From Streptomyces sp. NBC_00557 (GTDB lineage Bacteria > Actinomycetota > Actinomycetes > Streptomycetales > Streptomycetaceae), in NCBI RefSeq assembly GCF_036345995.1, contig NZ_CP107796.1:7812001-7876000 (forward strand): 64,000 nt of DNA, given 5' to 3'. The translations under genes and the position numbers were made by a program. Of the stretch, positions 1 to 64,000 are shown one piece after another; within the stretch, counting starts at the first letter, position 1, and the number at the start of each line of letters is the position of its first letter. The notes under the pieces were generated by a model. That model saw only the letters and a list, made by a program, of their open reading frames with translations, searched no databases and had not been told where the DNA came from.

Positions 1-2
1 CG

Positions 3-1232
3 CCGTGGGGCCATGTCGCCCGGGCCGCGGCGGCGCTGGCCGCGGGCATGGGGGTCGGCCGCTTCGTGTACACCCCGATCCTGCCCCTGATGCACACCCA
101 GGCGGGGCTGACGGCGGGCGCCGGCGCGAACCTGGCCACCGCCAACTACGCCGGCTACCTCCTGGGAGCGCTCGCGGGCATCGCGCTCCCGGCGCTGGTG
201 CGCTCCGCCACCGTCCTGCGCACCTCCCTGGCCGTACTGACCGGCAGCCTGGCCGCCATGCCGGCCACCCGGGACACGTCGGCGTGGTTCCTGCTCCGGC
301 TGTCGGCCGGGGTGGCCAGCGCACTCATCTTCGTGATCGCCGTCAGCTCCCTTCTCGGCCACCTGCGGGAGCACCCCGCGCACCTGCCCGGCTGGGGGTT
401 CGGCGGCGTCGGCGCCGGCATCGCGCTGTCCGGCCTGCTCGTCCTGGCGCTGCACTGGCTCGGCCCGCTCGCCGACTGGCGCACCGCCTGGTACGCCTCG
501 GCCGCCCTCGCCGCACTGCTGAGCGCCGCCTCCTGGAACCTGCGCCCCGAAGCGGCCCCGCCCCCAACCCCACAGGGCCGGGAAACCCCCCGGGGAACAG
601 GCGTGCACCGGTGGTTCACCGCCCTGTTCGTCTCCTACGCCCTGGAAGGCATCGGTTACATCGTGGCCGGCACCTTCCTGGTCTCGGCGATCGAGCAGAG
701 TTCCCCCGGCTGGGCCGGCAGCGGGGCCTGGGTGCTGGTGGGGCTGGCCGCCGTGCCGTCCGCGGCGCTGTGGGCCTGGCTGGGGCGCCGCTGGTCCCGC
801 CCCGGCCTGCTGCTGGCCGCGCTCCTCGTCCAGGCGGCCGGCATCGCCCTGCCGGCGCTGATCGCCGGAGTGCCGGCCGCCCTGGTCTCCGCGGCCCTGT
901 TCGGGGGCACGTTCATCGGCATCAGCACACTCGCCCTCGCCACCGGAGCGCACCTGCGGGTTCCGCGCTCGGTGGCCCTGCTCACCGCCGGGTACTCCGT
1001 CGGCCAGATGCTGGGCCCGCCGGTCGTCACCCCGCTCTTGCGGCACGGCTACCACCAGGCGCTCCTCCTCGCCGCCGCAGTGGTCCTGGCCGCCGCCGCG
1101 GCAGCCGCCGTGCTGCGGGCCGGTTTCCCGGGCCGTACGACGACAGGCCGAGCGACCCCGGAGCCGACCGTACGGGTGCCCGACGACGAGTCCGCCCGTT
1201 TCCCGGAGGCCGGGCGGGGCCCGGGCCGGTAG
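3..1232 (+). CDS. MFS transporter, YbfB/YjiJ-like; 5' end outside the window
   Basis: Membrane carrier of the major facilitator superfamily. The frame is already open at the window edge and runs into GVGRFVYTPILPLM, the first-helix signature of the YbfB/YjiJ branch (PF06779), whose substrates are mostly unknown. The ATG at 48 lies inside this first helix, so the true start is probably upstream of the window. Roughly a dozen hydrophobic stretches follow, with a charged Pro/Arg-rich tail after the last one. The gene ends 25 bases from the convergent PyrF-like gene. The family call is good; direction of transport and substrate cannot be read from the sequence. Confidence 0.8.
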   Translation, partial: PWGHVARAAAALAAGMGVGRFVYTPILPLMHTQAGLTAGAGANLATANYAGYLLGALAGIALPALVRSATVLRTSLAVLTGSLAAMPATRDTSAWFLLRLSAGVASALIFVIAVSSLLGHLREHPAHLPGWGFGGVGAGIALSGLLVLALHWLGPLADWRTAWYASAALAALLSAASWNLRPEAAPPPTPQGRETPRGTGVHRWFTALFVSYALEGIGYIVAGTFLVSAIEQSSPGWAGSGAWVLVGLAAVPSAALWAWLGRRWSRPGLLLAALLVQAAGIALPALIAGVPAALVSAALFGGTFIGISTLALATGAHLRVPRSVALLTAGYSVGQMLGPPVVTPLLRHGYHQALLLAAAVVLAAAAAAAVLRAGFPGRTTTGRATPEPTVRVPDDESARFPEAGRGPGR

Positions 1233-1257
1233 GGCGGTGCCGGGAACACCGCGCCGG

Positions 1258-1974
1258 TCACCCGACGGCAGCCGACGCCTGCGGGGCCGGACTCGCGCGA
1301 AGGCGACGGAGCGCGGCCGCCGGATCCGCCGCCCGCGTGACCGTCCGGCCCACGACGATGTGGGAGGCGCCCGCCGCGAAGGCGGCGCGCGGTGTTCCGG
1401 GGCGGACATGATCGGCCGGGGCGTCACCGGGCAGGGTGACCCCGGGGGTGACGATCAGCGCATCGGGGCCCAGGACGCCGCGCAGGGCCGCGACCTCCTG
1501 AGGCGAGGCGATCACACCGTGGCAGCCGGCCTCGCCCGCCAGCCGGGCCAGCCTCACCACCTGCTCCCCGACGGATGAGCGGACGCCGATGCCGGCCAGA
1601 TCCTCGTCGGTCATGCTGGTGACCACGGTCAGGGCGAGGACGCGCAGTCCGGGAAAGGCACGGGCGGCATCGACGGCGGCCGACAGGACGCCCGCACCAC
1701 CCATGCCGTGCACGGTCACCATGGAGACGCCCAGAGCTCCCGCGGCGCGCACCGCACCGGCGACCGAGTGCGGGATCTCGAAGAGTTTGAGGTCCAGGAA
1801 GACCTCCTTGCCCTGCGCGACGAGGTGCCTGACGACGTCGGGCCCGGCCACGGTGAGAAGCTCCAGGCCGACCTTGTAGAAGCCGCACTCCTCGCCCAGC
1901 CGGTCCACGATGCCCTCGGCGGCGGCACGGTCGTCGCAGTCCAGGGCGACGATGATCCGGTTGTCTCGATCCAC
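1258..1974 (-). CDS. pyrF: Orotidine 5'-phosphate decarboxylase-like protein with Glu in place of a catalytic Asp
   Basis: Member of the OMP decarboxylase family (OMP to UMP, last step of pyrimidine synthesis), 238 aa TIM barrel. GTG at 1974 is chosen because the family N-terminus (DNRIIVALD) starts right there; a longer in-frame N-terminus would be Arg/Pro-rich and unlike the family. Visible: D12 in VALD, K34 in FYKVG, then D61-L-K63-x-x-E66-I-P, and a phosphate-binding end, ASHIVVGR. The canonical motif is DxKxxDIPxT: here the last Asp is Glu and the Thr is Ser. To my knowledge streptomycetes carry a longer PyrF in their pyr operon, so this is likely a second copy outside that operon, possibly altered in activity. 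Confidence 0.75.
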   Translation of the reverse strand: MDRDNRIIVALDCDDRAAAEGIVDRLGEECGFYKVGLELLTVAGPDVVRHLVAQGKEVFLDLKLFEIPHSVAGAVRAAGALGVSMVTVHGMGGAGVLSAAVDAARAFPGLRVLALTVVTSMTDEDLAGIGVRSSVGEQVVRLARLAGEAGCHGVIASPQEVAALRGVLGPDALIVTPGVTLPGDAPADHVRPGTPRAAFAAGASHIVVGRTVTRAADPAAALRRLRASPAPQASAAVG

Positions 1975-2083
1975 GCCGCCATTGTGCCGCCCCCGAACGG
2001 GAGGGTCCGGCCTGCTGTGCGGCCGCCTCGCCGAAGCACCGAGGCCCATCGCGTCCGGAGTTCCGGCGAGGAGCGGGACCCGC

Positions 2084-4516
2084 TCAGCAGGCCGCGTTGT
2101 CCGGGACCTGCTGTTCCGCCCAGATGGTCTTGCCGGTGGCGGTGTAGCGCGTGCCCCAGCGCTGGGCGAGCTGGGCGACGAGGAAGAGGCCGCGGCCGCC
2201 CTCGTCGGTGGTGCGGGCGCGGCGCAGATGGGGCGAGGTGTTGCTGGCGTCCGACACCTCGCAGATCAGCGTCCGTTCCCGGATCAGGCGCAGGCCGATC
2301 GGTCCGACGGCGTGCGTGATCGCGTTGGTGATCAGCTCGCTCACGATCAGTTCGGTGGTGAAGGCGATGTCCTCCAGCCCCCACGCGGCCAGCTGGCGGA
2401 GGGCGTTGTCGCGTGCCTCGTGCACCGCGCGGGGATCGGAGGGCACCTCCCAGGAGGCCACGTGGTCGGGGGAGAGCGCGTGAGTCCGGGCGATGAGGAA
2501 GGCGACGTCGTCGTGCGGGCGGTCCGGCAGGAGAATGCGGACCATCGTGTCGCAGATCTCCTCCAGCGGCCGGTCGGGGTGGGCGAGGGCGAAGCAGAGC
2601 CGCTCGAAGCCGACGTCGACGTCGCGGTCCGACGCCTCGATGAGACCGTCGGTGTAGAGGGCGACGACCGTGCCCTCCTCCAGTTCGATCTCGGCCGACT
2701 CGAAGGGCAGCCCGCCGAGCCCGAGCGGGGGACCGGCGGGAATGTCGGGCAGTTCGACCGGCTCGGTCAGGTGGGCGATGGCCGGAGTGGGATGTCCGGC
2801 ACGGGCCACATTGAGTTTCCGCGAGATCGGGTCGTAGACCGCGTAGACGCAGGTCGCGCCCATAACCATCGGCCCGTTCTCGGCCGCTTCCGCCTCGTCG
2901 GAGAGGCGCAGGACGAGGTCGTCGACGTGGGCGAGGAGCTCGTCGGGGGGCAGGTCCATGTCGGCCAGCGTCTGTACGGCCGCACGCAGCCGGCCCATGC
3001 TGGCCGCGGCGTGGATGCCATGGCCCACCACGTCCCCGACGACCAGGGCGATGCGGGCCCCGGACAGCGGGATGACGTCGAACCAGTCGCCGCCCACACC
3101 GGCCTCGGGGTCAGCCGGCAGATAGCGGTAGGCGACCTCGACGGCGCAGTGATCGGGCAGGTCGGGCGGCAGCAGACTGGTCTGCAGGGCGAGGGCGGCG
3201 TGGTGCTCGCGGACGAACCGGCGCGCGTTGTCCACGCACACCGCCGCGCGCGCCACCAGTTCCTCCACCAGCAGCAGGTCGTCCTCGTCGAAGGGGCCGG
3301 GGTTCTCCCAGCGCAGCAGCGTGACCACACCCATCGTCACGCCGCGCGCCCGGAGCGGCACCACCAGGTGGCTGTGCACGCCCAGGCCGATGATCTTGGA
3401 CAGACGCTGGGGATCGTCCGCCAGCCACCACGTCGTCGGGTCCAGCACCGGATCGAGGATCGGCCGGCCGGTGGTCAGGCACCGTTGCTGCGGGGACTTG
3501 GCCGCGTACGCGGAGGGCTCCCCGATGGGCACGATCGCCTCCGGCACCTCCTCGCGAATCGACACGTGCGCCGCCCGCTGGAGAGGGCCGCCGGTGACCG
3601 GTCCGGGAGTGAGGTCCCGGGCCGCGAGGACGCCCTGGAAGAGGTCGATCGCCACGAAGTCGGCGAGCTGCGGCACCAGGACCTCGGCAAGTTCCTGCAC
3701 CGTGCGGTCGAGGTCCAGGGTCGTGCCGATGCGCTGCGCGGCCTCGTTGACGAGGGCGAGCCGCGCGCGTGCCCGGTCCTGGGCGGTGAAGTCGACGGCG
3801 GTGTGGCACACGCCGAGCGTCTTGCCGTCGAGGTCCTTCAGCGGGAAGGAGGAACGGAGCCTGAGGTGACTCTGCGCATTGCGCCGGGACCTGCCGTGCG
3901 GCGGTGGCACATGCTCCACGGTCGGCGCGCCCTGCCCCGAAATCAGCGCCTGGCGGGCCTGCCAGTCCACGGCCGAGGGCAGCTGTTCCGGGCCCGGGGG
4001 TGCCGCACGGCTGGCCGCGAGGTCGGCCGGCAGTCCCTCCATGGCGGCCAGCACGTGGTTCACCCACTGGAAGCGCAGTTCGGAGTCGAGGACGGCGATA
4101 CCGATCGGCGACTCCTCCAGCAGGCCGCGCATCACCGCCTGGTCGAGCTGCCACCGGCGTGAGTCGGAGGCGGCGCAGGCCACGGCGAGCCAGCCGGAGC
4201 CGTGCTCGGCGCTGAGCGGACACACCCGCAGGGCCAGCTCGACCGGGTGGCCCGCGCGGTGGCGTGCGGTGATCAGCCCCTCCCAGCCCTCCCCGAGCCG
4301 CTGGGCCGCCGCGAGCACGGAGGCGGGTGAGCGCTCTCCGGCGAGCAGGGACGCCGCCGGCCGCCCCAGCACGCCGGACGCCGGATACCCGAGGAGGTCC
4401 TCGGCCTTCCGGCTCCAGTAGCGGATCAGGCCGTGTACGTCCACGAGGGCGACGGCGGCAGTCGTGATGCCGAACGGATCGCCCCCGTGCCTGTCGGCCA
4501 GATCCCTGAGATCCAT
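2084..4516 (-). CDS. PAS-PAS-GAF-SpoIIE phosphatase with C-terminal HATPase (810 aa)
   Basis: Cytoplasmic signalling protein of the RsbU/SpoIIE type, expected to dephosphorylate an anti-sigma-factor antagonist. Order: PAS about 15-115 (VDVHGLIRYWSRKAEDLLGY), second PAS about 125-255, GAF about 265-435, PP2C/SpoIIE about 450-680 with GGDWFD (474-479), GDVVGHG (494-500) and YTDG (621-624), then an RsbW-like HATPase about 690-800 with N box ELITNAITHA (727-736) and G box DEGGRGL. No transmembrane segment is seen. Phosphatase and kinase-like ATPase in one chain suggests a self-contained partner-switching sensor; the ligands of the PAS and GAF domains are unknown. Two paralogues lie at 45914-47545 and 53718-55940. 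Confidence 0.93.
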   Translation of the reverse strand: MDLRDLADRHGGDPFGITTAAVALVDVHGLIRYWSRKAEDLLGYPASGVLGRPAASLLAGERSPASVLAAAQRLGEGWEGLITARHRAGHPVELALRVCPLSAEHGSGWLAVACAASDSRRWQLDQAVMRGLLEESPIGIAVLDSELRFQWVNHVLAAMEGLPADLAASRAAPPGPEQLPSAVDWQARQALISGQGAPTVEHVPPPHGRSRRNAQSHLRLRSSFPLKDLDGKTLGVCHTAVDFTAQDRARARLALVNEAAQRIGTTLDLDRTVQELAEVLVPQLADFVAIDLFQGVLAARDLTPGPVTGGPLQRAAHVSIREEVPEAIVPIGEPSAYAAKSPQQRCLTTGRPILDPVLDPTTWWLADDPQRLSKIIGLGVHSHLVVPLRARGVTMGVVTLLRWENPGPFDEDDLLLVEELVARAAVCVDNARRFVREHHAALALQTSLLPPDLPDHCAVEVAYRYLPADPEAGVGGDWFDVIPLSGARIALVVGDVVGHGIHAAASMGRLRAAVQTLADMDLPPDELLAHVDDLVLRLSDEAEAAENGPMVMGATCVYAVYDPISRKLNVARAGHPTPAIAHLTEPVELPDIPAGPPLGLGGLPFESAEIELEEGTVVALYTDGLIEASDRDVDVGFERLCFALAHPDRPLEEICDTMVRILLPDRPHDDVAFLIARTHALSPDHVASWEVPSDPRAVHEARDNALRQLAAWGLEDIAFTTELIVSELITNAITHAVGPIGLRLIRERTLICEVSDASNTSPHLRRARTTDEGGRGLFLVAQLAQRWGTRYTATGKTIWAEQQVPDNAAC

Positions 4517-4804
4517 CGCTCGACCGTATCCGCAGACGGGTTTCCTGCCCCCACAGTCTCACATGGACCCGGGCGTGTCTTCGAGCCGGACGCCCGGCGG
4601 AGCGGGCAGGCCGCGGGGCGTTACCGGCCTCCCTCATCGCGCCGGCGCAGGGCCGTCGGGCCTCCGGCCGGAGCCGGACCTGCCCACCCCGCCGGGCGGC
4701 AGGCCGGCACACCTCCGGCCGGCCGGGGACCTGTCCGCGCCCGGCCGGTTCCGCGGGCGTCCGTGCACCGGCGCGCGGATGTCAGTGCAGGGTGCGCGCG
4801 GACG

Positions 4805-5020
4805 TCACTGCCGCGGGCGCTCGAAGGTCAGCAGCAGCCCCTCCACCGCCCCGGGCCCTATACGGCCCTTGACGTCGGCGGAGGTGATGGCCTTCAGGCC
4901 CCAGCCGTCCTCCGCGTGCTTGTTGAGAACCTTCTCCAGCCTGTCGCTGTCCAGGGCGTCGCCGATCAGCGACTCCCGGAAGGTGACGACCTTGTACTCG
5001 AACGCGTAGCCACTGCTCAT
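4805..5020 (-). CDS. DUF4177 domain protein, 71 aa
   Basis: Small soluble protein of the DUF4177 family (function unknown). It shows the family pattern: FEYKVVTF at the N-terminus, a helix with DRLEKVLNKHAEDGWGL, and a closing strand EGLLLTFERP. ATG at 5020 is preceded on the minus strand by an AGGAGG at good distance, which fixes the start against longer in-frame options. It lies alone, divergent from the MCW-type membrane protein gene 144 bases away. Nothing around it suggests a partner. Confidence 0.85.
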   Translation of the reverse strand: MSSGYAFEYKVVTFRESLIGDALDSDRLEKVLNKHAEDGWGLKAITSADVKGRIGPGAVEGLLLTFERPRQ

Positions 5021-5163
5021 GGTGCGGAGTCCTCCTGACTGCCGGGCCGGGTGGTGGGGCGCGAGGGCCGGGGCAAGCCAATCATCTCGGAGGCCGCGGC
5101 AGAAGGCCGTACCGTGGTCGGCGGCAGAGCCGGAAGGCCCGTGGCGGACCCCTGGTGGCGTGG

Positions 5164-5789
5164 ATGTGCTGGAGTGCGACGGCCGATCTCGCGGCGGGCA
5201 GTGCCGTCGCGGCGGTCGGGGCGGCCTGTGTGGCGCTGGTGCGCAGCGGCCGTGAACTGCCGCTCGCGGCAGTGCCGTTGCTGCTGGGCGCCCATCAGAT
5301 CGTGGAGTCGGCCGTGTGGCGCTCGGGCGGGGGCGGCGGCCCCGCGACCCTCGCCTGGGCGGTGATCGCGCTGCCGGTGCTCGCGCTCTGGGTCCCGGCG
5401 GGCGTGATGTGTGCGGCACCGCCCCACGCCCGCTCCTCCCGCTCGCCGCGGGAGCGGTGACCGCCGCGCTGCTCGCCCGCGGCCTGGCCGGCGATCCGGT
5501 GACGGCCGAGATCCGCGGCCACACCGTCGGATACGCCCTGCACGTCTCGCCGGTGGTGCCGCTCGTCGTGGGCTATCTGCTGGCCACGATCGGCTCTTTG
5601 CTGCTGTCCGGCGACCGCCGGCTGTTCGTGCTGGGCGTCCTGGCCGCCGTGGGCGCGGCGGTGTGCTGGGCGCTGTGGCGGCTGGAGTTCGTGTCGACCT
5701 GGTGTGCGTTCGCGGCGCTGTGTTCGGTGGTGCTGTTCGGGTGGGTGCGCGCTCGCCGGAGGTCCGCCGGTGCGCGGCCCGGCCCGTAG
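5164..5789 (+). pseudogene. MCW-type integral membrane protein (DUF6629-like), broken by a one-base frameshift
   Basis: The first frame (5164 to a TGA at 5458-5460) starts MCWSATADLAAG and gives three hydrophobic helices. The continuation is in the -1 frame, from about 5430 to 5789, and gives four more (for example AAVGAAVCWALW and EFVSTWCAFAALCSVVL). Joined near PPHAR/PLLPLAAG they make a normal protein of about 208 aa of the DUF6629 type. This pattern needs one missing base between about 5420 and 5445. No slippery heptamer is visible, so a real mutation or an assembly error is more likely than programmed frameshifting. ATG at 5164 is chosen because the family begins with Met-Cys-Trp. Function of the family is unknown. 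Confidence 0.72.
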
Positions 5790-5859
5790 GGTGCATGCCT
5801 TTCACGCCCGACTGCCGTCTCCGCAAGGGGACGTGCGGGGCGCGATCGCCCACGCATGT

Positions 5860-5885
5860 GGCCCGGTCCCGCAGGGGACCGGGCC
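5860..5885. terminator. GC hairpin between convergent genes
   Basis: Perfect 11-base arms GGCCCGGTCCC and GGGACCGGGCC around a 4-base loop. It sits between the plus-strand MCW-type gene and the minus-strand acetylxylan esterase and can serve both as a terminator. There is no T run, as is common in streptomycetes. Confidence 0.6.
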
Positions 5886-5946
5886 GATGGGCAGCGGGTA
5901 GGTTCCGGCAAGACGGCGTGCTACCGCCGCGCCACCTGAGTACCCG

Positions 5947-6630
5947 TCAGGGGGCCACGGCGCGGCCGGTCTGCGGAGAGATCCGGCCGGCGCAGAGGCC
6001 CTTGCTCGCCAGCACCTGTGCGATGCGGGGGATCGCCGCGAGCGTGTTGGCGGGCCACTCGTGCATCAGGATGATCTGGCCGTTGGTCAGCCGGGCGTTG
6101 GCCTGGACGATCGCGTCCGTGCTCGCGCCGTTCCAGTCCTGCGAGTCGATGTCCCAGATGATCTGCCGCAGGCCGTACTTGGCCTCCACCGCCTGCACCG
6201 TGGCGTTGGTCTCGCCGTAGGGCGGACGGAACAGCTGCGGAGTGCCGCCGCCCGCACTCGCGACGGCCTGCTGGGTGCGGGAGATCTCGGAGTCGATCTG
6301 CGACTGGCTCAGCTGGGTCAGGTGCGGATGGGTGTAGCTGTGGTTGCCGACCCACATTCCGGCGTTGATCTCGGCCTGCACCTGGGACGGGTAGGCCGCG
6401 GCGTACTGGCCCTCGTTGAACATCGTGGCGCGCAGTCCGTTCTGCCTGAGCGCGTTGAGCAGGGCCGGGGTGTGATCGTTGGACGGGCCGTCGTCGAACG
6501 TGAGTCCTACGTATCCGTTGCAGGTCGCGGCGTGCGCCGGGCCGGCGTCGACGGACAGCGTGACGGTGGCGGCCACGGCCGTCGCGGCGGCGGCCAGGGC
6601 CATGACGGGGGAGCGTGCTGGGGTGCGCAT
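5947..6630 (-). CDS. axeA: Secreted polysaccharide deacetylase, acetylxylan esterase (CE4)
   Basis: Exported carbohydrate esterase of family 4, 227 aa, expected to remove acetyl groups from xylan. Signal peptide 1-35 ends PAHA|ATC. NodB-fold motifs are complete: TFDDGPS (44-50, general base and metal Asp), NHSYTH (96-101, metal His), RPPYG (135-139), WDIDSQDW and LMHEW with the catalytic His near 190. Unlike the S. lividans AxeA it has no carbohydrate-binding module. ATG at 6630 has GAGGAGG upstream. It lies 71 bases after the xylanase stop in the same direction, so the two are probably one xylanolytic operon, like xlnB-axeA in S. lividans. A chitin or peptidoglycan deacetylase is possible but less likely next to a GH11 gene. 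Confidence 0.88.
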   Translation of the reverse strand: MRTPARSPVMALAAAATAVAATVTLSVDAGPAHAATCNGYVGLTFDDGPSNDHTPALLNALRQNGLRATMFNEGQYAAAYPSQVQAEINAGMWVGNHSYTHPHLTQLSQSQIDSEISRTQQAVASAGGGTPQLFRPPYGETNATVQAVEAKYGLRQIIWDIDSQDWNGASTDAIVQANARLTNGQIILMHEWPANTLAAIPRIAQVLASKGLCAGRISPQTGRAVAP

Positions 6631-6701
6631 GCGGGGTTGGTCCTCCTCGTGTCGGCGTGGTGGGGGGCCGAGGTCGGATCGAGCCGTCGCGGAAGCGAAC
6701 G

Positions 6702-7397
6702 TCAGCCGCTCACCGTGATGTTGGAGCTGCCGCTGCTCTGGTAGCCCTCGGTGGCGAGGATCATGTAGTAGGCGAAACTGCCCAGCGGCATGCCGTAGCG
6801 GGCCCACGCGTCGAAGTGGTTGCCGGTGGTGATGGTGCCGCCCGTCCGCTTCGACTGCCGGACGCTCCAGTACTGGTTGAAGGTCCTGGTGCCCTCCACG
6901 GACGGGGCGTTGTACCGCGTGGTCTCGTAGACGTCGTAGGTGCCGCCGTCGGAGGTGACGGTGCCCTTGTAGGTGCCGGTGGGCCGGTAGGTGCCCCAGT
7001 TGTCGACGATGTAGTACTCGACGAGCGGGTTGGAGGTCCATCCGTACAGGGACAGATAGCCGTTGCCGGACGGGTTGAAGCTGCCCGAGTACTGCACGGT
7101 CCGGCGCCCGCCGTTGCTCCAGCCCTTGCCGGCGACGAAGTTCCCGCAGTTCTGCCACCAGGTGCTGTAGTTGCCGCCGGAGCCGAGGGTCATGGAGACC
7201 GACCCGCCGTAGTCCGTCCAGAACGAGTAGTAGAAGCCGTTGTTGGTGCCGGTCTGGTTCGTGGTGATGGTCGTGGCCGCGTGCGCGGTTCCGGGCAGCA
7301 GCAGCCCGGACGCGGTGGCGCCCAGTGCCAGGGCACCGGCGCGGCCGATGAAGCCTCTGCGGCTCATCGAGGGGTCGAACGCGTGGTCCATGTCCAT
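6702..7397 (-). CDS. xlnC: GH11 endo-1,4-beta-xylanase with twin-arginine signal, XlnC-like
   Basis: Secreted endoxylanase, 231 aa. The N-terminus carries a twin-arginine signal (SRRGFIG, R13-R14, then a hydrophobic stretch ending GTAHA at 40), giving a mature protein of 191 aa with no binding module, the layout of the Tat-exported XlnC of S. lividans. The jelly-roll core shows the nucleophile Glu127 in PLVEYYIVD and the acid/base Glu217 in [12 protein letters not shown] at 7397 follows AGGAGG at 7401-7406 on the minus strand. It heads the transcription unit that continues into the acetylxylan esterase. The 310-base upstream region holds two CGAAANTTTCG palindromes, so control by the neighbouring LacI protein is likely. 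Confidence 0.95.
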
Positions 7398-7523
7398 GCT
7401 TCCTCCTGTGTGAAGGCCGATGGGCAGACCCGGCAGCGCGATGGAACGGGTGAACTGGCGCCGCTGCGGGGCGTCGAGCGCCAGTGAGTATGCGCCCGGC
7501 TCGAAAGGGCGGTCAACGGCTTC

Positions 7524-7534
7524 GTTTCCGAAAC
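7524..7534. promoter_or_regulatory. Palindrome GTTTCCGAAAC upstream of the xylanase
   Basis: GTTTC-C-GAAAC is a perfect odd palindrome built from the same TTTC/GAAA halves as the CGAAANTTTCG sites but in the opposite order. It is followed by two further CGAAA halves. It may be an accessory repressor site; evidence is only pattern and position. Confidence 0.35.
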
Positions 7535-7572
7535 TTCAACGAAAGTCTCTCTGTCGGAGCCCTCTCCATTAA

Positions 7573-7583
7573 CGAAACTTTCG
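7573..7583. promoter_or_regulatory. LacI-type operator CGAAACTTTCG
   Basis: Exact copy of the 11-base palindrome CGAAA-N-TTTCG, about 180 bases before the xylanase start codon. Short GAAAnTTTC-type palindromes are known in front of streptomycete xylanase genes. The same sequence recurs at 7692 and 8847, on both sides of the LacI gene, which makes that protein the likely binder. Confidence 0.65.
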
Positions 7584-7691
7584 TCCTCGTGTGCCGGGAC
7601 CACAGGGCTGACCTCTTATGGGTCTTACGGACGCCCCTTCGGAGTGGTATGCAATCCGCACTGGCTCCTCGCGGTGTTCGATCGAACGCTG

Positions 7692-7702
7692 CGAAAGTTT
7701 CG
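7692..7702. promoter_or_regulatory. LacI-type operator CGAAAGTTTCG
   Basis: Second exact CGAAA-N-TTTCG copy, only six bases beyond the stop codon of the LacI gene. It may be an auxiliary operator for looping with the copies at 7573-7583 and 8847-8857, or may belong to the upstream edge of the xylanase promoter. Confidence 0.55.
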
Positions 7703-7708
7703 AAGCTC

Positions 7709-8731
7709 TCAGTCCCGGGCCGGCGGTGCGGTGCTCTGGCGTTCCACGAGATGCGTGGCCAGCTCGATCCGCGAGGCGGACTTCTTGGCGTGCTTCGGTT
7801 GCAGAAGCATACGGGCCGCTTCCTCGGCCATGCGCTGGAGCGGCTGGTGGACGGTGGTCAGCGGCGGGCTCGACCACTGGGCGGGCGGCACGTCGTCGTA
7901 ACCGACCACCGACAGCTCGCCGGGCACGCTGACCCCCAGTACCCGTGCGGCCTCCAGGACGCCGAGGGCCTGCAGGTCGCTCCCGGCGAAGATCGCCGTG
8001 GGCCGGTCCGGGCGCCGCAGCAGGTCCAGCGCGTGCTCGAAACCGCCCTGGACATGGAAGTCGCCGAAACGTATCAGCCCGGGATCCGCGTCGATGCCGG
8101 CCATCGCCAGTGCCGAGCGGTAGCCGTCGAGGCGGGCCAGCGAGCACATCAGGTCCTCGGGGCCGGTGATGATGGCGACGCGGCGGTGGCCCTGGTCGGT
8201 GAGGTGCCGCGTGGCGGCAAGCCCGCCGGCCCAGTTGGCCGAGCCGACGGACGGCACGTCGGGATCGGGGTCGCCGGCCGGGTCCACGATCACGAAGGGT
8301 ATGGCCCGGGAGACGAGCTGCCGCTTCACGTCCTCGGGCAGGGTGGAGAAGACCAGCAGCACCCCCAGGGGCCGGCGGCGCAGCACACCCTCGATCCACT
8401 CGGGCCCGGGAGCCTGCCGCGTCCCGCTCTCCGTCAGCGCGACGGTCGCGTTGTGCTGCTTCGCGACGTTCTCCACGCCCCGGATGAGCTCCATCGCCCA
8501 GACGCTCTCCAGCTCGTGGAACACGATCTCGATGAGGGGCGTCGGCGGCGCGCCCAGCGTCCGCCGGCGGTAGCCGTGGACCTCCAGCAGATGCTCGATC
8601 TTGGCCCGGGTCGCAGAGGACACATCCGAACGACCGTTGAGCACCTTCGAAACTGTCGGAAGCGAGACACCGGCTTCCCTGGCCACGGTCGCCAGTGTGA
8701 CTCTGCGGGCCACCTGGTCTTCTTCGCGCAT
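7709..8731 (-). CDS. bxlR: LacI-family repressor of xylan use, BxlR-like
   Basis: Transcription factor, 340 aa: N-terminal helix-turn-helix (VTLATVAREAGVSLPTVSKV, about 10-30) with the LacI hinge (NGRSDVS), then a periplasmic-binding-protein-like ligand domain ending in the typical SVVGYDDVPPAQWSSPPLTT. ATG at 8731 is preferred; two more upstream in-frame ATGs add only a few residues. It lies divergent from the bxlE-type binding protein gene, as bxlR does in S. thermoviolaceus, and its gene is flanked by exact CGAAANTTTCG palindromes. Expected role: repress importer, GH3 enzyme and xylanase until a xylo-oligosaccharide binds. The effector is inferred from the neighbours. Confidence 0.85.
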   Translation of the reverse strand: MREEDQVARRVTLATVAREAGVSLPTVSKVLNGRSDVSSATRAKIEHLLEVHGYRRRTLGAPPTPLIEIVFHELESVWAMELIRGVENVAKQHNATVALTESGTRQAPGPEWIEGVLRRRPLGVLLVFSTLPEDVKRQLVSRAIPFVIVDPAGDPDPDVPSVGSANWAGGLAATRHLTDQGHRRVAIITGPEDLMCSLARLDGYRSALAMAGIDADPGLIRFGDFHVQGGFEHALDLLRRPDRPTAIFAGSDLQALGVLEAARVLGVSVPGELSVVGYDDVPPAQWSSPPLTTVHQPLQRMAEEAARMLLQPKHAKKSASRIELATHLVERQSTAPPARD

Positions 8732-8846
8732 GGCCGCAGCATAGGCCATGGCCACCGATAACGGTTTGGCCGCGTGGATGCACGACCGTTGACCGATTCT
8801 CCTCCATGCGCCTACTGTCCAGCCGCAGCACTTTCGGCGAAGATGC

Positions 8847-8857
8847 CGAAATTTTCG
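8847..8857. promoter_or_regulatory. LacI-type operator CGAAATTTTCG before bxlE
   Basis: Third exact CGAAA-N-TTTCG site; with one more paired base on each side it is a 13-base palindrome CCGAAATTTTCGG (8846-8858). It lies 14 bases before the chosen bxlE start and touches its ribosome binding site, so bound repressor would block initiation or elongation. A partial copy (CTTTCGGCGAAG) lies just upstream at 8831-8842. Confidence 0.7.
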
Positions 8858-8871
8858 GAAGGGGGATGATC

Positions 8872-10170
8872 ATGCGTGTACGGATGTCCCGGGTGCTCGT
8901 CTGTGCCACGGCACTCGCCCTCTCGGCGAGTCTCGCGGCCTGCGGGAACGGCAGCGGGGGAGGCTCGGCGGACGACGGCAAGATCCATGTGCTGGTCTAC
9001 GGGGACGCCAGCAACAAGGTGGAGAAGCAGATCGTCGACACCTTCAACAAGACCTCGGACGTCAAGGCCGTTCTCGACACCATCCCCGGCGCCGACTACC
9101 AGCAGAAGCTGCAGACGATCATCAGCACTCCGAAGGCGCCCGACATCTTCTTCAACTGGGGCGGCGGCAGCATCCAGCCGTTCGTCAAGGCCGGCCTGCT
9201 GATGCCGCTGGACGACTTCATCAAGAAGGACCCCAGCCTGGACGACAAGTTCCTGCCCGCCGTCTTCAACAGCGCCGTCGTCGACGGCCACCCCTACGGC
9301 ATCCCCATGCGCGGCACCCAGCCGGTCCTGCTGTTCAACAACAAGAACGTGCTCGACAGGGCGGGCGTCAAGCCGCCCCAGACCTGGGACGAACTGCTCG
9401 CCGCGGTGAAGAAGCTGAAGTCCGCGGGCGTCACGCCGATCGCCCTCGGCGGCGGCGACCAGTGGCCGACCCTCATGTGGTTCGAGTACGTCTACGACCG
9501 GGTCGCCGGACCGGGCCTGTTCCAGAAGGCCCTCGGCGGGGACAAGGAGGCGTGGGCCGGCCCGGACAGCAAGAAGGCGCTCGGCATGCTCAAGCAGCTG
9601 GTGGACGCCGGGGCCTTCGGCAAGAACTACGACTCGGTGAAGTACACCAACGGCGCCTCGCCCGCCCTCGTCGCCTCCGGCAAGGCCGGCTTCGAGCTGA
9701 TGGGTTCGTGGTACTACGCCCAGCAGCAGCAGGACGCGAAGGAGTTCGCCGCCAAGGGGCTCGGCTACACCGCGTTCCCGAGCGTCGCCGACGGCAAGGG
9801 CGACACCTCCGACGTGGTCGGCAACACCAACAACTTCTACTCCGTGCTGAAGCGGACCAAGCACCCCGACGCCGTCGCCAGGTTCCTGAAGCTCATGTAC
9901 TCGGACGAGTTCGTGAAGGCCCAGCTGGCCATCGGCAACCTGCCGACGACGACCAACACCCCGAAGTTCCTCGGCCAGTCGGCGAGCCCCGCGTACTCCC
10001 GCTTCCAGTACGACCTCGTCGCCAAGGCCAAGTCCTTCCAGCTCTCCTGGGACCAGGCCTACCCGCCGGCGGCGATGACGCCGATCCACCAGGCCGTCCA
10101 GCAGTTCTTCGACGGACAGATCGACGCGGACGGCTTCATCAAGGCCATGCAGGCCCTCCCCGCCGAGTGA
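8872..10170 (+). CDS. bxlE: Sugar ABC transporter, substrate-binding lipoprotein, BxlE-like
   Basis: Extracellular solute-binding protein of family 1, 432 aa, lipid-anchored to the membrane. Signal peptide with lipobox LAAC, Cys24, followed by a Gly/Ser linker. Aromatic and Asn-rich segments (FFNWGGGSIQPFV, DQWPTLMWFEYVYDR, GNTNNFYSV) are typical of oligosaccharide binders. Several ATGs precede the signal peptide; 8872 is chosen because GGGG at 8861-8864 then has proper spacing. First gene of a tight bxlEFGA operon; the permease gene starts 8 bases after its stop. No ATPase gene is present, so a shared MsiK-type ATPase encoded elsewhere must energise the importer, the normal streptomycete arrangement. 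Confidence 0.9.
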   Translation: MRVRMSRVLVCATALALSASLAACGNGSGGGSADDGKIHVLVYGDASNKVEKQIVDTFNKTSDVKAVLDTIPGADYQQKLQTIISTPKAPDIFFNWGGGSIQPFVKAGLLMPLDDFIKKDPSLDDKFLPAVFNSAVVDGHPYGIPMRGTQPVLLFNNKNVLDRAGVKPPQTWDELLAAVKKLKSAGVTPIALGGGDQWPTLMWFEYVYDRVAGPGLFQKALGGDKEAWAGPDSKKALGMLKQLVDAGAFGKNYDSVKYTNGASPALVASGKAGFELMGSWYYAQQQQDAKEFAAKGLGYTAFPSVADGKGDTSDVVGNTNNFYSVLKRTKHPDAVARFLKLMYSDEFVKAQLAIGNLPTTTNTPKFLGQSASPAYSRFQYDLVAKAKSFQLSWDQAYPPAAMTPIHQAVQQFFDGQIDADGFIKAMQALPAE

Positions 10171-10178
10171 AACCCCTC

Positions 10179-11135
10179 ATGAGCACACAGACCACCAGTG
10201 CTCCGCCCGCCGCCGTGGCCCCCAAGCGGGCCCGGCGCCGGCCGGAGGAAACCCGCGCCGCCCGCGGCACGCGCCCGACCTTCCTCTGGGCGCTGCCCGC
10301 GACCGTCTTCTTCGCCCTCTTCGCCATCGCCCCGCTCGTCGTGGTGGCGGTGCTGTCCTTCATGAGCTGGAACGGCCTGGGATCACCTCGGTTCGTCGGC
10401 CTGGACAACTGGCACCGCATCCTCGACGACCCGGTGATGATCAAAAGCATCTGGCTCACCCTCCTGCTGACCACCCTCGGCGTGGTCCTGCAGACGCCGC
10501 TGAGCATCGTGCTCGGCGTGTGGGCCGCCGGGCACCAGCGCAACCGCGCGGTGCTGTCGGCGATCTACTTCGTGCCGCTGCTGCTGTCCTCCACCGCGGT
10601 GTCGGTGCTGTGGCGGGCGCTGCTGGACCCGAACTTCGGCATCCCCGCACGGATGACCTGGCTGTTCGGGGACGGCAACCTGTTCGGCAGGCAGGCCACC
10701 GCCATCGGCGTGCTCGCCTTCGTCAGCACCTGGCAGTTCACGCCGTTCCACACGCTGATCTACCAGGGCGCCGCCCGCGCGATACCGCAGGTGCTGTACC
10801 AGGCGGCCGAGATCGACGGCGCGGGACGCTACCGCCAGTTCTTCCACATCACCCTGCCGCAGCTGCGCAACTCGATGATCACCTCGATGATCCTGATGGT
10901 CGTCGGCGGGCTCACCACGTTCGAGACGGTCCTCATCCTCACCCAGGGCGGCCCCGGCAGCGACACCACGATCAGCGCCTACTACATGTACCAGAAGGCC
11001 TTCCAGGGCTTCGACTTCGGCGCGGGCTCGGCCATCGCGCTCTGCCTGGTCGTCGCGGCCACGATCATCTCGCTGATCGTCGTCCGCGTCTCCGGCTACG
11101 ACAAGATGCGCAGCGACATGGAGGGTGTCTCATGA
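10179..11135 (+). CDS. bxlF: Sugar ABC transporter permease, BxlF-like
   Basis: Inner-membrane permease of the MalF/UgpA class, 318 aa. A charged Ala/Arg-rich cytoplasmic N-terminus is followed by six hydrophobic helices. The EAA loop that contacts the ATPase is visible as EIDGAGRYRQFFHITLPQL. ATG at 10179 directly follows the bxlE stop. The stop overlaps the next start (ATGA at 11132-11135), so BxlF and BxlG are translationally coupled and should form the heterodimeric channel for the neighbouring binding protein. Confidence 0.92.
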   Translation: MSTQTTSAPPAAVAPKRARRRPEETRAARGTRPTFLWALPATVFFALFAIAPLVVVAVLSFMSWNGLGSPRFVGLDNWHRILDDPVMIKSIWLTLLLTTLGVVLQTPLSIVLGVWAAGHQRNRAVLSAIYFVPLLLSSTAVSVLWRALLDPNFGIPARMTWLFGDGNLFGRQATAIGVLAFVSTWQFTPFHTLIYQGAARAIPQVLYQAAEIDGAGRYRQFFHITLPQLRNSMITSMILMVVGGLTTFETVLILTQGGPGSDTTISAYYMYQKAFQGFDFGAGSAIALCLVVAATIISLIVVRVSGYDKMRSDMEGVS

Positions 11136-11950
11136 GGCGACGCCCCAACTACCTGGCGGGAGCGGGCTCGATCGTCTGGCTCGTCCTGGTCGGCCTGCCG
11201 CTGTACGTCATGCTCGCGGCGACCCTGCGCACCCGGCAGGACTACGCCGAGAACGGACCGCTGTCCTTCCCGCACGACTTCACCCTGCACAACTACACCT
11301 CGGCCTTCGACTCGGGCTTCGGCCGGTACTTCCTCAACACCGTCATCGTCACCGTCTGTGTCGTGGGCGTGGTGCTGCTGCTCGTGCCGCCGCTCGCCTA
11401 CGCGATCGTCCGCAGCCGCAGCCGGGTCACCTCGCAGATCTTCCGGCTGTTCCTGCTGGGCCTGGCCATCCCCGCCCAGGCGGTCATCGTCCCGATGTTC
11501 TACCTGATCAGCGAAGCCGGCCTGTACGACAACCTCCTGGGCATCATCCTGCCCACCGCCGCGTTCTGCCTGCCGATGTCGGCCCTGATCCTCAGCGGCG
11601 CCATGCGCGACATCTCCCCGGAGCTGTTCGAGGCCATGACCGTGGACGGAGCGACCCCGCGGCGGATGTTCTTCCAGCTCGTCGTCCCGCTCTCCCGCGG
11701 CGGCCTGTCCACCATCGTGGTGTTCTCCGCACTCCAGGCCTGGAACGGCTTCCTGTTCCCGCTGGTCCTCACCCAGTCCGACTCGGCCAAGGTGATCACC
11801 CTGGGGCTGTACAACTTCCAGACCGAACACGGCATCGACATCCCCGGCCTGCTGGGCGCCGTGATGCTGTCGATGGTGCCCGTCCTGCTCGTCTACCTGT
11901 TCGCCCGCAGGGCCCTCGTCCAGGGCCTGATGGGCGTGGGAGGAAAGTGA
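11132..11950 (+). CDS. bxlG: Sugar ABC transporter permease, BxlG-like
   Basis: Second permease subunit, MalG/UgpE class, 272 aa, six predicted helices and the EAA loop TVDGATPRRMFFQLVVPL. Start ATG overlaps the bxlF stop; its own stop overlaps the next start (GTGA at 11947-11950). It therefore sits inside a four-gene coupled operon. With BxlF it should form the oligosaccharide channel; the substrate is inferred from the GH3 enzyme and xylanase next door. Confidence 0.92.
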   Translation: MRRRPNYLAGAGSIVWLVLVGLPLYVMLAATLRTRQDYAENGPLSFPHDFTLHNYTSAFDSGFGRYFLNTVIVTVCVVGVVLLLVPPLAYAIVRSRSRVTSQIFRLFLLGLAIPAQAVIVPMFYLISEAGLYDNLLGIILPTAAFCLPMSALILSGAMRDISPELFEAMTVDGATPRRMFFQLVVPLSRGGLSTIVVFSALQAWNGFLFPLVLTQSDSAKVITLGLYNFQTEHGIDIPGLLGAVMLSMVPVLLVYLFARRALVQGLMGVGGK

Positions 11951-14352
11951 CCGCCAACGTGGCCGTAGAGACCACCCCCGAAGCCCCTGTCTGGAACGAC
12001 CCCACCCAGGACATCGCCGTCCGTGTGTCCGCGCTGATCGACGCGATGACCCTGGACGAGAAGATCGCCCAACTGTACGGAGTGTGGGTCGGCGCCTCCG
12101 CCGAGGGCGGCGAAGTCGCCCCGCACCAGCACGACATGGAGGAGGCCGTCGACCTCGACGCCCTCCTGCCCGCCGGTCTGGGACAGCTGACCCGCCCCTT
12201 CGGCACGGCACCCGTCGACCCCGCCCTCGGGGCGCTGTCCCTGGCGCGCACCCAGAAGCGGATCACCGCGGCGAACCGCTTCGGCATCCCCGCCCTGGCC
12301 CACGAGGAGTGCCTCGCCGGCTTCGCCACCTGGGGCGCCACCGCCTACCCCGTGCCCCTGTCCTGGGGCGCCACCTTCGACCCGGACCTGATCCGCCGCA
12401 TGGCCGCCGCGATCGGCCGCGACATGCGGTCCGTCGGCGTCCACCAGGGCCTCGCCCCCGTCCTCGACGTGGTCCGCGACGCCCGCTGGGGACGCGTCGA
12501 GGAGACCATCGGAGAGGACCCGTACCTGGTCGGCAGCATCGGCACCGCCTACGTCCAGGGCCTGCAGTCCACCGGCGTCGTCGCCACCCTCAAGCACTTC
12601 GCCGGATACTCCGCCTCCCGCGCCGGCCGCAACCTCGCGCCCGTCGGCATGGGCCCGCGCGAGCGCGCGGACGTCATCCTGCCCCCCTTCGAGATGGCGC
12701 TGCGCGAGGGCGGAGCGGACTCCGTCATGCACGCCTACACCGACACCGACGGGATGCCCTCCGCGGCCGACGAGGACCTGCTCACCGGGCTGCTGCGCGA
12801 CACCTGGGGCTTCGAGGGCACGGTCGTCGCGGACTACTTCGGCATCGCCTTCCTCAGGACCCTGCACGGCGTCGCCGGTGACTGGGCGGAGGCCGCGGGC
12901 ACGGCCCTGCGGGCCGGCGTCGACGTGGAACTGCCCACCGTGAAGACGTTCGGTGCGCCCCTCGCGGAGGCCGTCGCGGCGGGCCGGGTGCCCGAAGCGC
13001 TCATCGACCGCGCCCTGCGCCGGGTGCTCACCCAGAAGGCCCGGCTCGGGCTGCTCGACGTCGGCTGGGACCCGGTCCCGGCCGCGCTCGCGGGAGCCGA
13101 CCCGGACGACCCGGAGACGCTGCGCGGCACCATCGACCTGGACACCCCGGCCAACCGGGAACTGGCCCGCACCGTCGCCGAGGAAGCGGTCGTCCTGCTG
13201 GCCAACGACGGCACCCTGCCCCTGGACCGGCCGCGCCGGATCGCCCTGGTCGGCCCCAACGCGACCGAGGCCACGGCCGTGCTGGGCTGCTACTCCTTCC
13301 CCCAGCACGTCGGCGTGCACCACCCGCAGACGCCGCCCGGCATCGACCTGCCGACGCTGCACGACGCCCTCCGGCACGAGTTTCCCGACGCCGAGTTCAC
13401 CGTCGTACGGGGCACCGGCGTCGACGACGGCGACGTGACCGGCATCGACGAGGCCGTCCGCGCCGCACGCGAGGCCGACGTCGTCATCGCGGCCCTCGGA
13501 GACCGCGCGGGCCTCTTCGGCCGCGGAACCAGCGGCGAAGGCTGCGACAGCGCATCACTGACCTTGCCGGGAGCCCAGCAGGACCTGCTGGACGCCCTGC
13601 TCGACAGCGGCACGCCGGTCGTCACCGTCCTGCTCGCCGGCCGGCCCTACGCCCTCGGCCGCGCCGTGGACGAGGCGGCCGCCCTCGTGCAGTCCTTCTT
13701 CCCCGGCGCGGAGGGCACCGCCGCCATCGCGGGAGTGCTGAGCGGCCGCACCAATCCCTCCGGGCGGCTGCCCGTCAGCGTGCCGCGCGGCTCCGGCGCC
13801 CAGCCCGCCACCTACCTCGGCGCCCGGCTCGCGCAGGCCAGCGATGTCTCCAACATCGACCCCACGGCGGCCTTCGCCTTCGGCCACGGACTGTCCTACA
13901 CGTCCTTCCGCTGGAGCGAACTGACGGTCGAGCAGGCGGAGGCGGACACCGGCGGCGAGTTCCGTCTCGCCTTCACCGTCCGCAACACCGGGGAACGCCA
14001 CGGCACCGAGGTCGTGCAGCTCTACCTGCACGACCCCGTCGCCTCCGTCGTGCAGCCCGTGCAGCGCCTCGTCGGCTACACCCGGGTGCCGCTGGCGCCC
14101 GGCGAGAGCCGCCGGCTGCGGGTGACCGTGCCGGCCGACCTCGCCTCCTTCACCGGCCGCGACGGACGGCGCGTGGTCGAACCGGGAGAACTGCACCTGC
14201 GTCTGGCGGCCTCCAGCACCGACGCCCGCCTGACGGCCATGGTCACCCTCACCGGTCCGGAACGCCACGTGGACCACACCCGGCGGTTCCACGCCCGCTT
14301 CGAGCAGGAGACGGGCCGGCAGCCCGAGCCGGAGACCGAAGCCGCCGGCTGA
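11947..14352 (+). CDS. bxlA: Intracellular GH3 glycosidase, beta-xylosidase BxlA-like
   Basis: Glycoside hydrolase family 3 enzyme, 801 aa, without signal peptide, so it should split imported oligosaccharides in the cytoplasm. GH3 N-terminal barrel about 35-390 with KHFAGYSASRAGR and the nucleophile Asp296 in VVADYFGI; GH3 C-terminal domain about 415-650; fibronectin III-like tail about 690-770 (VQLYLHDPVASVVQPVQRL). GTG at 11947 overlaps the bxlG stop and has GGGAGGAAA upstream. Last gene of the operon, followed by a strong hairpin. Xylosidase activity rests on similarity to bxlA and on context; a beta-glucosidase or arabinosidase cannot be excluded by sequence alone. Confidence 0.87.
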   Translation: MTANVAVETTPEAPVWNDPTQDIAVRVSALIDAMTLDEKIAQLYGVWVGASAEGGEVAPHQHDMEEAVDLDALLPAGLGQLTRPFGTAPVDPALGALSLARTQKRITAANRFGIPALAHEECLAGFATWGATAYPVPLSWGATFDPDLIRRMAAAIGRDMRSVGVHQGLAPVLDVVRDARWGRVEETIGEDPYLVGSIGTAYVQGLQSTGVVATLKHFAGYSASRAGRNLAPVGMGPRERADVILPPFEMALREGGADSVMHAYTDTDGMPSAADEDLLTGLLRDTWGFEGTVVADYFGIAFLRTLHGVAGDWAEAAGTALRAGVDVELPTVKTFGAPLAEAVAAGRVPEALIDRALRRVLTQKARLGLLDVGWDPVPAALAGADPDDPETLRGTIDLDTPANRELARTVAEEAVVLLANDGTLPLDRPRRIALVGPNATEATAVLGCYSFPQHVGVHHPQTPPGIDLPTLHDALRHEFPDAEFTVVRGTGVDDGDVTGIDEAVRAAREADVVIAALGDRAGLFGRGTSGEGCDSASLTLPGAQQDLLDALLDSGTPVVTVLLAGRPYALGRAVDEAAALVQSFFPGAEGTAAIAGVLSGRTNPSGRLPVSVPRGSGAQPATYLGARLAQASDVSNIDPTAAFAFGHGLSYTSFRWSELTVEQAEADTGGEFRLAFTVRNTGERHGTEVVQLYLHDPVASVVQPVQRLVGYTRVPLAPGESRRLRVTVPADLASFTGRDGRRVVEPGELHLRLAASSTDARLTAMVTLTGPERHVDHTRRFHARFEQETGRQPEPETEAAG

Positions 14353-14660
14353 GACACCGGGCCTCCTCCCGCGCATGGCCGTTCCCCCTGGAAGCCGACA
14401 CAGCCGGCAGAGGGGAACGGCCGTCGTGCGTACGGCACGCACGGCGCCGGGCCGGACCAGGAAGTCCAGCAGCACCTCGTGGTGCTCCGGCCTGGTCGCG
14501 GGGGCGGCCGCACGCAGCGCGACCGCCCCCGTGCGCCTGACGAGCTCCGTCTGACTGTCCGCCGCCGACGGCCGGATCTCCGGCCCGTCCGGCTCGGGTG
14601 TCCGACCAGCCCTTGCCGGGCGACAGCCCCGGCGAGCGGCCGTGTGGCAGGATCAGCGAG
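14353..14660. other. Intergenic stretch after the bxl operon
   Basis: No gene seen. It holds the terminator hairpin at 14377-14422 and then GC-rich sequence without recognisable motif up to the DUF3052 gene. Confidence 0.5.
14377..14422. terminator. Terminator hairpin of the bxlEFGA operon
   Basis: Arms GGCCGTTCCCC (14377-14387) and GGGGAACGGCC (14412-14422) pair perfectly over 11 bases; the 24-base loop contains a smaller GCCG/CGGC stem. It lies 25 bases after the bxlA stop. Confidence 0.7.
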
Positions 14661-15014
14661 GTGTCCGTACTCGACAAGCTGCAGATCAAGACCGGCCAGA
14701 GCGTCGCCGTGCTGGGCGAGCCCGACGACGTCCACCTGGAGTCGGAGTCCGCCGCCGACCCGGCGTCGGCCGACGCGGTCCTCGCCTTCGTCACCTCCTC
14801 CGCCGACCTTTCCGGCCCGGACGCGCAGGCGGCGCTCGCCGCCGCGCGGCGCGACGCCCTCGCCTGGGTGGCCTACCCGAAGGGCGGGAAGCTCGGCACC
14901 GACCTGAACCGCGACACCCTGGCCGCCGCGCTGTCCGAGCGGGGCGTGCGGCCCGTGCGGCAGATCGCCATCGACGACACCTGGTCGGCGCTCCGGTTCC
15001 GCCCCGGCGACTGA
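14661..15014 (+). CDS. DUF3052-type small protein, 117 aa
   Basis: Small soluble protein resembling DUF3052 (function unknown; common in actinobacteria). The sequence runs VSVLDKLQIKTGQSVAVLG, then two Rossmann-like beta-alpha units with AWVAYPKGGKLGTDLNR and a final IDDTWSALRFRPGD. GTG at 14661 is preferred because the family begins just before LDKL; an ATG at 14598 would add 21 residues of unlike composition. It is flanked by the bxl operon terminator and the convergent MFS exporter, so it probably has its own promoter. Confidence 0.75.
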   Translation: MSVLDKLQIKTGQSVAVLGEPDDVHLESESAADPASADAVLAFVTSSADLSGPDAQAALAAARRDALAWVAYPKGGKLGTDLNRDTLAAALSERGVRPVRQIAIDDTWSALRFRPGD

Positions 15015-15138
15015 TCTCCGGCACTCCCCGCACGCCCCCGGCAGTTGCCGTCGAACCGGCTGTTGCCGGGTGGCAGTTGCCGTCGGACCGGCCGCTGCCG
15101 GGACGCCGACCAAGAGACGGGCCCGGAGCGGCCCCGGC

Positions 15139-16728
15139 TCACCCCGTCGCCAGGGCGGTTCGCTCCGTCCCCTCCTCCGCCGGCGTCCCGCTCTCCTCCG
15201 CCGTACGCCCCCGCAGTGCGGTCACCGCCAGCAGGGCCGAGAAGAGGGCGGCCGCGCCGCACACCACGAAACCGATCGCGTAGCCGTGGCCGAGGGCGTC
15301 GAGGGCGTAGCCGCGGGCCGCGCCCGGCGGGGAGGCGGCGGGCACGGAGTTCAGGGCGAGGGGGCCGCCCTCCTTCAGCACCTCGTGCGCCGCCGCCCGC
15401 GACTCGGCGTTCAGGGACGCCGAGGCGGCCAGTGAGGAGGTCACCCGGGAGGCCGCCTGGCTCAGCGCGACCGCGCCGATGACCGCGGGCCCGAGGGTGA
15501 AGCCGAAGTCCCGCAGCAGGTTGGTCGCCGCGCTCGCCATCCCGGCCAGCGGCAGCGGCACGGTGTTGACGGCGGTCGCGGTGATGGACGACACCGTGAA
15601 GGCGAAGCCGATGCCGACCAGGCCGAGCGGCAGGATCAGCGAGGTGAGGTGCCCGTCGCCGACGTCGAGCGCGGCGGCCAGGAAGTCGCCCGCGGCGATC
15701 AGCGCGAGACCGCTGGAGAGCAGCGCCCGTGCGGGCAGCCGGTGCAGCAGCCGGGACGTCAGCGGGGTGAGCACCGGGGTGATGCCGTTGAGCAGCAGGA
15801 ACGCGAAGGCCGTGCGCATCGGGCTCTGGTGCTGGATGGGGCCGAGCCGGATGCTCGCCGCGTAGGCCGTGCCGAGGAAGCTGAACATGCCCACGACCGC
15901 GACGACCGACGCGATCGCGAAGGAACGGTTGCGGAACAGGTCCAGACGCAGCAGGGGCGAGCGGGCCCGGCTCTCGGCGGCCACGAAGAGGCCCACGAAC
16001 ACCGCCGCGACCACGAACGCGACGACCACCGGAACCGAGCCCCAGCCGTCCGCCGGTCCCTGGATGACGGCGTACAGCAGGGCGAACAGTCCGACGCCGA
16101 TGGTGACCTGGCCGCCGACGTCGAGGGAACGGCCCTCGGGCGAGCGGGAGTTGGCGGCCAGCCGGAGACTGACCAGGGCGCTGACCGCGGCGAGTGCGGC
16201 CACCACCACGAAAGCCGACCGCCAGGAGCCGTAGGTGCCGGTGATGCCGCCGAGCAGCGGGGCGAGGAATCCGCCCGCCGACAGGCTGGACGCCCATACG
16301 GCGATGGCGCGGGCGCGCTGCGGACCGGTGTGCGTGCCGGCCGCGATCATGGCGAGCGAGGTGGGGAAGAGCGCGGCGGCGCCGAGGCCGGCCAGCGCCT
16401 GCCCCGCCCACAGCTGATGGATGCCGGAGGCGCTCGCGGCGACGGCCTCGCCCGCGCACAGCAGCACCGCGCCGCCGACGAGGAGCTGCTTGCGCCCGAA
16501 GAGGTCCCCGAGCACCCCGAAGGTGAGCTCCAGGACGGCGACGGGCAGCAGGAACGCGTCGGAGATCCAGGTGAGCTGGGAGCCGACGGGGTGGAGGTGC
16601 TCCTGGAACAGGCCGTTGAGGGTGGCCGGTATGGCCAGCCCGATCTGCGCGAGGCAGACGGCGAGACAGCCGGCGACGAGCGTGCCGAGGGGGAGAGAAC
16701 CGCGCGGGGCGGCGGATGCGTCGGACAT
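15139..16728 (-). CDS. DHA2-family MFS exporter, 14 helices
   Basis: Drug:H+ antiporter-2 type permease of the cytoplasmic membrane, 529 aa, about 14 hydrophobic segments. Visible family motifs: GDLFGRKQLLVGG (motif A after helix 2) and an LDLFRNRSFA segment typical of DHA2 proteins. It starts 16 bases after the stop of the secreted hydrolase gene in the same direction, so the two are likely co-transcribed. Members export many hydrophobic or aromatic compounds; next to a probable hydroxycinnamate gene set an aromatic-acid exporter is a reasonable but unproven guess. Confidence 0.85.
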   Translation of the reverse strand: MSDASAAPRGSLPLGTLVAGCLAVCLAQIGLAIPATLNGLFQEHLHPVGSQLTWISDAFLLPVAVLELTFGVLGDLFGRKQLLVGGAVLLCAGEAVAASASGIHQLWAGQALAGLGAAALFPTSLAMIAAGTHTGPQRARAIAVWASSLSAGGFLAPLLGGITGTYGSWRSAFVVVAALAAVSALVSLRLAANSRSPEGRSLDVGGQVTIGVGLFALLYAVIQGPADGWGSVPVVVAFVVAAVFVGLFVAAESRARSPLLRLDLFRNRSFAIASVVAVVGMFSFLGTAYAASIRLGPIQHQSPMRTAFAFLLLNGITPVLTPLTSRLLHRLPARALLSSGLALIAAGDFLAAALDVGDGHLTSLILPLGLVGIGFAFTVSSITATAVNTVPLPLAGMASAATNLLRDFGFTLGPAVIGAVALSQAASRVTSSLAASASLNAESRAAAHEVLKEGGPLALNSVPAASPPGAARGYALDALGHGYAIGFVVCGAAALFSALLAVTALRGRTAEESGTPAEEGTERTALATG

Positions 16729-16743
16729 GACAGGGTCCCAACG

Positions 16744-18156
16744 TCAGGGGCGGGTGGGGTGCGCCGGGCGGTCGCGGCCGACCGTCAGGCGTGCCGGGCG
16801 GTACGGGACGTACGCCGCCCCGTCCAGGCCCAGGGCGGTGGCGGAGCGCTGGAGCGCGGCCGGGGTCGCGGCGTCGTCCCAGTGGCCGGTGGCGACGCGG
16901 TGCTCGAGGGCGTGCAGGGCGGCCACGGTCTCGGCCGTGGTGAACGCGCAGTGGCCCTGCCGCTCCACGTAGGCCTGCCGCAGCAGCGCGCCGTCCCCCG
17001 CCGCGCGCACCCGGTCGCCGAACTGCCGTTCCTGCTCGACCGGGACGAGGTTGTCGGCGGTGGTGTGCACGTCCAGCAGGGGCACGCCGAGGCCCTGGCC
17101 GGCGGACGAGGTGCGCTGCGCGGCACGCACCGCGGCGGGGTCGGCGGTGATCGAGGCGCCCCGGGTGAGGGACGCCAGGTCGGCGCGCAGGTCGAGCCCG
17201 GCCGCCCGGTACAGCGCGCGGACCTGCGGGGCGTGCACGGAACCGGCGAGCAGGCGGCCGTAGTCGACGCCCCGGTTCCAGGAGTTGTTGCCGCCGGCGG
17301 ACTGCTCGACGGCGTACCGGCCGCCCTCGACGAAGGACAGGATGCCCTGCGCGAACCACGCGTACTGCTGCTCCTCCTGGCCCGCCCAGTCGCCCGGGGC
17401 GGGCCGGTCCTGGCCGGGGGCCCAGGCGGGCAGGTTGAGGAAGGCGGCGGCCAGCGCGATCCGGGCGCGGCCCTGCGGGGTGCCCTGCGCGGCGGTCACC
17501 GCGTCGGTGAGCTTCCCGGCGGTGGCGGCCGCGTCGTCGGCGGAGCCGAAGCGCACCAGGCCGACGTCCTGCCCGGGCAGCAGCAGCCGGGCGAGGGTGT
17601 ACTCGGCGTCGAGCTGGTAGTTGTCCAGATCGGTGGCGCCCGCGACCAGCCCGCACAGGCCGAGCGCGCCGTCGACGCGCCCGGCGCCGTCGCGGGCGAT
17701 CTGCGCGTTGACGAGCCCGCCCATGGACTGGCCGACGGCCAGGGTGCGCCGTGGGCTGCCGATCTTCGCGCTGACGGCGTCGAGCGTGGCGAACTGGTCG
17801 CGTTCGGCGCTGTTCAGGGCCCACATCGAGCCATGGGGGTCGTACGACGACCCGGCCATCGCATACCCCTCGGCGAGCAACTCGGTGCGTACGGCGCCGG
17901 AGGGGGCGTCCTGGGCGACGGTGGGGCCGAAGCCGTGGCTGAACAGCAGCAGGGTGCCGTTCCAGTGGGCGGGGACGTCCGCGATCCAGGCGGCGCCGTC
18001 GGCGAGGGTGCCGGTGAGGTGCGCGGTGGTGCCGGTCTCCGCCCGGGCGGCGGGTGCGGGGAGGGCGGTGAGCGCCGCGGACGCCAGGGCGGCGAGGGCG
18101 GCCAGGGCGATGCGCAGGCGGGTACGGGGAGTTCGGGCGCGGGTGCTGGCGGGCAT
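16744..18156 (-). CDS. Secreted alpha/beta hydrolase (possible esterase)
   Basis: Exported serine hydrolase, 470 aa. Sec signal peptide (Arg-rich start, hydrophobic core, PAARA cut site near 40), then an oxyanion-hole region LLLFSHGFGP, nucleophile elbow GQSMGG, a likely acid in LLDVHTTADNLVPV and the base in RQGHCAFTT. ATG at 18156 has GAGGAG upstream, which rules out the longer frame. It heads a probable operon with the DHA2 exporter. It matches no xylanase or classical feruloyl esterase that I can recall in detail; given the neighbours an ester hydrolase acting on plant material is a hypothesis. The fold and export are clear, the substrate is not. Confidence 0.75.
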   Translation of the reverse strand: MPASTRARTPRTRLRIALAALAALASAALTALPAPAARAETGTTAHLTGTLADGAAWIADVPAHWNGTLLLFSHGFGPTVAQDAPSGAVRTELLAEGYAMAGSSYDPHGSMWALNSAERDQFATLDAVSAKIGSPRRTLAVGQSMGGLVNAQIARDGAGRVDGALGLCGLVAGATDLDNYQLDAEYTLARLLLPGQDVGLVRFGSADDAAATAGKLTDAVTAAQGTPQGRARIALAAAFLNLPAWAPGQDRPAPGDWAGQEEQQYAWFAQGILSFVEGGRYAVEQSAGGNNSWNRGVDYGRLLAGSVHAPQVRALYRAAGLDLRADLASLTRGASITADPAAVRAAQRTSSAGQGLGVPLLDVHTTADNLVPVEQERQFGDRVRAAGDGALLRQAYVERQGHCAFTTAETVAALHALEHRVATGHWDDAATPAALQRSATALGLDGAAYVPYRPARLTVGRDRPAHPTRP

Positions 18157-18366
18157 GGAGGTGGCTCCTCGAGGCGGTTGCGGAGCGGAGACCTGGCAGA
18201 TGCTCAGTGCACTGAATGAAGGTGGGGAGGAATGTAGGGCTGATTTCTTGCGGCCGTCAATAGAGTGCACAACATCACGCCGGTGCCGGACGCACCGCCG
18301 TGCGCGGCGGCGACCACCCGCACGACGGCGGGCCCGAGGCCCGCCGCGGGCGCGGTACCAGAGGCG

Positions 18367-19188
18367 CTACGCCGCCGGGATCGTCTCGATCAGCCGGCGC
18401 GCCGCGTCCCGTGCGGGCGCCTCCAGGGCGGCGTGGACCGCGCGGAACGTCTGCTCGGCGGCGGCCGCGGGCCAGTCCGCCGGCAGATGCCGCAGGGGCA
18501 ACCGGGGGTCGCTGCGGATCACCTGGAGCCACTCGGCGGTCAGCCGGAGGCGCAGGGCGAGGGCGTCCTCGCCGGCCGGACGCGCGCCGCCCGAGGCGTA
18601 CGGCTGCCAGGACGCCTGGAAGTCCCGGTAGCGTGCGGCCAGTTCCGGCAGGTCCCAGGTGTCGTCGATCATCTCGGCGATGTCCGTCCCGGTGTCCGCG
18701 CGTGCCCGGAAGACCTTGACGTGCGCCTCCAGGCCGAGTTCGGCGACGATCCCGGAGACGTCCGCCTCGCCCGGCGCGATCCACAGCCCGCTGAACAGCG
18801 CGCCGAAGCCGGCCCAGGTCAACTGCGAACGAAGATCGTGCCGTTGCCGCTGCCACGACTCCGGGAGCGAGAAGCCGAGCAGGGTCCAGGTGCCGTCCCA
18901 GTCCCGGTTGACCGCACCCGTCTTCCAGATGCGCCGCTCGCCGTCGCGCAGGATCGCCTCCGAGCGCTCGGTGAGGCCGACATAGGTCCGCCGGCCCTCG
19001 CGCCGCCGGCTCAGCAGGCCCCGGCCGACCATGCGGGTGAGCGTGGACCGGGTGGCCTGCTCTCCCACTCCGGCGCGCCGGAAGACCTCGATGACGCTGC
19101 CCGTGTAGACGCACACCCCGCGGCCCAGCACCTCGTCACCGAGGAAGCTGAGCAGGAGGGACTGGGGGCGGGGGACAGGACCGGTCAC
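18367..19188 (-). CDS. PaaX-family transcriptional regulator
   Basis: Repressor of the PaaX type, 273 aa. N-terminal winged helix-turn-helix (PRPQSLLLSFLGDEV, then TRSTLTRMVGRGLLSRRREG), central dimer domain and the PaaX C-terminal domain with LAARYRDFQASWQPY. Family members usually sense aryl-CoA thioesters such as phenylacetyl-CoA. GTG at 19188 is the start. It lies between the hydrolase/exporter pair and the MarR gene, all on the minus strand; the long gap of about 210 bases to the hydrolase gene suggests separate promoters. An aryl-CoA effector would fit the CoA-ligase pathway next door. Confidence 0.85.
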   Translation of the reverse strand: MTGPVPRPQSLLLSFLGDEVLGRGVCVYTGSVIEVFRRAGVGEQATRSTLTRMVGRGLLSRRREGRRTYVGLTERSEAILRDGERRIWKTGAVNRDWDGTWTLLGFSLPESWQRQRHDLRSQLTWAGFGALFSGLWIAPGEADVSGIVAELGLEAHVKVFRARADTGTDIAEMIDDTWDLPELAARYRDFQASWQPYASGGARPAGEDALALRLRLTAEWLQVIRSDPRLPLRHLPADWPAAAAEQTFRAVHAALEAPARDAARRLIETIPAA

Positions 19189-19254
19189 GCGGACACCTTA
19201 CGAGGCCGCGCCCTGCCCGACACGCGCGGTGGCCGGCGCCCGGCGCCCCCGCGT

Positions 19255-19839
19255 TCAGTCGAGCCTGTTCTCCGCGACGCGCAGCAGGAGGGCGTGCAGC
19301 GTCTCCCGTTCGGCGGGGGCGAGCGGGGTGAGCAGTTCGTCGGTCACACGCCGGCCCGCCTGGTCCGTGTCGCGCAGGAACGCCCGGCCGCCGTCGGTGA
19401 GAACGACGATACGGCTGCGGCGGTCCTCCGGGGCGGGGCGGCGCTCGGCGAAGCCCAGCTTCTCCAGGTCGTCCACCAGGCCGACGATCGCGCTCGGGTC
19501 GTAGCCGAGCCGCGCGCTCAGCTCGCGCTGGAGCGCGCCCTCGCACGTGGCGAGGAAGCGGAGCACGGCGTAGTGCCGCAGCCGCAGCCCCGACTCCTGC
19601 AGGAACGTGTTGAACAACTGCCCCGAGCGCAGCCCCAGGCGGTACAGCAGATAGCCGGTGTCCGCGTGCAGCGCCCGCATCCACGGCTCGTCGGCGTCGA
19701 TGGGCGTCGGGGTGTCGGTGTGCTGGCGGGCGATGGCGGGCTCCCTGGTCTCGGCCCCCGTGGGCGCCGGTGAGGCTTCCCGAGGGGTGGCTTGTCGGGT
19801 ACGGCGTCCAGCATGGCGTACTGCGAAGGTGGCCAACAA
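19255..19839 (-). CDS. MarR-family regulator, CouR-like by context
   Basis: Winged-helix regulator, up to 194 aa: dimer helices (GYLLYRLGLRSGQLFNTFL), recognition helix region (LSARLGYDPSAIVGLVDDLEKLGF) and wing (RRPAPEDRRSRIVVLT). Start is uncertain: ATG at 19839 gives a low-complexity 50-residue leader and lies inside the operator, ATG at 19683 gives a compact protein of 142 aa; neither has a clear Shine-Dalgarno. Divergent from the SDR/amidohydrolase/ligase/MaoC operon with two operator-like repeats between. CouR, the MarR regulator of the Rhodococcus hydroxycinnamate genes, responds to p-coumaroyl-CoA and holds the same position in a similar gene set. Confidence 0.82.
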   Translation of the reverse strand: MLATFAVRHAGRRTRQATPREASPAPTGAETREPAIARQHTDTPTPIDADEPWMRALHADTGYLLYRLGLRSGQLFNTFLQESGLRLRHYAVLRFLATCEGALQRELSARLGYDPSAIVGLVDDLEKLGFAERRPAPEDRRSRIVVLTDGGRAFLRDTDQAGRRVTDELLTPLAPAERETLHALLLRVAENRLD

Positions 19840-19861
19840 CTATTGACGACAACAATTATTG
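19834..19861. promoter_or_regulatory. Twin 12-base operator for the MarR protein
   Basis: CAACAACTATTG (19834-19845) and CAACAATTATTG (19850-19861) are direct repeats with 11 of 12 bases equal, spaced 16 bases start to start (about one and a half helix turns), and each is an imperfect palindrome (CAA..TTG). This AT-rich patch lies in the divergent MarR/SDR gap and stands out in very GC-rich DNA. It is a strong candidate binding site; it also contains the upstream ATG of the MarR frame, which argues for the shorter start. Confidence 0.65.
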
Positions 19862-19912
19862 CTCTTAGCTTCGATCTCGCCACGACCCCACCCCCATGCG
19901 AAGGGATCGCTC

Positions 19913-20830
19913 GTGCCCACCATCGATCTGACCGGCAAGGTCGCCGTCGTCACCGGCAGCGGCCGGGGCCTCGGCCTGGCCTATGCGCACGCCCTGGCCG
20001 CCCACGGCGCGTCCGTGGTCGTCAACGACGTCGACGACGCCGTGGCCGAGGCGGCCGTCAAGTCCCTCACCGAGGCCGGCGGCACCGCCGTGGCCGAGGT
20101 GGTCCCGGTCGGCACGGCCGAGGCCGCCGACCGGCTGGTCAGCCGCGCCGTCGAGGAGTTCGGCCGGCTCGACGTCCTCGTCACCAACGCGGGCATCCTG
20201 CGCGACAAGGTGCTGTGGAAGATGACCGACGACGACTTCGACGCGGTGCTCACCACCCATCTGAGGGGCACCTTCACCTGCGCCCGCGCCGCCGCCGTCC
20301 GCATGCGCGAGCAGGGCGAGGGCGGCACGCTCGTCCTCGTCGGCTCCCCGGCCGGGCAGCGGGGCAACTTCGGCCAGACCAACTACGCCGCCGCCAAGGC
20401 CGGGATCGCCGCGATGGCCCGCACCTGGTCCATGGAACTGGCCCGCGCCCGCATCACCGTCAACGCGATCGTGCCGGTCGCCGCCACCGCGATGACCGAG
20501 ACCATCCCCGCCTTCGCCCCGTACGTCGAGGCCATGAGGAACGGCGAGCCGCTGCCGGACTTCCTGCGCAAGGGCGAGGGGTTCGGCACCCCCGAGGACT
20601 GCGCGGCGCTCGTCCCCTTCCTGGCCTCCGAGGCCGCCCGCGGCATCACCGGCCAGTGCATCGGGATCGGCGGCGACAAGGTGGCCCTCTGGTCGCATCC
20701 GCAGGAGATCCGGGCCGCCTACGCCGACGGCGGCTGGACGCCGGACACCCTGGCCGCCGCCTGGCACACCTCGGTCGGCGCCGAACCGCAGACCGTGGGC
20801 ATCCCCGCCCCGAAGATCCCGGAGGCGTGA
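19913..20830 (+). CDS. SDR dehydrogenase, 3-hydroxyacyl-CoA dehydrogenase-like (CouN-like)
   Basis: NAD(P)-dependent short-chain dehydrogenase, 305 aa. Cofactor motif TGSGRGLG, NAG in VLVTNAGIL, catalytic Ser in LVGSPAGQ and the Tyr-Lys pair in NYAAAKAG. GTG at 19913 starts the typical VPTIDLTGKVAVVTG; earlier ATGs add sequence not found in the family. First gene of an operon SDR, amidohydrolase, CoA ligase, MaoC hydratase. In the cou pathway such an enzyme oxidises the beta-hydroxyacyl-CoA formed from p-coumaroyl-CoA. The assignment to that step rests on gene order and family, not on residues that I can tie to the substrate. Confidence 0.85.
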   Translation: MPTIDLTGKVAVVTGSGRGLGLAYAHALAAHGASVVVNDVDDAVAEAAVKSLTEAGGTAVAEVVPVGTAEAADRLVSRAVEEFGRLDVLVTNAGILRDKVLWKMTDDDFDAVLTTHLRGTFTCARAAAVRMREQGEGGTLVLVGSPAGQRGNFGQTNYAAAKAGIAAMARTWSMELARARITVNAIVPVAATAMTETIPAFAPYVEAMRNGEPLPDFLRKGEGFGTPEDCAALVPFLASEAARGITGQCIGIGGDKVALWSHPQEIRAAYADGGWTPDTLAAAWHTSVGAEPQTVGIPAPKIPEA

Positions 20831-20832
20831 GC

Positions 20833-21717
20833 ATGCCGACCCTCAACGTCGAGGACCTCGTCGCGATCGACGTCCACACCCACGCGGAGGTGTCCTCCAA
20901 GGGCCACTCCTCCCTGGACGACCACCTGCACGACGCCTCCTCCGCCTACTTCAAGGTCGAGGGCAACCGGAAGCCCACCCTGGAGGAGACCGCCGCCTAC
21001 TACCGCGAACGGCGGATGGCCGCCGTCATCTTCACGGTGGACGCCGAGTCCGCGACCGGCACGGCGCCCGTACCCAACGAGGAGGTCGCCGAGGCCGCGG
21101 CGGCCAACGCGGACGTCCTCATCCCCTTCGCCTCCGTCGACCCCTTCCGCGGCAGGGCGGGCGTGCGGCAGGCCCGGCGGCTGGTCGAGGAGTACGGGGT
21201 GAAGGGCTTCAAGTTCCACCCCAGCATCCAGGGCTTCTTCCCGAACGACCGCGCGGTGGCGTACGGCCTGTACGAGGTGATCGAGGAGACCGGCGCCATC
21301 GCCCTCTTCCACACCGGGCAGACCGGCATCGGCGCCGGCGTGCCCGGCGGCGGAGGCATCCGCCTGAAGTACTCCAACCCGCTCCACGTGGACGATGTGG
21401 CCGCGGACTTCCCGCACATGAAGATCATCCTGGCGCATCCGTCGTTCCCCTGGCAGGACGAGGCGCTCGCGGTGGCGACCCACAAGCCCGGCGTGCACAT
21501 CGACCTCTCCGGCTGGTCGCCGAAGTACTTCCCGCCGCAGCTCGTGCAGTACGCCAACACGCTGCTGAAGGACAAGGTCCTGTTCGGCTCCGACTTCCCG
21601 GTGCTCACCCCGGACCGCTGGCTGGCCGACTTCGCGAAGCTGAACGTCAGGGACGAGGTCAGGCCCAGGATCCTCAAGGAGAACGCGGCCCGGCTGCTCG
21701 GGCTGACGAAACCGTAA
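20833..21717 (+). CDS. Amidohydrolase-2 family hydrolase (CouO-like)
   Basis: Metal-dependent TIM-barrel enzyme of the amidohydrolase_2 family, 294 aa. Metal ligands: IDVHTHAE, KFHPSIQGF, ILAHPSFPW and FGSDFPVLTPDR. ATG lies two bases after the SDR stop. Such proteins include aromatic-acid decarboxylases and C-C hydrolases. In the Rhodococcus hydroxycinnamate cluster an amidohydrolase-family enzyme cleaves the beta-ketoacyl intermediate, and its place here between dehydrogenase and CoA ligase genes fits that role. A 2-amino-3-carboxymuconate semialdehyde decarboxylase-type reaction is the alternative. Confidence 0.83.
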   Translation: MPTLNVEDLVAIDVHTHAEVSSKGHSSLDDHLHDASSAYFKVEGNRKPTLEETAAYYRERRMAAVIFTVDAESATGTAPVPNEEVAEAAAANADVLIPFASVDPFRGRAGVRQARRLVEEYGVKGFKFHPSIQGFFPNDRAVAYGLYEVIEETGAIALFHTGQTGIGAGVPGGGGIRLKYSNPLHVDDVAADFPHMKIILAHPSFPWQDEALAVATHKPGVHIDLSGWSPKYFPPQLVQYANTLLKDKVLFGSDFPVLTPDRWLADFAKLNVRDEVRPRILKENAARLLGLTKP

Positions 21718-21727
21718 GGGGTGACCG

Positions 21728-23236
21728 ATGCGCAACGAGGGACTGGGGTCGTGGCCCGCACGCCGGGCCCGCAAGACCCCGCACCGCACGGCCCTGATCC
21801 ACGGCGGCCGGTCGACCGACTACCGCACCCTGCACACCCGCGTCACCCGCCTCGCCCACGTCCTGCGCTCCCGAGGCGTCCGGCGCGGCGACCGCATCGC
21901 CCACCTCGGCCCCAACCACCCCGCCTACCTGGAGACCCTGTTCGCCGCCGGCACCCTCGGCGCGGTGTTCGTCCCCCTCAACACCCGCCTGGCCGGCCCC
22001 GAGATCGCCTACCAGCTCGCCGACTCCGGAGCCAGGGCCCTGGTGTACGGCCCCGCCCACGCCGGCCTCGTCGCGGGACTGCCGGGCGAGACGGACGTAC
22101 GGACGTACCTCGAGACCGGCGCGGCCTACGAACAGGCGCTGGCGGCCGCGCCGGAGGAACCCATCGACGAACCGGTCGGCCCCGACGACACCTGCCTCAT
22201 CATGTACACCTCGGGCACGACCGGACGCCCCAAGGGCGCGATGCTCACCCACGGCAACATCACCTGGAACGCCGTCAACGTCCTGGTCGACCACGACCTG
22301 ATCGCCGACGAACGCGCCCTGGTCTCCGCCCCGTTGTTCCACACGGCCGGCCTCAACATGCTCACCCTGCCGGTCCTGCTCAAGGGCGGCGCCTGTGTCC
22401 TGGCCGAGGCCTTCGACCCCGGGACGACCCTCGAGATGATCGAACGGCACCGGATCACCTTCATGTTCGGGGTGCCGACGATGTTCGACCAGATCGCCCG
22501 GCACCCCCGCTGGGCGGACGCCGACCTGTCCTCGCTGCGCATCCTCACCTGCGGCGGATCGCCGGTGCCGACCCCGCTCATCACCGCCTACCAGCAGCGC
22601 GGGCTCACCTTCCTGCAGGGCTACGGCATGACCGAGGCCGCGCCCGGCACCCTCTTCCTGGACGCCGAGCACGCCATCGGCAAGGCAGGCTCGGCCGGCG
22701 TACCGCACTTCTTCAGCGACGTACGCGTCGTACGGCCCGACCTCACCCCGGTCGACGTCGGCGAGACCGGCGAGGTGGTGGTGCGCGGACCCCATGTCAT
22801 GCCCGGCTACTGGGGGCTGCCCGAGGAGACGGAGGCCGCCTTCGCCGACGGCTGGTTCCGCAGCGGCGACGCGGCCCGTGTCGACGAGGACGGCTACGTG
22901 TACATCGTCGACCGGATCAAAGACATGATCATCTCGGGCGGCGAGAACGTCTACCCCGCCGAGATAGAGGACCTCCTCCTCGCCCACCCCGGCATCGCCG
23001 AGTGCGCGGTGATCGGTGTCGCGGACGCCGCGTGGGGCGAGGTGCCCCGCGCGATCGTCGTCCCCGCCGACGGGGCCGACCTCGACCCGGACGAGGTCCT
23101 GGCCACGCTGTCCGGGCGGCTGGCCAAGTACAAGATCCCCAAATCGGTGGTCGTCGCGGACGAACTCCCGCGCACCGCCTCCGGAAAACTCCTCAAGTCC
23201 CGCCTCCGCCACCGCTACGGCACCCCGACTCCCTGA
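21728..23236 (+). CDS. AMP-forming acyl/aryl-CoA synthetase (CouL-like)
   Basis: ANL-superfamily ligase, 502 aa, activates a carboxylic acid to its CoA thioester with ATP. P-loop YTSGTTGRPKGAMLTHGN, QGYGMTEAAPG, hinge region SGDAARVDEDGYVYIVDRIK and the C-terminal catalytic Lys in PRTASGKLLK are all present. ATG starts 10 bases after the amidohydrolase stop. The aromatic-acid or fatty-acid choice cannot be read from sequence; beside MaoC, SDR and amidohydrolase genes under a MarR gene, a p-hydroxycinnamate CoA ligase is the best guess, a medium-chain fatty acid ligase the alternative. Confidence 0.9.
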   Translation: MRNEGLGSWPARRARKTPHRTALIHGGRSTDYRTLHTRVTRLAHVLRSRGVRRGDRIAHLGPNHPAYLETLFAAGTLGAVFVPLNTRLAGPEIAYQLADSGARALVYGPAHAGLVAGLPGETDVRTYLETGAAYEQALAAAPEEPIDEPVGPDDTCLIMYTSGTTGRPKGAMLTHGNITWNAVNVLVDHDLIADERALVSAPLFHTAGLNMLTLPVLLKGGACVLAEAFDPGTTLEMIERHRITFMFGVPTMFDQIARHPRWADADLSSLRILTCGGSPVPTPLITAYQQRGLTFLQGYGMTEAAPGTLFLDAEHAIGKAGSAGVPHFFSDVRVVRPDLTPVDVGETGEVVVRGPHVMPGYWGLPEETEAAFADGWFRSGDAARVDEDGYVYIVDRIKDMIISGGENVYPAEIEDLLLAHPGIAECAVIGVADAAWGEVPRAIVVPADGADLDPDEVLATLSGRLAKYKIPKSVVVADELPRTASGKLLKSRLRHRYGTPTP

Positions 23237-23251
23237 AGAAGAAGGCGACTC

Positions 23252-23707
23252 ATGAGCATCACCGTCAACGGCCTGGACGAACTGAAGAAGCTCGCCGGCA
23301 CCGACCTCGGCACCAGCGAGTGGATCGAGGTCACGCAGGAGCGGATCGACACCTTCGCCGACGCCACCGGCGACCACCAGTGGATCCACACCGACCCCGA
23401 GCGGGCGGCCCAGGGCCCCTTCGGCGCACCGATCGCGCACGGCTACCTCACCCTGTCCCTGTTCATCCCCCTCTTCACCGAACTGCTGGACGTGCAGGGC
23501 GTCACCACCAAGGTCAACTACGGCCTGAACAAGGTCCGTTTCCCCGCACCCGTGAAGGCGGGCTCCCGCATCCGGCTCGCCGCCCGCCTCACCTCGGTCG
23601 AGGACGTGCCCGGCGGCGTCCAGATCACCGTCGACGGCACGATCGAGATCGAGGACGGCGCCAAGCCGGCCGCGGTGCTGCAGAGTCTGTCCCGCTTCTA
23701 CGCCTGA
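23252..23707 (+). CDS. MaoC-like enoyl-CoA hydratase (CouM-like)
   Basis: Single hot-dog-fold hydratase, 151 aa. The catalytic hydratase-2 motif is intact: DATGDHQWIHTDPERA followed by GPFGAPIAHGYLTLSL. ATG lies 15 bases after the ligase stop, with AAGAAGGCG upstream. Last gene of the operon. It should add water to the enoyl-CoA made by the ligase, giving the beta-hydroxyacyl-CoA for the SDR enzyme; with the amidohydrolase this completes a side-chain shortening route of the cou type. Confidence 0.9.
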   Translation: MSITVNGLDELKKLAGTDLGTSEWIEVTQERIDTFADATGDHQWIHTDPERAAQGPFGAPIAHGYLTLSLFIPLFTELLDVQGVTTKVNYGLNKVRFPAPVKAGSRIRLAARLTSVEDVPGGVQITVDGTIEIEDGAKPAAVLQSLSRFYA

Positions 23708-23805
23708 CCGGCTCACCCCGTACAACCCTGGGGCAAGATCACTCGTCCTCTCACTGTACGAGCCGATCCGACCGATTGGTCCAGCTTGCTTCACTGGGGG
23801 AACGT

Positions 23806-24252
23806 ATGAGCCTTTTCCGTAACCACGCGCGCGGTGCAGTCGCCGCGGCATGCACGCTGCTCCTGGCGGCCGGCCTGGGCGCGGCCGGCGCCGGGGCGGC
23901 CGGCGCCGACTCCGCACCGCGCACCCAGGTCATCGCCTCCTCCGTCCTCGGGAGCGACTACAAGGTCACGCTGACCGCACTGCGGTCGACGCAGGACCAG
24001 TACGCCGCCTCCGTCCGGCTGCAGGTCTACCGGCACACCCAGGGCGCCTGGAAGGAGTCCGACCGGGTCACCGTCGGCGACGCCGACGGCTGGTTCTGGT
24101 ACCCGCTCACGGGCAGCGGAGCGGTCTGCGCGTTCTCGACCGCGAGCACCGAACCCGCACCGCTCACCGTGAGCCTGCTGGTCACGCCGTCCATCGGCTG
24201 CTCCGCACCGGCGCACTACGTCGTGCAGGAGGGCAGGATCCTCGCCGGCTGA
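23806..24252 (+). CDS. Small secreted protein, unknown function
   Basis: Exported protein of 148 aa. The signal peptide has an Arg/His start, a long Ala/Leu/Gly core and a cut site near AGAAGA. The mature part is beta-rich with two Cys (AVCAFST and SIGCSAP), probably one disulphide, and ends VVQEGRILAG. ATG has GGGGGAA upstream. I do not recognise a family; similar small secreted beta proteins are common in streptomycetes. It stands alone about 100 bases after the MaoC gene. Confidence 0.75.
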   Translation: MSLFRNHARGAVAAACTLLLAAGLGAAGAGAAGADSAPRTQVIASSVLGSDYKVTLTALRSTQDQYAASVRLQVYRHTQGAWKESDRVTVGDADGWFWYPLTGSGAVCAFSTASTEPAPLTVSLLVTPSIGCSAPAHYVVQEGRILAG

Positions 24253-24383
24253 TCGTTCAGGCGGCCGGGCTGACATGGCTCGACGCAGGGCCGCGTTTCC
24301 GCGTTGCCAGCGCGCCGGGGGTGATAGACCGTCGGGTGTGGGAACGATGTCCTCTCCTCCGGCGCGGTCGGGGTGACGCGCGG

Positions 24384-25256
24384 GTGCGCTTCGCGACCTT
24401 CAACGTCCTGCACGGCGTGGAGACGGGGGGCGACGGCCGTCCGGTGCCCGTGCCGGACGAGGTCCCCTGGCGGCCGCTGGCCGATGCCGTCGCCGCTCTC
24501 GACGCCGATGTGCTGGCCCTGCAGGAGCTCGACCGGTTCCAGGACCGGTCGGGCCGGGCCGACCAGGCCGCCGTTGCCGCCGGCGCCATGGACGCGCACG
24601 ACTGGCGTTACGCCTCCGCCCTGCACGGAAGGCCGGTGCCGGGACGGGGCTGGGTCCCCGACCCGGCGCGGCCGGGGCCGCTCCTCTACGGTCCGCAGCA
24701 CGCCGGCCCGGCGCCGGAGGCCCCCTCGCACGGCATCGCGCTCCTGTCCCGCCTTCCGGTGCGGGAGTGGCGGGTGCTGCCGCTGTCTCCGGCGCCCTGC
24801 CCGGTCCCGTTGCGGGTCGCCGGCCGGCCCGGACTCGCCCTGAGCCGGGACCAGCCGCGTGCCGCGGTGGCGGCGGTGCTGGAGGGAGCGCGCGGCCCGT
24901 TCACCGTGGCGGCGGTGCACCTTTCCTTCGTGCCCGGCTGGAACATCGGCCAGTTGCTCACCGTGTGCCGCCGGCTCGCCGGACTGCCCCGGCCGCAGCT
25001 GCTGCTCGGCGACCTCAACCTGGTGGGTGCGCTGCCGCGAACCGTGCTCGACCTGGCGGCACCGGGCTCGGCACGGCGGTCGGCCGACCGCTGGCGGGAC
25101 CTGATCCGCCTCCCGACCTATCCCGCCCACCGTCCCCTCGTGCAGCTGGACCGCGTCCTCGCGAAGGGCGTCACGGCGGAGTCGGTGCGCTCGGCATCCG
25201 CGCCGGGCACGGCGATCTCGGATCACCGCCCCGTGGTGGTCGAGCTGGCGCTGTGA
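24384..25256 (+). CDS. Endonuclease/exonuclease/phosphatase (EEP) family protein
   Basis: Metal-dependent phosphodiesterase-type fold, 290 aa. EEP motifs: FATFNVLHG (Asn), LALQELDRFQDRSG (metal Glu), AAVHLSF (His), LLGDLNLVG (Asp-x-Asn) and the terminal SDHRPVVVEL (Asp-His). No signal peptide with this start, GTG at 24384; the sequence upstream in frame is unlike the family. Substrates in this family range from nucleic acids to phosphoinositides and sphingomyelin. It lies between a small secreted protein and a TetR gene with no obvious partner. Confidence 0.82.
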   Translation: MRFATFNVLHGVETGGDGRPVPVPDEVPWRPLADAVAALDADVLALQELDRFQDRSGRADQAAVAAGAMDAHDWRYASALHGRPVPGRGWVPDPARPGPLLYGPQHAGPAPEAPSHGIALLSRLPVREWRVLPLSPAPCPVPLRVAGRPGLALSRDQPRAAVAAVLEGARGPFTVAAVHLSFVPGWNIGQLLTVCRRLAGLPRPQLLLGDLNLVGALPRTVLDLAAPGSARRSADRWRDLIRLPTYPAHRPLVQLDRVLAKGVTAESVRSASAPGTAISDHRPVVVELAL

Positions 25257-25302
25257 CGACCGCCGCCGCTCGTCGCGTGCGCGTCTTCGAACGCCGCCCG
25301 CT

Positions 25303-25971
25303 TCACGCGGCCGTGGCGGGCCGGGTGCCGAGCCCCGTCAGATAGGCGGTCAGAACGCGGGTCAGCCGGGGCTCCACCTCGACGACGGCATGGCCGAGCC
25401 GGGGATCGCTCGCGTAGAGCTCGCGCAGCCGCGGCCCGGGGGTGGCCATCTGCCACAGGGCCCCGGCCATCGCGGTCGCCGTGGCGACCGTGTCGACCGC
25501 CTGCGTCTCGGTCAGCCCGAGCAGCCGGTGCAGCTCCTTGCCGATCAGCTCGACCTCGTGGAGGGTCGCGAGCTTGAACGAGCGTACCGATTCGACCGAC
25601 ACGTTCCGTTCCAGGTTCAGCGGCGCCTGGGCGAGCAGGTCGCAGAACATGGGGCGCGCGGCGAGCGTGCCGGCGAACGCGACGGCGACCTCGGCGGGCG
25701 TGGCCTGCGCCCTGCTCTCCAGGCCCGCGCGCAGCTCCGCCGACCACTCCCGCCAGCCCTCCGCGGTCAGCTCCAGGAAGATCTGCTCCCTGGTCTCGAA
25801 GTACCGCAGCAGAGCCGACTTGTGCATGCCCACGGCCGCGGCGATGTCGGTGAGGGTGACCTCGCGGATGCCGTGCCGGCGGCCGAGCGTGCGGGCCGCG
25901 TCGAGGATCGCCCGTTCCCGTGCCTGTTTGGCCTCGGCACTGCGCGCACGCTGAAAGGCAGGCTCGTTCAT
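25303..25971 (-). CDS. TetR-family regulator
   Basis: Repressor of the TetR family, 222 aa. N-terminal helix-turn-helix about 18-62 (EAKQARERAILDAARTLG, then VTLTDIAAAVGMHKSALLRYF). The C-terminal ligand domain is all-helical and ends LTAYLTGLG. ATG at 25971 is chosen; two more ATGs at 25980 and 25983 are possible. Divergent from an SDR gene 70 bases away with a perfect GCAAC-GAG-GTTGC palindrome between, so it should control the SDR gene and itself. Confidence 0.87.
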   Translation of the reverse strand: MNEPAFQRARSAEAKQARERAILDAARTLGRRHGIREVTLTDIAAAVGMHKSALLRYFETREQIFLELTAEGWREWSAELRAGLESRAQATPAEVAVAFAGTLAARPMFCDLLAQAPLNLERNVSVESVRSFKLATLHEVELIGKELHRLLGLTETQAVDTVATATAMAGALWQMATPGPRLRELYASDPRLGHAVVEVEPRLTRVLTAYLTGLGTRPATAA

Positions 25972-25997
25972 GCAGGACATCATAGGAACGATGTAAG

Positions 25998-26010
25998 GCA
26001 ACGAGGTTGC
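25998..26010. promoter_or_regulatory. TetR operator candidate GCAAC-GAG-GTTGC
   Basis: Perfect 5-base arms around a 3-base centre in the 70-base gap between divergent TetR and SDR genes, within about 30-45 bases of both start codons. It lies in a locally AT-richer stretch. Confidence 0.55.
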
Positions 26011-26041
26011 GTTATTAAGAGAACGGTGTTGTACTAACTGC

Positions 26042-26923
26042 ATGAGTCGACAGAACACGCAGGTCTGGTTCATCACCGGTTCGTCGCGCGGCCTCGGCCG
26101 CGCCCTGGTCTCCGCCGCCCTCGACGCCGGAGACCGCGTCGTGGCCACCGCCCGCCGTCCCGAGGTGCTCGCGGAGGCCTTCGGCGCGTACGGCGACCGC
26201 CTCCTCCCCCTCGCCCTGGACGTCACGGACCCGGACGCCGCCCGGCGGGCCGTCGCCGAGGCGGTCGCGCGCTTCGGACGCCTCGACGTGATCGTGAACA
26301 ACGCGGGATACGCCAACGTGGCGCCCATCGAGACGGCGGACGACGACGACTTCCGCGCCCAGTTCGAGACGAACTTCTGGGGCGTCTACCACGTCACGAA
26401 GGCCGCGCTGCCCCTCCTGCGCCGGCAACGGGCGGGCACCGTCGTGCAGTTCTCCTCGATCGGCGGCCGGGTCGGCGGCTCGCCGGGCATCGCCTCGTAC
26501 CAGGCGGCCAAGTTCGCGGTCGACGGGTTCAGCCGGGTCCTGGCGGCCGAGACCGCGCCGTTCGGCGTGCGCGTCATGGTCGTGGAGCCGAGCGGCTTCG
26601 CCACGGACTGGGCCGGTTCCTCCATGACGGTCCACGCCATCCCCGACGCCTACGACGAGACGGTGGGCGCGATGAACCGGCGCGTCCGGCAGAGCACCGC
26701 CGGTGCGGCAGGGGACCCGCGCCGGGCGGCCGAGATCATCGTCCGCACCGTGCACCAGGAGCAGGTCCCCAGCCACCTCCTGCTGGGCGTGAACGCGGTG
26801 ACGATGGCGCAGGACTACTCGCGGCGTCAGCTGGCGCAGGCGACCGAGTGGGAGAAGGCCGGCCGCTCGGCCGACTTCGGCGAGCCCTATCCCGTGGAGC
26901 TGCCGACCGAACAGCGCGGCTGA
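26042..26923 (+). CDS. SDR-family oxidoreductase
   Basis: Short-chain dehydrogenase, 293 aa, with TGSSRGLGRA (cofactor), NNAGYANV, Ser in FSSIGGRVGG and YQAAK. The substrate region (PSGFATDWAGSSM) resembles classical SDRs acting on retinol- or steroid-like ketones, but specificity is unknown. ATG at 26042 has no Shine-Dalgarno and lies very near the presumed promoter (TACTAACT just before it), so the transcript may be leaderless. Likely repressed by the divergent TetR protein. Confidence 0.88.
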   Translation: MSRQNTQVWFITGSSRGLGRALVSAALDAGDRVVATARRPEVLAEAFGAYGDRLLPLALDVTDPDAARRAVAEAVARFGRLDVIVNNAGYANVAPIETADDDDFRAQFETNFWGVYHVTKAALPLLRRQRAGTVVQFSSIGGRVGGSPGIASYQAAKFAVDGFSRVLAAETAPFGVRVMVVEPSGFATDWAGSSMTVHAIPDAYDETVGAMNRRVRQSTAGAAGDPRRAAEIIVRTVHQEQVPSHLLLGVNAVTMAQDYSRRQLAQATEWEKAGRSADFGEPYPVELPTEQRG

Positions 26924-26949
26924 CCACCGGCCCCCAGGCTCGCCGTGCC

Positions 26950-27507
26950 TCAGAACAGCCAGCGAGTATGGCTGTACACACCCTCGCGCCGGCCGAAGCC
27001 GTACGCCGTGTCCGGGGTCACCGCGTACACCACCACATGCCCTGCGCGGGCGGCGTCTCCGATCCCGTGGAAGGTGCCGTCGGGGGAGGTGATGTGCTCC
27101 CGGTACTTCGCCTCGTACGCCGTGATGGCCTGCTCCAGCACGGCCGGATCGGTGACCGGCTCGGCCTCGCCCTCGAGCACGAGGTCCAGCCCTTCACCGA
27201 GCGCGTTGCAGCCGGTGGTCAGCGCGCAGTGGCCGTCGTGAGCCAGGTTGCGCGCCTTCTGCTCCCCTGAGCCGGTGGAGAAGTACAGCACCCCCTCGTG
27301 CCAGGCGGCGATCACGGGGGTGACATGAAGCCGGCCGTCGGGCCGCACCGTGGACAGCCAGAAGATCTCGGCGGCCGCCAGCTGCCGCTCGGCCTCCGCC
27401 CAGTCCGTGGCGGTGACCTCCGCGGCGCCCGGCCGGGCCTGGAGCGCGGAGCTGTAGCGGTCGTCCAGCTCGGCGACGGGCTGTCCGGCGGTTCCTGGTC
27501 CGGGCAT
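26950..27507 (-). CDS. Pyridoxamine 5'-phosphate oxidase-family protein
   Basis: Split-barrel flavin- or F420-binding protein, 185 aa. Core: FWLSTVRPDGRLHVTPVIAAW, then YFSTGSGEQKARNL, and a late KYREHITSPDG. These resemble actinobacterial F420/FMN-binding PNPOx-like proteins rather than true PdxH. ATG at 27507 follows AAGGAGA. It is divergent from a small membrane protein gene with an inverted repeat between them. Role unknown. Confidence 0.82.
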   Translation of the reverse strand: MPGPGTAGQPVAELDDRYSSALQARPGAAEVTATDWAEAERQLAAAEIFWLSTVRPDGRLHVTPVIAAWHEGVLYFSTGSGEQKARNLAHDGHCALTTGCNALGEGLDLVLEGEAEPVTDPAVLEQAITAYEAKYREHITSPDGTFHGIGDAARAGHVVVYAVTPDTAYGFGRREGVYSHTRWLF

Positions 27508-27591
27508 GATGCATCTCCTTCTTTCCGTCCCTCCCATGAAGACCGCCCGGCGGCCGCGAACTCATCGCCATGCCGGCCGGGCCGCGTTCGC

Positions 27592-27613
27592 GTACTCAGG
27601 TCGAGCTGAGTAC
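27592..27613. promoter_or_regulatory. Inverted repeat between divergent genes
   Basis: Arms GTACTCAG and CTGAGTAC separated by GTCGAG, in the 150-base gap between the PNPOx-like gene (minus) and the small membrane protein gene (plus). Size and placement fit a dimeric regulator site acting on both genes; no candidate regulator gene is adjacent. Confidence 0.45.
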
Positions 27614-27656
27614 CCGCGCTCTGCCGGCGCGGCGCGCGGGTCGCCAGGCTCAGGGC

Positions 27657-28037
27657 ATGAGTCATGGACAACCGAGACACCTCGCCCAGCTTCTGTCGGT
27701 CCTCGTTCTCGCGGGGGTGTCGTCGGCGGTGTGGGCCGCCTGGCTGGGCTGGGACCAGCACCGTGATGTGCACCCGGACGGCTCGACGACCGGGCCGTAC
27801 GAGGCGTGGCAGGTCATCGGCCTGGTCCTCACGCTGCTGCTGCCGGTGTGCTGGGCCGCCTCCCGGCACTACGTCGCGGGCGCGGTGCTGGGCACGACGG
27901 CCGGGCTCACCCTCGCCGCCTACGCCGACTGGTCGGACGACGCCGGCGGACTCTTCGTCATCGGCGTGGGACTGGTCATGATCGGCAGCCTGGTCGCGAC
28001 CGCCGTCGTCTCCGCCGTGGTCGCCGCGACGACATGA
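27657..28037 (+). CDS. Small integral membrane protein, unknown function
   Basis: 126 aa, three to four hydrophobic helices (LLSVLVLAGVSSAVWAAW, VIGLVLTLLLPVCWAA, GAVLGTTAGLTLAAY and a C-terminal IGVGLVMIGSLVATAVV). ATG at 27657 precedes MSHGQPRHLAQL; a longer in-frame start would add a charged leader. No family recognised. Divergent from the PNPOx-like gene. Confidence 0.65.
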   Translation: MSHGQPRHLAQLLSVLVLAGVSSAVWAAWLGWDQHRDVHPDGSTTGPYEAWQVIGLVLTLLLPVCWAASRHYVAGAVLGTTAGLTLAAYADWSDDAGGLFVIGVGLVMIGSLVATAVVSAVVAATT

Positions 28038-28110
28038 GAGGCCTCCTCGCCAGGAGGGCTCCTCGCCCACGAGGCGCCCGGTTCCAGTCCAGGACCTTGC
28101 CGCGCAGGGC

Positions 28111-28326
28111 CTAACCGGCCTGGCCGTGCAGGACCCGGCGGGCGGCCTCCGCCTCCGCGGCGGGCGGGGACAGCTCGTCGAGGGTGTCCAGTTCGTCGTC
28201 GGATTCCAGTTCCCGTTCCCAGGCCGCTGCGAGCTGCTCCTGCTCCTGGCGCGGTCTGGCGCCGACGGCCTCCCGGTGGTCCGGGTCGAGGGCCGCCAGG
28301 AATCGTCCTACCGGATCTGTCGGCAT
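28111..28326 (-). CDS. Small acidic helical protein, 71 aa
   Basis: MPTDPVGRFLAALDPDHRE start, then an acidic helical stretch (WERELESDDELDTLDEL) and AARRVLHGQAG. The minus strand has AAGGAG six bases before the ATG, which supports a real gene despite its size. No family recognised; similar short acidic proteins are common in streptomycetes. It lies downstream of another small helical protein on the same strand. Confidence 0.6.
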   Translation of the reverse strand: MPTDPVGRFLAALDPDHREAVGARPRQEQEQLAAAWERELESDDELDTLDELSPPAAEAEAARRVLHGQAG

Positions 28327-28452
28327 ACCGTGCTCCTTGTCGCGTGCAGGTGTGCCACCCCGTCCCGTCCAGCATCGCCGAACAAGCCCGCGTTGTCTGC
28401 CCGGCCCTGCCCCGGAACGCGCTCTCCGCCACCTGCCCGACGGTCCGGCGCC

Positions 28453-28695
28453 CTACTCGACGGCCGGGTCCTCCTGGCTTTTCCGTACGGCACAGCGCAC
28501 GGCCTGCTCGACCTCGTCCCGGTTCGCGCCGGTGGCCGTGGCGTACGCGGCGACGGCGGCCCGTACCGCCTCGGACGCCTCGCGCCAGCGGCGAACCTGG
28601 GCGTCGTACGCGTCACCGCTGAGACCCGCGAGTTTCGCGCGCTCTTCCTCGGCGGTCCGTTCCAGCCTGGTCAACTCATCGGGGACCTCTGCCAC
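28453..28695 (-). CDS. Small helical protein, 80 aa
   Basis: Predicted coiled-coil-like protein, VAEVPDELTRLERTAEEE, followed by Ala-rich helices. GTG at 28695 is preferred over a longer start because the upstream part is Arg/Thr-rich and unlike the rest. No family recognised. It lies between the Gfo/Idh gene and the 71-aa protein, all on the minus strand but with gaps of more than 100 bases. Confidence 0.55.
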   Translation of the reverse strand: MAEVPDELTRLERTAEEERAKLAGLSGDAYDAQVRRWREASEAVRAAVAAYATATGANRDEVEQAVRCAVRKSQEDPAVE

Positions 28696-28821
28696 GGTTC
28701 GGATCCTAGTCCGCGACCGCGGCACGCCGACCGTCCCAGGCACCGACCGATCGGGTGGCGCCGCGACCCGGCTGCGGGCGGGACGACGAAACCCGCTGCC
28801 GGCCCCCGACGCGTACGGCGC

Positions 28822-29976
28822 TCACGTCACGTCCACCCACGTTCCCTGCTCGGCGGAGCGGGACATCGCGTCCAGGGCCACCGCGGCCGCTACGGCGTCG
28901 CTCAGCGTCGCGCCGGTCGCCGTTCCCTCCGTCACGGAACGCAGGAAGCGGTACGCCTCGATGACCTTGAGGTCGTCGTACCCCATGCTGGTGGCCGCCC
29001 CGGGCTGGAAAGCGGCGTATTCGCCGTGGCCGGGCCCGACGTACACCGTGCTGACGGGCTGGTCCTGGTACGTCGTGCCGCGGCTGACGGCGAGTTCGCC
29101 CATGCGGCGGAAGTCCCAGAAGACGGCGCCCTTGGTGCCGTGCACCTCGAAGCCGTAGGCGTTCTGCTCGCCGACCGAGACCCGGCAGGCCTCCAGGACC
29201 CCGCGGGTGCCGGAGGCGAAGCGCAGCAGGCAGTTGACGTAGTCCTCGTTCTCCACCGGGCCGAGTTCGCCGCCGGAGGCGAGGCTGTGACCGGCCGTGG
29301 CGCCGGTCGGGCGGGCCCGCTCCGGCAGGAAGACGGCGGTGTCGGCGGTGAGCGAGACGATCTCGCCGAGCAGGAAGCGGGCCAGGTCCACGCCGTGCGA
29401 GGCGAGGTCGCCCAGTACGCCGCTGCCACCGCGGCCGCGCTCGTAACGCCAGGTCAGGGCGCCGTCCGGATGGGCGGCGTAGTCGCTGAACAGGCGGATG
29501 CGGACGTGAGTGACCGTGCCGATCCCGCCGGAGGCGATCAGTTCCCGGGCCGTCTCCACGGCGGGCGCGTTGCGGTAGTTGAAGCCGACCGTGCCCTGGA
29601 CTCCCGCCTTCGCCGCCGCGTCGGCCACGGCCCGGGCGTCGTCGGCGGTCAGCCCCACCGGCTTCTCGATCCAGATGTGCTTGCCGGACTCGGCCATCGC
29701 CACGCCGATCTCCCGGTGCAGGAAGTTCGGGGCGGTGATGCTGACGGCCTGGACGCGCGGATCGGCGGCCACCTCACGCCAGTCGCGGGTCGCGGTGGCG
29801 AAGCCGTACAGACCGGCCGCCTCCTCCGCCCGGCCCGGTACCTCGTCCGCGACGGCGATGAGTTCCGGCCGCACGGACAACTGCGGGAAGTGGTGGGGCA
29901 GACGGGCGTACGCCTGGGTGTGCACCCGTCCCATCCAGCCGAATCCCACGACGGCGACGCCGAGCGTACGCACCAT
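28822..29976 (-). CDS. Gfo/Idh/MocA-family dehydrogenase
   Basis: NAD(P)-dependent sugar or inositol dehydrogenase type, 384 aa. Rossmann motif VVGFGWMGRVH, the conserved Lys-Pro of EKPVG, and GFNYRNAP. The C-terminal sheet domain includes GSGVLGDLASHGVDLARFL with the catalytic-region His. ATG at 29976 follows AAGAAGGG. Divergent from a LacI gene with a mirrored pair of 12-base sites between, so it is probably induced by the sugar or polyol it oxidises. No transporter is next to it. Confidence 0.9.
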   Translation of the reverse strand: MVRTLGVAVVGFGWMGRVHTQAYARLPHHFPQLSVRPELIAVADEVPGRAEEAAGLYGFATATRDWREVAADPRVQAVSITAPNFLHREIGVAMAESGKHIWIEKPVGLTADDARAVADAAAKAGVQGTVGFNYRNAPAVETARELIASGGIGTVTHVRIRLFSDYAAHPDGALTWRYERGRGGSGVLGDLASHGVDLARFLLGEIVSLTADTAVFLPERARPTGATAGHSLASGGELGPVENEDYVNCLLRFASGTRGVLEACRVSVGEQNAYGFEVHGTKGAVFWDFRRMGELAVSRGTTYQDQPVSTVYVGPGHGEYAAFQPGAATSMGYDDLKVIEAYRFLRSVTEGTATGATLSDAVAAAVALDAMSRSAEQGTWVDVT

Positions 29977-29989
29977 GAGCACCCTTCTT

Positions 29990-30001
29990 TGGACCGTTCC
30001 A
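29990..30001. promoter_or_regulatory. LacI operator TGGACCGTTCCA
   Basis: Exact reverse complement of the site at 30071-30082. It lies 14 bases before the start of the Gfo/Idh gene. Near-palindromic (TGGA....TCCA), a usual LacI-family size. Confidence 0.7.
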
Positions 30002-30070
30002 GAGGCTGGGCCCACCATGGGTCCTGCCTCCTGTGGGTGTCAAGAGACCTTTACAGCTGCGGGGAGGGTA

Positions 30071-30082
30071 TGGAACGGTCCA
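30071..30082. promoter_or_regulatory. LacI operator TGGAACGGTCCA
   Basis: Exact reverse complement of 29990-30001, four bases before the LacI start codon. Site centres are 81 bases apart, close to eight helix turns. One site per divergent gene suggests cooperative repression and autoregulation. Confidence 0.7.
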
Positions 30083-30085
30083 TTC

Positions 30086-31090
30086 ATGGGCTCCCCGACC
30101 ATCCGTGACGTCGCCGAACGGGCCGGCGTGTCCAAGTCGCTGGTCTCGCTGGTGCTGCGCGGCTCGGGAGGTGTGCGGCCGGAGAAGCGCGAGGCGGTCC
30201 TCGCCGCGGTCGAAGCGCTCGGCTACCGGCCCAACGCCGCCGCCCGCAGCCTGAGCGAGCGGCGCACCCGGACCGTCGGGGTGCTGCTGAACGACCTGCG
30301 CAACCCCTGGTTCGTGGACCTGCTCGACGGGCTGAACACCCGGCTCTACGACAACGGCCTGCACATGCTGCTGGCCGACGGCCACCTCAACCGGCGCCTC
30401 GGCGAGGACCTCACCCGGACCTTCACCGAACTCCGCGTCGACGGCCTGATCGCCGTCGGCACGCTCCAGGACCCGCAGGCCCTGCGCACCGCCGCCGGGC
30501 TGGTCCCCACGGTCGTCGCCGGCACCCGCGAGCCGGTGCTGCCCGGAGTGGACATCGTCGCCAACGACGACGAACACGGAGCCCGCCTGGCCACCGAGCA
30601 CCTCATCGGCCTCGGCCACCGCCGCATCGCCCACATCGCGGGCCGGGGCGCGGTCGGCGCCCTGCGCCGGCGCAGCTTCGAGGCGACCATGCGCGAGCAC
30701 GGCCTCGCCGGCACGGCGGTCGTGGAACAGGGCGACCTCACCGAGGAGGGCGGCTACCGGGCCGCGGTCCGGCTCCTGAGCCGCCCGCAGCGTCCGACCG
30801 CCGTCTTCGCCGTCAACGACATGACCTGTGTCGGCGCGCTCTCCGCCGCCGAGGAATGCGGTCTCCAGGTGCCGCGTGACCTCTCCCTGGTCGGCTACGA
30901 CAACACCTCCCTCTCCCGTCTGCGTCATCTGTGGCTTACCACGGTGGACAACGCCAGCCACGACGTGGGCCGGCGCGCCGCGCAACGGCTGCTCGACCGG
31001 ATCGAGGAGCCGGACCGTCCGGGCGAGGTCGACCTCGCCACTCCGTTCCTCGAAGTGAGAGGCACGACCGGGCCGCCGCCCGGCACATGA
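30086..31090 (+). CDS. LacI-family transcriptional regulator
   Basis: 334 aa. Helix-turn-helix TIRDVAERAGVSKSLVSLVL near residues 4-23, hinge (YRPNAAARSLSERRTRTVG), then a ribose-binding-like effector domain with NDLRNPWFVDLLDGL and the closing LVGYDNTSLSRLRHLWLTT. ATG at 30086 lies directly behind one of two mirrored operators, with no good Shine-Dalgarno, suggesting strong self-control. Likely regulates the divergent Gfo/Idh dehydrogenase gene. Effector unknown. Confidence 0.88.
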   Translation: MGSPTIRDVAERAGVSKSLVSLVLRGSGGVRPEKREAVLAAVEALGYRPNAAARSLSERRTRTVGVLLNDLRNPWFVDLLDGLNTRLYDNGLHMLLADGHLNRRLGEDLTRTFTELRVDGLIAVGTLQDPQALRTAAGLVPTVVAGTREPVLPGVDIVANDDEHGARLATEHLIGLGHRRIAHIAGRGAVGALRRRSFEATMREHGLAGTAVVEQGDLTEEGGYRAAVRLLSRPQRPTAVFAVNDMTCVGALSAAEECGLQVPRDLSLVGYDNTSLSRLRHLWLTTVDNASHDVGRRAAQRLLDRIEEPDRPGEVDLATPFLEVRGTTGPPPGT

Positions 31091-31395
31091 ACGGCTCGGC
31101 TGCTTCGTCAAGTTCCGTCCAGGGCGCGGTGGTTCGGACGCGCCCGGTCCCTCCGGCCGGCGAGGTGAGGGCACGTCACAGCAGTGGCACGGGCACCAGG
31201 CGCATCCGGCGGCGCTCCTGGCCGGCGGCCGGCCCGCGGTGATGGTGGCCGGGCAACCGCTTGCGGTGGTTTCGGCGCAGGGCCGAGCATGGCGGTTCCC
31301 CCTCGTCGCCCGTCCGCCGACGGCCGGTGCGCCCTCGGCGCGGAGTCCGCGACGGGGGAGGCCCGTGTCCCGTGTGTCGTGCGAAGGGGCTGGAT
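31091..31395. other. Intergenic stretch without recognised feature
   Basis: GC-rich sequence between the LacI gene and the YbdK-type gene. I see no convincing gene, palindrome or promoter motif, apart from the AAGGGG ribosome binding site for the next gene near 31383-31388. Confidence 0.4.
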
Positions 31396-32559
31396 GTGCC
31401 AGAGCCGTTTGATGCCGTGACCCCGGCCGCCGCCGGCGGCCCCGGATGCCCGCCGGCCACGCCGGCAGCGACGACGGTGGGCGTGGAGGAGGAGTTCGTG
31501 CTGGCCGACCGGCACAGCGGGGCGGCCGTCGGCCGCTCGGCCTCCGTCGTGGCCGCCGCCCGCGCGCGTCTCGGCGGGCCGTACGCCACACCGGAGCTGT
31601 CGCAGGCGCAGATGGAGACCGTCAGCGCCGTGTGCCGTACGGCCGCCGAACTCCAGGCGGAGGTCGTCCGATTACGCACGGGCGCCGCCCTCGCCGCCGC
31701 CGAGCACGACTGCCTGCTGGTGCCCAGCGGCGTCGCGGTCCTGGGCCGCGCCGGGCCGCCGCCCGTTCTGGACCGCGACCGGTACCACGCACTGGCGCGC
31801 CGCTTCGGCCCGGTCGTCCACGAGCAGGGCGTGAACGCGTGCCACGTGCACGTCGGCGTCGCCGACAGGGAAGAGGCCGTACCGGCGGTCGACCACCTGC
31901 GGGGCTGGATGCCGCTGCTGCTGGCGCTGACCGCCAACTCGCCCTACTGCGCGGGCGCGGACACCGGATACGCCAGCTGGCGCTCCATGGTGTGGAGCCG
32001 GTGGCCGTCGGCCGGGCCACCTCCCCTTCTGCGCGACGCGGACCACTACGAGCGGCTCGTCGGCCGGCTCCTGGCCAGCGGCGCGGCGCTGGATCCGGCC
32101 ATGGTCTACTGGCACGTCCGGCCCTCGGCCCACCTGCCCACCATCGAGGTGCGCATCGCGGACGTGCTGCCCGACGCCGAGGCCACCACCGCGTACGCGC
32201 TGCTCGTCCGCGCCCTCGTCGGGCACGCCGTGGACCTGGTGCGCGCGGGGGAACCCGCCCCGGACGTCCCCGAGGCACTGCTGACGGCCGCGTGCTGGCG
32301 GGCCGCCCGGCACGGGCCGGCCGGGACCCTGCCGGCCACCCACACCCGCGACTGCGCCCCCACGGCCGTCGGCCGGCTCGTCGAAGAGCTGTGGAAACGG
32401 ATCGAGCCCCACCTCGGCCGCCACGGTGACGACCAGTGCGTCGGCGACTGGCTGAGCGCCGTCCAGTGCACCGGGACCGGCGCCGCCCGACAGCGGCGCG
32501 TCGCGGAACTGCGGGGGCTGCGCGCGGTGGTGGACGATCTGGCCGTGGACGTTCCCTGA
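31396..32559 (+). CDS. YbdK-type carboxylate-amine ligase (GCS2), carrying a TTA codon
   Basis: ATP-dependent ligase of the glutamate-cysteine ligase 2 family, 387 aa, related to weak gamma-glutamylcysteine synthetases. Motifs: VGVEEEFVLAD (ATP/metal Glu), QMETVS, NACHVHVGVAD and TIEVRIADVLPD. GTG at 31396 has AAGGGG at proper distance; the Arg-rich sequence in frame upstream is not family-like. Leu at codon 93 is TTA (31672-31674), the only in-frame TTA that I found in the window, so translation should depend on the bldA tRNA and be delayed to later growth. Actinobacteria mostly use mycothiol, so the real product is uncertain. Confidence 0.85.
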   Translation: MPEPFDAVTPAAAGGPGCPPATPAATTVGVEEEFVLADRHSGAAVGRSASVVAAARARLGGPYATPELSQAQMETVSAVCRTAAELQAEVVRLRTGAALAAAEHDCLLVPSGVAVLGRAGPPPVLDRDRYHALARRFGPVVHEQGVNACHVHVGVADREEAVPAVDHLRGWMPLLLALTANSPYCAGADTGYASWRSMVWSRWPSAGPPPLLRDADHYERLVGRLLASGAALDPAMVYWHVRPSAHLPTIEVRIADVLPDAEATTAYALLVRALVGHAVDLVRAGEPAPDVPEALLTAACWRAARHGPAGTLPATHTRDCAPTAVGRLVEELWKRIEPHLGRHGDDQCVGDWLSAVQCTGTGAARQRRVAELRGLRAVVDDLAVDVP

Positions 32560-32670
32560 GGGACGGCCGATGGGTTTACCGTGGTCGATGAGGGATATGC
32601 CGGGACATGCGCGCAGCCCGGAGTACCCGGCTTCGCCGGACCATGCCGCTCCTGCCGATCGGGGGGTGCC

Positions 32671-32883
32671 ATGAAAGTCGAAATGATCCAGACAGCCGCC
32701 AACGTTCTCTTCGACGTGCCGGACGACATGCACGAAGAGATCATCCGGCTCATCGGAGCGGTCACGGACGACACCGAGACGCAGGCGCCGGACCTCGCGG
32801 CCGCGTTCGGAGAGTGGTGCTGGCTCGTCTACACCATCCAGGGCGACGTGGTCGAGGTGCTGGACGTGGGCTGCGCCCGGTGA
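32671..32883 (+). CDS. Small acidic protein, 70 aa
   Basis: MKVEMIQTAANVLFDVPD start, then an acidic central part and WCWLVYTIQGDVVEVLDVG. ATG has a GGGGGG run upstream; longer in-frame starts give an unlikely Cys/Gly-rich leader. No known family. Located between YbdK-type and erythromycin esterase-like genes on the same strand. Confidence 0.6.
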   Translation: MKVEMIQTAANVLFDVPDDMHEEIIRLIGAVTDDTETQAPDLAAAFGEWCWLVYTIQGDVVEVLDVGCAR

Positions 32884-33014
32884 CGCGCGCCTGAGCAGAG
32901 GCGTGCCGTACGGGCGGCCCGGCCCCCTGCCGCCCGTTTCGGCGTGCGGCGGGGCGGGAACCCGGTGCGCGCCCCGAGGAAAGGGCGCATGCCCCGCGGA
33001 AGGGGGAGCACGCC

Positions 33015-34346
33015 GTGCCCGACACCGACCAGGACCGCATCCGGGCCCGGGCCCTGCCCCTGGCCGATCCGGCGTCGCTGGACCCGCTGCTGGAGCGCGT
33101 CGGCGACGCCCGCTACGTGCTCCTGGGCGAGGCCTCCCACGGCACCGCCGACTACTACCAGGTGCGTGACGTGCTCACGCGCCGGCTCATCGAGGAGAAG
33201 GGCTTCTCCTTCGTCGCGGTGGAGGGCGACTGGCCGGACTGCCAGGCCGTCCACAGCGCGGTGGTCGCCGCGCCCGGCGCCCCCGAGGATCCCGGCGAGG
33301 TGCTGGAGGGCTTCCGGCGCTGGCCGGCGTGGATGTGGGGCAACACCGACGTGGCCGCCTTCACGCGGTGGCTGCGCCGGCACAACGAGGGGCTGCCGCC
33401 CGAGCGGCGCGTCGGGTTCTTCGGGCTGGACGTCTACAGCCTGTGGGAGTCGCTGAGCGCGGTCCTCGCCCACCTGCGCGAACACGACCCCGACCAGGTG
33501 GGGCACGCCCTGGAGGCGTACCGCTGCTTCGAGCCGTACGCGCAGGACCCGCAGTCCTACGCGCTGGCCACCCGGTACGTGCCCGAGGGCTGTCAACCGC
33601 AGGTGATGTCCCTGCTGACCGAACTGAGGCGGCGGGCGGCGCGCACGGCCGCTCTGGACGGTTCCCTCGCCGAGTTCACCGCCCGGCAGAACGCCGAGGT
33701 GCTGGCGGGAGCCGAGCGCTACTACCGGGCCATGCTCGACAGCGGGCCCGAGGCGTGGAACATCCGGGACCGTCACATGGCCGACACCCTCGACCGGCTG
33801 ACGGAGCACTACGGCTCCGGCGCCAAGGCCGTGGTGTGGGCGCACAACACGCACGTCGGCGACGCCCGCGCCACGGACATGGCCGACACCGGCATGGTCA
33901 ACGTCGGCCAGCTGGTGCGGGAACGGCACATGGGCAGCGGTGTGGTGCTGGTCGGGTTCGGTTCGCACTCCGGCACCGTGATCGCCGCGGACGCGTGGGG
34001 CGGCGTACCGAAGGTCATGGGCGTGCCGGCCGCGCGCCGGGGCAGCCTGGAGGATCTGCTGCACCGGGCGCTGTCGGGGGCGCGGGCGCTGTTCGTCTTC
34101 CCGCATGTGCAGTTCCAGCGGCCGCCGTCGGCCGGGCACGGCGAGTGGTTCCACGAAGAGCGCGGTCACCGCGCGATCGGCGTGGTCTACCGGCCGCAGT
34201 ACGAGCGCGTCGGCAACTACGTCCCCACGGTCCTGGCCGAGCGTTACGACGCGTTCTGCTATCTCGACCGCACCCACGCGCTCACCCCCCTGCGCCCGCT
34301 GGGCGCGGAGAGCCGGGAGCAGGAGACCTGGCCCGTGGGCGTGTGA
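33015..34346 (+). CDS. Erythromycin esterase-family protein
   Basis: Hydrolase-like protein of the EreA/succinoglycan-biosynthesis-protein family (PF05139), 443 aa, cytoplasmic. Key family residues are visible: LGEASHGTADYY (His), VEGDWPDC (Glu), and VVWAHNTHVGDARATDM (His, Glu replaced by Asp-Ala context). GTG at 33015 follows AGGGGGAG. Many chromosomal homologues in actinobacteria lie in stress loci and are not shown to give macrolide resistance; the neighbours here (universal stress protein, DUF2267, CBS) fit that. Macrolide cleavage should not be assumed. Confidence 0.85.
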   Translation: MPDTDQDRIRARALPLADPASLDPLLERVGDARYVLLGEASHGTADYYQVRDVLTRRLIEEKGFSFVAVEGDWPDCQAVHSAVVAAPGAPEDPGEVLEGFRRWPAWMWGNTDVAAFTRWLRRHNEGLPPERRVGFFGLDVYSLWESLSAVLAHLREHDPDQVGHALEAYRCFEPYAQDPQSYALATRYVPEGCQPQVMSLLTELRRRAARTAALDGSLAEFTARQNAEVLAGAERYYRAMLDSGPEAWNIRDRHMADTLDRLTEHYGSGAKAVVWAHNTHVGDARATDMADTGMVNVGQLVRERHMGSGVVLVGFGSHSGTVIAADAWGGVPKVMGVPAARRGSLEDLLHRALSGARALFVFPHVQFQRPPSAGHGEWFHEERGHRAIGVVYRPQYERVGNYVPTVLAERYDAFCYLDRTHALTPLRPLGAESREQETWPVGV

Positions 34347-34405
34347 CGCACGGCCCGCACGGCGCTCGCCGGTTCCCGGTTCTCACCGGCCGACAGGCCG
34401 CCGGT

Positions 34406-35293
34406 TCACTCCTCGTCCCCTGCGACGGGCACCACGGCGACAGGACAGCTCGCGTGGTGCAGGACGGCGTGCGACACCGTTCCCAGCCGCAGTCCCAGCG
34501 GGCCGCGCGGCGGGCGGCGCCCCACCACGACCAGGCAGGCCCGCGTCGAGGCCTCCACCAGCACGCCGGCGGGCGAGCCGATGACGAAGTCGGTGTCCGT
34601 GGGCGCCTTCGGGTGGCCGGCGACCGGACCGAGAGCGCGGTCGAGCAGTCGCTCGTGCAGCCGCCGTGCGTCGTCCAGTCGGCTCACCTGGGACGCCATC
34701 AGGCCGGTCCGGGGAAACGGCGTCCAGGCGTGCAGCAGGCGCGCCGTCGTCCCGCGGCGCTCGGCCTCCTCGAGGCCGAACCGTACGACGTCCGCGTCGC
34801 GTTCGTCGTGGACGCCGACCACGACCACGTCGTGCGGCGCGTCACCCCCGGTGCGCCGTCCTCGGACGACGGCCACCGGGCGGTCCGTGTGAGCGGCCAG
34901 CCGCAGGCCGACCGACCCCAGCAGCAGTCCCGTGAACCCGCCCCGGCCGCGGGTCCCCACCACGACCAGCCGGGCACCGGCATCCCGGGCGGCCTCGATC
35001 AGCGCCTCGGCCGGGTGACCCCGGGCGAGGACGACATCGGTCGCGAGACCGGGCCTGGCGCAGGCGACCCGGGCCTGCGCGTCGTCCAGCAGGGCGACGC
35101 CTGCCTGCACGACGTGCGGATCGGCCTCCCCACCCGGTCCCGTCGGCTCTCCGCCGGCACCGACGGCGTGCAGGATCCGCAGCGCGTCACCGCCCCGTGC
35201 GGCCTCGGCGGCGGCCCAGTCGAGGGCCGACCAGGCATCCGGCGCGTCGTCCATGCCGACCAGCACGGTGCCGGAGCGGCCGGCTGCGGTCAT
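34406..35293 (-). CDS. Tandem universal stress protein
   Basis: Two UspA domains in one 295-aa chain, residues about 8-145 and 155-290. The first has the ATP-binding signature VVVGTRGRGGFTGLLLGSVG; the second has VVVGRRPPRGPLGLRLGTVS, a weaker form lacking the first conserved Gly pair. ATG at 35293 follows a GGAGG-like sequence. Convergent with the erythromycin esterase-like gene. Tandem Usps of this kind in streptomycetes and mycobacteria respond to oxygen limitation or stationary phase. Confidence 0.92.
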   Translation of the reverse strand: MTAAGRSGTVLVGMDDAPDAWSALDWAAAEAARGGDALRILHAVGAGGEPTGPGGEADPHVVQAGVALLDDAQARVACARPGLATDVVLARGHPAEALIEAARDAGARLVVVGTRGRGGFTGLLLGSVGLRLAAHTDRPVAVVRGRRTGGDAPHDVVVVGVHDERDADVVRFGLEEAERRGTTARLLHAWTPFPRTGLMASQVSRLDDARRLHERLLDRALGPVAGHPKAPTDTDFVIGSPAGVLVEASTRACLVVVGRRPPRGPLGLRLGTVSHAVLHHASCPVAVVPVAGDEE

Positions 35294-35366
35294 GGTTCCT
35301 CCAGGTGACTCGGCCGGCCCGGTGCCGTACCGCCCGACCGGACGCGGCAGGAGGCGGCGCGAGGGG

Positions 35367-35753
35367 TCAGGCGAGTTCGGGGTGGCCGAACAGCTCGGCG
35401 TAGCCGCTCGGCAGCTGGCTGATCAGCCGGTTCAGCTCGCCGCCCGACACGGTCTCGCCGAGGGCGGTGAGGACCGCTTCCGCGTCGCGCCGGGCGGCCG
35501 TCTCGTCCTCGGCGGCGGCCCGGGCCACCTGGCGGAGGAACTCCTCCACGCCCCAGCTCCGGCCGGTGTTCCCCACACCGGTGAGGAACTCGCCGATCTC
35601 CGCGGGCAGCTGGTCCGCCAGATGATCCGCCGCGGCCGGCTGCAGACGGTCCCCGAGGGTGCTCAGCACCGCCTCGGTGGCCCGCGTCGCCTCGTCGAGG
35701 TCCGAGTACTCTCCCTGCTCCCGCACGACGGCGAGGAATTCCCTGGACGTCAT
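35367..35753 (-). CDS. DUF2267 protein (first of three)
   Basis: 128 aa, two copies of the short helical DUF2267 repeat: REFLAVVREQGEYSDLDEAT with LPAEIGEFL, then VEEFLRQVARAAAEDETAA with LISQLPSGYAELFG. Function of the family is not known; members cluster with universal stress and CBS proteins. ATG at 35753 follows AGGGAG. A SigB-type promoter pattern lies about 100 bases upstream (35849-35874). Next gene downstream is the tandem Usp on the same strand. Confidence 0.85.
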   Translation of the reverse strand: MTSREFLAVVREQGEYSDLDEATRATEAVLSTLGDRLQPAAADHLADQLPAEIGEFLTGVGNTGRSWGVEEFLRQVARAAAEDETAARRDAEAVLTALGETVSGGELNRLISQLPSGYAELFGHPELA

Positions 35754-35848
35754 CAGTGCTCCCTGGCTCCCCAGTGGTTGTTCCCTGCGGCGGGACGGCA
35801 CCTCGCCGGCGCGTCCCGCACCCCCGTTGCCGCTCCACGGCCCGCCGG

Positions 35849-35874
35849 GTACCCGTGGCGCAGCGCACCGACAC
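35849..35874 (-). promoter_or_regulatory. SigB-type promoter for the DUF2267 gene
   Basis: On the minus strand GTGT (35874-35871), 16 bases, then GGGTAC (35854-35849), matching the streptomycete SigB-group pattern GNNT-N14-16-GGGTAY. It points towards the DUF2267 gene starting at 35753 and lies back to back with a similar promoter on the plus strand. Pattern match only. Confidence 0.5.
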
Positions 35875-35881
35875 GGCCGCC

Positions 35882-35906
35882 GACTGCGGCAGGCCGCACC
35901 GGGTAC
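35882..35906 (+). promoter_or_regulatory. SigB-type promoter for the 248-aa gene
   Basis: GACT (35882-35885), 15 bases, then GGGTAC (35901-35906), again GNNT-N14-16-GGGTAY. The start codon of the next gene is 37 bases downstream, a normal leader length. Pattern match only. Confidence 0.52.
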
Positions 35907-35942
35907 TCGCCGGTCATCGCCGGTGAGGGGTGGCGAGTGGTC

Positions 35943-36689
35943 ATGGTGAGCGACGTCCTCGAACGAGGCGACATCTACTTCGCGTACCGGCCCCGGGTCG
36001 AGCGGGAGCAGGTCCACGCCGTCGACGACATCCAGCGCTTCTTCGTGATCCTGCAGCCTTCGGACGGCAACCGCAGCCGGCGCCTCGTCATCGGGCGCAA
36101 GCGCCTGCCGCGGCCGGAGGAGCACGAGCGGTTCTGGGGCTTCGTCGACGAGGTGGCCGACCGGCCCGAGGCCGTCGAAGCGGACCTGGAGCGGCGGACG
36201 TACGGCACGCGGACGCGGGGCGAGCGGACGCAGCCCGAGGCCAGGCCGGCCGGAGAGGGCCGTTACGCGATCGTCCGGCACGGCGACCACACCCACCTGA
36301 CGTACGCGCTGGAGCTGCCCGCACGTCCAGGTGCCGTGCAGAAGGAGCTGACCATCGAGCCCGAGGCGAGCTACGTCATCGCGGTCAGGAATCCCCGAGC
36401 GGGCGCGCCGCCCGGCGCCGGTCTGTCCCCGCCGCAGCGGGCCGAGCTGCCACGACGGGAGCAGGAACGGTTCGAGGGACGCAGATTCACCGGCGCCGAT
36501 CCCGGACTGCTCGACCGGCAGGGAACCGAGTTCCTCCTCATCGGCGCCGCCCATGACGTGGAGCGGGAGCTGGACGTCCGGTTCGACACCGAGCCCGAGA
36601 CTCCCGAGTCGGCGGAGATCTTCCACCGCCTGCACATGCCGCGCGAGAAGCATCCCCTGGAACCGCTGACCGAGGGGGAGTGGCGCTAG
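35943..36689 (+). CDS. Conserved hypothetical protein, 248 aa
   Basis: Soluble protein with DVLERGDIYFAYRPRVE, then IQRFFVILQPSDGN, LVIGRKRLP, a Lys-Glu-rich middle, a domain RYAIVRHGDHTHLTYALELP, and EFLLIGAAHDVERELDV near the end. It ends LHMPREKHPLEPLTEGEWR. I do not recognise a characterised family; similar full-length proteins occur in other bacteria as hypotheticals. ATG at 35943 is the first good start after the upstream SigB-type promoter. Its neighbours (DUF2267, CBS, Usp) place it with stress genes. Confidence 0.75.
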   Translation: MVSDVLERGDIYFAYRPRVEREQVHAVDDIQRFFVILQPSDGNRSRRLVIGRKRLPRPEEHERFWGFVDEVADRPEAVEADLERRTYGTRTRGERTQPEARPAGEGRYAIVRHGDHTHLTYALELPARPGAVQKELTIEPEASYVIAVRNPRAGAPPGAGLSPPQRAELPRREQERFEGRRFTGADPGLLDRQGTEFLLIGAAHDVERELDVRFDTEPETPESAEIFHRLHMPREKHPLEPLTEGEWR

Positions 36690-36731
36690 GGACGCCCGGG
36701 GGCCGGTCTCGCCGACGGTCCTCACGCAGAT

Positions 36732-36757
36732 CCGCCGGCTCGTCGCCGAGCCGGCGG
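36732..36757. terminator. GC hairpin between convergent genes
   Basis: CCGCCGGCTCG and CGAGCCGGCGG pair perfectly over 11 bases with a TCGC loop. It lies between the 248-aa protein gene (ends 36689) and the second DUF2267 gene (ends 36776), so it can end both transcripts. Confidence 0.6.
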
Positions 36758-36775
36758 CCGAAGACGAGCCCGGGG

Positions 36776-37189
36776 TCAGGCGATGCCGCCGGTGCTGCCG
36801 GCGAAGAGCACCCGGGCGAGTTCGTCGTCCAGTGACTGCCTGACCTTGTCCGTCATGCCGCCCTGGGTGGCCTCGCCCACGACCTCCATGACGGTGCGGG
36901 CCTCGTGGGCCGCCTTCGCCCTGTCGGCGCCCGCGCGCTCCGCGACACGGTCGATGAAGGTGCCGTGGTCCATCCGGATGCCGGTGTCCGGCTGGTCCGG
37001 TGCCGTGGCGACCCGGCGCAGGTGCTCGCCGATCTCGCGCGGCAGTTGCTCGGCGAGGTTGCCCGCCAGGGAGGCGGGGATGCGTTCGCCGAGGGTTTCC
37101 AGCGTGGCGCGGGTGGCGGCCTCGGCGCTGCCGCGGCTGTCGAGGCGGGCGCGTGCCTGTACCTGCCCGATGAACGTGTCGTGATCCAT
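36776..37189 (-). CDS. DUF2267 protein (second of three)
   Basis: 137 aa, again two DUF2267 repeats: MDHDTFIGQVQARARLDSRG and MDHGTFIDRVAERAGADRAK, so the two halves resemble each other closely and point to an internal duplication. ATG at 37189 follows GGGGGAAG. It is 78 bases downstream of the CBS gene on the same strand and may be its operon partner. Confidence 0.87.
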   Translation of the reverse strand: MDHDTFIGQVQARARLDSRGSAEAATRATLETLGERIPASLAGNLAEQLPREIGEHLRRVATAPDQPDTGIRMDHGTFIDRVAERAGADRAKAAHEARTVMEVVGEATQGGMTDKVRQSLDDELARVLFAGSTGGIA

Positions 37190-37267
37190 GGTCTTCCCCC
37201 TTTCTCTCCTTCTCTGCTTCCGTGCGTCTCTCCTTCCGCGCGGCCGTGTGCTGCCCGCGACCGAGGA

Positions 37268-37699
37268 CTAGGTGTTCGGTCGTGCCGCGCTGATCTCGCT
37301 CAGCGCCGAGTCGGTGTCGCGTTCGACGGCCAGGTCGCCCAGCGAGACGATGCCGACGACGCAGTCCCGGTCGGGATCGACCACCGGGAGCCGGCGCACC
37401 GCCTTCTCCCTCATCAGCTCGGCGGCGCGGTCGACCGGGTCGTCGGGCTTGAGCGTGACCAGGTCCGTGCTGCACGCGTCCTGGACCCGGACACCGCTGA
37501 TGTCGCCGCCCTCGGCGAGGATCCGCACGGTCAGGTCCCGGTCCGTGACCAGGCCGCGCGGGTGGCCTTCCTCCGTCACCACGACCGCGCCGATGTCCTC
37601 GTCCCGCATACGGCGGGCGACGTCGGTCACGTAGGCGTTCGGGTCGACCTCGACCGGCGGGGCGGTCATCACGTCGCGCACCATCTGTGCCGTAGCCAT
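37268..37699 (-). CDS. Two-CBS-domain protein, 143 aa
   Basis: Stand-alone Bateman module: CBS1 VRDVMTAPPVEVDPNAYVTD to VVVTEEGHPRGLVTDRDL, CBS2 VQDACSTDLVTLKPDDPVD to VVDPDRDCVVGIVSLGDLA. Such proteins bind adenine nucleotides or related ligands and signal energy state. ATG at 37699 follows GGAGG. Likely transcribed with the DUF2267 gene behind it. CBS and DUF2267 proteins recur together in actinobacterial stress loci. Confidence 0.93.
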   Translation of the reverse strand: MATAQMVRDVMTAPPVEVDPNAYVTDVARRMRDEDIGAVVVTEEGHPRGLVTDRDLTVRILAEGGDISGVRVQDACSTDLVTLKPDDPVDRAAELMREKAVRRLPVVDPDRDCVVGIVSLGDLAVERDTDSALSEISAARPNT

Positions 37700-37890
37700 G
37701 TTCGTACCTCCGGAACGTCGTCTTCTGCACAGCGCTTCCGTGCCGCACGTGCCGAACTACCACGAATACGGCGATCCATGTCTCCTTCGGCGGATACACG
37801 TGGCAGCGGGACACGCGTGACAGGTGCGGCGGTGTATCCACAACGGCCCAGGGGCACCCGTCGGTACGCGAACTACCAGCGGGAGGCAGC

Positions 37891-38319
37891 ATGATCACCC
37901 ATCGGCATCTGGTGGAAGAGGTGGCCTCTCGGGCCCGGCTCGACGACACGGAGGCCGCCGACGCCGCCGTCCACCTCGTACTCGCGGCGCTGGGCCGGCG
38001 CCTCGACCCGCCACGCCGGGAACATCTGCGGCAGGCCGTACCCGCCCACGAGCGGGGCGTGCTGGAACAAGGCGGCGCCGCGGACGATTCCGACGTGCGG
38101 CTCGACGAGCTGCTGGCCGACGTGGCGCGGCCCGTGGGGGCCACCCCGGAGCAGGCGCTGTTCCTGGCCAAGACCGTGGTCGGCCGGATCACGGCCGAGG
38201 ACGCGGGCCTGGAGTCGGACCTGCGCAGCGCCCTGCCCGACGAGTTCGGCACGCTGTTCGTGGAGCCCGACGTGATGCCCGAGCGCTCGAGCCGCGCCAC
38301 GGACGCCCCGGCCCCCTGA
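37891..38319 (+). CDS. DUF2267 protein (third of three)
   Basis: 142 aa with the repeats HRHLVEEVASRARLDDTEAA and VRLDELLADVARPVGATPEQ, ending in LPDEFGTLFVEPDVMPE. ATG follows GGGAGG. Transcribed away from the CBS/DUF2267 pair and overlapping the pterin dehydratase frame at its stop (CTGA). The Ser/Ala-rich tail after the second repeat is unusual for the family. Confidence 0.85.
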   Translation: MITHRHLVEEVASRARLDDTEAADAAVHLVLAALGRRLDPPRREHLRQAVPAHERGVLEQGGAADDSDVRLDELLADVARPVGATPEQALFLAKTVVGRITAEDAGLESDLRSALPDEFGTLFVEPDVMPERSSRATDAPAP

Positions 38320-38609
38320 CCGGGGAGGAGGTCGCCGCCGCGCTGCGGGATCGCCCCGGCTGGACCGGTGACACCCACGGGCTGTCCCGCACCGTGGCAC
38401 TGCCGGCCGGCCGCGTTCAGCTGCTGCTGACACAGGTCGAGCGCGCCGCCGACGAGCTCGGCGAACACCCGCGGACGCAGCGGACACCGGACGGGGTGCG
38501 GTTCACCCTGCAGACTCGCTCGGTACAGGCGGTGACCCCGCGCGACCTCGACCTGGCCGACCGCATCGACCAGGCGGTCCTGGCGGTGGGAGGCGGGTCC
38601 GCCCGTTGA
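38316..38609 (+). CDS. Pterin-4a-carbinolamine dehydratase-like protein without a normal start codon
   Basis: 97 aa from PLTGEEVAAALRDRPGW to the stop. It matches the PCD fold: ERAADELGEHPRTQRTPDGV covers the catalytic region (the common HHP is EHP here), followed by VRFTLQTRSVQAVTPRDLDLA. No in-frame ATG, GTG or TTG lies near the family N-terminus; CTG at 38316 overlaps the DUF2267 stop as CTGA. Either this CTG is used by translational coupling, or a lost base once fused or separated the two genes. PCD proteins recycle the pterin cofactor of aromatic hydroxylases, though many bacterial ones have other roles. Confidence 0.7.
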   Translation: MTGEEVAAALRDRPGWTGDTHGLSRTVALPAGRVQLLLTQVERAADELGEHPRTQRTPDGVRFTLQTRSVQAVTPRDLDLADRIDQAVLAVGGGSAR

Positions 38610-38702
38610 TCACCGGCGTCCACCGCCCGGTGGTTCACCGGCGCGCACCCCGCCGTTGATCACCGGCGTGCACCGCGCGGTGGGGCACCGGCGTGCACCG
38701 CG
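38603..38702. repeat. Two tandem 50-base repeats in a convergent gap
   Basis: Units 38603-38652 and 38653-38702 both begin CCGTTGATCACCGGCGT and agree in about 44 of 50 positions. Within each, CACCGGCG.. occurs twice, so the core is present four times. The first unit covers the stop of the PCD gene; the pair precedes the convergent PEBP gene end and may fold as a terminator. Confidence 0.75.
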
Positions 38703-38753
38703 AGTGCCGCCGCCCCGGCCCGGTCGCGCATCCGGGGCCGGGCGGCGGCCCGG

Positions 38754-39206
38754 TCAGCGCTGGTAGAGCCCCACGATGGTGCCGCTCGCCAGTTGCTCCC
38801 GTTCGAGGACGGCGTGTGCCTCGTCGGGGGTGGCCCGGTCCGGGAGCGAGACCGGGGCGGGCAGGGCGTAGAGGCGGAAGAAGTAGCGGTGGGCCTCGTC
38901 GCCGACCGGCGGCTGCGGGCCGCCCCAGCCCCGCTCCCCGAAGCCGTTGCGGTGCGGCCGGCTGCCCTGGGGCGTCTCGCCGGCGTCCAGGCCCCCGGTG
39001 TGCGGATCGATACCGGTGACGAGCCAGTGCAGGAAGGTTCCTGACGGGGCGTCCGGGTCCTCGCACAGCAGGGCCAGTTCCGCCGCGTCCTCCGGCACGC
39101 CGGACCAGGCCAGCGGCGGGGAGACGTTGTCCGCGTCATGCGCGTGACGGCGCGGGATCATGCTGTGGTCGCTGAAGGCTGCGCTTCTGAGTTCGATACC
39201 GGCCAT
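38754..39206 (-). CDS. YbhB/YbcL-type PEBP protein
   Basis: Phosphatidylethanolamine-binding-protein family, 150 aa, cytoplasmic. The ligand pocket motif is present as EDPDAPSGTFLHWLV and later GERGWGGPQPPVG with HRYFFRLYAL. ATG at 39206 starts MAGIELRSAAFSD, the normal family length. A GNNT-N16-GGGTAC pattern ends 11 bases before the start codon, so the transcript may be nearly leaderless and stress-controlled. Cellular role of bacterial PEBPs is unclear. Confidence 0.92.
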   Translation of the reverse strand: MAGIELRSAAFSDHSMIPRRHAHDADNVSPPLAWSGVPEDAAELALLCEDPDAPSGTFLHWLVTGIDPHTGGLDAGETPQGSRPHRNGFGERGWGGPQPPVGDEAHRYFFRLYALPAPVSLPDRATPDEAHAVLEREQLASGTIVGLYQR

Positions 39207-39216
39207 GCGACCCGGG

Positions 39217-39242
39217 GTACCCCCGTGCGGGCGCCCGAATAC
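39217..39242 (-). promoter_or_regulatory. SigB-type promoter for the PEBP gene
   Basis: Minus strand GTAT (39242-39239), 16 bases, GGGTAC (39222-39217): full match to GNNT-N14-16-GGGTAY, with the ATG of the PEBP gene 11 bases beyond the -10 element. Pattern match only. Confidence 0.5.
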
Positions 39243-39396
39243 GGCCGTCGCCTCAGCTCGCCGGCCGGTCCACCAGCCGTTCGCCCGTCTCCTGCTCCCG
39301 CAGCCGGGTCGGCGACGGCGTTCGCGTACCCCGGCGGGCCGCGGCGTCACCTGGGGCGCGTCCGGCGCGCCGGATGTCGCGCGGGCCGCCGGATGC

Positions 39397-40806
39397 TCAG
39401 GGGAGGCTTGCGCCCTGGGCGCGCAGTTCCCGCTGGACCGCGCTGGCGGGGACGTCGCGGGGCCGCCGGCCGCCGGTCGCCGCGAGCGCCGCGCAGACGC
39501 CCGCCGCCTGGCCGGTGGCCATGGAGATCGGCATGACGCGGTAGGAGGAGTGGGCCACGTGGTCGCCGGAGATGCACCGGCCGGCGACCAGGATCCGCTC
39601 CAGGCCGCGGGGGAGGAGACAGCGCAGGGGGATGTCGTAGGACTCGCCGCGCGGCAGCCGTTTGAGCAGGGTGCCGCGGCCGCTCGGGTTGTGGATGTCG
39701 ACCGGGTAGGCGCCGCGGGCGACGGCGTCGTCGAACTTGCGGGCCTTCAGGACGTCTTCGCCGGTCAGCTGGTAGTCGCCGGTGATCCGGCGTGTCTCGC
39801 GGACGCCGACCTGCACGCCGCTCTGGACGACGTAGGAGTCGGCGAAACCGGGCACGCGCTCGCGCAGGAAGCGGGCGATCTGCGCCATCTGCCGGTGGGC
39901 GGTGAACTCCGCGCGGGTGAGGTCCCAGACGCTGGTGCCGAGCGCCTCGGTGACACGGGTGGAGTTGACCGCCACCTCGCCGCTGTTCGGGGTCGCGAAG
40001 AAGAGGATGTCCTCGCGTGGAAGATCCAGTTCCCCGGCGTCCGTGGCGGCCCGGACCAGATCCCACAGCCCGTGCACGCCCCGCCACTGGTCCGGGTGGG
40101 CGCGGGTGTACGCGGCGAACTCCTCGTGCCCGAAGCGGACCATGCGGAACATCAGCGACATGGGCTGCGTCCAGCCGTCCTCCGGCCGCCCGATCTCGTA
40201 CGCAGCCCCCGCCGCCGCGGCGATGTCACCGTCCCCCGTGCAGTCGACGATCACGTCCGCGTCCAGGACGAGGGGCCCCGACTTGGTCTCGAACACCGCC
40301 CGTGCCCGGTCGGGCAGGCTGAGCACATCGGAGGCGAAGGCGTGGAGCAGCGTACGGACCTCGTGGTCCTCCAGCAGCTCGTACGCCACCAGCTTGAACA
40401 GCTCGGGGTCGAAGGGCACGGTGTAGCCGGTGTCCAGTGAGGGCCGGATCGCCGCTCCCGTGCGCACGAGCCGGTCGAGCAGCGTCCACAGCACCCCCGC
40501 GACCACCGGTTCGCCCTCGCCGTGATCGGGCGGCAGCAGGCGCGCGGTGTCGCCGCCCACCGCCTGCTTGATCTCGTTGTGGAAGCTCATCAGCGGCATC
40601 ACCAGGGCCGCGGTGGCGTTGCCGCCGAGGAAGCCGTAGCGCTCCACAAGGACCACCTCCGCGCCCGCGTTCGCGGCGCCGACGGCGGCGCCGATGCCGG
40701 CCGGCCCGCCGCCGACCACCAGCACCTGGGTGGAGCCCGCGTGCAGCGCCTGGCGGGGCGGAAGCTCCACTGTCCTGGGGACGCGGGGCGGCTTCAGGTA
40801 GGTCAC
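39397..40806 (-). CDS. FAD-dependent oxidoreductase (FAD_oxidored family)
   Basis: Flavoprotein of 469 aa. Dinucleotide-binding motif VLVVGGGPAGIGAAVGAA with ERYGFLGGNATAA near the N-terminus, VDCTGDGDIAAAAGA in the middle, and a C-terminal FAD contact, ILVAGRCISGDHVAHSSYR. This is the PF12831 pattern; members oxidise diverse hydroxy acids or sugars. GTG at 40806 has GAGGAGGG upstream. It lies 50 bases behind the pyruvyl transferase-like gene in the same direction, so the two may form an operon. Substrate unknown. Confidence 0.88.
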   Translation of the reverse strand: MTYLKPPRVPRTVELPPRQALHAGSTQVLVVGGGPAGIGAAVGAANAGAEVVLVERYGFLGGNATAALVMPLMSFHNEIKQAVGGDTARLLPPDHGEGEPVVAGVLWTLLDRLVRTGAAIRPSLDTGYTVPFDPELFKLVAYELLEDHEVRTLLHAFASDVLSLPDRARAVFETKSGPLVLDADVIVDCTGDGDIAAAAGAAYEIGRPEDGWTQPMSLMFRMVRFGHEEFAAYTRAHPDQWRGVHGLWDLVRAATDAGELDLPREDILFFATPNSGEVAVNSTRVTEALGTSVWDLTRAEFTAHRQMAQIARFLRERVPGFADSYVVQSGVQVGVRETRRITGDYQLTGEDVLKARKFDDAVARGAYPVDIHNPSGRGTLLKRLPRGESYDIPLRCLLPRGLERILVAGRCISGDHVAHSSYRVMPISMATGQAAGVCAALAATGGRRPRDVPASAVQRELRAQGASLP

Positions 40807-40856
40807 GGTCCCTCCTCGGAACCCGGTGGCGGTCAGAACCCCCTGGGCATCGGCTT

Positions 40857-42029
40857 TCAGCCCGCGGCGGAGGCCGGCACCGGTGTGCCGTCCCGGACGA
40901 CGGAGTGCGCGGCGGCCGCGTCCAGATGGGCGAGGAGACGGTCGGCGGTCTGCGCCGCCCGCAACCGCAGGGCGGCCGTACGGACGGCCGCGTCGGCCGT
41001 CCGGGCCGGGCGCTCGTCCCACAGGCGGTCCACTTCCGCCAGCAGCAGGCCCGTCGTCTCCCTGATCACGCCGCGCAGCGCCGGCGCGCCGATCCGCTGG
41101 GCGAAGTCGAAGACCTTCCCGGCGTACGGCAGGGGCAGCACCGGAATGCCCGCGAGTGCGGAGAAGATCAGGAAGTGCAGCCGCATGCCGACGGCCAGGT
41201 CCAGCTGCGCGACGATGTCGAGGACCTGCTGCGGGCCGTGGTCGCCGTGCAGCACCGAGCAGCGGTCCGCCATGGCCATGCGGGACACCACGGCGTGCGC
41301 GTGCCGGATGTCGCCCCTCTCCATCGACACGAAGACGACATGGGCGTCCAGGCGGTGGACGAGGAAGTCGCCCACGCTCGCGAGGAGCTGGTGGTAGCCC
41401 TCCTCGTCGAGGTGCTCGGCAGCCCGCCCCGGCTCCCGCACGCTCATGCCCACCAGCCGCGTCCGGCGCGGCACGGCCTCGGCCCGCAGCAGCGCCCGGC
41501 CGCGGTCGCCCGGCTCCAGCAGCAGCGCCGGGTCGGCGGTGACGGACACCGGCCGGGTGAGCCCGGCCTCCTCGAGCACGAGCTTCGACTCCTCGTCGCG
41601 GACCGTCACCTCGACCGCGTCGGAGAGCACCGTGCGGACCCACGTACAGTCCGCCTCGTCGGTCAGCGGTCCGGCCCCGACGGCGTAGACGAAGACGGGT
41701 ACGCCGAGCTCCTGGGCGGTGCGGGCCAGTCGCAGATAGCGGCGCGCCTCGGTGTCGTAGAGGATCCCGCCACCGCCGAGCACGAGCACGTTCAGCCGGC
41801 GCAGATGGTCCGAGATGCCCTCCCGGCACACCCCCTCCCAGCCGACGACCTCGACGTCCGGATGCGCGCCCCGGGTGTGAGCCGGATTGCGGGAGAAGAC
41901 GACGAAGCGCGCGTCCGGCCGCCCGGCCCGTACCCGGTCCAGCAGGGCCGTGAGGATCGCCTCGTCACCCACGTTGCGGCCCCCGTAGGAGCCCAGTACG
42001 CCCACGACCACACCGCCAGTGCTGTTCAT
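40857..42029 (-). CDS. Polysaccharide pyruvyl transferase-family protein, CsaB-like
   Basis: 390 aa, GT-B-like pyruvyl transferase: GVLGSYGGRNVGDEAIL at the N-terminus, LGGGGILYD, and the conserved VGMRLHFLIFSALAGIPVL with catalytic-region Arg-His. The family moves pyruvate from PEP onto a sugar of a cell wall polymer. The closest named pattern is CsaB. ATG at 42029 follows GAGGGAG. Expected substrate is a surface glycan; no glycosyltransferase cluster surrounds it, only the FAD enzyme downstream. Confidence 0.85.
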   Translation of the reverse strand: MNSTGGVVVGVLGSYGGRNVGDEAILTALLDRVRAGRPDARFVVFSRNPAHTRGAHPDVEVVGWEGVCREGISDHLRRLNVLVLGGGGILYDTEARRYLRLARTAQELGVPVFVYAVGAGPLTDEADCTWVRTVLSDAVEVTVRDEESKLVLEEAGLTRPVSVTADPALLLEPGDRGRALLRAEAVPRRTRLVGMSVREPGRAAEHLDEEGYHQLLASVGDFLVHRLDAHVVFVSMERGDIRHAHAVVSRMAMADRCSVLHGDHGPQQVLDIVAQLDLAVGMRLHFLIFSALAGIPVLPLPYAGKVFDFAQRIGAPALRGVIRETTGLLLAEVDRLWDERPARTADAAVRTAALRLRAAQTADRLLAHLDAAAAHSVVRDGTPVPASAAG

Positions 42030-42258
42030 GACCGCTCCCTCACGACGTTTCATCAGAAGTGCTCCCACGATGCGAGTGCGGGAAGCGGCCGTGCGCCGCA
42101 TGGCCCTTCTCGGTGCTTTCGTACCAGATTGCCGGTAAACGGGCGCGGGCGCCGGGCGTCACCCGGCAGCCGGATCCCGCGCCACGTCCGTCAGCCCGGG
42201 GGAGCGGGCGGTTCGCGCGCCTTCGCCCGTCCGCCGGTCGCGTGACATCGTGGCGTGC

Positions 42259-42720
42259 ATGGCCACTGGAGTGGATCTGGCCGTGCTGGTCGGGCTGCAG
42301 GCTTCCGGGAAGTCCACCTTCTACGAGCGGTGTCTGTCCGACCGGTACGCGCTGGTCAGCAAGGACCTGTTCCCGCGGGGCGCCAGGAACAGGCAGCAGC
42401 GGCAGATGCGGCTCGTCGCCGAGCACCTCGCGGTCGGCAGGCCGGTGGCGGTGGACAACACCAATCCGTCGCCGGCGGAGTGGGGCCCGCTGGTGGAGGC
42501 GGCCCACGCCCACGGGGCGACGGCGACCGCGTACTGGTTCCCGCCGGACGTGACCGGCTCGCTGCGCCGCAACGCGGCCCGCGAGGGCCGGGAGCGCGTC
42601 CCGGACGTCGGCGTCCTGGCCACGCTGAAGCGCCTGCGCGAGCCGACGGCGGCGGACGGATTCGACGCGGTGCGCGAGGTGCGGTTCGACGGCCGCGGGG
42701 GCTTCGAGGTGCGCCGCTGA
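42259..42720 (+). CDS. P-loop kinase/ATPase, polynucleotide kinase-like
   Basis: 153 aa. Walker A in VGLQASGKST, then DLFPRGARNRQQRQM and the Walker B-like VAVDNTNPSPAEW. This DNTN pattern is typical of T4 PNK-like 5' kinases and related small-molecule kinases. ATG at 42259 preferred over GTG at 42250. Substrate unknown (RNA end, nucleoside or antibiotic). Confidence 0.85.
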   Translation: MATGVDLAVLVGLQASGKSTFYERCLSDRYALVSKDLFPRGARNRQQRQMRLVAEHLAVGRPVAVDNTNPSPAEWGPLVEAAHAHGATATAYWFPPDVTGSLRRNAAREGRERVPDVGVLATLKRLREPTAADGFDAVREVRFDGRGGFEVRR

Positions 42721-42868
42721 TGCACGAGGAGGCTTGTTGCTGGTGCGCGGCTGGTGCACGAGGGGGCTTCGTCCGGGCGCGCGGGCGGGACACGGGCGGG
42801 GACACCGCCGGGATGTGTGCCGAGCGCGGTGTGCCGGGGTACGCGGGAGCTGTTCAGGGAGCACGGAC

Positions 42869-43471
42869 ATGGCACATGGCACCGACATCACCACCACCCT
42901 GACCCGGCCGCGGCGCGAGACGGAACGGATCCTCACGGAGACCCTGCGGCTCCCGACCGGCGACCCGGGACGCAGGACCTGCCTGAAGCGCGCAGCCGTC
43001 GCCCTGGCCTGCGACATGGCCGTGGCCGACCGCCGGCTGCACAGCACCGTGCGCCGGTATGTGCCCGGCGGCGACCTGCTCGTACGGCAGCAGGCGACGG
43101 ACCTGGTCCGCGCCGAGGAGACGATGAAGGACCTCGAGTACACCGACACCGGCAGCGGCCCGTTCGAACCACTCGTCCGGCACCTCATCATCACGGTCCA
43201 CCGGCACGGCGAGCAGTTCGAGAGCGCCGTCCTGCCAGGGCTGCGCTCGGCGGCGCCGCCCGAGGCACTGGCCCGGCTCGCGGACGCGGTGCACGAGGTC
43301 GAGGCGGAGGCCGCCGCGCTGCGCGACGAGGTCGAGCACTCACCCCGCCCGGACGTCATCGACCGGCTGCAGGCCGCTCTCGCCCCGGAGGGCGCCCGCA
43401 CGTCGGCGTTCCGGCAGGCCGAGCAGCTCGACCGGTTCCTCACCGGCGAGGAGGAACAGACGGACCTGTGA
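42869..43471 (+). CDS. Hemerythrin-like helical protein
   Basis: 200 aa, four main helices with a His/Glu pattern (DRRLHSTVRRY, VRHLIITVHRHGEQFESAVLP, AVHEVEAEA) like HHE cation-binding proteins that carry a di-iron site. The His set is incomplete compared with classical hemerythrin, so metal binding is uncertain. ATG at 42869 has AGGGA upstream. It follows the P-loop kinase gene and precedes an unrelated minus-strand gene. Confidence 0.62.
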   Translation: MAHGTDITTTLTRPRRETERILTETLRLPTGDPGRRTCLKRAAVALACDMAVADRRLHSTVRRYVPGGDLLVRQQATDLVRAEETMKDLEYTDTGSGPFEPLVRHLIITVHRHGEQFESAVLPGLRSAAPPEALARLADAVHEVEAEAAALRDEVEHSPRPDVIDRLQAALAPEGARTSAFRQAEQLDRFLTGEEEQTDL

Positions 43472-43506
43472 GGGCGCGGCACGGGCACCGCCGGGCGCCG
43501 CGGCCC

Positions 43507-43809
43507 TCACCCGGAGCTGCCGGGAACGGCGAGCTCCCGGCCACGGTAGAAGCCCTCCCGCTCCTCCACGACGTACGGCGCCATGGCGGCACGCCGCTGT
43601 TCCTCCGGTTCGGAGGCGCGCCACGCGTCGCACGACTCCTGGGAGTCCCAGAACGACACCCCGGTGATCTCCTGGCCGTCCTCGGACCAGTAGGCGTAGG
43701 CGCGGCGCATCCCCTGCGGATGGGCGCCCGGCCGCCACGCCTTCTCGAAGTCCTCCAGGGTGCCCGGCCGAATGCGGCGAGTCGTCACCCAGACGAAGTG
43801 CTCCTCCAT
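43507..43809 (-). CDS. Antibiotic biosynthesis monooxygenase-like (ABM) domain protein
   Basis: 100-aa ferredoxin-like protein: FVWVTTRRIRPGTLEDFEKAW, then AYAYWSEDGQEITGVSFWDS and MAPYVVEEREGFYRG. These match the ABM/heme-degrading-like fold common as small stress proteins. ATG at 43809 follows GGAGGAGG. Despite the name, nothing here indicates antibiotic synthesis. Confidence 0.8.
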   Translation of the reverse strand: MEEHFVWVTTRRIRPGTLEDFEKAWRPGAHPQGMRRAYAYWSEDGQEITGVSFWDSQESCDAWRASEPEEQRRAAMAPYVVEEREGFYRGRELAVPGSSG

Positions 43810-43997
43810 CGCGGCCTCCTCCGTTACGGCGGCTCGGCTCGTCGGTGCCCCTTCGACCACCGTAGGTGCACGGCCCGGATCCCGCCGGGCGGCGACCGGG
43901 TGCACCTGTGTGCTCCCGGGTGTGGCGGAGATCCCGGTACGCCGGGACGGGGACATGATGGAGACACACACATGTGTCCCGCGAGGAGGAGTACGGC

Positions 43998-44840
43998 ATG
44001 TCCGGGTCGGGCACAGGGGGCTCCGCGGGCGTTGCGGGCGGCAAGGCCCGGTTCGACGACATCTACGACCGGCCGGATCCCCGGACGTACTTCCGGCGGC
44101 TCGCCCCGCTGGAGTACGAGATCCCGCACCACGCCCAGCCGGTCTTCCGCCGCGCCGCCGCCGAACGGGCGGCACTCGACGACGGCCACCCCGGCAGGCC
44201 GGCCGTGCTGGACGTGTGCTGCTCGTACGGCATCAACGCCGCGCTCCTCAACCACGACATCACCCTGGCCGACCTGTACGAGCGGTACGTCTCGCCCGAC
44301 CGCCAGGAGCTGTCCACGGCCCGGCTCGCCGAGCAGGACAGGGAGTTCTACGCCGCGCGGCGCCGGCCCGACGCGGTGCCGGTGTTCGGCCTGGACGTCG
44401 CCGCCCCCGCCGTGCGGTACGCACTCGAGGTGGGTCTGCTGGACGCCGCCTTCACCGACGACCTGGAACAGGGTCCGCCCGGCCCCGCGCTGAGACGCGC
44501 CCTGGCCGACGTCGGCCTCATCACGCTGACCGGCGGAGGCAGCTATGTCACCGCCCGCACCTTCACCGCGCTGCTGGACGGCGCCCGGCGACCGGTCTGG
44601 GTCAGCGCGTTCGTACTGCGCACGGTGTCGTACCAGCCGATCGTCGACGCCCTGGCCGCGCGCGGACTGCACACCACGCTCGACGCCACCCGCACGTACC
44701 CCCAGCGGCGCTTCACCGACGAACGGGAACGGGAGTACGCGATCACGGCGGTACGGGCGCTGGGCCACGACCCCGCCGGACGGGAGGACCGCGGCCGTTT
44801 CCACAGCCTGCACTACGAGTCCCGGCCCGGTACACCATGA
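43998..44840 (+). CDS. Class I SAM-dependent methyltransferase-like protein
   Basis: 280 aa. Motif I region AVLDVCCSYGINAALLNHD resembles the SAM-binding glycine-rich loop in altered form (CCSYG), preceded by RFDDIYDRPDPRTYFRRL and followed by PVFGLDVAAPAVRYA. It ends with TYPQRRFTDEREREYAI. A strong GAGGAGG eight bases before ATG 43998 decides the start against an upstream GTG. Known in actinobacteria as a stand-alone uncharacterised methyltransferase; substrate unknown. Confidence 0.72.
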   Translation: MSGSGTGGSAGVAGGKARFDDIYDRPDPRTYFRRLAPLEYEIPHHAQPVFRRAAAERAALDDGHPGRPAVLDVCCSYGINAALLNHDITLADLYERYVSPDRQELSTARLAEQDREFYAARRRPDAVPVFGLDVAAPAVRYALEVGLLDAAFTDDLEQGPPGPALRRALADVGLITLTGGGSYVTARTFTALLDGARRPVWVSAFVLRTVSYQPIVDALAARGLHTTLDATRTYPQRRFTDEREREYAITAVRALGHDPAGREDRGRFHSLHYESRPGTP

Positions 44841-44982
44841 GAACCCGAGGCGGCTCCTCCGGCGGGGAGCGTCCGCGGGCCCGGACACACCCGGCGTGCG
44901 CAGGTGGCGTGCGGGCCGGGAACTCTGAATGGACACTGGAGTCAGTCAGAGCGGCGGCTGCCGGGTACGAGACCAGGGCGCG

Positions 44983-45792
44983 ATGGCCATGAACCAGGAC
45001 ACGACACACTCACCGGACGCGGCGGACCTCGTCTCCACGCCTTCCGTGTTCGGCGCTCCCTGCTGGGTGAGTCTCGGCAGCCGCGCCCTGGAGGTGACGC
45101 AGGACTTCTACGGGGCCGTCATGGGCTGGCGGTGGCGCCCGGCCCGACTGGGCGACCGGTTCCGCACCGCGTTGGCGGGCGACGTGCCCGTCGCGGGGAT
45201 CGCGGAGGTCGCCGGCATGTGGCAGATGGCCGTGGCCTGGACGCCGTACTTCGCGGTGACGAACGCCGACCAGGCGGTGTCCCGCGTGCGCGAGCGCAGC
45301 GGGACCGTGGCGGTGGGGCCGATCTCCTTCCCGCCCGGAAGAGCGGCGCTGGTCGCGGACCGCGACGGGGCCACGTTCGGGGTCTGGCAGGGCCGGCTCG
45401 TCACCGAGTGGGAGGCATGGCGGCAGGCGGGATCCACGTTCATCACCCTGCACACCCGCGACGCCTTCGACGCCGCCATCTTCTACGGCCAGGTCCTCGA
45501 CTGGGCGTCGGGCATCCCCGGCTGCTGCGAGGTCGAGTACGCGGGCGGCGGGGTGCTGCTGCGCCATCAGGGCGACATCGTGGCCCGCATCGAGTCGGGC
45601 GCGGTGGAGGCGCCGCCCGACCCGTCGGTCCGGCCGCACTGGCAGGTCCATTTCGCCGTACCCGAGGTGGAACCGTGCGCCCGGGCGGCGGAGCACCACG
45701 GCGGCAGCGTCCTGTACGAGGGCGAGGACGAAGCCGTGCTGCGCGATCCCGACGGCGCCCAGTTCACCGTGACCTCACGCCGGCTGCGCTGA
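44983..45792 (+). CDS. VOC/glyoxalase-family protein, two modules
   Basis: 269 aa with two vicinal-oxygen-chelate halves: GAPCWVSLGSRALEVTQDFY to FGVWQGR, and GSTFITLHTRDAFDAAIFY to DPDGAQFTVTSRR. Streptomycete relatives occur as glyoxalase-like or bleomycin-resistance-like proteins with unknown substrates. ATG at 44983 or 44989; the first is used. Confidence 0.85.
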   Translation: MAMNQDTTHSPDAADLVSTPSVFGAPCWVSLGSRALEVTQDFYGAVMGWRWRPARLGDRFRTALAGDVPVAGIAEVAGMWQMAVAWTPYFAVTNADQAVSRVRERSGTVAVGPISFPPGRAALVADRDGATFGVWQGRLVTEWEAWRQAGSTFITLHTRDAFDAAIFYGQVLDWASGIPGCCEVEYAGGGVLLRHQGDIVARIESGAVEAPPDPSVRPHWQVHFAVPEVEPCARAAEHHGGSVLYEGEDEAVLRDPDGAQFTVTSRRLR

Positions 45793-45913
45793 CACCTCGC
45801 CGGCCCCGGACTGTTCGGCGTGCGGGGCGCCCGCACGGGAATGCCCGGCCGCCCCCCCCGGTGCTGACATATGAAGAGGTCACCGCCCCCAAACATGTGC
45901 GGAACTGAGAGTC

Positions 45914-47545
45914 ATGCGTACACAGGGCACTCCGCAGGTGACGGACACGGCCGTCGCGGCCGTCGACGCGCAGGGCGTCGTGACCGCGTGGAGCCGCGGC
46001 GCCCGGCTCCTCCTCGGTTACACGCCCGCAGAGGCCGTGGGGCGTCCGGCGGCGGATCTCCTCGCCGCCCGCCTGCCCGACCCGGCCAGGACGTGCGGCC
46101 TCCGGCGGCAGGCCTGGGCGGGACGGGTCGCACTCCGCGACCGCGACGGACGTCAGGTGGACGCCCATGTGCGGGCCTGCCCGCTGATGGACGCCGAACA
46201 ACACGTCCAGTGGTTCCTCCAGGCCGAGCTGCCGCAGGAGGACGACGGCGCCGACCTGGTCCTGCAACGCAGCCTGCTCCCGCACCACAGGCGGGCCCAG
46301 CTCGCCGTGGAGACGGGAACCCGGTATCTGCCGGCCGGCCTCCAGGCCGGTGTGGGCGGCGACTGGTTCGACGTCATCCCGCTCTCCGGCGCCCGGGTCG
46401 CCCTGGTCGTCGGCGACGTCGTGGGCCACGGCATCCACGCCTCGGCGGCCATGGGCCGGCTGCGCACGGCCGTCCGCACCCTCGCCGACGTGGATCTCTC
46501 CCCCGACGAGCTGCTGACCCAGCTCGACGACCTCATCCTCCAAGAGACCGAAGAGGGCATCGAGTCGGCCGGCGCGGTCGGCGCCACCTGCCTCTACGCC
46601 GTCTACGACCCGGTCTCCGGGCACTGCACCATGGCCAGCGCGGGCCATCCCGCCCCAGCGCTCGTCACCCCCGACGGCAGCGCGCGCTTCCTGAGCGTGG
46701 TGCCGGGGCCGCCGCTGGGCGTGGGCGGCCTGCCGTTCGAAGCCGCCGAGACCGGAGTGCCCGAGGACAGTCTGCTCGTGCTGTTCACCGACGGCCTGGT
46801 CGAGACCCGCCACCGGGACATCGGCTCCGGGCAGCGGGCCCTGCTGGACGTCCTGTCCCGGCCCGCGCCCTCGCTGGAGGCGACCTGCGACCGCCTCGTC
46901 GAGGCGCTGCTGCCCGGCCGGCCCGACGACGACGCCGCCCTGCTCGTCGCACGCACCCACATCATGGGCGAGTCCCATGTGGCCTCGTGGAACCTGCCGG
47001 CCGATCCGGCGGTGGTCGTCGACGCACGCCGGCAGGCCGCGGGCCAGCTCACCGCCTGGGGACTGCAGGACGCCAGCGCCACCACCGAGCTGATCGTCAG
47101 CGAGCTGGTCACCAACGCCATCCGCCACGCCCGCCCGCCGATCCAGCTGCGCCTGATCCACGACGCCGCCCTGATCTGCGAGGTCTCGGACGCCAGCAGT
47201 ACGACCCCGCACCTGCGCCGGGCCCGCGAACTGGACGAGGGCGGGCGCGGCCTGTACCTGGTGGGCCAGCTCGCCGAGCGCTGGGGCACCCGGCACACGC
47301 CCGACGGCAAGACCATCTGGGCCGAACAGCCACCGCCGCTGCACGAGCAGCTGCGGCCACCCCGTGCCCCGTCGGCGGGCGCCCGCGCCGCGGACGGCCG
47401 TACCCCGGCGCCGAAGAACAACCGGCGCACCGACCTCGCCGGCCCGGCCACCCGCCCCGCCGGGCCCGAGACCCGCACCCGGCACACCGGTTCCCTCGCG
47501 GGCACGGCACGTCCGCCGGCCCCACGCGACACCGGGGAACGCTGA
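45914..47545 (+). CDS. PAS-SpoIIE phosphatase with C-terminal HATPase (543 aa)
   Basis: Second member of the trio: PAS about 10-105 (VDAQGVVTAWSRGARLLLGY), SpoIIE/PP2C about 115-345 with GGDWFD near 148, GDVVGHG and FTDGLVE near 290, then HATPase about 350-460 with ELVTNAIRHA near 396 and DEGGRGLYLV near 440. A disordered Pro/Arg/Thr-rich tail of about 75 residues follows, absent from the other two. The GAF domain is missing. Start ATG at 45914. It precedes the M50 protease, Hsp20 and other stress genes. Confidence 0.93.
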   Translation: MRTQGTPQVTDTAVAAVDAQGVVTAWSRGARLLLGYTPAEAVGRPAADLLAARLPDPARTCGLRRQAWAGRVALRDRDGRQVDAHVRACPLMDAEQHVQWFLQAELPQEDDGADLVLQRSLLPHHRRAQLAVETGTRYLPAGLQAGVGGDWFDVIPLSGARVALVVGDVVGHGIHASAAMGRLRTAVRTLADVDLSPDELLTQLDDLILQETEEGIESAGAVGATCLYAVYDPVSGHCTMASAGHPAPALVTPDGSARFLSVVPGPPLGVGGLPFEAAETGVPEDSLLVLFTDGLVETRHRDIGSGQRALLDVLSRPAPSLEATCDRLVEALLPGRPDDDAALLVARTHIMGESHVASWNLPADPAVVVDARRQAAGQLTAWGLQDASATTELIVSELVTNAIRHARPPIQLRLIHDAALICEVSDASSTTPHLRRARELDEGGRGLYLVGQLAERWGTRHTPDGKTIWAEQPPPLHEQLRPPRAPSAGARAADGRTPAPKNNRRTDLAGPATRPAGPETRTRHTGSLAGTARPPAPRDTGER

Positions 47546-47617
47546 CCGCAGCCGCTGCCGGGCGGTCACGTAGTCACCCGCCCGCTGGGTACCCAGGGCA
47601 CGAAGGAGGTGGCGGCC

Positions 47618-48772
47618 GTGGGCGCGACCTTCACACTCGGCCGGATCGCCGGCATCCGCGTCGGCATCCACTGGAGCGTGCTGATCATCTTCGCCCTGAT
47701 CGCCTTCGGTCTGGCGCAGGGGCGCCTTCCCCGTGCCCACCCGGGCGAGCCGGGCTGGGCGTACTGGCTCACGGGACTGGCGACCGCCGTGGTGTTCCTG
47801 CTGTCCCTGCTGGCCCACGAGATCAGCCACATGCTGGTGGCCCGTCGCCACGGCGTCGGCGGTGACGAGATCACGCTGTGGCTGCTGGGCGGGGCGGCAC
47901 GCCTGCACAGCGAGGCGCCCACCCCCGTGGCGGAACTGCGCATCGCGGGAGTCGGGCCGCTGGTCAGCCTGCTGCTGGGCGGCGTGTTCGTCCTGCTCAC
48001 CTGGTGGGCCCACGCGCTGCGCGGCCCGGTGCTGCTGGTGGAGGCGCTGGGCTGGCTCGCCGGCATCAACGTCCTGCTGGCGGTGTTCAACGTGCTGCCC
48101 GCCGCGCCCCTCGACGGTGGCCGGCTGCTGCGGGCGCTGGTGTGGTGGCGCACCGGCAACCGCCTGCGGGCCACCGGGATCGCCACCGGCGCCGGACGCG
48201 TCCTGGGCTGGATCCTGGTGGCCGTCGGGCTCTACGAGGTGCTGCAGGGCGGGTTCGGGGGCGGCCTGTGGCTGATGCTGATCGGCTGGTTCATGGTGGC
48301 CATGGCGACGATGGAGGGCAGCCAGGCCGGTCTGCGCGAGCTGCTGCGCTCCGTGCCGGTCCGGCAGGCCATGACCGCGGACCCCGTGACCGTTCCGGCC
48401 GGCACGACCGTCCGGGACTTCCTCGGCGGCCCGCCGTGGCGCTACCGGCACTCCGCCTTCCCGGTCACCGACGAGACGGGCCGTCCGCTCGGGCTGGTCG
48501 GCGTGCGGAGCGCGGGACGGGTGCCGGTGGAGGACCGGGGCTCGGCCACGGTCGACACCGTGATGATCCCGGTCGGCGACATCCCGACCGCCTGCCCCGA
48601 CGATCCCCTGGTCCAGCTCCTGCCGGCCCTGGACACGAGCCCGGCGCGCCGCGCGCTGGTGCTGGCGGAGGGCCGCCTCGTGGGCATCGTCAGCAGCTCG
48701 GACGTCAGCCGCGTCCTCACCTGGCTCTCCTCGGCGGCACCACCGGGCGCGGGCCTGAGAACGGCGCCCTGA
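47618..48772 (+). CDS. M50 site-2 protease with two CBS domains, Rip3-like
   Basis: Intramembrane zinc protease, 384 aa. Helices carry HEISH (67-71) and NVLPAAPLDGGRL with the third ligand Asp166; the C-terminal half holds two CBS domains (VRQAMTADPVTVPAG and TVMIPVGDIPTACPDD). This layout matches the Rip3 type of actinobacteria, which cuts membrane-bound regulators such as anti-sigma factors. GTG at 47618 lies eight bases after AAGGAGG; a GTG inside that sequence (47609) is not used. Its target is unknown; the adjacent SpoIIE-type phosphatase and Hsp20 gene suggest a stress circuit. Confidence 0.92.
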   Translation: MGATFTLGRIAGIRVGIHWSVLIIFALIAFGLAQGRLPRAHPGEPGWAYWLTGLATAVVFLLSLLAHEISHMLVARRHGVGGDEITLWLLGGAARLHSEAPTPVAELRIAGVGPLVSLLLGGVFVLLTWWAHALRGPVLLVEALGWLAGINVLLAVFNVLPAAPLDGGRLLRALVWWRTGNRLRATGIATGAGRVLGWILVAVGLYEVLQGGFGGGLWLMLIGWFMVAMATMEGSQAGLRELLRSVPVRQAMTADPVTVPAGTTVRDFLGGPPWRYRHSAFPVTDETGRPLGLVGVRSAGRVPVEDRGSATVDTVMIPVGDIPTACPDDPLVQLLPALDTSPARRALVLAEGRLVGIVSSSDVSRVLTWLSSAAPPGAGLRTAP

Positions 48773-48836
48773 CCTGCGCCGGGTGAGAACGCGGCGCCGG
48801 CGGTCCGAAACCACTCGCACAAGGAGACGCACTGCC

Positions 48837-49349
48837 ATGGCTCTGCCTGCACGACGCCCCTCCGGCAGGCTTGCCGAGCGGCCGTTCCCCGGCTGGATGA
48901 GGGACCCGCTGGCCGAGTTCCACGCCCTGGTCAACCGCATGGGGTCGCTGCTGGAGTCCACGCTCGGCAGGGTGCCCGCCACCCCGGGCGCGCCGCCCTG
49001 GACACCCGTGGCCGCGGGCATGCCCTGGTCCCCGCCGGCCGACTTCTCCGAGACGGACGACGCCTACCTGTTCGAGATCGACCTGCCCGGTGTGCAGCGG
49101 GAGGACATCGACATCGAGCTGGGCGACCGCGAGCTGATCATCAGCGGCGAGATCAGGCAACGGGAGCAGACCGGCACCATCCACCAGGCCATGAGGCGTA
49201 CGGGCCGCTTCGAGTACCGGATGCCGCTGCCCGGCGAGGCCGACGGCGACCACATCGAGGCGACGCTCCGGGACGGCGTGCTGACCGTCAGGATTCCCAA
49301 GACCCGGACCGCCGGGAACCGCAGTGCCGGGATCACGTCCGGCGAGTGA
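48837..49349 (+). CDS. Hsp20/alpha-crystallin small heat shock protein
   Basis: 170 aa. N-terminal Pro-rich part with FPGWMRDPLAEFHALVNRM, then the alpha-crystallin domain about 70-160: DAYLFEIDLPGVQREDIDIE, RTGRFEYRMPLPGE, ATLRDGVLTVRIPKT. ATG at 48837 follows AAGGAG. It lies 64 bases after the M50 gene on the same strand and may be co-transcribed. Confidence 0.95.
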   Translation: MALPARRPSGRLAERPFPGWMRDPLAEFHALVNRMGSLLESTLGRVPATPGAPPWTPVAAGMPWSPPADFSETDDAYLFEIDLPGVQREDIDIELGDRELIISGEIRQREQTGTIHQAMRRTGRFEYRMPLPGEADGDHIEATLRDGVLTVRIPKTRTAGNRSAGITSGE

Positions 49350-49380
49350 GGCACAACCGTCCGGACCACACCCCGGTCGC

Positions 49381-50037
49381 ATGAACCACCGGCTCGGTCC
49401 CATGCATCACTGGCTGCGGCTGACGCTCCTCGGCGTCGGAGCGATGAACTCGCCGCGGTTCGCCCCGGCGGGCCTGCTGCTGCGCTGCCCGGGACACCGG
49501 GTGGCCTTCGACGGCGGCCCCGGGGCCGAACCGCCGCCCGGACGCCTGGACGCGTGGCTGGTCACCGACGAGAGCTCCGAACTGCGGTCCGCCCTGCGGC
49601 AACGGGCGGCCCTGCGCGATGTCCGCGTCCGCGCGGGCGACTTCCAGGCCGGTGAGGTCGAGGTGCGCCGCTGCCCGGTGGCCCACACCTCCCACCCGGC
49701 GTACGGCTACCTCATCCGCGCCGGGGACGTGACGGCGGTGTGGGCACCGGAGTTCTGGGAGTGCCCGGCCTGGGCCGCGGGGGCGGACCTGATGTTCGCC
49801 GAGGCCGCCGCCTGGGACCGGCCCATACGGTTCCGGGGCGGTGTGGGCGGCCACGCCGGCGTGCAGGCGGTGGGGGAGTGGGCGGCACGGCACGGAGTAC
49901 GACGCCTCGTCTACGCCCATATCGGCCGCCCCACCCTGCGGGCCATCGACGCCGGCCTGCGGCCACCGGCCGGGGAGTGGGGCGTCGAGGGCCGCACCTA
50001 CTCCCTGCGCTTCACCCCATGTCGGCTGAAGGGGTGA
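49381..50037 (+). CDS. Metallo-beta-lactamase-fold protein, degenerate
   Basis: 218 aa, of RNase Z/ComEC-like MBL architecture: LTLLGVGAMNSPRFAPAGLLL, FDGGPGAEPP, AWLVTDESSELRSAL, and late VYAHIGRPTLRAID. The usual HxHxDH zinc motif is missing (TDESSE in its place), so it may be inactive as a hydrolase. ATG at 49381 or 49402. Located among stress genes; role unknown. Confidence 0.7.
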   Translation: MNHRLGPMHHWLRLTLLGVGAMNSPRFAPAGLLLRCPGHRVAFDGGPGAEPPPGRLDAWLVTDESSELRSALRQRAALRDVRVRAGDFQAGEVEVRRCPVAHTSHPAYGYLIRAGDVTAVWAPEFWECPAWAAGADLMFAEAAAWDRPIRFRGGVGGHAGVQAVGEWAARHGVRRLVYAHIGRPTLRAIDAGLRPPAGEWGVEGRTYSLRFTPCRLKG

Positions 50038-50194
50038 TTATCCGGGCCGATCGGGTGACAGTGCGGCGTGTCGCCTTCCTTTGGGCACGGTCCGTGGAAG
50101 GCATGCGAGGTCGGGCACCGTACCGGTCGCCCGCATTCCGAGCTGGACCGGCGCGGGGCGTCGTCCGCGCACTGGTCGGAAGGAGCACTCCCTG

Positions 50195-50872
50195 ATGCAC
50201 CGGACAAGGACCTCGGCCGCGCTCACCCTGACCGCGCTCTGCGGCGTCTTGCCGGCCGCCGCGCCCGCGTTCGCCGCCGGCCCGAGCACGCAGGACACGT
50301 CGTTCGTGCGCGCCGCCCACCAGGGCAACCTCGCGGAGATCGCCGCGGGCAAGGACGCCGCGAACCACGCCACCACCGCCTGTGTGCGCCAGGTCGCCGC
50401 GAAGTTCGTCACCGACCACACCAAGCTCGACTCGGACGTCCGGGCGCTGGCGCGCAAGCTGAACGTCTCGCTGCCCAGCGGCCCGAGCGCCGCGCAGCGC
50501 CGGTCGCTCGCCGCCGTACAGCGCAAGGCGGGCACCTCCGGATACGACGCGGCGTGGCTCAAGCTGCAGTCCGCCGCGCACACCGAGACGCTGGCCATGA
50601 TCGACCGGGAGATCTCCAGGGGCTCCAGCTCCGCGGCCGTCGCCGCCGCCAAGGCCACGCGGCCCGTGGTCAAGATGCACCTGGCCATGGTGAGCGGCGG
50701 AACCTGCCACACGCCCGGCGCCTCCACGGCCGTGCATGCCGGCGTCGCCACGGGTGCCGCCGGCGGCGGCAGCACCATGAGCGTGGCGGCCCTCGGTGCG
50801 GGCGGTGGGCTGACCGCCGCCGCGGCGGCCTGGTACCTGCGCTCCAGGCGCCGGGCGACCGCGGGGCGCTGA
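50195..50872 (+). CDS. Secreted DUF4142 protein with C-terminal membrane anchor
   Basis: 225 aa: signal peptide cut near AFAAG, DUF4142 helical domain about 35-170 (DTSFVRAAHQGNLAEIAAGK, AAHTETLAMIDREIS), Gly/Ala linker, one transmembrane helix (AALGAGGGLTAAAAAWYL) and an Arg-rich tail RSRRRATAGR. No LPxTG-type sorting signal seen. ATG at 50195 follows AAGGAG. Helical bundle resembles ferritin-like cell wall proteins; function unknown. Confidence 0.88.
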   Translation: MHRTRTSAALTLTALCGVLPAAAPAFAAGPSTQDTSFVRAAHQGNLAEIAAGKDAANHATTACVRQVAAKFVTDHTKLDSDVRALARKLNVSLPSGPSAAQRRSLAAVQRKAGTSGYDAAWLKLQSAAHTETLAMIDREISRGSSSAAVAAAKATRPVVKMHLAMVSGGTCHTPGASTAVHAGVATGAAGGGSTMSVAALGAGGGLTAAAAAWYLRSRRRATAGR

Positions 50873-50938
50873 CCGCCCTCACCCGGTGATGCCGTGCGGG
50901 CGGCAGGCTGGGCGGGTGGTGCCCCGTCCGCACGGTGT

Positions 50939-51493
50939 TCACAGGGCCAGCGTGACCGCCGCGGCGGCGCCTCCCACACCGAGGGCGCAGGCGGCTTCCG
51001 CCCAGCCGCCGGTGCCCCAGGGGAGGAACCGGTCGAGCGCCAGCCGGCCGGGGCCGACCGCGGCGACGGCCAGGGCGACGACGGCGATCCCGACGCTGTA
51101 CTCCACGCCACCGTCCGTCTCCCACAGGCCGTGGGCGCCGGTGACGGTCGCCATCGCGTTGATCATCACGCCGATCAGGGCGGCGGCCGCGAGCGGCGTG
51201 AGCAGCCCGACGGCCAGGCCCAGGCCACCGAGGAACTCCGACAGCCCGCCGATCACCGCGTAGACCTTCCCCGGGCGGTAACCCAGGGACTCGAATCCCC
51301 TGCCGGTGGCCGCCAGACCCCGGCCTCCGAAGAGCCCGAAGAGCTTCTGCGAGCCGTGCCCGGCCATCAGCAGCCCGAACGTCAGCCTGAGGAGCAGCAG
51401 GCCGAAGTCGCCGGCGGTCACCCGCTCCGCAGGCGCCCGCTGTGCCGGCTGCCGCGTGAAGGTCGAAGGCCCTTCCGTGTTGCGCTTCGCCAT
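50939..51493 (-). CDS. DoxX-family membrane protein
   Basis: 184 aa, four helices: FGLLLLRLTFGLLMAGHGSQ with the DoxX motif, GFESLGYRPGKVYAVIGGL, LIGVMINAMATVTGAHG, and VEYSVGIAVVALAVAAVGPG. ATG at 51493 follows CCGGAG. The family forms membrane complexes against thiol or oxidative stress in mycobacteria and takes part in quinol oxidation in archaea. Convergent with the DUF4142 gene. Confidence 0.9.
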   Translation of the reverse strand: MAKRNTEGPSTFTRQPAQRAPAERVTAGDFGLLLLRLTFGLLMAGHGSQKLFGLFGGRGLAATGRGFESLGYRPGKVYAVIGGLSEFLGGLGLAVGLLTPLAAAALIGVMINAMATVTGAHGLWETDGGVEYSVGIAVVALAVAAVGPGRLALDRFLPWGTGGWAEAACALGVGGAAAAVTLAL

Positions 51494-51689
51494 GGGAAAA
51501 CTCCGGTGTGTACGCCGAAAACAGGCGTTGACGGCCGGCCTCGAAGGGCATCCGCTCACCGGCCGCCGGGAGAAACCGGCGCGTCAGCAGGGCGTCCGGC
51601 GCCCCTTCCGATACTTCCGCAGCGGCAGTGACCCCGCATGTCGGACGGCCGGCACCGCACGTCGGACGGCCGGCGGGCGAACGTGCGCT

Positions 51690-52877
51690 TCAGGAGGGGC
51701 CGTGTCCGTCCCGGGCGTGTGCGTGGTCGTGTCCGTGCTCCCCGTGGTCCGGTGAGCCGCCCATCATCCGCAGCATCGCCGGGCCGCCGGTGCGCAGGAA
51801 CCGGACCACGATGGCCGCGGCGAGGATCAGGAAGGCGATGTTGAGCCAGGTCGTGTAGTTCCAGCCGACGCCGCCCTCGGGGATCTTCGCGGTGGCCTGG
51901 TCGGGGACGAGGCCCAGCCCCCCGAAGGCGAACTCCACGACGTAGCCGGCCACCGCCGTCGCCGTGAAGAACGTGCCCAGCAGGAAGGCGGCCGTCCGGG
52001 CGCCGTAGTACTTCCGGTAGATGTTCAGGATCGGCAGGATCAGCAGGTCGGCGTAGATGAAGGCGATGACGCCGCCGAAGCTGATGCCGCCCTTCCACAG
52101 CACCACGGCCAGCGGCACGTTGCCGATCGAGCAGACGAACGTCGCGATCGCCACCACCGGGCCGACCAGCGGACCGATCAGTTCGGCCGCCAGCGGATGG
52201 TCCGCGAGGAAGAACCCGCGCCAGAAGTCGTCCGGCACCCATGCGGCGATCGCCCCGGCGATCAGCAGTCCCGCCACCAGGTCGCGCAGGATCGCCGCCC
52301 ACTCCATGACGAAGATGTGCGAGACGGAGGTGAGGCCGTCGCGGGAGAGCAGCCGGCGCAGGAACCCGCCCTCGCCGCGCACGGACATGTCCATCGCCGC
52401 GTGCCCCTCCATCGACCCGGCGAGTCCCCGCTCGGCCTGCTCCCGAGCCTGCCGCAGCAACCGCTGCCGCAGGAGGAGCCGGAACAGCACCGCGAGGACC
52501 ACGATCATGACGGGACCGCCGACGAACTCCGCTGCGGTGAACTGCCACCCCATCAACAGCGCCAGGATCACGCCCAGTTCGATCACCAGGTTGGTCGAGG
52601 CGATCTCGAAGGCCATCGCGGCCGTGAAGTCCGCCCCCTTCCGGAACAGCGAGCGCGCGAGCGCGACGGCCGCGTACGAGCAGGACGACGAGGCGGCGCC
52701 GAGCCCCGCGGACAGGGCGAGCGTACGGGGCCGGTCGTCCCCCAGCAGCCGGACGACCGTCTCGCGGCGCACCACGGCCTGGACGACGGCCGACAGGGTG
52801 AAGCCGAGGATCAAGGCCCAGGTGATCTCCCAGGTCATCGATCCCGCGATGGACAGTGCGCGGCCGAGCGCGTGCAT
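51690..52877 (-). CDS. ArsP_1/UPF0718-type permease with His-rich C-terminal tail
   Basis: 395 aa, about eight helices in two halves. Conserved Cys positions: AASSSCSYAAVALARSLF in the first half and FVCSIGNVPLAVVLWKGGIS in the second, the pattern of the PF03773 permease family. The C-terminus SPDHGEHGHDHAHARDGHG is a clear metal-binding tail. ATG at 52877 follows AAGGGGG; upstream ATG at 52913 is less likely. A CsoR-type palindrome covers the probable -10 region, 48 bases upstream. Expected role: export or import of a metal or metalloid species, possibly coupled to sulphur stress; direction unknown. Confidence 0.85.
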   Translation of the reverse strand: MHALGRALSIAGSMTWEITWALILGFTLSAVVQAVVRRETVVRLLGDDRPRTLALSAGLGAASSSCSYAAVALARSLFRKGADFTAAMAFEIASTNLVIELGVILALLMGWQFTAAEFVGGPVMIVVLAVLFRLLLRQRLLRQAREQAERGLAGSMEGHAAMDMSVRGEGGFLRRLLSRDGLTSVSHIFVMEWAAILRDLVAGLLIAGAIAAWVPDDFWRGFFLADHPLAAELIGPLVGPVVAIATFVCSIGNVPLAVVLWKGGISFGGVIAFIYADLLILPILNIYRKYYGARTAAFLLGTFFTATAVAGYVVEFAFGGLGLVPDQATAKIPEGGVGWNYTTWLNIAFLILAAAIVVRFLRTGGPAMLRMMGGSPDHGEHGHDHAHARDGHGPS

Positions 52878-52924
52878 GCCTGCACCCCCTTCGCCGTGGG
52901 CCGGCGTCGACAAGCACCCAGTTT

Positions 52925-52941
52925 ATACCCCGTAGGGGTAT
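52925..52941. promoter_or_regulatory. CsoR/RcnR-type operator ATACCCC-GTA-GGGGTAT
   Basis: Perfect 7-base arms with a 3-base centre. Such TACCCC/GGGGTA palindromes are the binding pattern of CsoR-family copper, nickel/cobalt or persulphide sensors. Minus-strand reading gives TATAAA directly behind it as a -10 for the permease gene, so bound repressor would block the polymerase. The sensor gene is not within this window. Confidence 0.7.
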
Positions 52942-52978
52942 CCCTGAAGGAGGGGGGCCGAAGGCTCGGAGCGCAAGA

Positions 52979-53602
52979 TCAGTACCCCGGCGTGCGGGTG
53001 CGACCGGCTCCGTCGGGCTCGCCGGCCGCTGCCCGGGCCGCTCGCTCGATCGTCGCGCGCCGGGCCTGCCAGAAAGCCGCGTCGCGCTCATCCGTCGCGT
53101 ACCCGGCTGCCGTCCCCGTCCGGCCGTCGAGCTGCTCGCGCAGGATGTCGGCGTGTCCGGCGTGCCGGCTGGTCTCGGTGAGCATGTGCACCAGGACGTT
53201 GAACAGCTTCACGTCGGGCCGCGGCCACCAGGGCACATGGCCGGGGGAGTCGATGGCGAGAGCGGCGATCGTCGCGTCCGAGTGCCGCGCCGCACGCCGG
53301 TAGCGGCCGATGACCTCCTCACGCGTCTCGTGCTCGGCCGCCCACATGTCGGTTTCGCGCGTACCGGCGTCGTCCCACCGGTGCAGCGGCTCGGGGAACG
53401 GCCGGCCGAAGACCTCGCCGAAGTACCTGGCCTCCCAGACCGACAGGTGCTTGACCAGGCCGAGAAGGTTGGTGCCCGTCGAGGTCAGCGGGCGCCGGAC
53501 GTCGTACTCGCCGAGCCCGTCGAGCTTGCCGAGCATCGCCTCGCGCAGCGCCCGCAGATCGCTGTGCAGGTACTCCTTCGCGCCGTCGCCGATCATGGGC
53601 AT
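52979..53602 (-). CDS. DinB-family protein (DUF664-like)
   Basis: Four-helix DinB fold, 207 aa: KEYLHSDLRALREAMLGKL, TNLLGLVKHLSVWEARYFG (metal His), and HMLTETSRHAGHADILREQL with the second and third His. Such proteins include thiol-dependent transferases (mycothiol or bacillithiol S-transferase-like). ATG at 53602 or 53596. Divergent from the third SpoIIE phosphatase gene. Confidence 0.88.
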   Translation of the reverse strand: MPMIGDGAKEYLHSDLRALREAMLGKLDGLGEYDVRRPLTSTGTNLLGLVKHLSVWEARYFGEVFGRPFPEPLHRWDDAGTRETDMWAAEHETREEVIGRYRRAARHSDATIAALAIDSPGHVPWWPRPDVKLFNVLVHMLTETSRHAGHADILREQLDGRTGTAAGYATDERDAAFWQARRATIERAARAAAGEPDGAGRTRTPGY

Positions 53603-53717
53603 GAGCCTGTCATGTGCTGCGCGCGGGCTCAACCCCGCACGCCTCCCCGATGTGCCGTACACCCGGGGGTGACCGCACCGGCATGCGAGAGCGCCTGCGC
53701 GGCGTAACGTCATAGAC

Positions 53718-55940
53718 GTGGACTTCACCGCGGACGGTCTTCTGGGCCGTGCGGCCCAAGAGCTCAGCCCGGAGTTGGACGCACTGACGCAAGAGGTCGA
53801 ACAGGCCGTGCGGCGGGACGTTCCCGAGCTGTGGGAAGACTCGGACGTCATGGCCTCGAACATCGCCGAGCACGTCGCCACCGTGGTGTACGGCCTCGCA
53901 CGCGGGCCGGACGGCGGCGAGCTCGAACCGCCGGCCGGCGAAGCGGCCCGGGCGCGCCGGCTGGCCAGGGACGCCAAGCCTGTCACCGCCATGCTGCGGG
54001 CCTTCCGCCTGGGGCAGGCCGTCGTCGTCGACCGGCTGCTCGCGGAGCTGCCGCGGCTGACGGACGACCCCCGGCTGGTCAGCGAGGCGGCACGCAGGCT
54101 GATGGAGGTGGCGACCGACTACGTGGACCGCACCTCCGAGCGGGGCGTCGCCGCCTTCCAGGAGGAGTACGAGGGCCGGCTGCGCCGCAGGCTGTCGGCG
54201 GTGAACGAGGCGAGCGTACGCATCGGGACCACCCTTGACACCGTCCGCACCGCCCAGGAGCTGGCCGACTTCGCCACCGAGCAGATCGCCGACCTCGCCA
54301 CCGTCGACCTGCTCGACTCCGTGCTCCGCGAACGCGGCACTCCGGCCAGGGGCGTGCGCCTGCTGCGCCGGATCGCCCGGAGCGCGGCGGGCGACGAGGC
54401 GCCGGAGCCGGCCGTCGCCTGGCACGAGCTGCACACCTACCCGCTCGGATCCGCACAGGACCGTGCGCTCACCACGGGGCAGCCCTCCCGGCACCACCCC
54501 GACACCGACACGGACAGCCGGCCACCGGCCGCGGAACCCGGCTCCGCGCCGGGCGAGGCCCCGGTCCACTCCTGCCTGGTCGTACCGCTGCGCACCCGCG
54601 GAGCCGTCCTGGGCGTGGCCCAGTTCTTCCGGCACCGCAACCCGGAACGCTTCGACGACAGGGACCTGCTCTTCCTGCAGGACATCGCCGCCCGAGCGGC
54701 GGTCGCCATCGACAACGCCCTGCGCTACACGCACATGCGTGCCACCGCGCTCGCCCTGCAGCGCGACCTCCTCCCGCGGCACACGCCGGGGCAGTCCGCC
54801 GTGGAGGTCGCGTGCCGCTATCTTCCGGCCGGCGCCGAGCTGGGCGTGGGCGGCGACTGGTACGACGTGATCCCGCTGTCCGGGGCCCGGGTCGCCCTGG
54901 TGGTGGGCGATGTCGTCGGCCACGGCATCCACGCCGCCGCCACCATGGGACGGCTGCGCACCGCGGTCCACACGCTCGCCGACATCGACCTGCCGCCCGA
55001 CGAACTGCTCACCCACCTCGACGACATCGTCATCCGCCTGTCCGCCGAGGCCGGCGCCGCCGCGGACGGGGGGTGCGACGGGCTGTGCGGGCAGGGCGAG
55101 GGACCGGAAGGCAGCGGCCACCAGGACATCGGCGCCACATGCCTGTACGCCGTCTACGACCCCGTGTCCCACCGCTGCACCCTCGCCCGCGCCGGGCACA
55201 TCCTGCCCGCCCTGGTGTCCCGGGACGGCGCCGTCGACATCCTCGACCTGCCTCCCGGCCCGCCGCTGGGCCTGGGCGGCCTGCCCTTCGAGGCGGCGGA
55301 GATCGACCTGCCCGACGGCAGCCTCCTCGCCCTGTACACCGACGGCCTGCTCGCCGCCCACGGCGACGACATCGAGGCCGGCCTCGACAGGCTGCGCCAC
55401 GCCCTCGCCCAGCGCTCCGACTCCCTCGAGGCCACCTGCGACAGCGTGCTCGACACGCTGCTGCCGGACCGGCCGGACGACGACGTCGCGCTCCTCCTGG
55501 CCCGCACCCACAGCCTCGGGGACCGCCAGGTGGTCACCTGGGAGCTGGAGGCGGATCCCAGCGCGGTCCCCCGGGCCCGCTCGCGCGTCTCCCGGCAGCT
55601 GTCGGCCTGGGGCCTGGAGGAGCTGGACTTCATCGCCGAACTGGTGGTCAGCGAGCTGGTCACCAACGCCATCCGCTACGGCCGGCCGCCCATCCGGCTG
55701 CGCCTGATCCACGACCGTACCCTCCTGTGCGAGGTGGCCGACGACAGCAGCACCACCCCCCATCTGCGCCGGGCCCGTGTCTTCGACGAAGGCGGACGCG
55801 GGCTGCTCCTGGTGGCCCAGCTCGCCCGGCACTGGGGGACCCGCCACGCCCGCCACGGCAAGACCGTCTGGGCCGAACTGGACGACTCCGTCGCCTCGGT
55901 CGGGACGGCGGAGCCGGTCGCCGCGCACGCGGAGCCGTGA
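53718..55940 (+). CDS. GAF-SpoIIE phosphatase with C-terminal HATPase (740 aa)
   Basis: Third member of the trio. N-terminal all-helical domain about 1-150 (VASEEL-free, ending RLRRRLSAVNEASVRIGTT), GAF about 165-345, SpoIIE/PP2C about 365-600 with GGDWYD near 377, GDVVGHG and YTDGLLA near 540, then HATPase about 610-715 with ELVTNAIRYG near 645 and DEGGRGLLLV near 690. A short Gly/Cys-rich insert (GGCDGLCGQGEGPEGSG) sits inside the phosphatase domain and is not found in the paralogues. GTG at 53718 is the start. Confidence 0.93.
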   Translation: MDFTADGLLGRAAQELSPELDALTQEVEQAVRRDVPELWEDSDVMASNIAEHVATVVYGLARGPDGGELEPPAGEAARARRLARDAKPVTAMLRAFRLGQAVVVDRLLAELPRLTDDPRLVSEAARRLMEVATDYVDRTSERGVAAFQEEYEGRLRRRLSAVNEASVRIGTTLDTVRTAQELADFATEQIADLATVDLLDSVLRERGTPARGVRLLRRIARSAAGDEAPEPAVAWHELHTYPLGSAQDRALTTGQPSRHHPDTDTDSRPPAAEPGSAPGEAPVHSCLVVPLRTRGAVLGVAQFFRHRNPERFDDRDLLFLQDIAARAAVAIDNALRYTHMRATALALQRDLLPRHTPGQSAVEVACRYLPAGAELGVGGDWYDVIPLSGARVALVVGDVVGHGIHAAATMGRLRTAVHTLADIDLPPDELLTHLDDIVIRLSAEAGAAADGGCDGLCGQGEGPEGSGHQDIGATCLYAVYDPVSHRCTLARAGHILPALVSRDGAVDILDLPPGPPLGLGGLPFEAAEIDLPDGSLLALYTDGLLAAHGDDIEAGLDRLRHALAQRSDSLEATCDSVLDTLLPDRPDDDVALLLARTHSLGDRQVVTWELEADPSAVPRARSRVSRQLSAWGLEELDFIAELVVSELVTNAIRYGRPPIRLRLIHDRTLLCEVADDSSTTPHLRRARVFDEGGRGLLLVAQLARHWGTRHARHGKTVWAELDDSVASVGTAEPVAAHAEP

Positions 55941-55988
55941 CCGCGGGGAACGCCGGTGCGGGGACGGCACCGACCGCAACCGCGCTTG

Positions 55989-56758
55989 TCAGTAGCCGCC
56001 CAGCAGGGTCCGCAGCTTCCGCAGGGTCTCCGGACCGGCGGAACTGTGCCACCGCGTGGGATCGCCGGGACGGCGTCCCCACAGCAGCAGGACCCGCACC
56101 GCCGCGTCGCTCTCGATCGTGGCGTGGCCCTCGGGGGCGGCGAGCCGGATGCCGCCACCGCCGGCGTCCGCCGTCACCACGACGTCGTCCGCGCCCGGGG
56201 TGCGCAGCCGGCCTTCGAACCGCCCGTCGGGCCCAGGTCCAGGGCCGCCCGGCCGCGCGCCAGCAGGGGCCGGCCGACCGACACCACACTGTGCTCCGTC
56301 ATCCACGGTTCGTTGAGCGCCCGCACCGCCGTCCGGTCGTCGCCGGTCAGGTCCCAGCGGTGCAGGATCAGCTCCTCCCGCATGTGCTCGGCGAAGAAGG
56401 GGACCTTCACCGTGCGGCCGGTCCAGATCACCTCCGCCTCCGGCGACGCGTCCTGCGCGGCGGCCGAGGCGATCTCGGTGAGCCGTTCGCAGCGGTTCAG
56501 GAACGTCGCCCACAGCTCGGCGTCGGACATCCGGCGGAACGGGGCCTCGCGGTCGAAGCCCCTGGTCTCCACCGGCGTACCCGCGAGGTACGCCTCGAGC
56601 ACCCGCGCCAGTTCCTCCGCGTTGCCCGTCTGGTGGACCAGGACGTCCCGGACCGTCCAGGCCTCGCACCACGTGCCGTCGTCGGGCCGCCGTGCCTGTA
56701 CGGCGTGCACGAACGGCGCCAGCTCCGGCAGCATCTCGTCGACGCGCGGGGGAATCAT
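55989..56758 (-). pseudogene. Maleylpyruvate isomerase-family (MDMPI) gene, one-base frameshift
   Basis: Reading from ATG 56758 gives MIPPRVDEMLPELAPFVHA and DVLVHQTGNAEEL, the mycothiol-dependent MDMPI N-domain, up to LARGRAALDLGP. There the frame leaves the family; the -1 frame continues with DGRFEGRLRTPGADDVVV and ends LRKLRTLLGGY at 55989. One lost base near 56235-56245 accounts for it. Joined, the protein would have the usual two-domain length of about 255 aa. Sequencing error or recent inactivation. Confidence 0.75.
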
Positions 56759-56893
56759 GCGCCATGGGTATCCCGGGCGTCCCGGTGGCCAAACCGGCAG
56801 GCGTCCGACAGGACCACATCGGCGACCGGGGGAGCGAAGGGGGGCCCGCCGAAGCACCGGGTGTGGCGTCCGCACGGCGCGGGCCGCTTCCGC

Positions 56894-57781
56894 TCACCGT
56901 CCGAACAGCCGTGCCCCGTTGTCGTGGCACACGGCCCGGAGCCAGTCGTCTCCGAGACCGAGCCGCTCCAGGGCGTGGAGCTGGTGCGCGTACGGATAGG
57001 GGATGTTGGGGAAGTCGGAACCCAGCAGGATGCGGTCGCCGAGGCCGGCCAGCCGCGGCAGGGCCCGGCGCGGGAACGGCATCAGTTCCTCGGCGAAGTC
57101 GGTGAACACCATCGTCGTGTCCAGCCGCACCTCGTGGTACCGCTCGGCGAGGCCGAGGAACTCCTCGTACTCGGGCATACCCAGGTGGGCGATGACCAGC
57201 CGCAGGCGCGGATGCCGTGCCAGCACCCGGGCGACGGGCTCGGGGCCGGTGTGCTTGCCCGGCGCCGGCCCGGAGCCGCAGTGGATCACCACGGGGATGC
57301 GCGCCTCGGCCAGCAGCCCCCATGCCGGCCGGAGAAGCGCGTCCGCCGGGTCGTACGCCCCCACCTGGACGTGCGCCTTGAACACCCGGGCGCCCGCTTC
57401 GACGGCCTCGCGGACGTAGGTCTCGACGCCCGGTTCGGGGTAGAGGGTGGCGGTGTGCAGACAGTCGGGGGTGCGGCGGGCGAATCCGGCCGCCCAGCCG
57501 TTGAGCCACCGGGCCATGCCGGGCTTGTGCGGGTAGAGCATGGCGGTGAAGGCCCGGACGCCGAACTCCCGGAGAAGAGCGGTGCGTTCGGCCTCCTCCC
57601 GCCGATAGGTGATCGGCCAGTGAAGCCCGCCGATCAGCGGTCCGTTGGTGTCGAAGTAGTCCCAGACCTTGTGCAGGACACGCTCGGGCATGAAGTGGGT
57701 GTGCACGTCGACCAGCCCGGGAAGCCCGAGCCCTGCCCAGAATCGCCGGACCTCACGGACCTCGTCGCGGTGATCGTTCAT
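56894..57781 (-). CDS. Amidohydrolase-2 family protein
   Basis: 295 aa metal-dependent TIM barrel: LVDVHTHFMPERVL, KAHVQVGAYDP, VVIHCGSGP, LVIAHLGMPEYEEFL and LLGSDFPNIPYPYA carry the metal and catalytic residues. Only distantly like the amidohydrolase at 20833. ATG at 57781 preferred over GTG at 57790. Family reactions include decarboxylation and hydrolysis; no linked pathway genes here apart from a damaged MDMPI-type gene. Confidence 0.87.
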   Translation of the reverse strand: MNDHRDEVREVRRFWAGLGLPGLVDVHTHFMPERVLHKVWDYFDTNGPLIGGLHWPITYRREEAERTALLREFGVRAFTAMLYPHKPGMARWLNGWAAGFARRTPDCLHTATLYPEPGVETYVREAVEAGARVFKAHVQVGAYDPADALLRPAWGLLAEARIPVVIHCGSGPAPGKHTGPEPVARVLARHPRLRLVIAHLGMPEYEEFLGLAERYHEVRLDTTMVFTDFAEELMPFPRRALPRLAGLGDRILLGSDFPNIPYPYAHQLHALERLGLGDDWLRAVCHDNGARLFGR

Positions 57782-58031
57782 GCTGCCCACGATCGGACCT
57801 GCCGAAGAGGCGGGTCCACCCTTTGCCGCAGGCAGAACGTGAGGGATCCGTCACGGTGGATCAAGGAGGCCGCGTCCGCGCGCCTGCGAACGCCACTGCC
57901 CGCGACCGTCCGGTCCGGGCCCCGGACGCGACCGTAAAATGGGGAGGCGGGAGTGCCTGCGGCGCAGCGAGGGACGGTGCGGTCCCGCATGCGCAAGGCG
58001 TGGCGACCGACTCATCCGGAGGGGCACCGTC

Positions 58032-58394
58032 ATGGCCGAACGGATCACCTACCGCCGAGTCTACGAGGACACCTCACCGCGGGACGGCAAGCGTGTGCTG
58101 GTGGACCGGGTCTGGCCCCGGGGCATGCGCAAGGAGGACGCGCATCTCGACGAGTGGCTGCGCGACGTCGCTCCGTCGAGCGAACTGCGCAAGTGGTACG
58201 GCCATGACCCCCAGCGCTTCACCGAGTTCCGCCGCCGCTACCTGGCGGAACTGCGGGACAGCGAACACCGCGAGGCGGCCGAACACCTGCGTGACCTGGC
58301 GGCGCACGACAGGGTGATGCTGCTGACCGCCACGAAGGACGTGGACCACAGCCAGGCCGCCGTCCTCGCCGACTGGCTGAACGAGCACAGGTGA
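58032..58394 (+). CDS. DUF488-family protein
   Basis: 120 aa: ITYRRVYEDTSPRDGKRVLVDRVWPRG, then LDEWLRDVAPSSELRKWYGHDP and LLTATKDVDHSQAAVLADWL. This is the full DUF488 pattern (short form, often called YeaO-like). ATG at 58032. Function not established; related proteins affect antibiotic and oxidative stress tolerance. Confidence 0.9.
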   Translation: MAERITYRRVYEDTSPRDGKRVLVDRVWPRGMRKEDAHLDEWLRDVAPSSELRKWYGHDPQRFTEFRRRYLAELRDSEHREAAEHLRDLAAHDRVMLLTATKDVDHSQAAVLADWLNEHR

Positions 58395-58555
58395 GGGACG
58401 GCCGTACCCGCGCCCGGGTTTTCACAGTGCCTTCGTAAGAACCTGATCACCTGTGAGGGCCTGATCGGCCTGATCACCCGGGATGGGTCGGCACTCGCTG
58501 CTCGGAGGCGGACGGTTTCCCGCGTTTGTACGACGTGCCCGGGCAAAATGCCGGG

Positions 58556-59251
58556 GTGGACAGGCAGACGTTGCAGGATCCGGTCGGCTCCTCCGCCGGG
58601 GGCGAGAGCCGGACCCGCGTACTCGACGTACTGCGCGCCGCGCCCGATGGAGCGGGCGTACGGGACATCGCCGAACAGACCGGCCTGCACCCCAACACCG
58701 TCCGGTTCCACCTCGACGCACTGGTCAAGGAGGGGCTCGCCGAGTCCCGCACGGAGGGGCGCGGCCGGCCCGGCAGGCCCCGCCCCGTCTAGCGCGCCGC
58801 CGCCCCCTCCCGGGTACCGGCCGGCCGCCGCAGCTACCAGCTGCTGGCCCAGATGCTGACCGGAATCGTCAGCGAGACGCTTCCGCACCCGGCACAGGCC
58901 GCCGTGGACGCCGGTGAGGCATGGGGGCGTTACCTCGCCGACACGCCCTCGCCCGTCCAGCGCATCGACGCCGAGGAGGCCGTCCGGCGGCTGACCCGGG
59001 TCCTCGCGGACGTCGGTTTCTCTCCCGGCCCCGCCGGGAGCCGGCCGGACAAGGCCATCGCGCTGCGGCACTGCCCGTTCCGGGAGGTCGCCGAGGAGCA
59101 CCGCGAGGTGGTGTGCTCCCTCCACCTGGGCCTCATGCGGGGCGTCCTGAAGGAGGTCCGCGCCCCCCTGAGCGTCGACCGCCTGGAACCCTTCGTCGAG
59201 CCCTCACTGTGCCTGGCCCACCTCGCTCCCGTGGAGCAGCACCGGTCCTGA
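58556..59251 (+). pseudogene. ArsR/HTH regulator with in-frame amber stop
   Basis: From GTG 58556 the frame encodes a winged helix (ESRTRVLDVLRAAPDGAGVR, HPNTVRFHLDALVKEGLAES) and ends at a TAG (58790-58792) after GRPGRPRPV. The same frame continues without shift as RRSYQLLAQMLTGIVSET to 59251, including a Cys/His-containing end (ALRHCPFREVAEEHREVVCS). Joined it has the length and order of streptomycete HTH regulators with a C-terminal effector domain of about 230 aa. A point change to TAG or sequence error is likely; suppression is possible but unsupported. Confidence 0.7.
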
Positions 59252-59382
59252 GGCAGCCGCCCCCTCCACCCCGGGTCTCGGCCACGGCTGGAGGTTGCTA
59301 AAACCGTCCGCGCGAACTCGCCACACATGTCCGGTCGTTACGTTCGTGGTCGTGACGCGGCGACTGCGGTGTACTGCGCGGC

Positions 59383-60317
59383 GTGAGGAAGACGCTGCTC
59401 ACCGAAGCGCTCCCGTACGGCGGCCGAGCCCGCGGCGGAGCGTGCGTGACGCGCTTTCTCACCGCCCACGTCGGCGACGGTCCACTCCTCAACGGCCGTA
59501 CGCTGCCCCTGCCGGCCTACCCCCACGCCGTCCGCCTCGCCGCGCGGGACATCGGATACCCGCTGCCGGCAAAGCCGTTGTGGGACTCGACCAGCATGGG
59601 CATCGAGTTCCTCGCGGACCCGGCCGCCCTCGTCCGCCACCTGGCCGCACACCCCGCGGCGCACGCGGTCCTGGAGAAGTGCGTCAGCGGACGGCTCTGT
59701 TCGGTCGACATCGTCGGCGCGGGCGGCCACTACACTGTCATGCCGCTGATCCGGACCGGCACGGCGAGCGGCCCTCCCGCCTTCACGTTCGACGACCTGC
59801 GCTACGTCGCCCCCCGCACGGAACGACGACTTCGGGCCCACCGCGCGGCGCCTCGTGGACCTGTGCACACAGCTCGGGGTCGAAGGGTCCGTGCACGTCG
59901 ACATGATCCACACCGACGCCGTCCACCACGTCCTGGAGGTCAACCCCCGGCTCGGCGGCGCCACCACCCGGTCGCTCGCCGCCACCGGACTCAACACCTA
60001 GTCGCCCTCCTCGACATCCTGGCCGGCGCCTGGCCGACCAGCGCCGGCGCCCCGGCCGAACGCTTCGCGATCGAGTGCCTCACGGCGAACCCCACCCCGC
60101 GCTGCTCGCCCAACTCCGGGCCCGCGTCGACCTCGTCACCTGCCACGACCTGATCACCGACGGCCACGGCCACGGCGGAATCCTCATCTTCACCGTGGAC
60201 CCCGGCGACGAACGGCGGACGGGGAAGGAACTCACCGAACTCTGCGAGCGGACCGGCTTCATCCCGGCCCCCATGCTCGACGAGATCCGCCGCGTCCTGA
60301 CCGGGGCCGGCCGGTGA
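59383..60317 (+). pseudogene. Decayed ATP-grasp enzyme gene
   Basis: Fragments in three frames follow one another: KPLWDSTSMGIEFL to FTFDDLRYVAPRT (59383 frame), then NDDFGPTARRLVDLCTQLGV to VHVDMIHTDAVHHVLEVNPR with LGGATTRSL (after a shift near 59820), VALLDILAGAWP to IECLTANPTP (after a lost base near 60000), and ALLAQLRARVDLVTCHDLIT to the stop at 60317 (after a lost base near 60095). EVNPRLGG is the ATP-grasp metal motif. The usual N-terminal domain is missing. Three shifts plus truncation indicate true gene decay rather than a single error. Confidence 0.7.
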
Positions 60318-60631
60318 ACATCGGGGGTGCGGAGTGCCACCCGCCGGCTAACACGGCTCGTCCGGCCCCTGCCACAGCGACACGCCGCAGCACGGGCTGG
60401 GTGACCATGCGTCAGAAGATCACTCGGACAGTCTAAAAGTAGGTCAATCATTTGTTATTTCAAGGCACTTGATGGCCGACACGGTTCTCCGCGGGGGCGG
60501 CGGGCGGCGTCGGGAATAGCTCGAACGGCCCTCTCAGGCGGAAATCCAGTATGACTGGTATGACCGCTATGGGTAATTTTCTGATCGCGAGCTGGCTGAC
60601 GGGCCGGCATCTCTGAGACAGGAGAAGCGAC
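60318..60631. other. Intergenic stretch with AT-rich patch
   Basis: No gene found. Positions 60431-60472 are unusually AT-rich for this genome (TCTAAAAGTAGGTCAATCAT followed by TTGTTATTTC), and a weak SigB-like pattern lies at 60553-60576. Probably the promoter zone of the secreted protein gene at 60632. Confidence 0.45.
60553..60576 (+). promoter_or_regulatory. Weak SigB-like promoter candidate
   Basis: GACT, 14 bases, GGGTAA, so five of six -10 bases and the spacing fit. The start codon is 56 bases downstream. Low certainty. Confidence 0.3.
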
Positions 60632-61147
60632 ATGAAGCTCGAGCGTTCCACCGTCGTCACCGCCGGTGTCGCCACCGCGGCAGCGCTTGCCGCCAGCGGC
60701 ATCACCTACGCGTCGGCCGCTTCCGCTCCGAGGCCCCGGTCCGTCCCGGCCGTCTCCGCCCCCGCGGCGGCGCCGCTCGGCGGCGACTCCGGACAGGGCA
60801 AAGGCAACGAGGGCTGGAGCGGGCGCCACGAGGGCTACGAGGGCTGGAGCGGGCGCCACGAGGGCTACGAGGGCCGGATCCAGATCAACGAGCGGTCGTA
60901 CTCGCCCCGCCCGGGCGACTGCATCACCGTGATCAGCGGCCTGGGCGCCAGAACCCTGAACATCCGCAACGACAGCCACAGGACCGTCGAGGTCTTCCGG
61001 GGGGTGGTGTGCGACAACGGCGCTCCGGTCGCCACCGTCGGACCCGACAGCTCCAGCTACGGCCTGCGGCCGGGCCACGTCCAGGGCATCGACATCAAGA
61101 ACGGCGTGGTGGCCAGCTTCCGCGTCGTGAACCACTGGGACTACTAG
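60632..61147 (+). CDS. Secreted protein with duplicated 10-residue repeat
   Basis: 171 aa: signal peptide cut near YASAASA, low-complexity linker, two identical GWSGRHEGYE units, then a beta-rich domain with two Cys (PGDCITVISG and GVVCDNGAPV) ending VVNHWDY. No known family. ATG at 60632 follows GGAGAAG. Expected extracellular; function unknown. Confidence 0.8.
   Translation: MKLERSTVVTAGVATAAALAASGITYASAASAPRPRSVPAVSAPAAAPLGGDSGQGKGNEGWSGRHEGYEGWSGRHEGYEGRIQINERSYSPRPGDCITVISGLGARTLNIRNDSHRTVEVFRGVVCDNGAPVATVGPDSSSYGLRPGHVQGIDIKNGVVASFRVVNHWDY
60811..60870. repeat. Perfect 30-base tandem duplication inside the secreted protein gene
   Basis: Units 60811-60840 and 60841-60870 are identical, GGGCTGGAGCGGGCGCCACG at the start of each, and keep the reading frame, giving two GWSGRHEGYE copies. 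Exact identity at DNA level points to a recent slippage event. Confidence 0.9.
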
Positions 61148-61467
61148 TCCGATACTCCGAAGCCACCGCGAAAGATGGGGTCCCGGCCCGCCGGAATCGG
61201 GCCGGGGCCCCATTCGACCATGGTCCGGCCACCACGCGCCGGGCACACACCGTGGCACAGCGGTACGCCCCTCACCGCGCGCGCTGTCCGGGAGGCCGTC
61301 CCGCTCGCCCCCCGGCCGTCCGCCCGGGGCCGCACCGGCGAGTCCCGCGCCGTCGCATGCCCCACCCGCGCCGCGACCGCCCGAGGCCTTCCCGGCGCTT
61401 GCCTACCGCCGAACGGGTGAGACAGGGCCAGCCGTAGGCCCCGGAGCGGATGCGGGTGCAGTGGGAG
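61148..61467. other. Convergent gap with terminator and gene remnant
   Basis: Holds the long hairpin at 61175-61213 and, at 61427-61466, a 40-base copy of the 3' coding end of the neighbouring glycosyltransferase gene. No other feature recognised. Confidence 0.55.
61175..61213. terminator. Long GC hairpin after the secreted protein gene
   Basis: Arms of 16 bases (ATGGGGTCCCGGCCCG and CGGGCCGGGGCCCCAT) pair with one G-T wobble around a 7-base loop. It lies 27 bases after the stop codon, between convergent genes. Confidence 0.7.
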
Positions 61468-61554
61468 TCAGGCCTGCACGCGGCAGTCGTAGAGGAGGAA
61501 GCTGCCCCTGGTGCGCCAGCCGTAGGCCCCGGAGCGGATGCGGGTGCAGTGGGA
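61427..61554. repeat. Exact 40-base direct repeat across the end of the GT39-like gene
   Basis: 61427-61466 and 61515-61554 are identical over 40 bases, starting GCCAGCCGTAGGCCCCGGAG. The second copy encodes SHCTRIRSGAYGW near the C-terminus of the glycosyltransferase (minus strand); the first lies just beyond its stop and would encode the same peptide. It looks like a remnant of a duplicated or exchanged gene end. Confidence 0.88.
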
Positions 61555-63372
61555 CTTCACCCAGGTCGTGGCCGGGGTGGTGGGGCGCAGCGGCGTGAGC
61601 AGCGCGTAACGGAGCTGGTGCGAGGCGACCAGGGCGCCGAGCTGCTGGGCGGTGGGGAAGGGCGTCTTGCCGGTGAAGCCGCCCATCACGAGGATGGGCT
61701 CGGACCGGGCGCGCAGCAGACGTTCCGCCGGGTAGGCGGCCTGGGTGGCGACCAGGTACTTCTCGCCGTGACGGTGCTCGGCGAGGTAATCGAGCAGGGT
61801 GGTGTCGCGGGTGCTGGGCCGGTCGAGCTCCACCCGGCGCAGAGCGGACCGGTTGTGCACGGCGCTGCGGTAGGCCTTGCCGACCGGACCGGCCGTGGGC
61901 GACGTGGAGGCGCCCGCGTAGAGCGGGTCGAGGGCGGCGGCGGACCAGCCGGCGGGCAGCAGCAGAGTGGCCGCGATTCCGGCGGCCACGGAGCCCTGGA
62001 ACATCCCGCTGGTGACGCGTGACCCTCCGGTCCACAGGCCCACCACGCTGCACGCCGCGAGGCCCACGGCCGGCAGCAGCAGCCAGGAGGCGAACAGGGT
62101 CGGCACGTCGAGCACCAGCGCCCACAGCACCGTCAGCAGGAGGGCCGTCGGCAGCCACACGCGCCGCCGGCCGCCCGTGTCGTACACGGACCGGAAGAGG
62201 GCGAGCCCGCCGCCGGCGAGCGCGGCGACGGCCGGCGCGATCACGGCCGTGTAGTAGGGGTGGTTGCCGTTGGAGACGCTGAACACCACGGCGTGCACGG
62301 CCAGCCAGCCACCCCAGAGGAGGAAACCGGCGCGCAACGGGTCGGTGCGCGGTTCGCGGGCCTGCCAGACCACGCCCAGGACGGCGGCGAGCACGGCGAG
62401 CGGCAGGAACCAGGCGATCTGCGGGCCGACGGTGTGGTTGACCAGCATGCCCCAGCCGGTGTTGCCGGAGGTCCGGCTGGCGGCGGTTCCCGACACGGCC
62501 CCGAACGCGGTGTCGTCGTCGCTGAAGCGGCTCAGGCCGTTGTAGCCGAAGACCAGGCTGAAGGGGTTGTTGTTGGACGTGCCGTCCACGTACGGGCGGT
62601 GTGCGGCGGGCGTGATCCAGGCGAGCAGTGCCCAGGAGCAGGAGACGCCCAGCGCGACCGCCCCGGTCAGCAGCAGGCGCAGCGCCCGTCGCAACGGCGT
62701 GCCGGTCGCGGCGAGTTGGTAGACGACGGCGAAGACCGGCAGCACCAGCCACGCCTGCAGCATCTTCGTCTGGAAGGCGAGCCCGACCCAGACCCCACAG
62801 GTGATCAGCGGCGCGAGCCGCTCGGTGCGGAGCGCCTTCTGCAGGGCTCCGGCGGCCGCCACCAGCAGCAGGGTGAGCGCCGTGTCCGGGATGGTGGCCC
62901 GGTTGAGCACCACGGTCACCGGAGTGAGGGTGAGCGTCAGCGCGGCGATCAGCGCGGCGAGCTTCCCGGCCCACACCCGTACGATCCGGTGCAGCAGCCA
63001 CACGGTGAGCACACCCTCGACGACCTGCGGCAGCGCGACCGCCCAGGTGTGCGGGCCGAAGATCCAGACGGAGACGGCCTCCGGCCAGAAGGCCCCCGGC
63101 AGCTTGTCGAGTGTGATCGAACCGCTGGGGTCGAGTCCGCCGAAGAAGAAGGCCCGCCAGGTGGAGGCCATCGACCGTATCGCCGCGCTGTAGTAGGGGT
63201 GGATGGCGGCGTGTCCCATGCCCCAGCCGTACAGCAGCGCGGCGACGACCAGCACCGCGGCCAGCGCGGGCCGCTCCCAGGATGCCAGAGCCTCCGGCCG
63301 GCCGTCGCGGCGGCGCGATGTCCGGTGGCGGCCCTGCGGGCCGGTGCTCTGGGCGGTGGGCATGGTGGTCAT
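61468..63372 (-). CDS. GT39/ArnT-like membrane glycosyltransferase
   Basis: 634 aa, about a dozen transmembrane helices. Polyprenyl-phosphate mannosyltransferase-like pattern: HPYYSAAIRSMASTWRAFFFG and LDPSGSITLDKLPGAFW in the first outer loop, LNRATIPDTALTLL, GNTGWGMLVNHTVG, and a C-terminal extracytoplasmic domain (RSEPILVMGGFTGKTPFPTA). Actinobacterial homologues probably transfer a sugar from a lipid carrier to a surface molecule. ATG at 63372 with GAGGA upstream. The last 13 codons are partly duplicated downstream, so the present C-terminus may be a recombination product. Confidence 0.88.
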   Translation of the reverse strand: MTTMPTAQSTGPQGRHRTSRRRDGRPEALASWERPALAAVLVVAALLYGWGMGHAAIHPYYSAAIRSMASTWRAFFFGGLDPSGSITLDKLPGAFWPEAVSVWIFGPHTWAVALPQVVEGVLTVWLLHRIVRVWAGKLAALIAALTLTLTPVTVVLNRATIPDTALTLLLVAAAGALQKALRTERLAPLITCGVWVGLAFQTKMLQAWLVLPVFAVVYQLAATGTPLRRALRLLLTGAVALGVSCSWALLAWITPAAHRPYVDGTSNNNPFSLVFGYNGLSRFSDDDTAFGAVSGTAASRTSGNTGWGMLVNHTVGPQIAWFLPLAVLAAVLGVVWQAREPRTDPLRAGFLLWGGWLAVHAVVFSVSNGNHPYYTAVIAPAVAALAGGGLALFRSVYDTGGRRRVWLPTALLLTVLWALVLDVPTLFASWLLLPAVGLAACSVVGLWTGGSRVTSGMFQGSVAAGIAATLLLPAGWSAAALDPLYAGASTSPTAGPVGKAYRSAVHNRSALRRVELDRPSTRDTTLLDYLAEHRHGEKYLVATQAAYPAERLLRARSEPILVMGGFTGKTPFPTAQQLGALVASHQLRYALLTPLRPTTPATTWVKSHCTRIRSGAYGWRTRGSFLLYDCRVQA

Positions 63373-63897
63373 GGCGGAAGGTCCTCGGATCGGTGGTCAG
63401 GCGGAGCGGCGGCGGGTCCTGGGCGGCGTACTCCCTGGAAGCCGCGGGTACGGCGGCTGCGCGCCGGCCGGCGGGACGCAGCCGGACAGACCGTTGCCGG
63501 TCGTGCCGTCGGCGGGCGAACCGCCGGGGAAGAAGCTGTGGCGGGCCCGGCCGTCGCGGCTCGGGCCCCCGCCGCTTCGGCAGGCGATCGCGGCCGGCAA
63601 CGCCGGGCAGCGGGACGCGCGGCGGCGTGGCGGGGAAGGGGCGTGCGGTGGGGCGTGGCGCCGGCAAGCGGTGGGCAGGACAGCGGATCCTCTCTCTCGA
63701 CCGGCGACGAGCGCTCGAATGTTCGACCAAGCGCACACTTTAGCCGCATGAGATCACGCATCCATCACACGCCTGTCCCTGTGCCGTGCCCGTACGGGCG
63801 ACCGGGCGCCGGCCGGCTCAGGACGCCCCGAGCCGGCCGGGCGTACGACGACGGGTCCGTGCGTACGACGACGGGGTCGGAGTGCCGACCGGTGCAT
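63373..63897. other. Intergenic stretch of about 525 bases
   Basis: No convincing gene. Apart from GC-rich sequence it holds a locally AT-richer spot (CACACTTTAGCC near 63730-63745) that could be the glycosyltransferase promoter, and two imperfect 20-base copies of GCGTACGACGACGGG at 63841 and 63861. Confidence 0.4.
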
Positions 63898-63921
63898 GAC
63901 GGGCCCCGGGCGGGGCCCGTC
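63898..63921. terminator. Perfect GC hairpin behind the edge gene
   Basis: GACGGGCCCC-GGGC-GGGGCCCGTC, 10-base perfect arms, lying 13 bases downstream (minus-strand sense) of the stop codon of the gene entering at the window edge. Confidence 0.7.
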
Positions 63922-63934
63922 CCCCGTGGACCGG

Positions 63935-64000
63935 TCAGCGGACGAAGGCGATCTCCGGGTAGCTCTTGGAGGGCCCGTCCAGCAGGGTGCTGTGCTTCTT
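63935..64000 (-). CDS. 3' end of a further gene (21 codons)
   Basis: The minus strand from 64000 reads KKHSTLLDGPSKSYPEIAFV and Arg, then TGA at 63935-63937, followed by a strong terminator. Good third-position GC. Too short to assign a family; likely an intact gene running into the next window. Confidence 0.55.
   Translation of the reverse strand, partial: KKHSTLLDGPSKSYPEIAFVR

Follow-up and report, generated by a model that had tools for sequence, protein, structure and literature searches.

Neighbouring xylan and cou-type hydroxycinnamate modules in Streptomyces sp. NBC_00557, and a secreted hydrolase linked to cou across the genus

Overall organization of the locus

The window analysed here is a 64,000-nucleotide stretch of the Streptomyces sp. 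NBC_00557 genome (NZ_CP107796.1, positions 7,812,001–7,876,000). The genes at 5947–23707 very probably (a probability of roughly 0.8) form two separate, already known catabolic modules that are neighbours by chance: a xylan module at 5947–14352 and a cou-type hydroxycinnamate module at 15139–23707. The pairing of the two sets looks peculiar to this strain. What is new beyond an earlier, sequence-only reading of this DNA is an association, seen throughout the genus, between cou and a secreted hydrolase encoded in the second module.

Every gene named in the sequence-only reading was confirmed at 5947–23707 by gene calls and profile matches; the gene caller was a simple G+C-based script and the starts are approximate. 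The best Pfam match has E ≤ 7e-13 for each gene except the secreted hydrolase and a 138-residue ORF, which places the set beyond chance, and gene order within each half is kept in other genomes. The 138-residue ORF (14598–15014, plus strand), which was absent from the earlier list, sits in the junction between the modules. It has no Pfam match from which a function could be assigned, and DNA resembling it occurs elsewhere in other genomes among the matches listed. An Rfam search of the window gave no match at the gathering thresholds.

The xylan module

The module begins with two predicted secreted enzymes on the minus strand: a CE4 polysaccharide deacetylase of the acetyl-xylan esterase type (5947–6603; PF01522; best solved relative 2cc0, ‘acetyl-xylan esterase’, 351 bits) and a GH11 endo-xylanase (6702–7397; PF00457, 266 bits) with a twin-arginine-like signal (TIGR01409, 20 bits against a cut-off of 16.7). 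The BxlR-like LacI-family regulator (7709–8755, minus strand; PF00356 and PF13377) was assigned from its divergence from the importer genes and from motif conservation. The importer is encoded on the plus strand by a solute-binding lipoprotein of the xylo-oligosaccharide type (8806–10170, with the start probably at 8884; PF01547; best solved relative 3vxb, 406 bits) and two ABC permeases (10176–11135 and 11132–11950; both PF00528). The last gene, also on the plus strand, encodes a GH3 β-xylosidase/α-L-arabinosidase (11950–14352; NF052329, 1179 bits against an equivalog cut-off of 1050; solved relative 7zb3, a β-xylosidase) with no evident signal. The arrangement is that of a bxl cluster, with LacI divergent from the binding protein, two permeases and GH3, together with CGAANNTTTCG operators.

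Three perfect matches to the BxlR-type motif are present, all in the xylan block; the rest of the 64 kb has none. The first predicted operator, CGAANNTTTCG at 7573–7583, lies upstream of GH11, the second is at 7692–7702 and the third, at 8847–8857, falls between the LacI and binding-protein genes if the latter starts at 8884. With one mismatch, the motif occurs in three further places: in the LacI gene (8648), in the MaoC coding sequence (23347) and at 60057. The pair of sites upstream of GH11 is also found in two other loci (L070 and L071), in which the site at 8847–8857 is likewise conserved; in L071 the corresponding pair lies next to the start of a GH10 xylanase gene. Two other genomes (G111 and G020) carry the xylan block at 87–95% identity with the BxlR-type sites conserved and have no cou match. 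The GH11, CE4, BxlR-type LacI, importer and GH3 genes and the BxlR-type sites thus bear out the earlier assignment of 5947–14352 to xylan.

In Streptomyces sp. SirexAA-E (PMC12772271), BxlR-BxlEFG-BxlA correspond to SACTE_0531–0535 and the GH11/CE4 pair to SACTE_0357/0358. The two strains share the BxlR-BxlEFG-BxlA set, a GH11 gene adjoining CE4 and the CGAANNTTTCG motif upstream of both. They differ in that the SirexAA-E GH11/CE4 pair lies about 170 genes from bxl by locus tag, whereas the two are adjacent here, in G111 and in G020. Cleavage and deacetylation of xylan would fall to the secreted GH11 and CE4 enzymes, uptake of oligomers of the xylobiose type to the ABC importer and their splitting inside the cell to GH3; the arrival of xylo-oligomers would cause BxlR to let go of the three CGAANNTTTCG operators. 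By relation to 3vxb only, we infer that the importer is one for xylobiose and that the LacI regulator responds to it.

The cou-type operon

The sequence of 19255–23707 is that of a predicted cou-type hydroxycinnamate operon. A MarR-family regulator (19255–19839, minus strand; start uncertain, conserved core from 19680) is divergent from four plus-strand genes: an SDR dehydrogenase in the CouN position (19913–20830; PF13561/PF00106), a CouO-like amidohydrolase (20830–21717; PF04909; no NCBIfam family), a CouL-like hydroxycinnamate-CoA ligase (21728–23236) and a CouM-like MaoC hydratase (23252–23707; PF01575). Identities to the R. jostii proteins, for which strain NBRC 16295 was used and RHA1 was not among the loci compared, are 43% for MarR, 63% for SDR, 61% for the amidohydrolase, 47% for the ligase and 62% for MaoC. 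Among solved structures, the ligase shares 62% identity with 8weu, a companion of 8wev (‘Feruloyl-CoA Synthetase’). The best solved relatives of the MarR protein are 5cyv/3fm5. In the reciprocal search that the sequence-only reading had proposed, it is the reciprocal best match of CouR among 18 matches in the genome (2.2e-17 versus 2.9e-11), and Arg36 and Arg38 of CouR are kept in the window copy and in 17 other aligned Streptomyces copies. Together with the operator described below, the gene order and the feruloyl-CoA-synthetase-type ligase, these matches uphold the earlier cou assignment and point to a CouR orthologue.

The predicted CouR-type operator ATTGACGACAACAAT (19842–19856) agrees with the CouR box at nine of ten positions and aligns in register with the Rhodococcus and Saccharopolyspora boxes. 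Allowing A or T at the differing position gives two occurrences genome-wide, one in the MarR/SDR promoter and the other at G000:C1:6461749; the latter, outside the window, is the sole 10/10 box. Just downstream of it is an ORF that, on reading its translation, resembles a CaiB-type protein. Exact ATTG-N7-CAAT is present in 11 of 17 other Streptomyces promoters and in nine of the 15 others aligned; some of the 12 promoters without it lack it owing to a mis-called start.

The beta-oxidative route has been described for RHA1 (PMC4737184). Like the R. jostii cou genes (CouR, CouN, CouO, CouM, CouL and CouT), the window has MarR divergent from SDR and amidohydrolase with MaoC, in conserved SDR-amidohydrolase-MaoC order, the two CouR arginine residues and an operator of the ATTGA-N5-TCAAT type over the −35 element (PMC4737184). 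Unlike in R. jostii, the ligase gene is part of the operon and stands between those for the amidohydrolase and MaoC, the second half of the operator is ACAAT, and a DHA2 transporter takes the place of the MHS symporter, with a secreted hydrolase and PaaX in addition.

The orthologous operon of S. scabies, SCAB_15591–SCAB_15621, has been published as induced by ferulate and coumarate, with all four proteins detected only with ferulate (PMC6904314, in the part available). Judged by locus tags, its four enzymes and their order are those of the window, and the published qPCR primers match the window ligase and MaoC genes with one mismatch each. The operon is not named cou in that part of the report, which also mentions no adjoining hydrolase or xylan genes. 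The comparison connects the S. scabies ferulate-induced genes with the cou pathway of Rhodococcus and adds a predicted operator.

The S. scabies authors' names for these enzymes, feruloyl-CoA synthetase and hydratase (PMC6904314), and the similarity of the ligase to 8weu would fit a retro-aldol (Fcs/Ech) route from ferulate to vanillin. We consider such a route improbable: the operon contains no crotonase-type hydratase/lyase, and the MaoC, SDR and CouO-like amidohydrolase genes in their conserved order fit the beta-oxidation of RHA1 (PMC4737184). By beta-oxidation, the CoA ligase would activate hydroxycinnamates, MaoC would then hydrate and SDR oxidize them, and cleavage by the amidohydrolase would yield a hydroxybenzoate and acetyl-CoA; the first CoA thioester would release the CouR-type MarR repressor. 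The published induction of the S. scabies orthologues bears on a predicted derepression by p-coumaroyl-CoA and on a ligase requirement for growth on coumarate. Elsewhere in the genome are pcaH and genes for a VanA_C and a PobA-like protein (the latter 508.9 bits, below the curated cut-off of 538.7), and these could finish the pathway.

The secreted hydrolase and its neighbours

Between the junction and the cou operon are three minus-strand genes, encoding a DHA2-type MFS transporter (15139–16728; PF07690; TIGR00711, 136.7 bits, below the cut-off of 230.2), a secreted α/β hydrolase (16744–18156) that the transporter gene follows after 15 nt, and a PaaX-family regulator (18367–19188; PF20803, PF08223 and PF07848; TIGR02277, 159.6 bits, below the cut-off of 264.6). 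The hydrolase has a weak DUF6351 ‘tannase-like’ match (23.3 against a cut-off of 22.4); its Pfam matches have E-values of 7e-6 (under the cut-off) and 3e-5 (just over it). A sequence search found no relative in the PDB, and no NCBIfam family matched. The proposed triad S144-D368-H402 is invariant in 48 hydrolase sequences. This invariance, the DUF6351 match, the structure model (pLDDT 79.4) and the linkage to cou led us to propose an aromatic-ester hydrolase.

Among the best Foldseek matches in the PDB by E-value is the tannase/feruloyl esterase family (fungal FaeB, FAE-C and MHETase), with TM-scores of ~0.37, while VIA-align ranked the LipA esterase and S9-type hydrolases first. As modelled, the fold is common to many α/β hydrolases and does not fix the substrate. 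The CS-D-HC motif has a Cys residue directly before the nucleophilic Ser and another directly after the catalytic His. The hydrolase shares Ser-Asp-His and the Cys residue after the presumed catalytic His (His402-Cys403) with the tannase/feruloyl esterase family but has no Cys before its nucleophile: residue 143 is Gln, so that only half of the motif is present, and in four relatives it is Arg or Thr. The invariant Cys168 might serve as the Cys partner.

The genus was sampled as 150 genomes, one per species. The hydrolase was found in 38, of which 36 also have cou, and within 5 kb of cou in 13; ten candidates per genome were scored in the hydrolase search and six in a second search, and weaker copies may be missed. 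The surroundings were examined for 34 of 45 matches. In 18 of these 34 loci the neighbour is an MHS-type symporter, of a group that also adjoins the Rhodococcus cou ligase, and in seven neither transporter was called alongside, one of which (L074) has a DHA2 match and a short gene call.

A degenerate CouR-like box, ATTGACGGCCGCAAG (18247–18261, minus strand), matches eight of ten positions and overlaps the −35 element of the predicted σ70 promoter of the hydrolase gene; 11 of 511 other genes have a box scoring this high. A cou-like motif, defined after seeing the sites, lies upstream of 16/18 SDR, 5/18 MHS transporter and 4/34 hydrolase genes and 0/557 other genes, leaving 30 of the 34 hydrolase genes without it. 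CouR perhaps controls the hydrolase.

Transporters of the DHA2 class are usually exporters. The three genes could be an unrelated cassette, acting for instance to export and hydrolyse something toxic, and be only incidental neighbours of cou in some species. PaaX-hydrolase-DHA2 stands apart from cou in six loci (L091, L092, L093, L096, L097 and L099) whose genomes have cou elsewhere, and the fold leaves the substrate unfixed. Against this, 36 of the 38 hydrolase genomes have cou, over half of the loci examined carry the symporter of the Rhodococcus cou-ligase group and the promoter motif is shared with cou in part of the loci, and we regard an unrelated cassette as rather unlikely. Most likely, the hydrolase, MFS transporter and PaaX genes are part of the cou module at 15139–23707.

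The best reading of the hydrolase is as a putative extracellular aromatic-ester hydrolase feeding cou, which would hydrolyse esters outside the cell to free aromatic acids. Its family is a candidate for the extracellular step so far lacking in the picture of hydroxycinnamate use by streptomycetes, and a good new one for cutting phenolic acids loose from plant cell walls. More tentatively, the CouR regulon may extend outwards, with the hydrolase representing an unassigned class of extracellular hydroxycinnamoyl esterase that, with its transporter, is expressed from a CouR-type operator and supplies the cou pathway with freed coumarate and ferulate, and that now stands, after two independent placements, next to genes for oligosaccharide use (here and in G091). 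Hydrolase substrate and transport direction are predictions, as are the enzyme activities, inducers and operator function given above.

Relationship between the two modules

A single functional locus through which the sugars and phenolics of feruloylated or coumaroylated arabinoxylan would be used in co-ordination, as the sequence-only reading envisaged, is very improbable, even with all of the needed parts within 18 kb. A GH3 or GH11 gene is found within 100 kb of cou in one of 54 cou-bearing genomes (this one), and the junction is spanned in one of 392 genomes among the matches listed, from a search in which the strongest matches, two candidates per genome, were scored. Of the 54, 29 (this genome included) have ten or fewer contigs, and of these 24 carry GH3 and 17 GH11; in draft cou genomes adjacency across contig ends is not visible. 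As far as the sample goes, the adjacency is confined to this strain, the outcome that the earlier reading had itself named as refuting it; with one genome sampled per species, sister strains that share it may have escaped notice. The modules converge, and their regulators and operators are separate. G091 has a hydrolase that shares 81% identity with that of the window and lies beside a LacI/ABC/GH3 sugar cluster, away from cou, which would favour a single locus, but that cluster is only distantly alike (GH3 56%, LacI 45%, binding protein 38%) and has no BxlR-type site.

Two candidate features were rejected: a conserved 18-kb combined locus, on the counts of 1/54 and 1/392 among the matches listed, and an operator common to both halves, with perfect BxlR-type sites in the xylan block only and the CouR-type box only in the MarR/SDR promoter and at G000:C1:6461749. 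The earlier reading knew of no description of such a combined streptomycete locus, and none was found by title or abstract start in the open-access literature listed; the cou half is already described in S. scabies (PMC6904314).

Since the combined locus is mostly a juxtaposition, no coupled arabinoxylan regulon is to be claimed from it. At the genome level, GH11 is above expectation with cou, in 32 of 54 cou genomes versus 31 of 96 others, from genome lists and coordinates transcribed by hand, as were those behind the hydrolase–cou and adjacency counts. The co-occurrence of GH11 and GH3 with cou (p = 0.002 and 0.0002, respectively; Fisher test, shared ancestry ignored) leaves a loose ecological link between the two.

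Gene organization

All of the genes named in a sequence-only reading of this region, which had proposed a single locus coupling the use of xylan sugars and phenolics, were found at the positions assigned to them. At the left end of the locus, the CE4 esterase and GH11 xylanase genes lie on the minus strand, as does the LacI gene, which is divergent from the plus-strand genes for a binding protein, two permeases and a GH3 enzyme (xylan module, 5947–14352). The hydroxycinnamate module (15139–23707) comprises minus-strand genes for a DHA2 transporter, a secreted α/β-hydrolase (16744–18156), PaaX and MarR, the last divergent from the plus-strand SDR, amidohydrolase, CoA ligase and MaoC genes. The label 'secreted' derives from N-termini read by eye and, for GH11, additionally from TIGR01409. 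The modules converge tail to tail at about 14353–15138, and this junction holds an orphan plus-strand ORF of 138 residues (14598–15014) without a Pfam match; DNA that is 83–87% identical to it is found elsewhere in other Streptomyces genomes. A large PAS–GAF–SpoIIE–HATPase protein is encoded close to the xylan module (2084–4516).

The xylan module

The predicted role of the CE4, GH11, LacI, importer and GH3 proteins in xylan use is supported by solved relatives, an equivalog match and BxlR-type sites. The best solved relative of the CE4 protein is 2cc0, deposited as an acetyl-xylan esterase (351 bits, with the match running from residue 26 through the C terminus), and that of the binding protein is 3vxb (406 bits), which we take to be BxlE, the xylobiose-binding protein of S. 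thermoviolaceus. The GH3 protein passes the NCBIfam equivalog for β-xylosidase/α-L-arabinosidase (1179 bits, cut-off 1050) and also matches solved β-xylosidases. In strain SirexAA-E, CGAANNTTTCG is the motif of the GH10 and GH11 promoters and is present upstream of the BxlR gene too (PMC12772271). Perfect copies of CGAANNTTTCG occur at 7573, 7692 and 8847 of the 64 kb window searched, all three within the xylan module. Two other genomes of the genus (G111 and G020) have the same block with 87–95% protein identity and three CGAANNTTTCG-type sites at equivalent places, and neither gave a match in the amidohydrolase search of 150 genus genomes. Because of these relatives, the BxlR-type sites and the shared block, the module is a unit of a known kind. 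Of the 59 sampled genomes with both GH11 and GH3, 10 (window genome counted) have them less than 15 kb apart.

Two of the BxlR-type sites (7573–7702), 119 bp apart, enclose no gene. A further gene starts at the equivalent site pair in two compared loci, L070 and L071; in L071 it is a GH10 xylanase gene between GH11 and LacI, with its start beside the pair, and the window lacks that gene. A GH10 gene was either lost from the window lineage, with its operators left behind, or gained on the side of the compared loci.

The hydroxycinnamate module

Assignment of the second module to the cou type, the p-hydroxycinnamate pathway of Rhodococcus, is supported by the regulator, its predicted operator, the gene order and the closest relative of the ligase. 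The best solved relatives of the MarR protein are 5cyv and 3fm5; 5cyv is presumably the CouR structure, and its residues 36 and 38 agree with the CouR paper. The reciprocal search, of a CouR stretch against this genome, returned the window MarR first of 18 matches (2.2e-17 versus 2.9e-11). In CouR, Arg36 and Arg38 are essential for DNA binding, and the CouR box, cATTGA-N5-TCAATg, lies over the −35 (PMC4737184). Both arginines are retained by the window protein and by all 17 further Streptomyces copies in the alignment; the recognition residues are Asp-Ser-Ala, versus Asp-Ser-Gln in R. jostii. The predicted box in the MarR/SDR promoter, ATTGACGACAACAAT at 19842, agrees at 9/10 positions and aligns in register with the Rhodococcus and Saccharopolyspora boxes; exact ATTG-N7-CAAT is found in 11/17 other Streptomyces loci and in 9/15 others aligned. 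With A or T at the differing position, the pattern occurs at two places genome-wide. The better of these, ATTGATTGACTCAAT (10/10; G000:C1:6461749, about 1501–1515 of L110, a locus in the window genome G000), is the only perfect box in the genome, and the ORF directly downstream reads like a CaiB-type CoA transferase.

In R. jostii (NBRC 16295, and not RHA1, is the strain among the compared loci), MaoC, amidohydrolase and SDR stand in the same order opposite MarR, with 62, 61 and 63% identity. The R. jostii ligase (47% identity) is some kilobases away, whereas in the window the ligase sits within the operon; in two Nocardia loci (L042 and L044) the ligase adjoins MaoC. The window ligase shares 62% identity with 8weu across 498 residues, and the companion entry of 8weu, 8wev, is named feruloyl-CoA synthetase.

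There is a precedent in S. scabies, where four proteins, namely SCAB_15591 (MaoC), 15601 (feruloyl-CoA synthetase), 15611 (amidohydrolase) and 15621 (dehydrogenase), belong to those detected only in the presence of ferulic acid and the expression of 15601 and 15591 rises more than 100-fold with ferulic acid and 300-fold with coumaric acid (available sections of PMC6904314). With one mismatch each, the published S. scabies qPCR primers match the window at 22184 in the ligase gene and at 23516 in the MaoC gene, and the ligase and MaoC of the two genomes are therefore orthologues. Since the S. scabies orthologues respond to ferulate and coumarate, the cou half has already been published in function, without the name cou in those sections (PMC6904314). 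S. lividans is reported to have no natural ability to use hydroxycinnamates (PMC10731712).

Juxtaposition of the two modules

Among the 150 genomes sampled from the genus, the amidohydrolase is found in 54, GH3 in 99 and GH11 in 63; 46 of the 54 also have GH3 and 32 have GH11. GH3 or GH11 lies less than 100 kb from the amidohydrolase in only one of the 54, the window genome itself. Ten contigs or fewer make up 29 of these 54 genomes, 24 of them with GH3, and fragmentation is therefore not the explanation for the missing adjacency. A 1.7 kb query spanning the junction (GH3 end, 138-residue ORF and DHA2 end) was searched against 392 genomes of the genus, with two candidates scored per genome. 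At least 182 genomes match some part of it; among the matches listed, the window genome alone is matched straight through, and those from other genomes are each confined to a single one of the three parts. No operator common to both modules was found in the window with the BxlR-type and CouR-type patterns. Conservation of the adjacency was thus not borne out in these genomes, nor was coupling into one locus supported, and because of the single adjacent case, the junction spanned in one genome among the matches listed and the failure to find a common operator, we conclude that the two modules are a juxtaposition in this lineage. At the genome level, cou co-occurs weakly with GH11 (p = 0.002) and GH3 (p = 0.0002), which fits a common plant-litter habitat; ancestry and genome size confound this association.

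The secreted hydrolase

The notable remainder is the cou-linked secreted hydrolase. It is present in 38/150 genomes (E 1e-60), 36 of which have cou (odds ratio 94), and lies less than 5 kb from the amidohydrolase in 13 genomes and less than 20 kb in 15. Its direct neighbour in 34 loci is an MHS-type symporter (18), a DHA2 transporter (nine, window counted) or neither (seven), and a PcaR/PobR-kind IclR regulator is near it in some loci. L100 and L103 have a 4 nt overlap between the ORFs of symporter and hydrolase. The MHS transporter cluster includes a Rhodococcus gene that adjoins the cou ligase and whose own promoter has a 10/10 CouR box in L032–L036. The published couT has a CouR box (PMC4737184), and we infer that this Rhodococcus transporter is couT.

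In Streptomyces, ATTGACG-N-C-NN-CA occurs within 300 nt upstream of 16/18 SDR, 5/18 MHS transporter, 4/34 hydrolase and 0/557 other genes, counts that are not a blind test as the pattern was derived from these very sites. A longer form is found in the window at the cou and hydrolase promoters only. Because the pattern was drawn from the same sites, the motif common to both promoters is no more than suggestive of a link to CouR control. Against the CouR box, the site at the hydrolase scores 8/10, a level also reached by 11/511 other genes. PaaX, which directly adjoins the hydrolase in 20 of the 34 loci, could regulate it instead of CouR. A PaaX-like protein (53% to the window PaaX) is encoded directly beside the cou MarR in Nocardia carnea (L044, 8885 onwards), so the link between PaaX and cou may reach beyond Streptomyces.

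Elsewhere in the window, 33015–34346 encodes an Erythromycin-esterase family protein (PF05139, 412 bits) that scores 35.7 bits against the EreB model, for which 750 bits are needed, and is probably not an EreB-kind resistance enzyme. In L089 (genome G091, 5772–15627), a close relative of the hydrolase adjoins both a sugar cluster of LacI/ABC/GH3 type and a short-chain dehydrogenase, which has a relative at 26042–26923 of the window.
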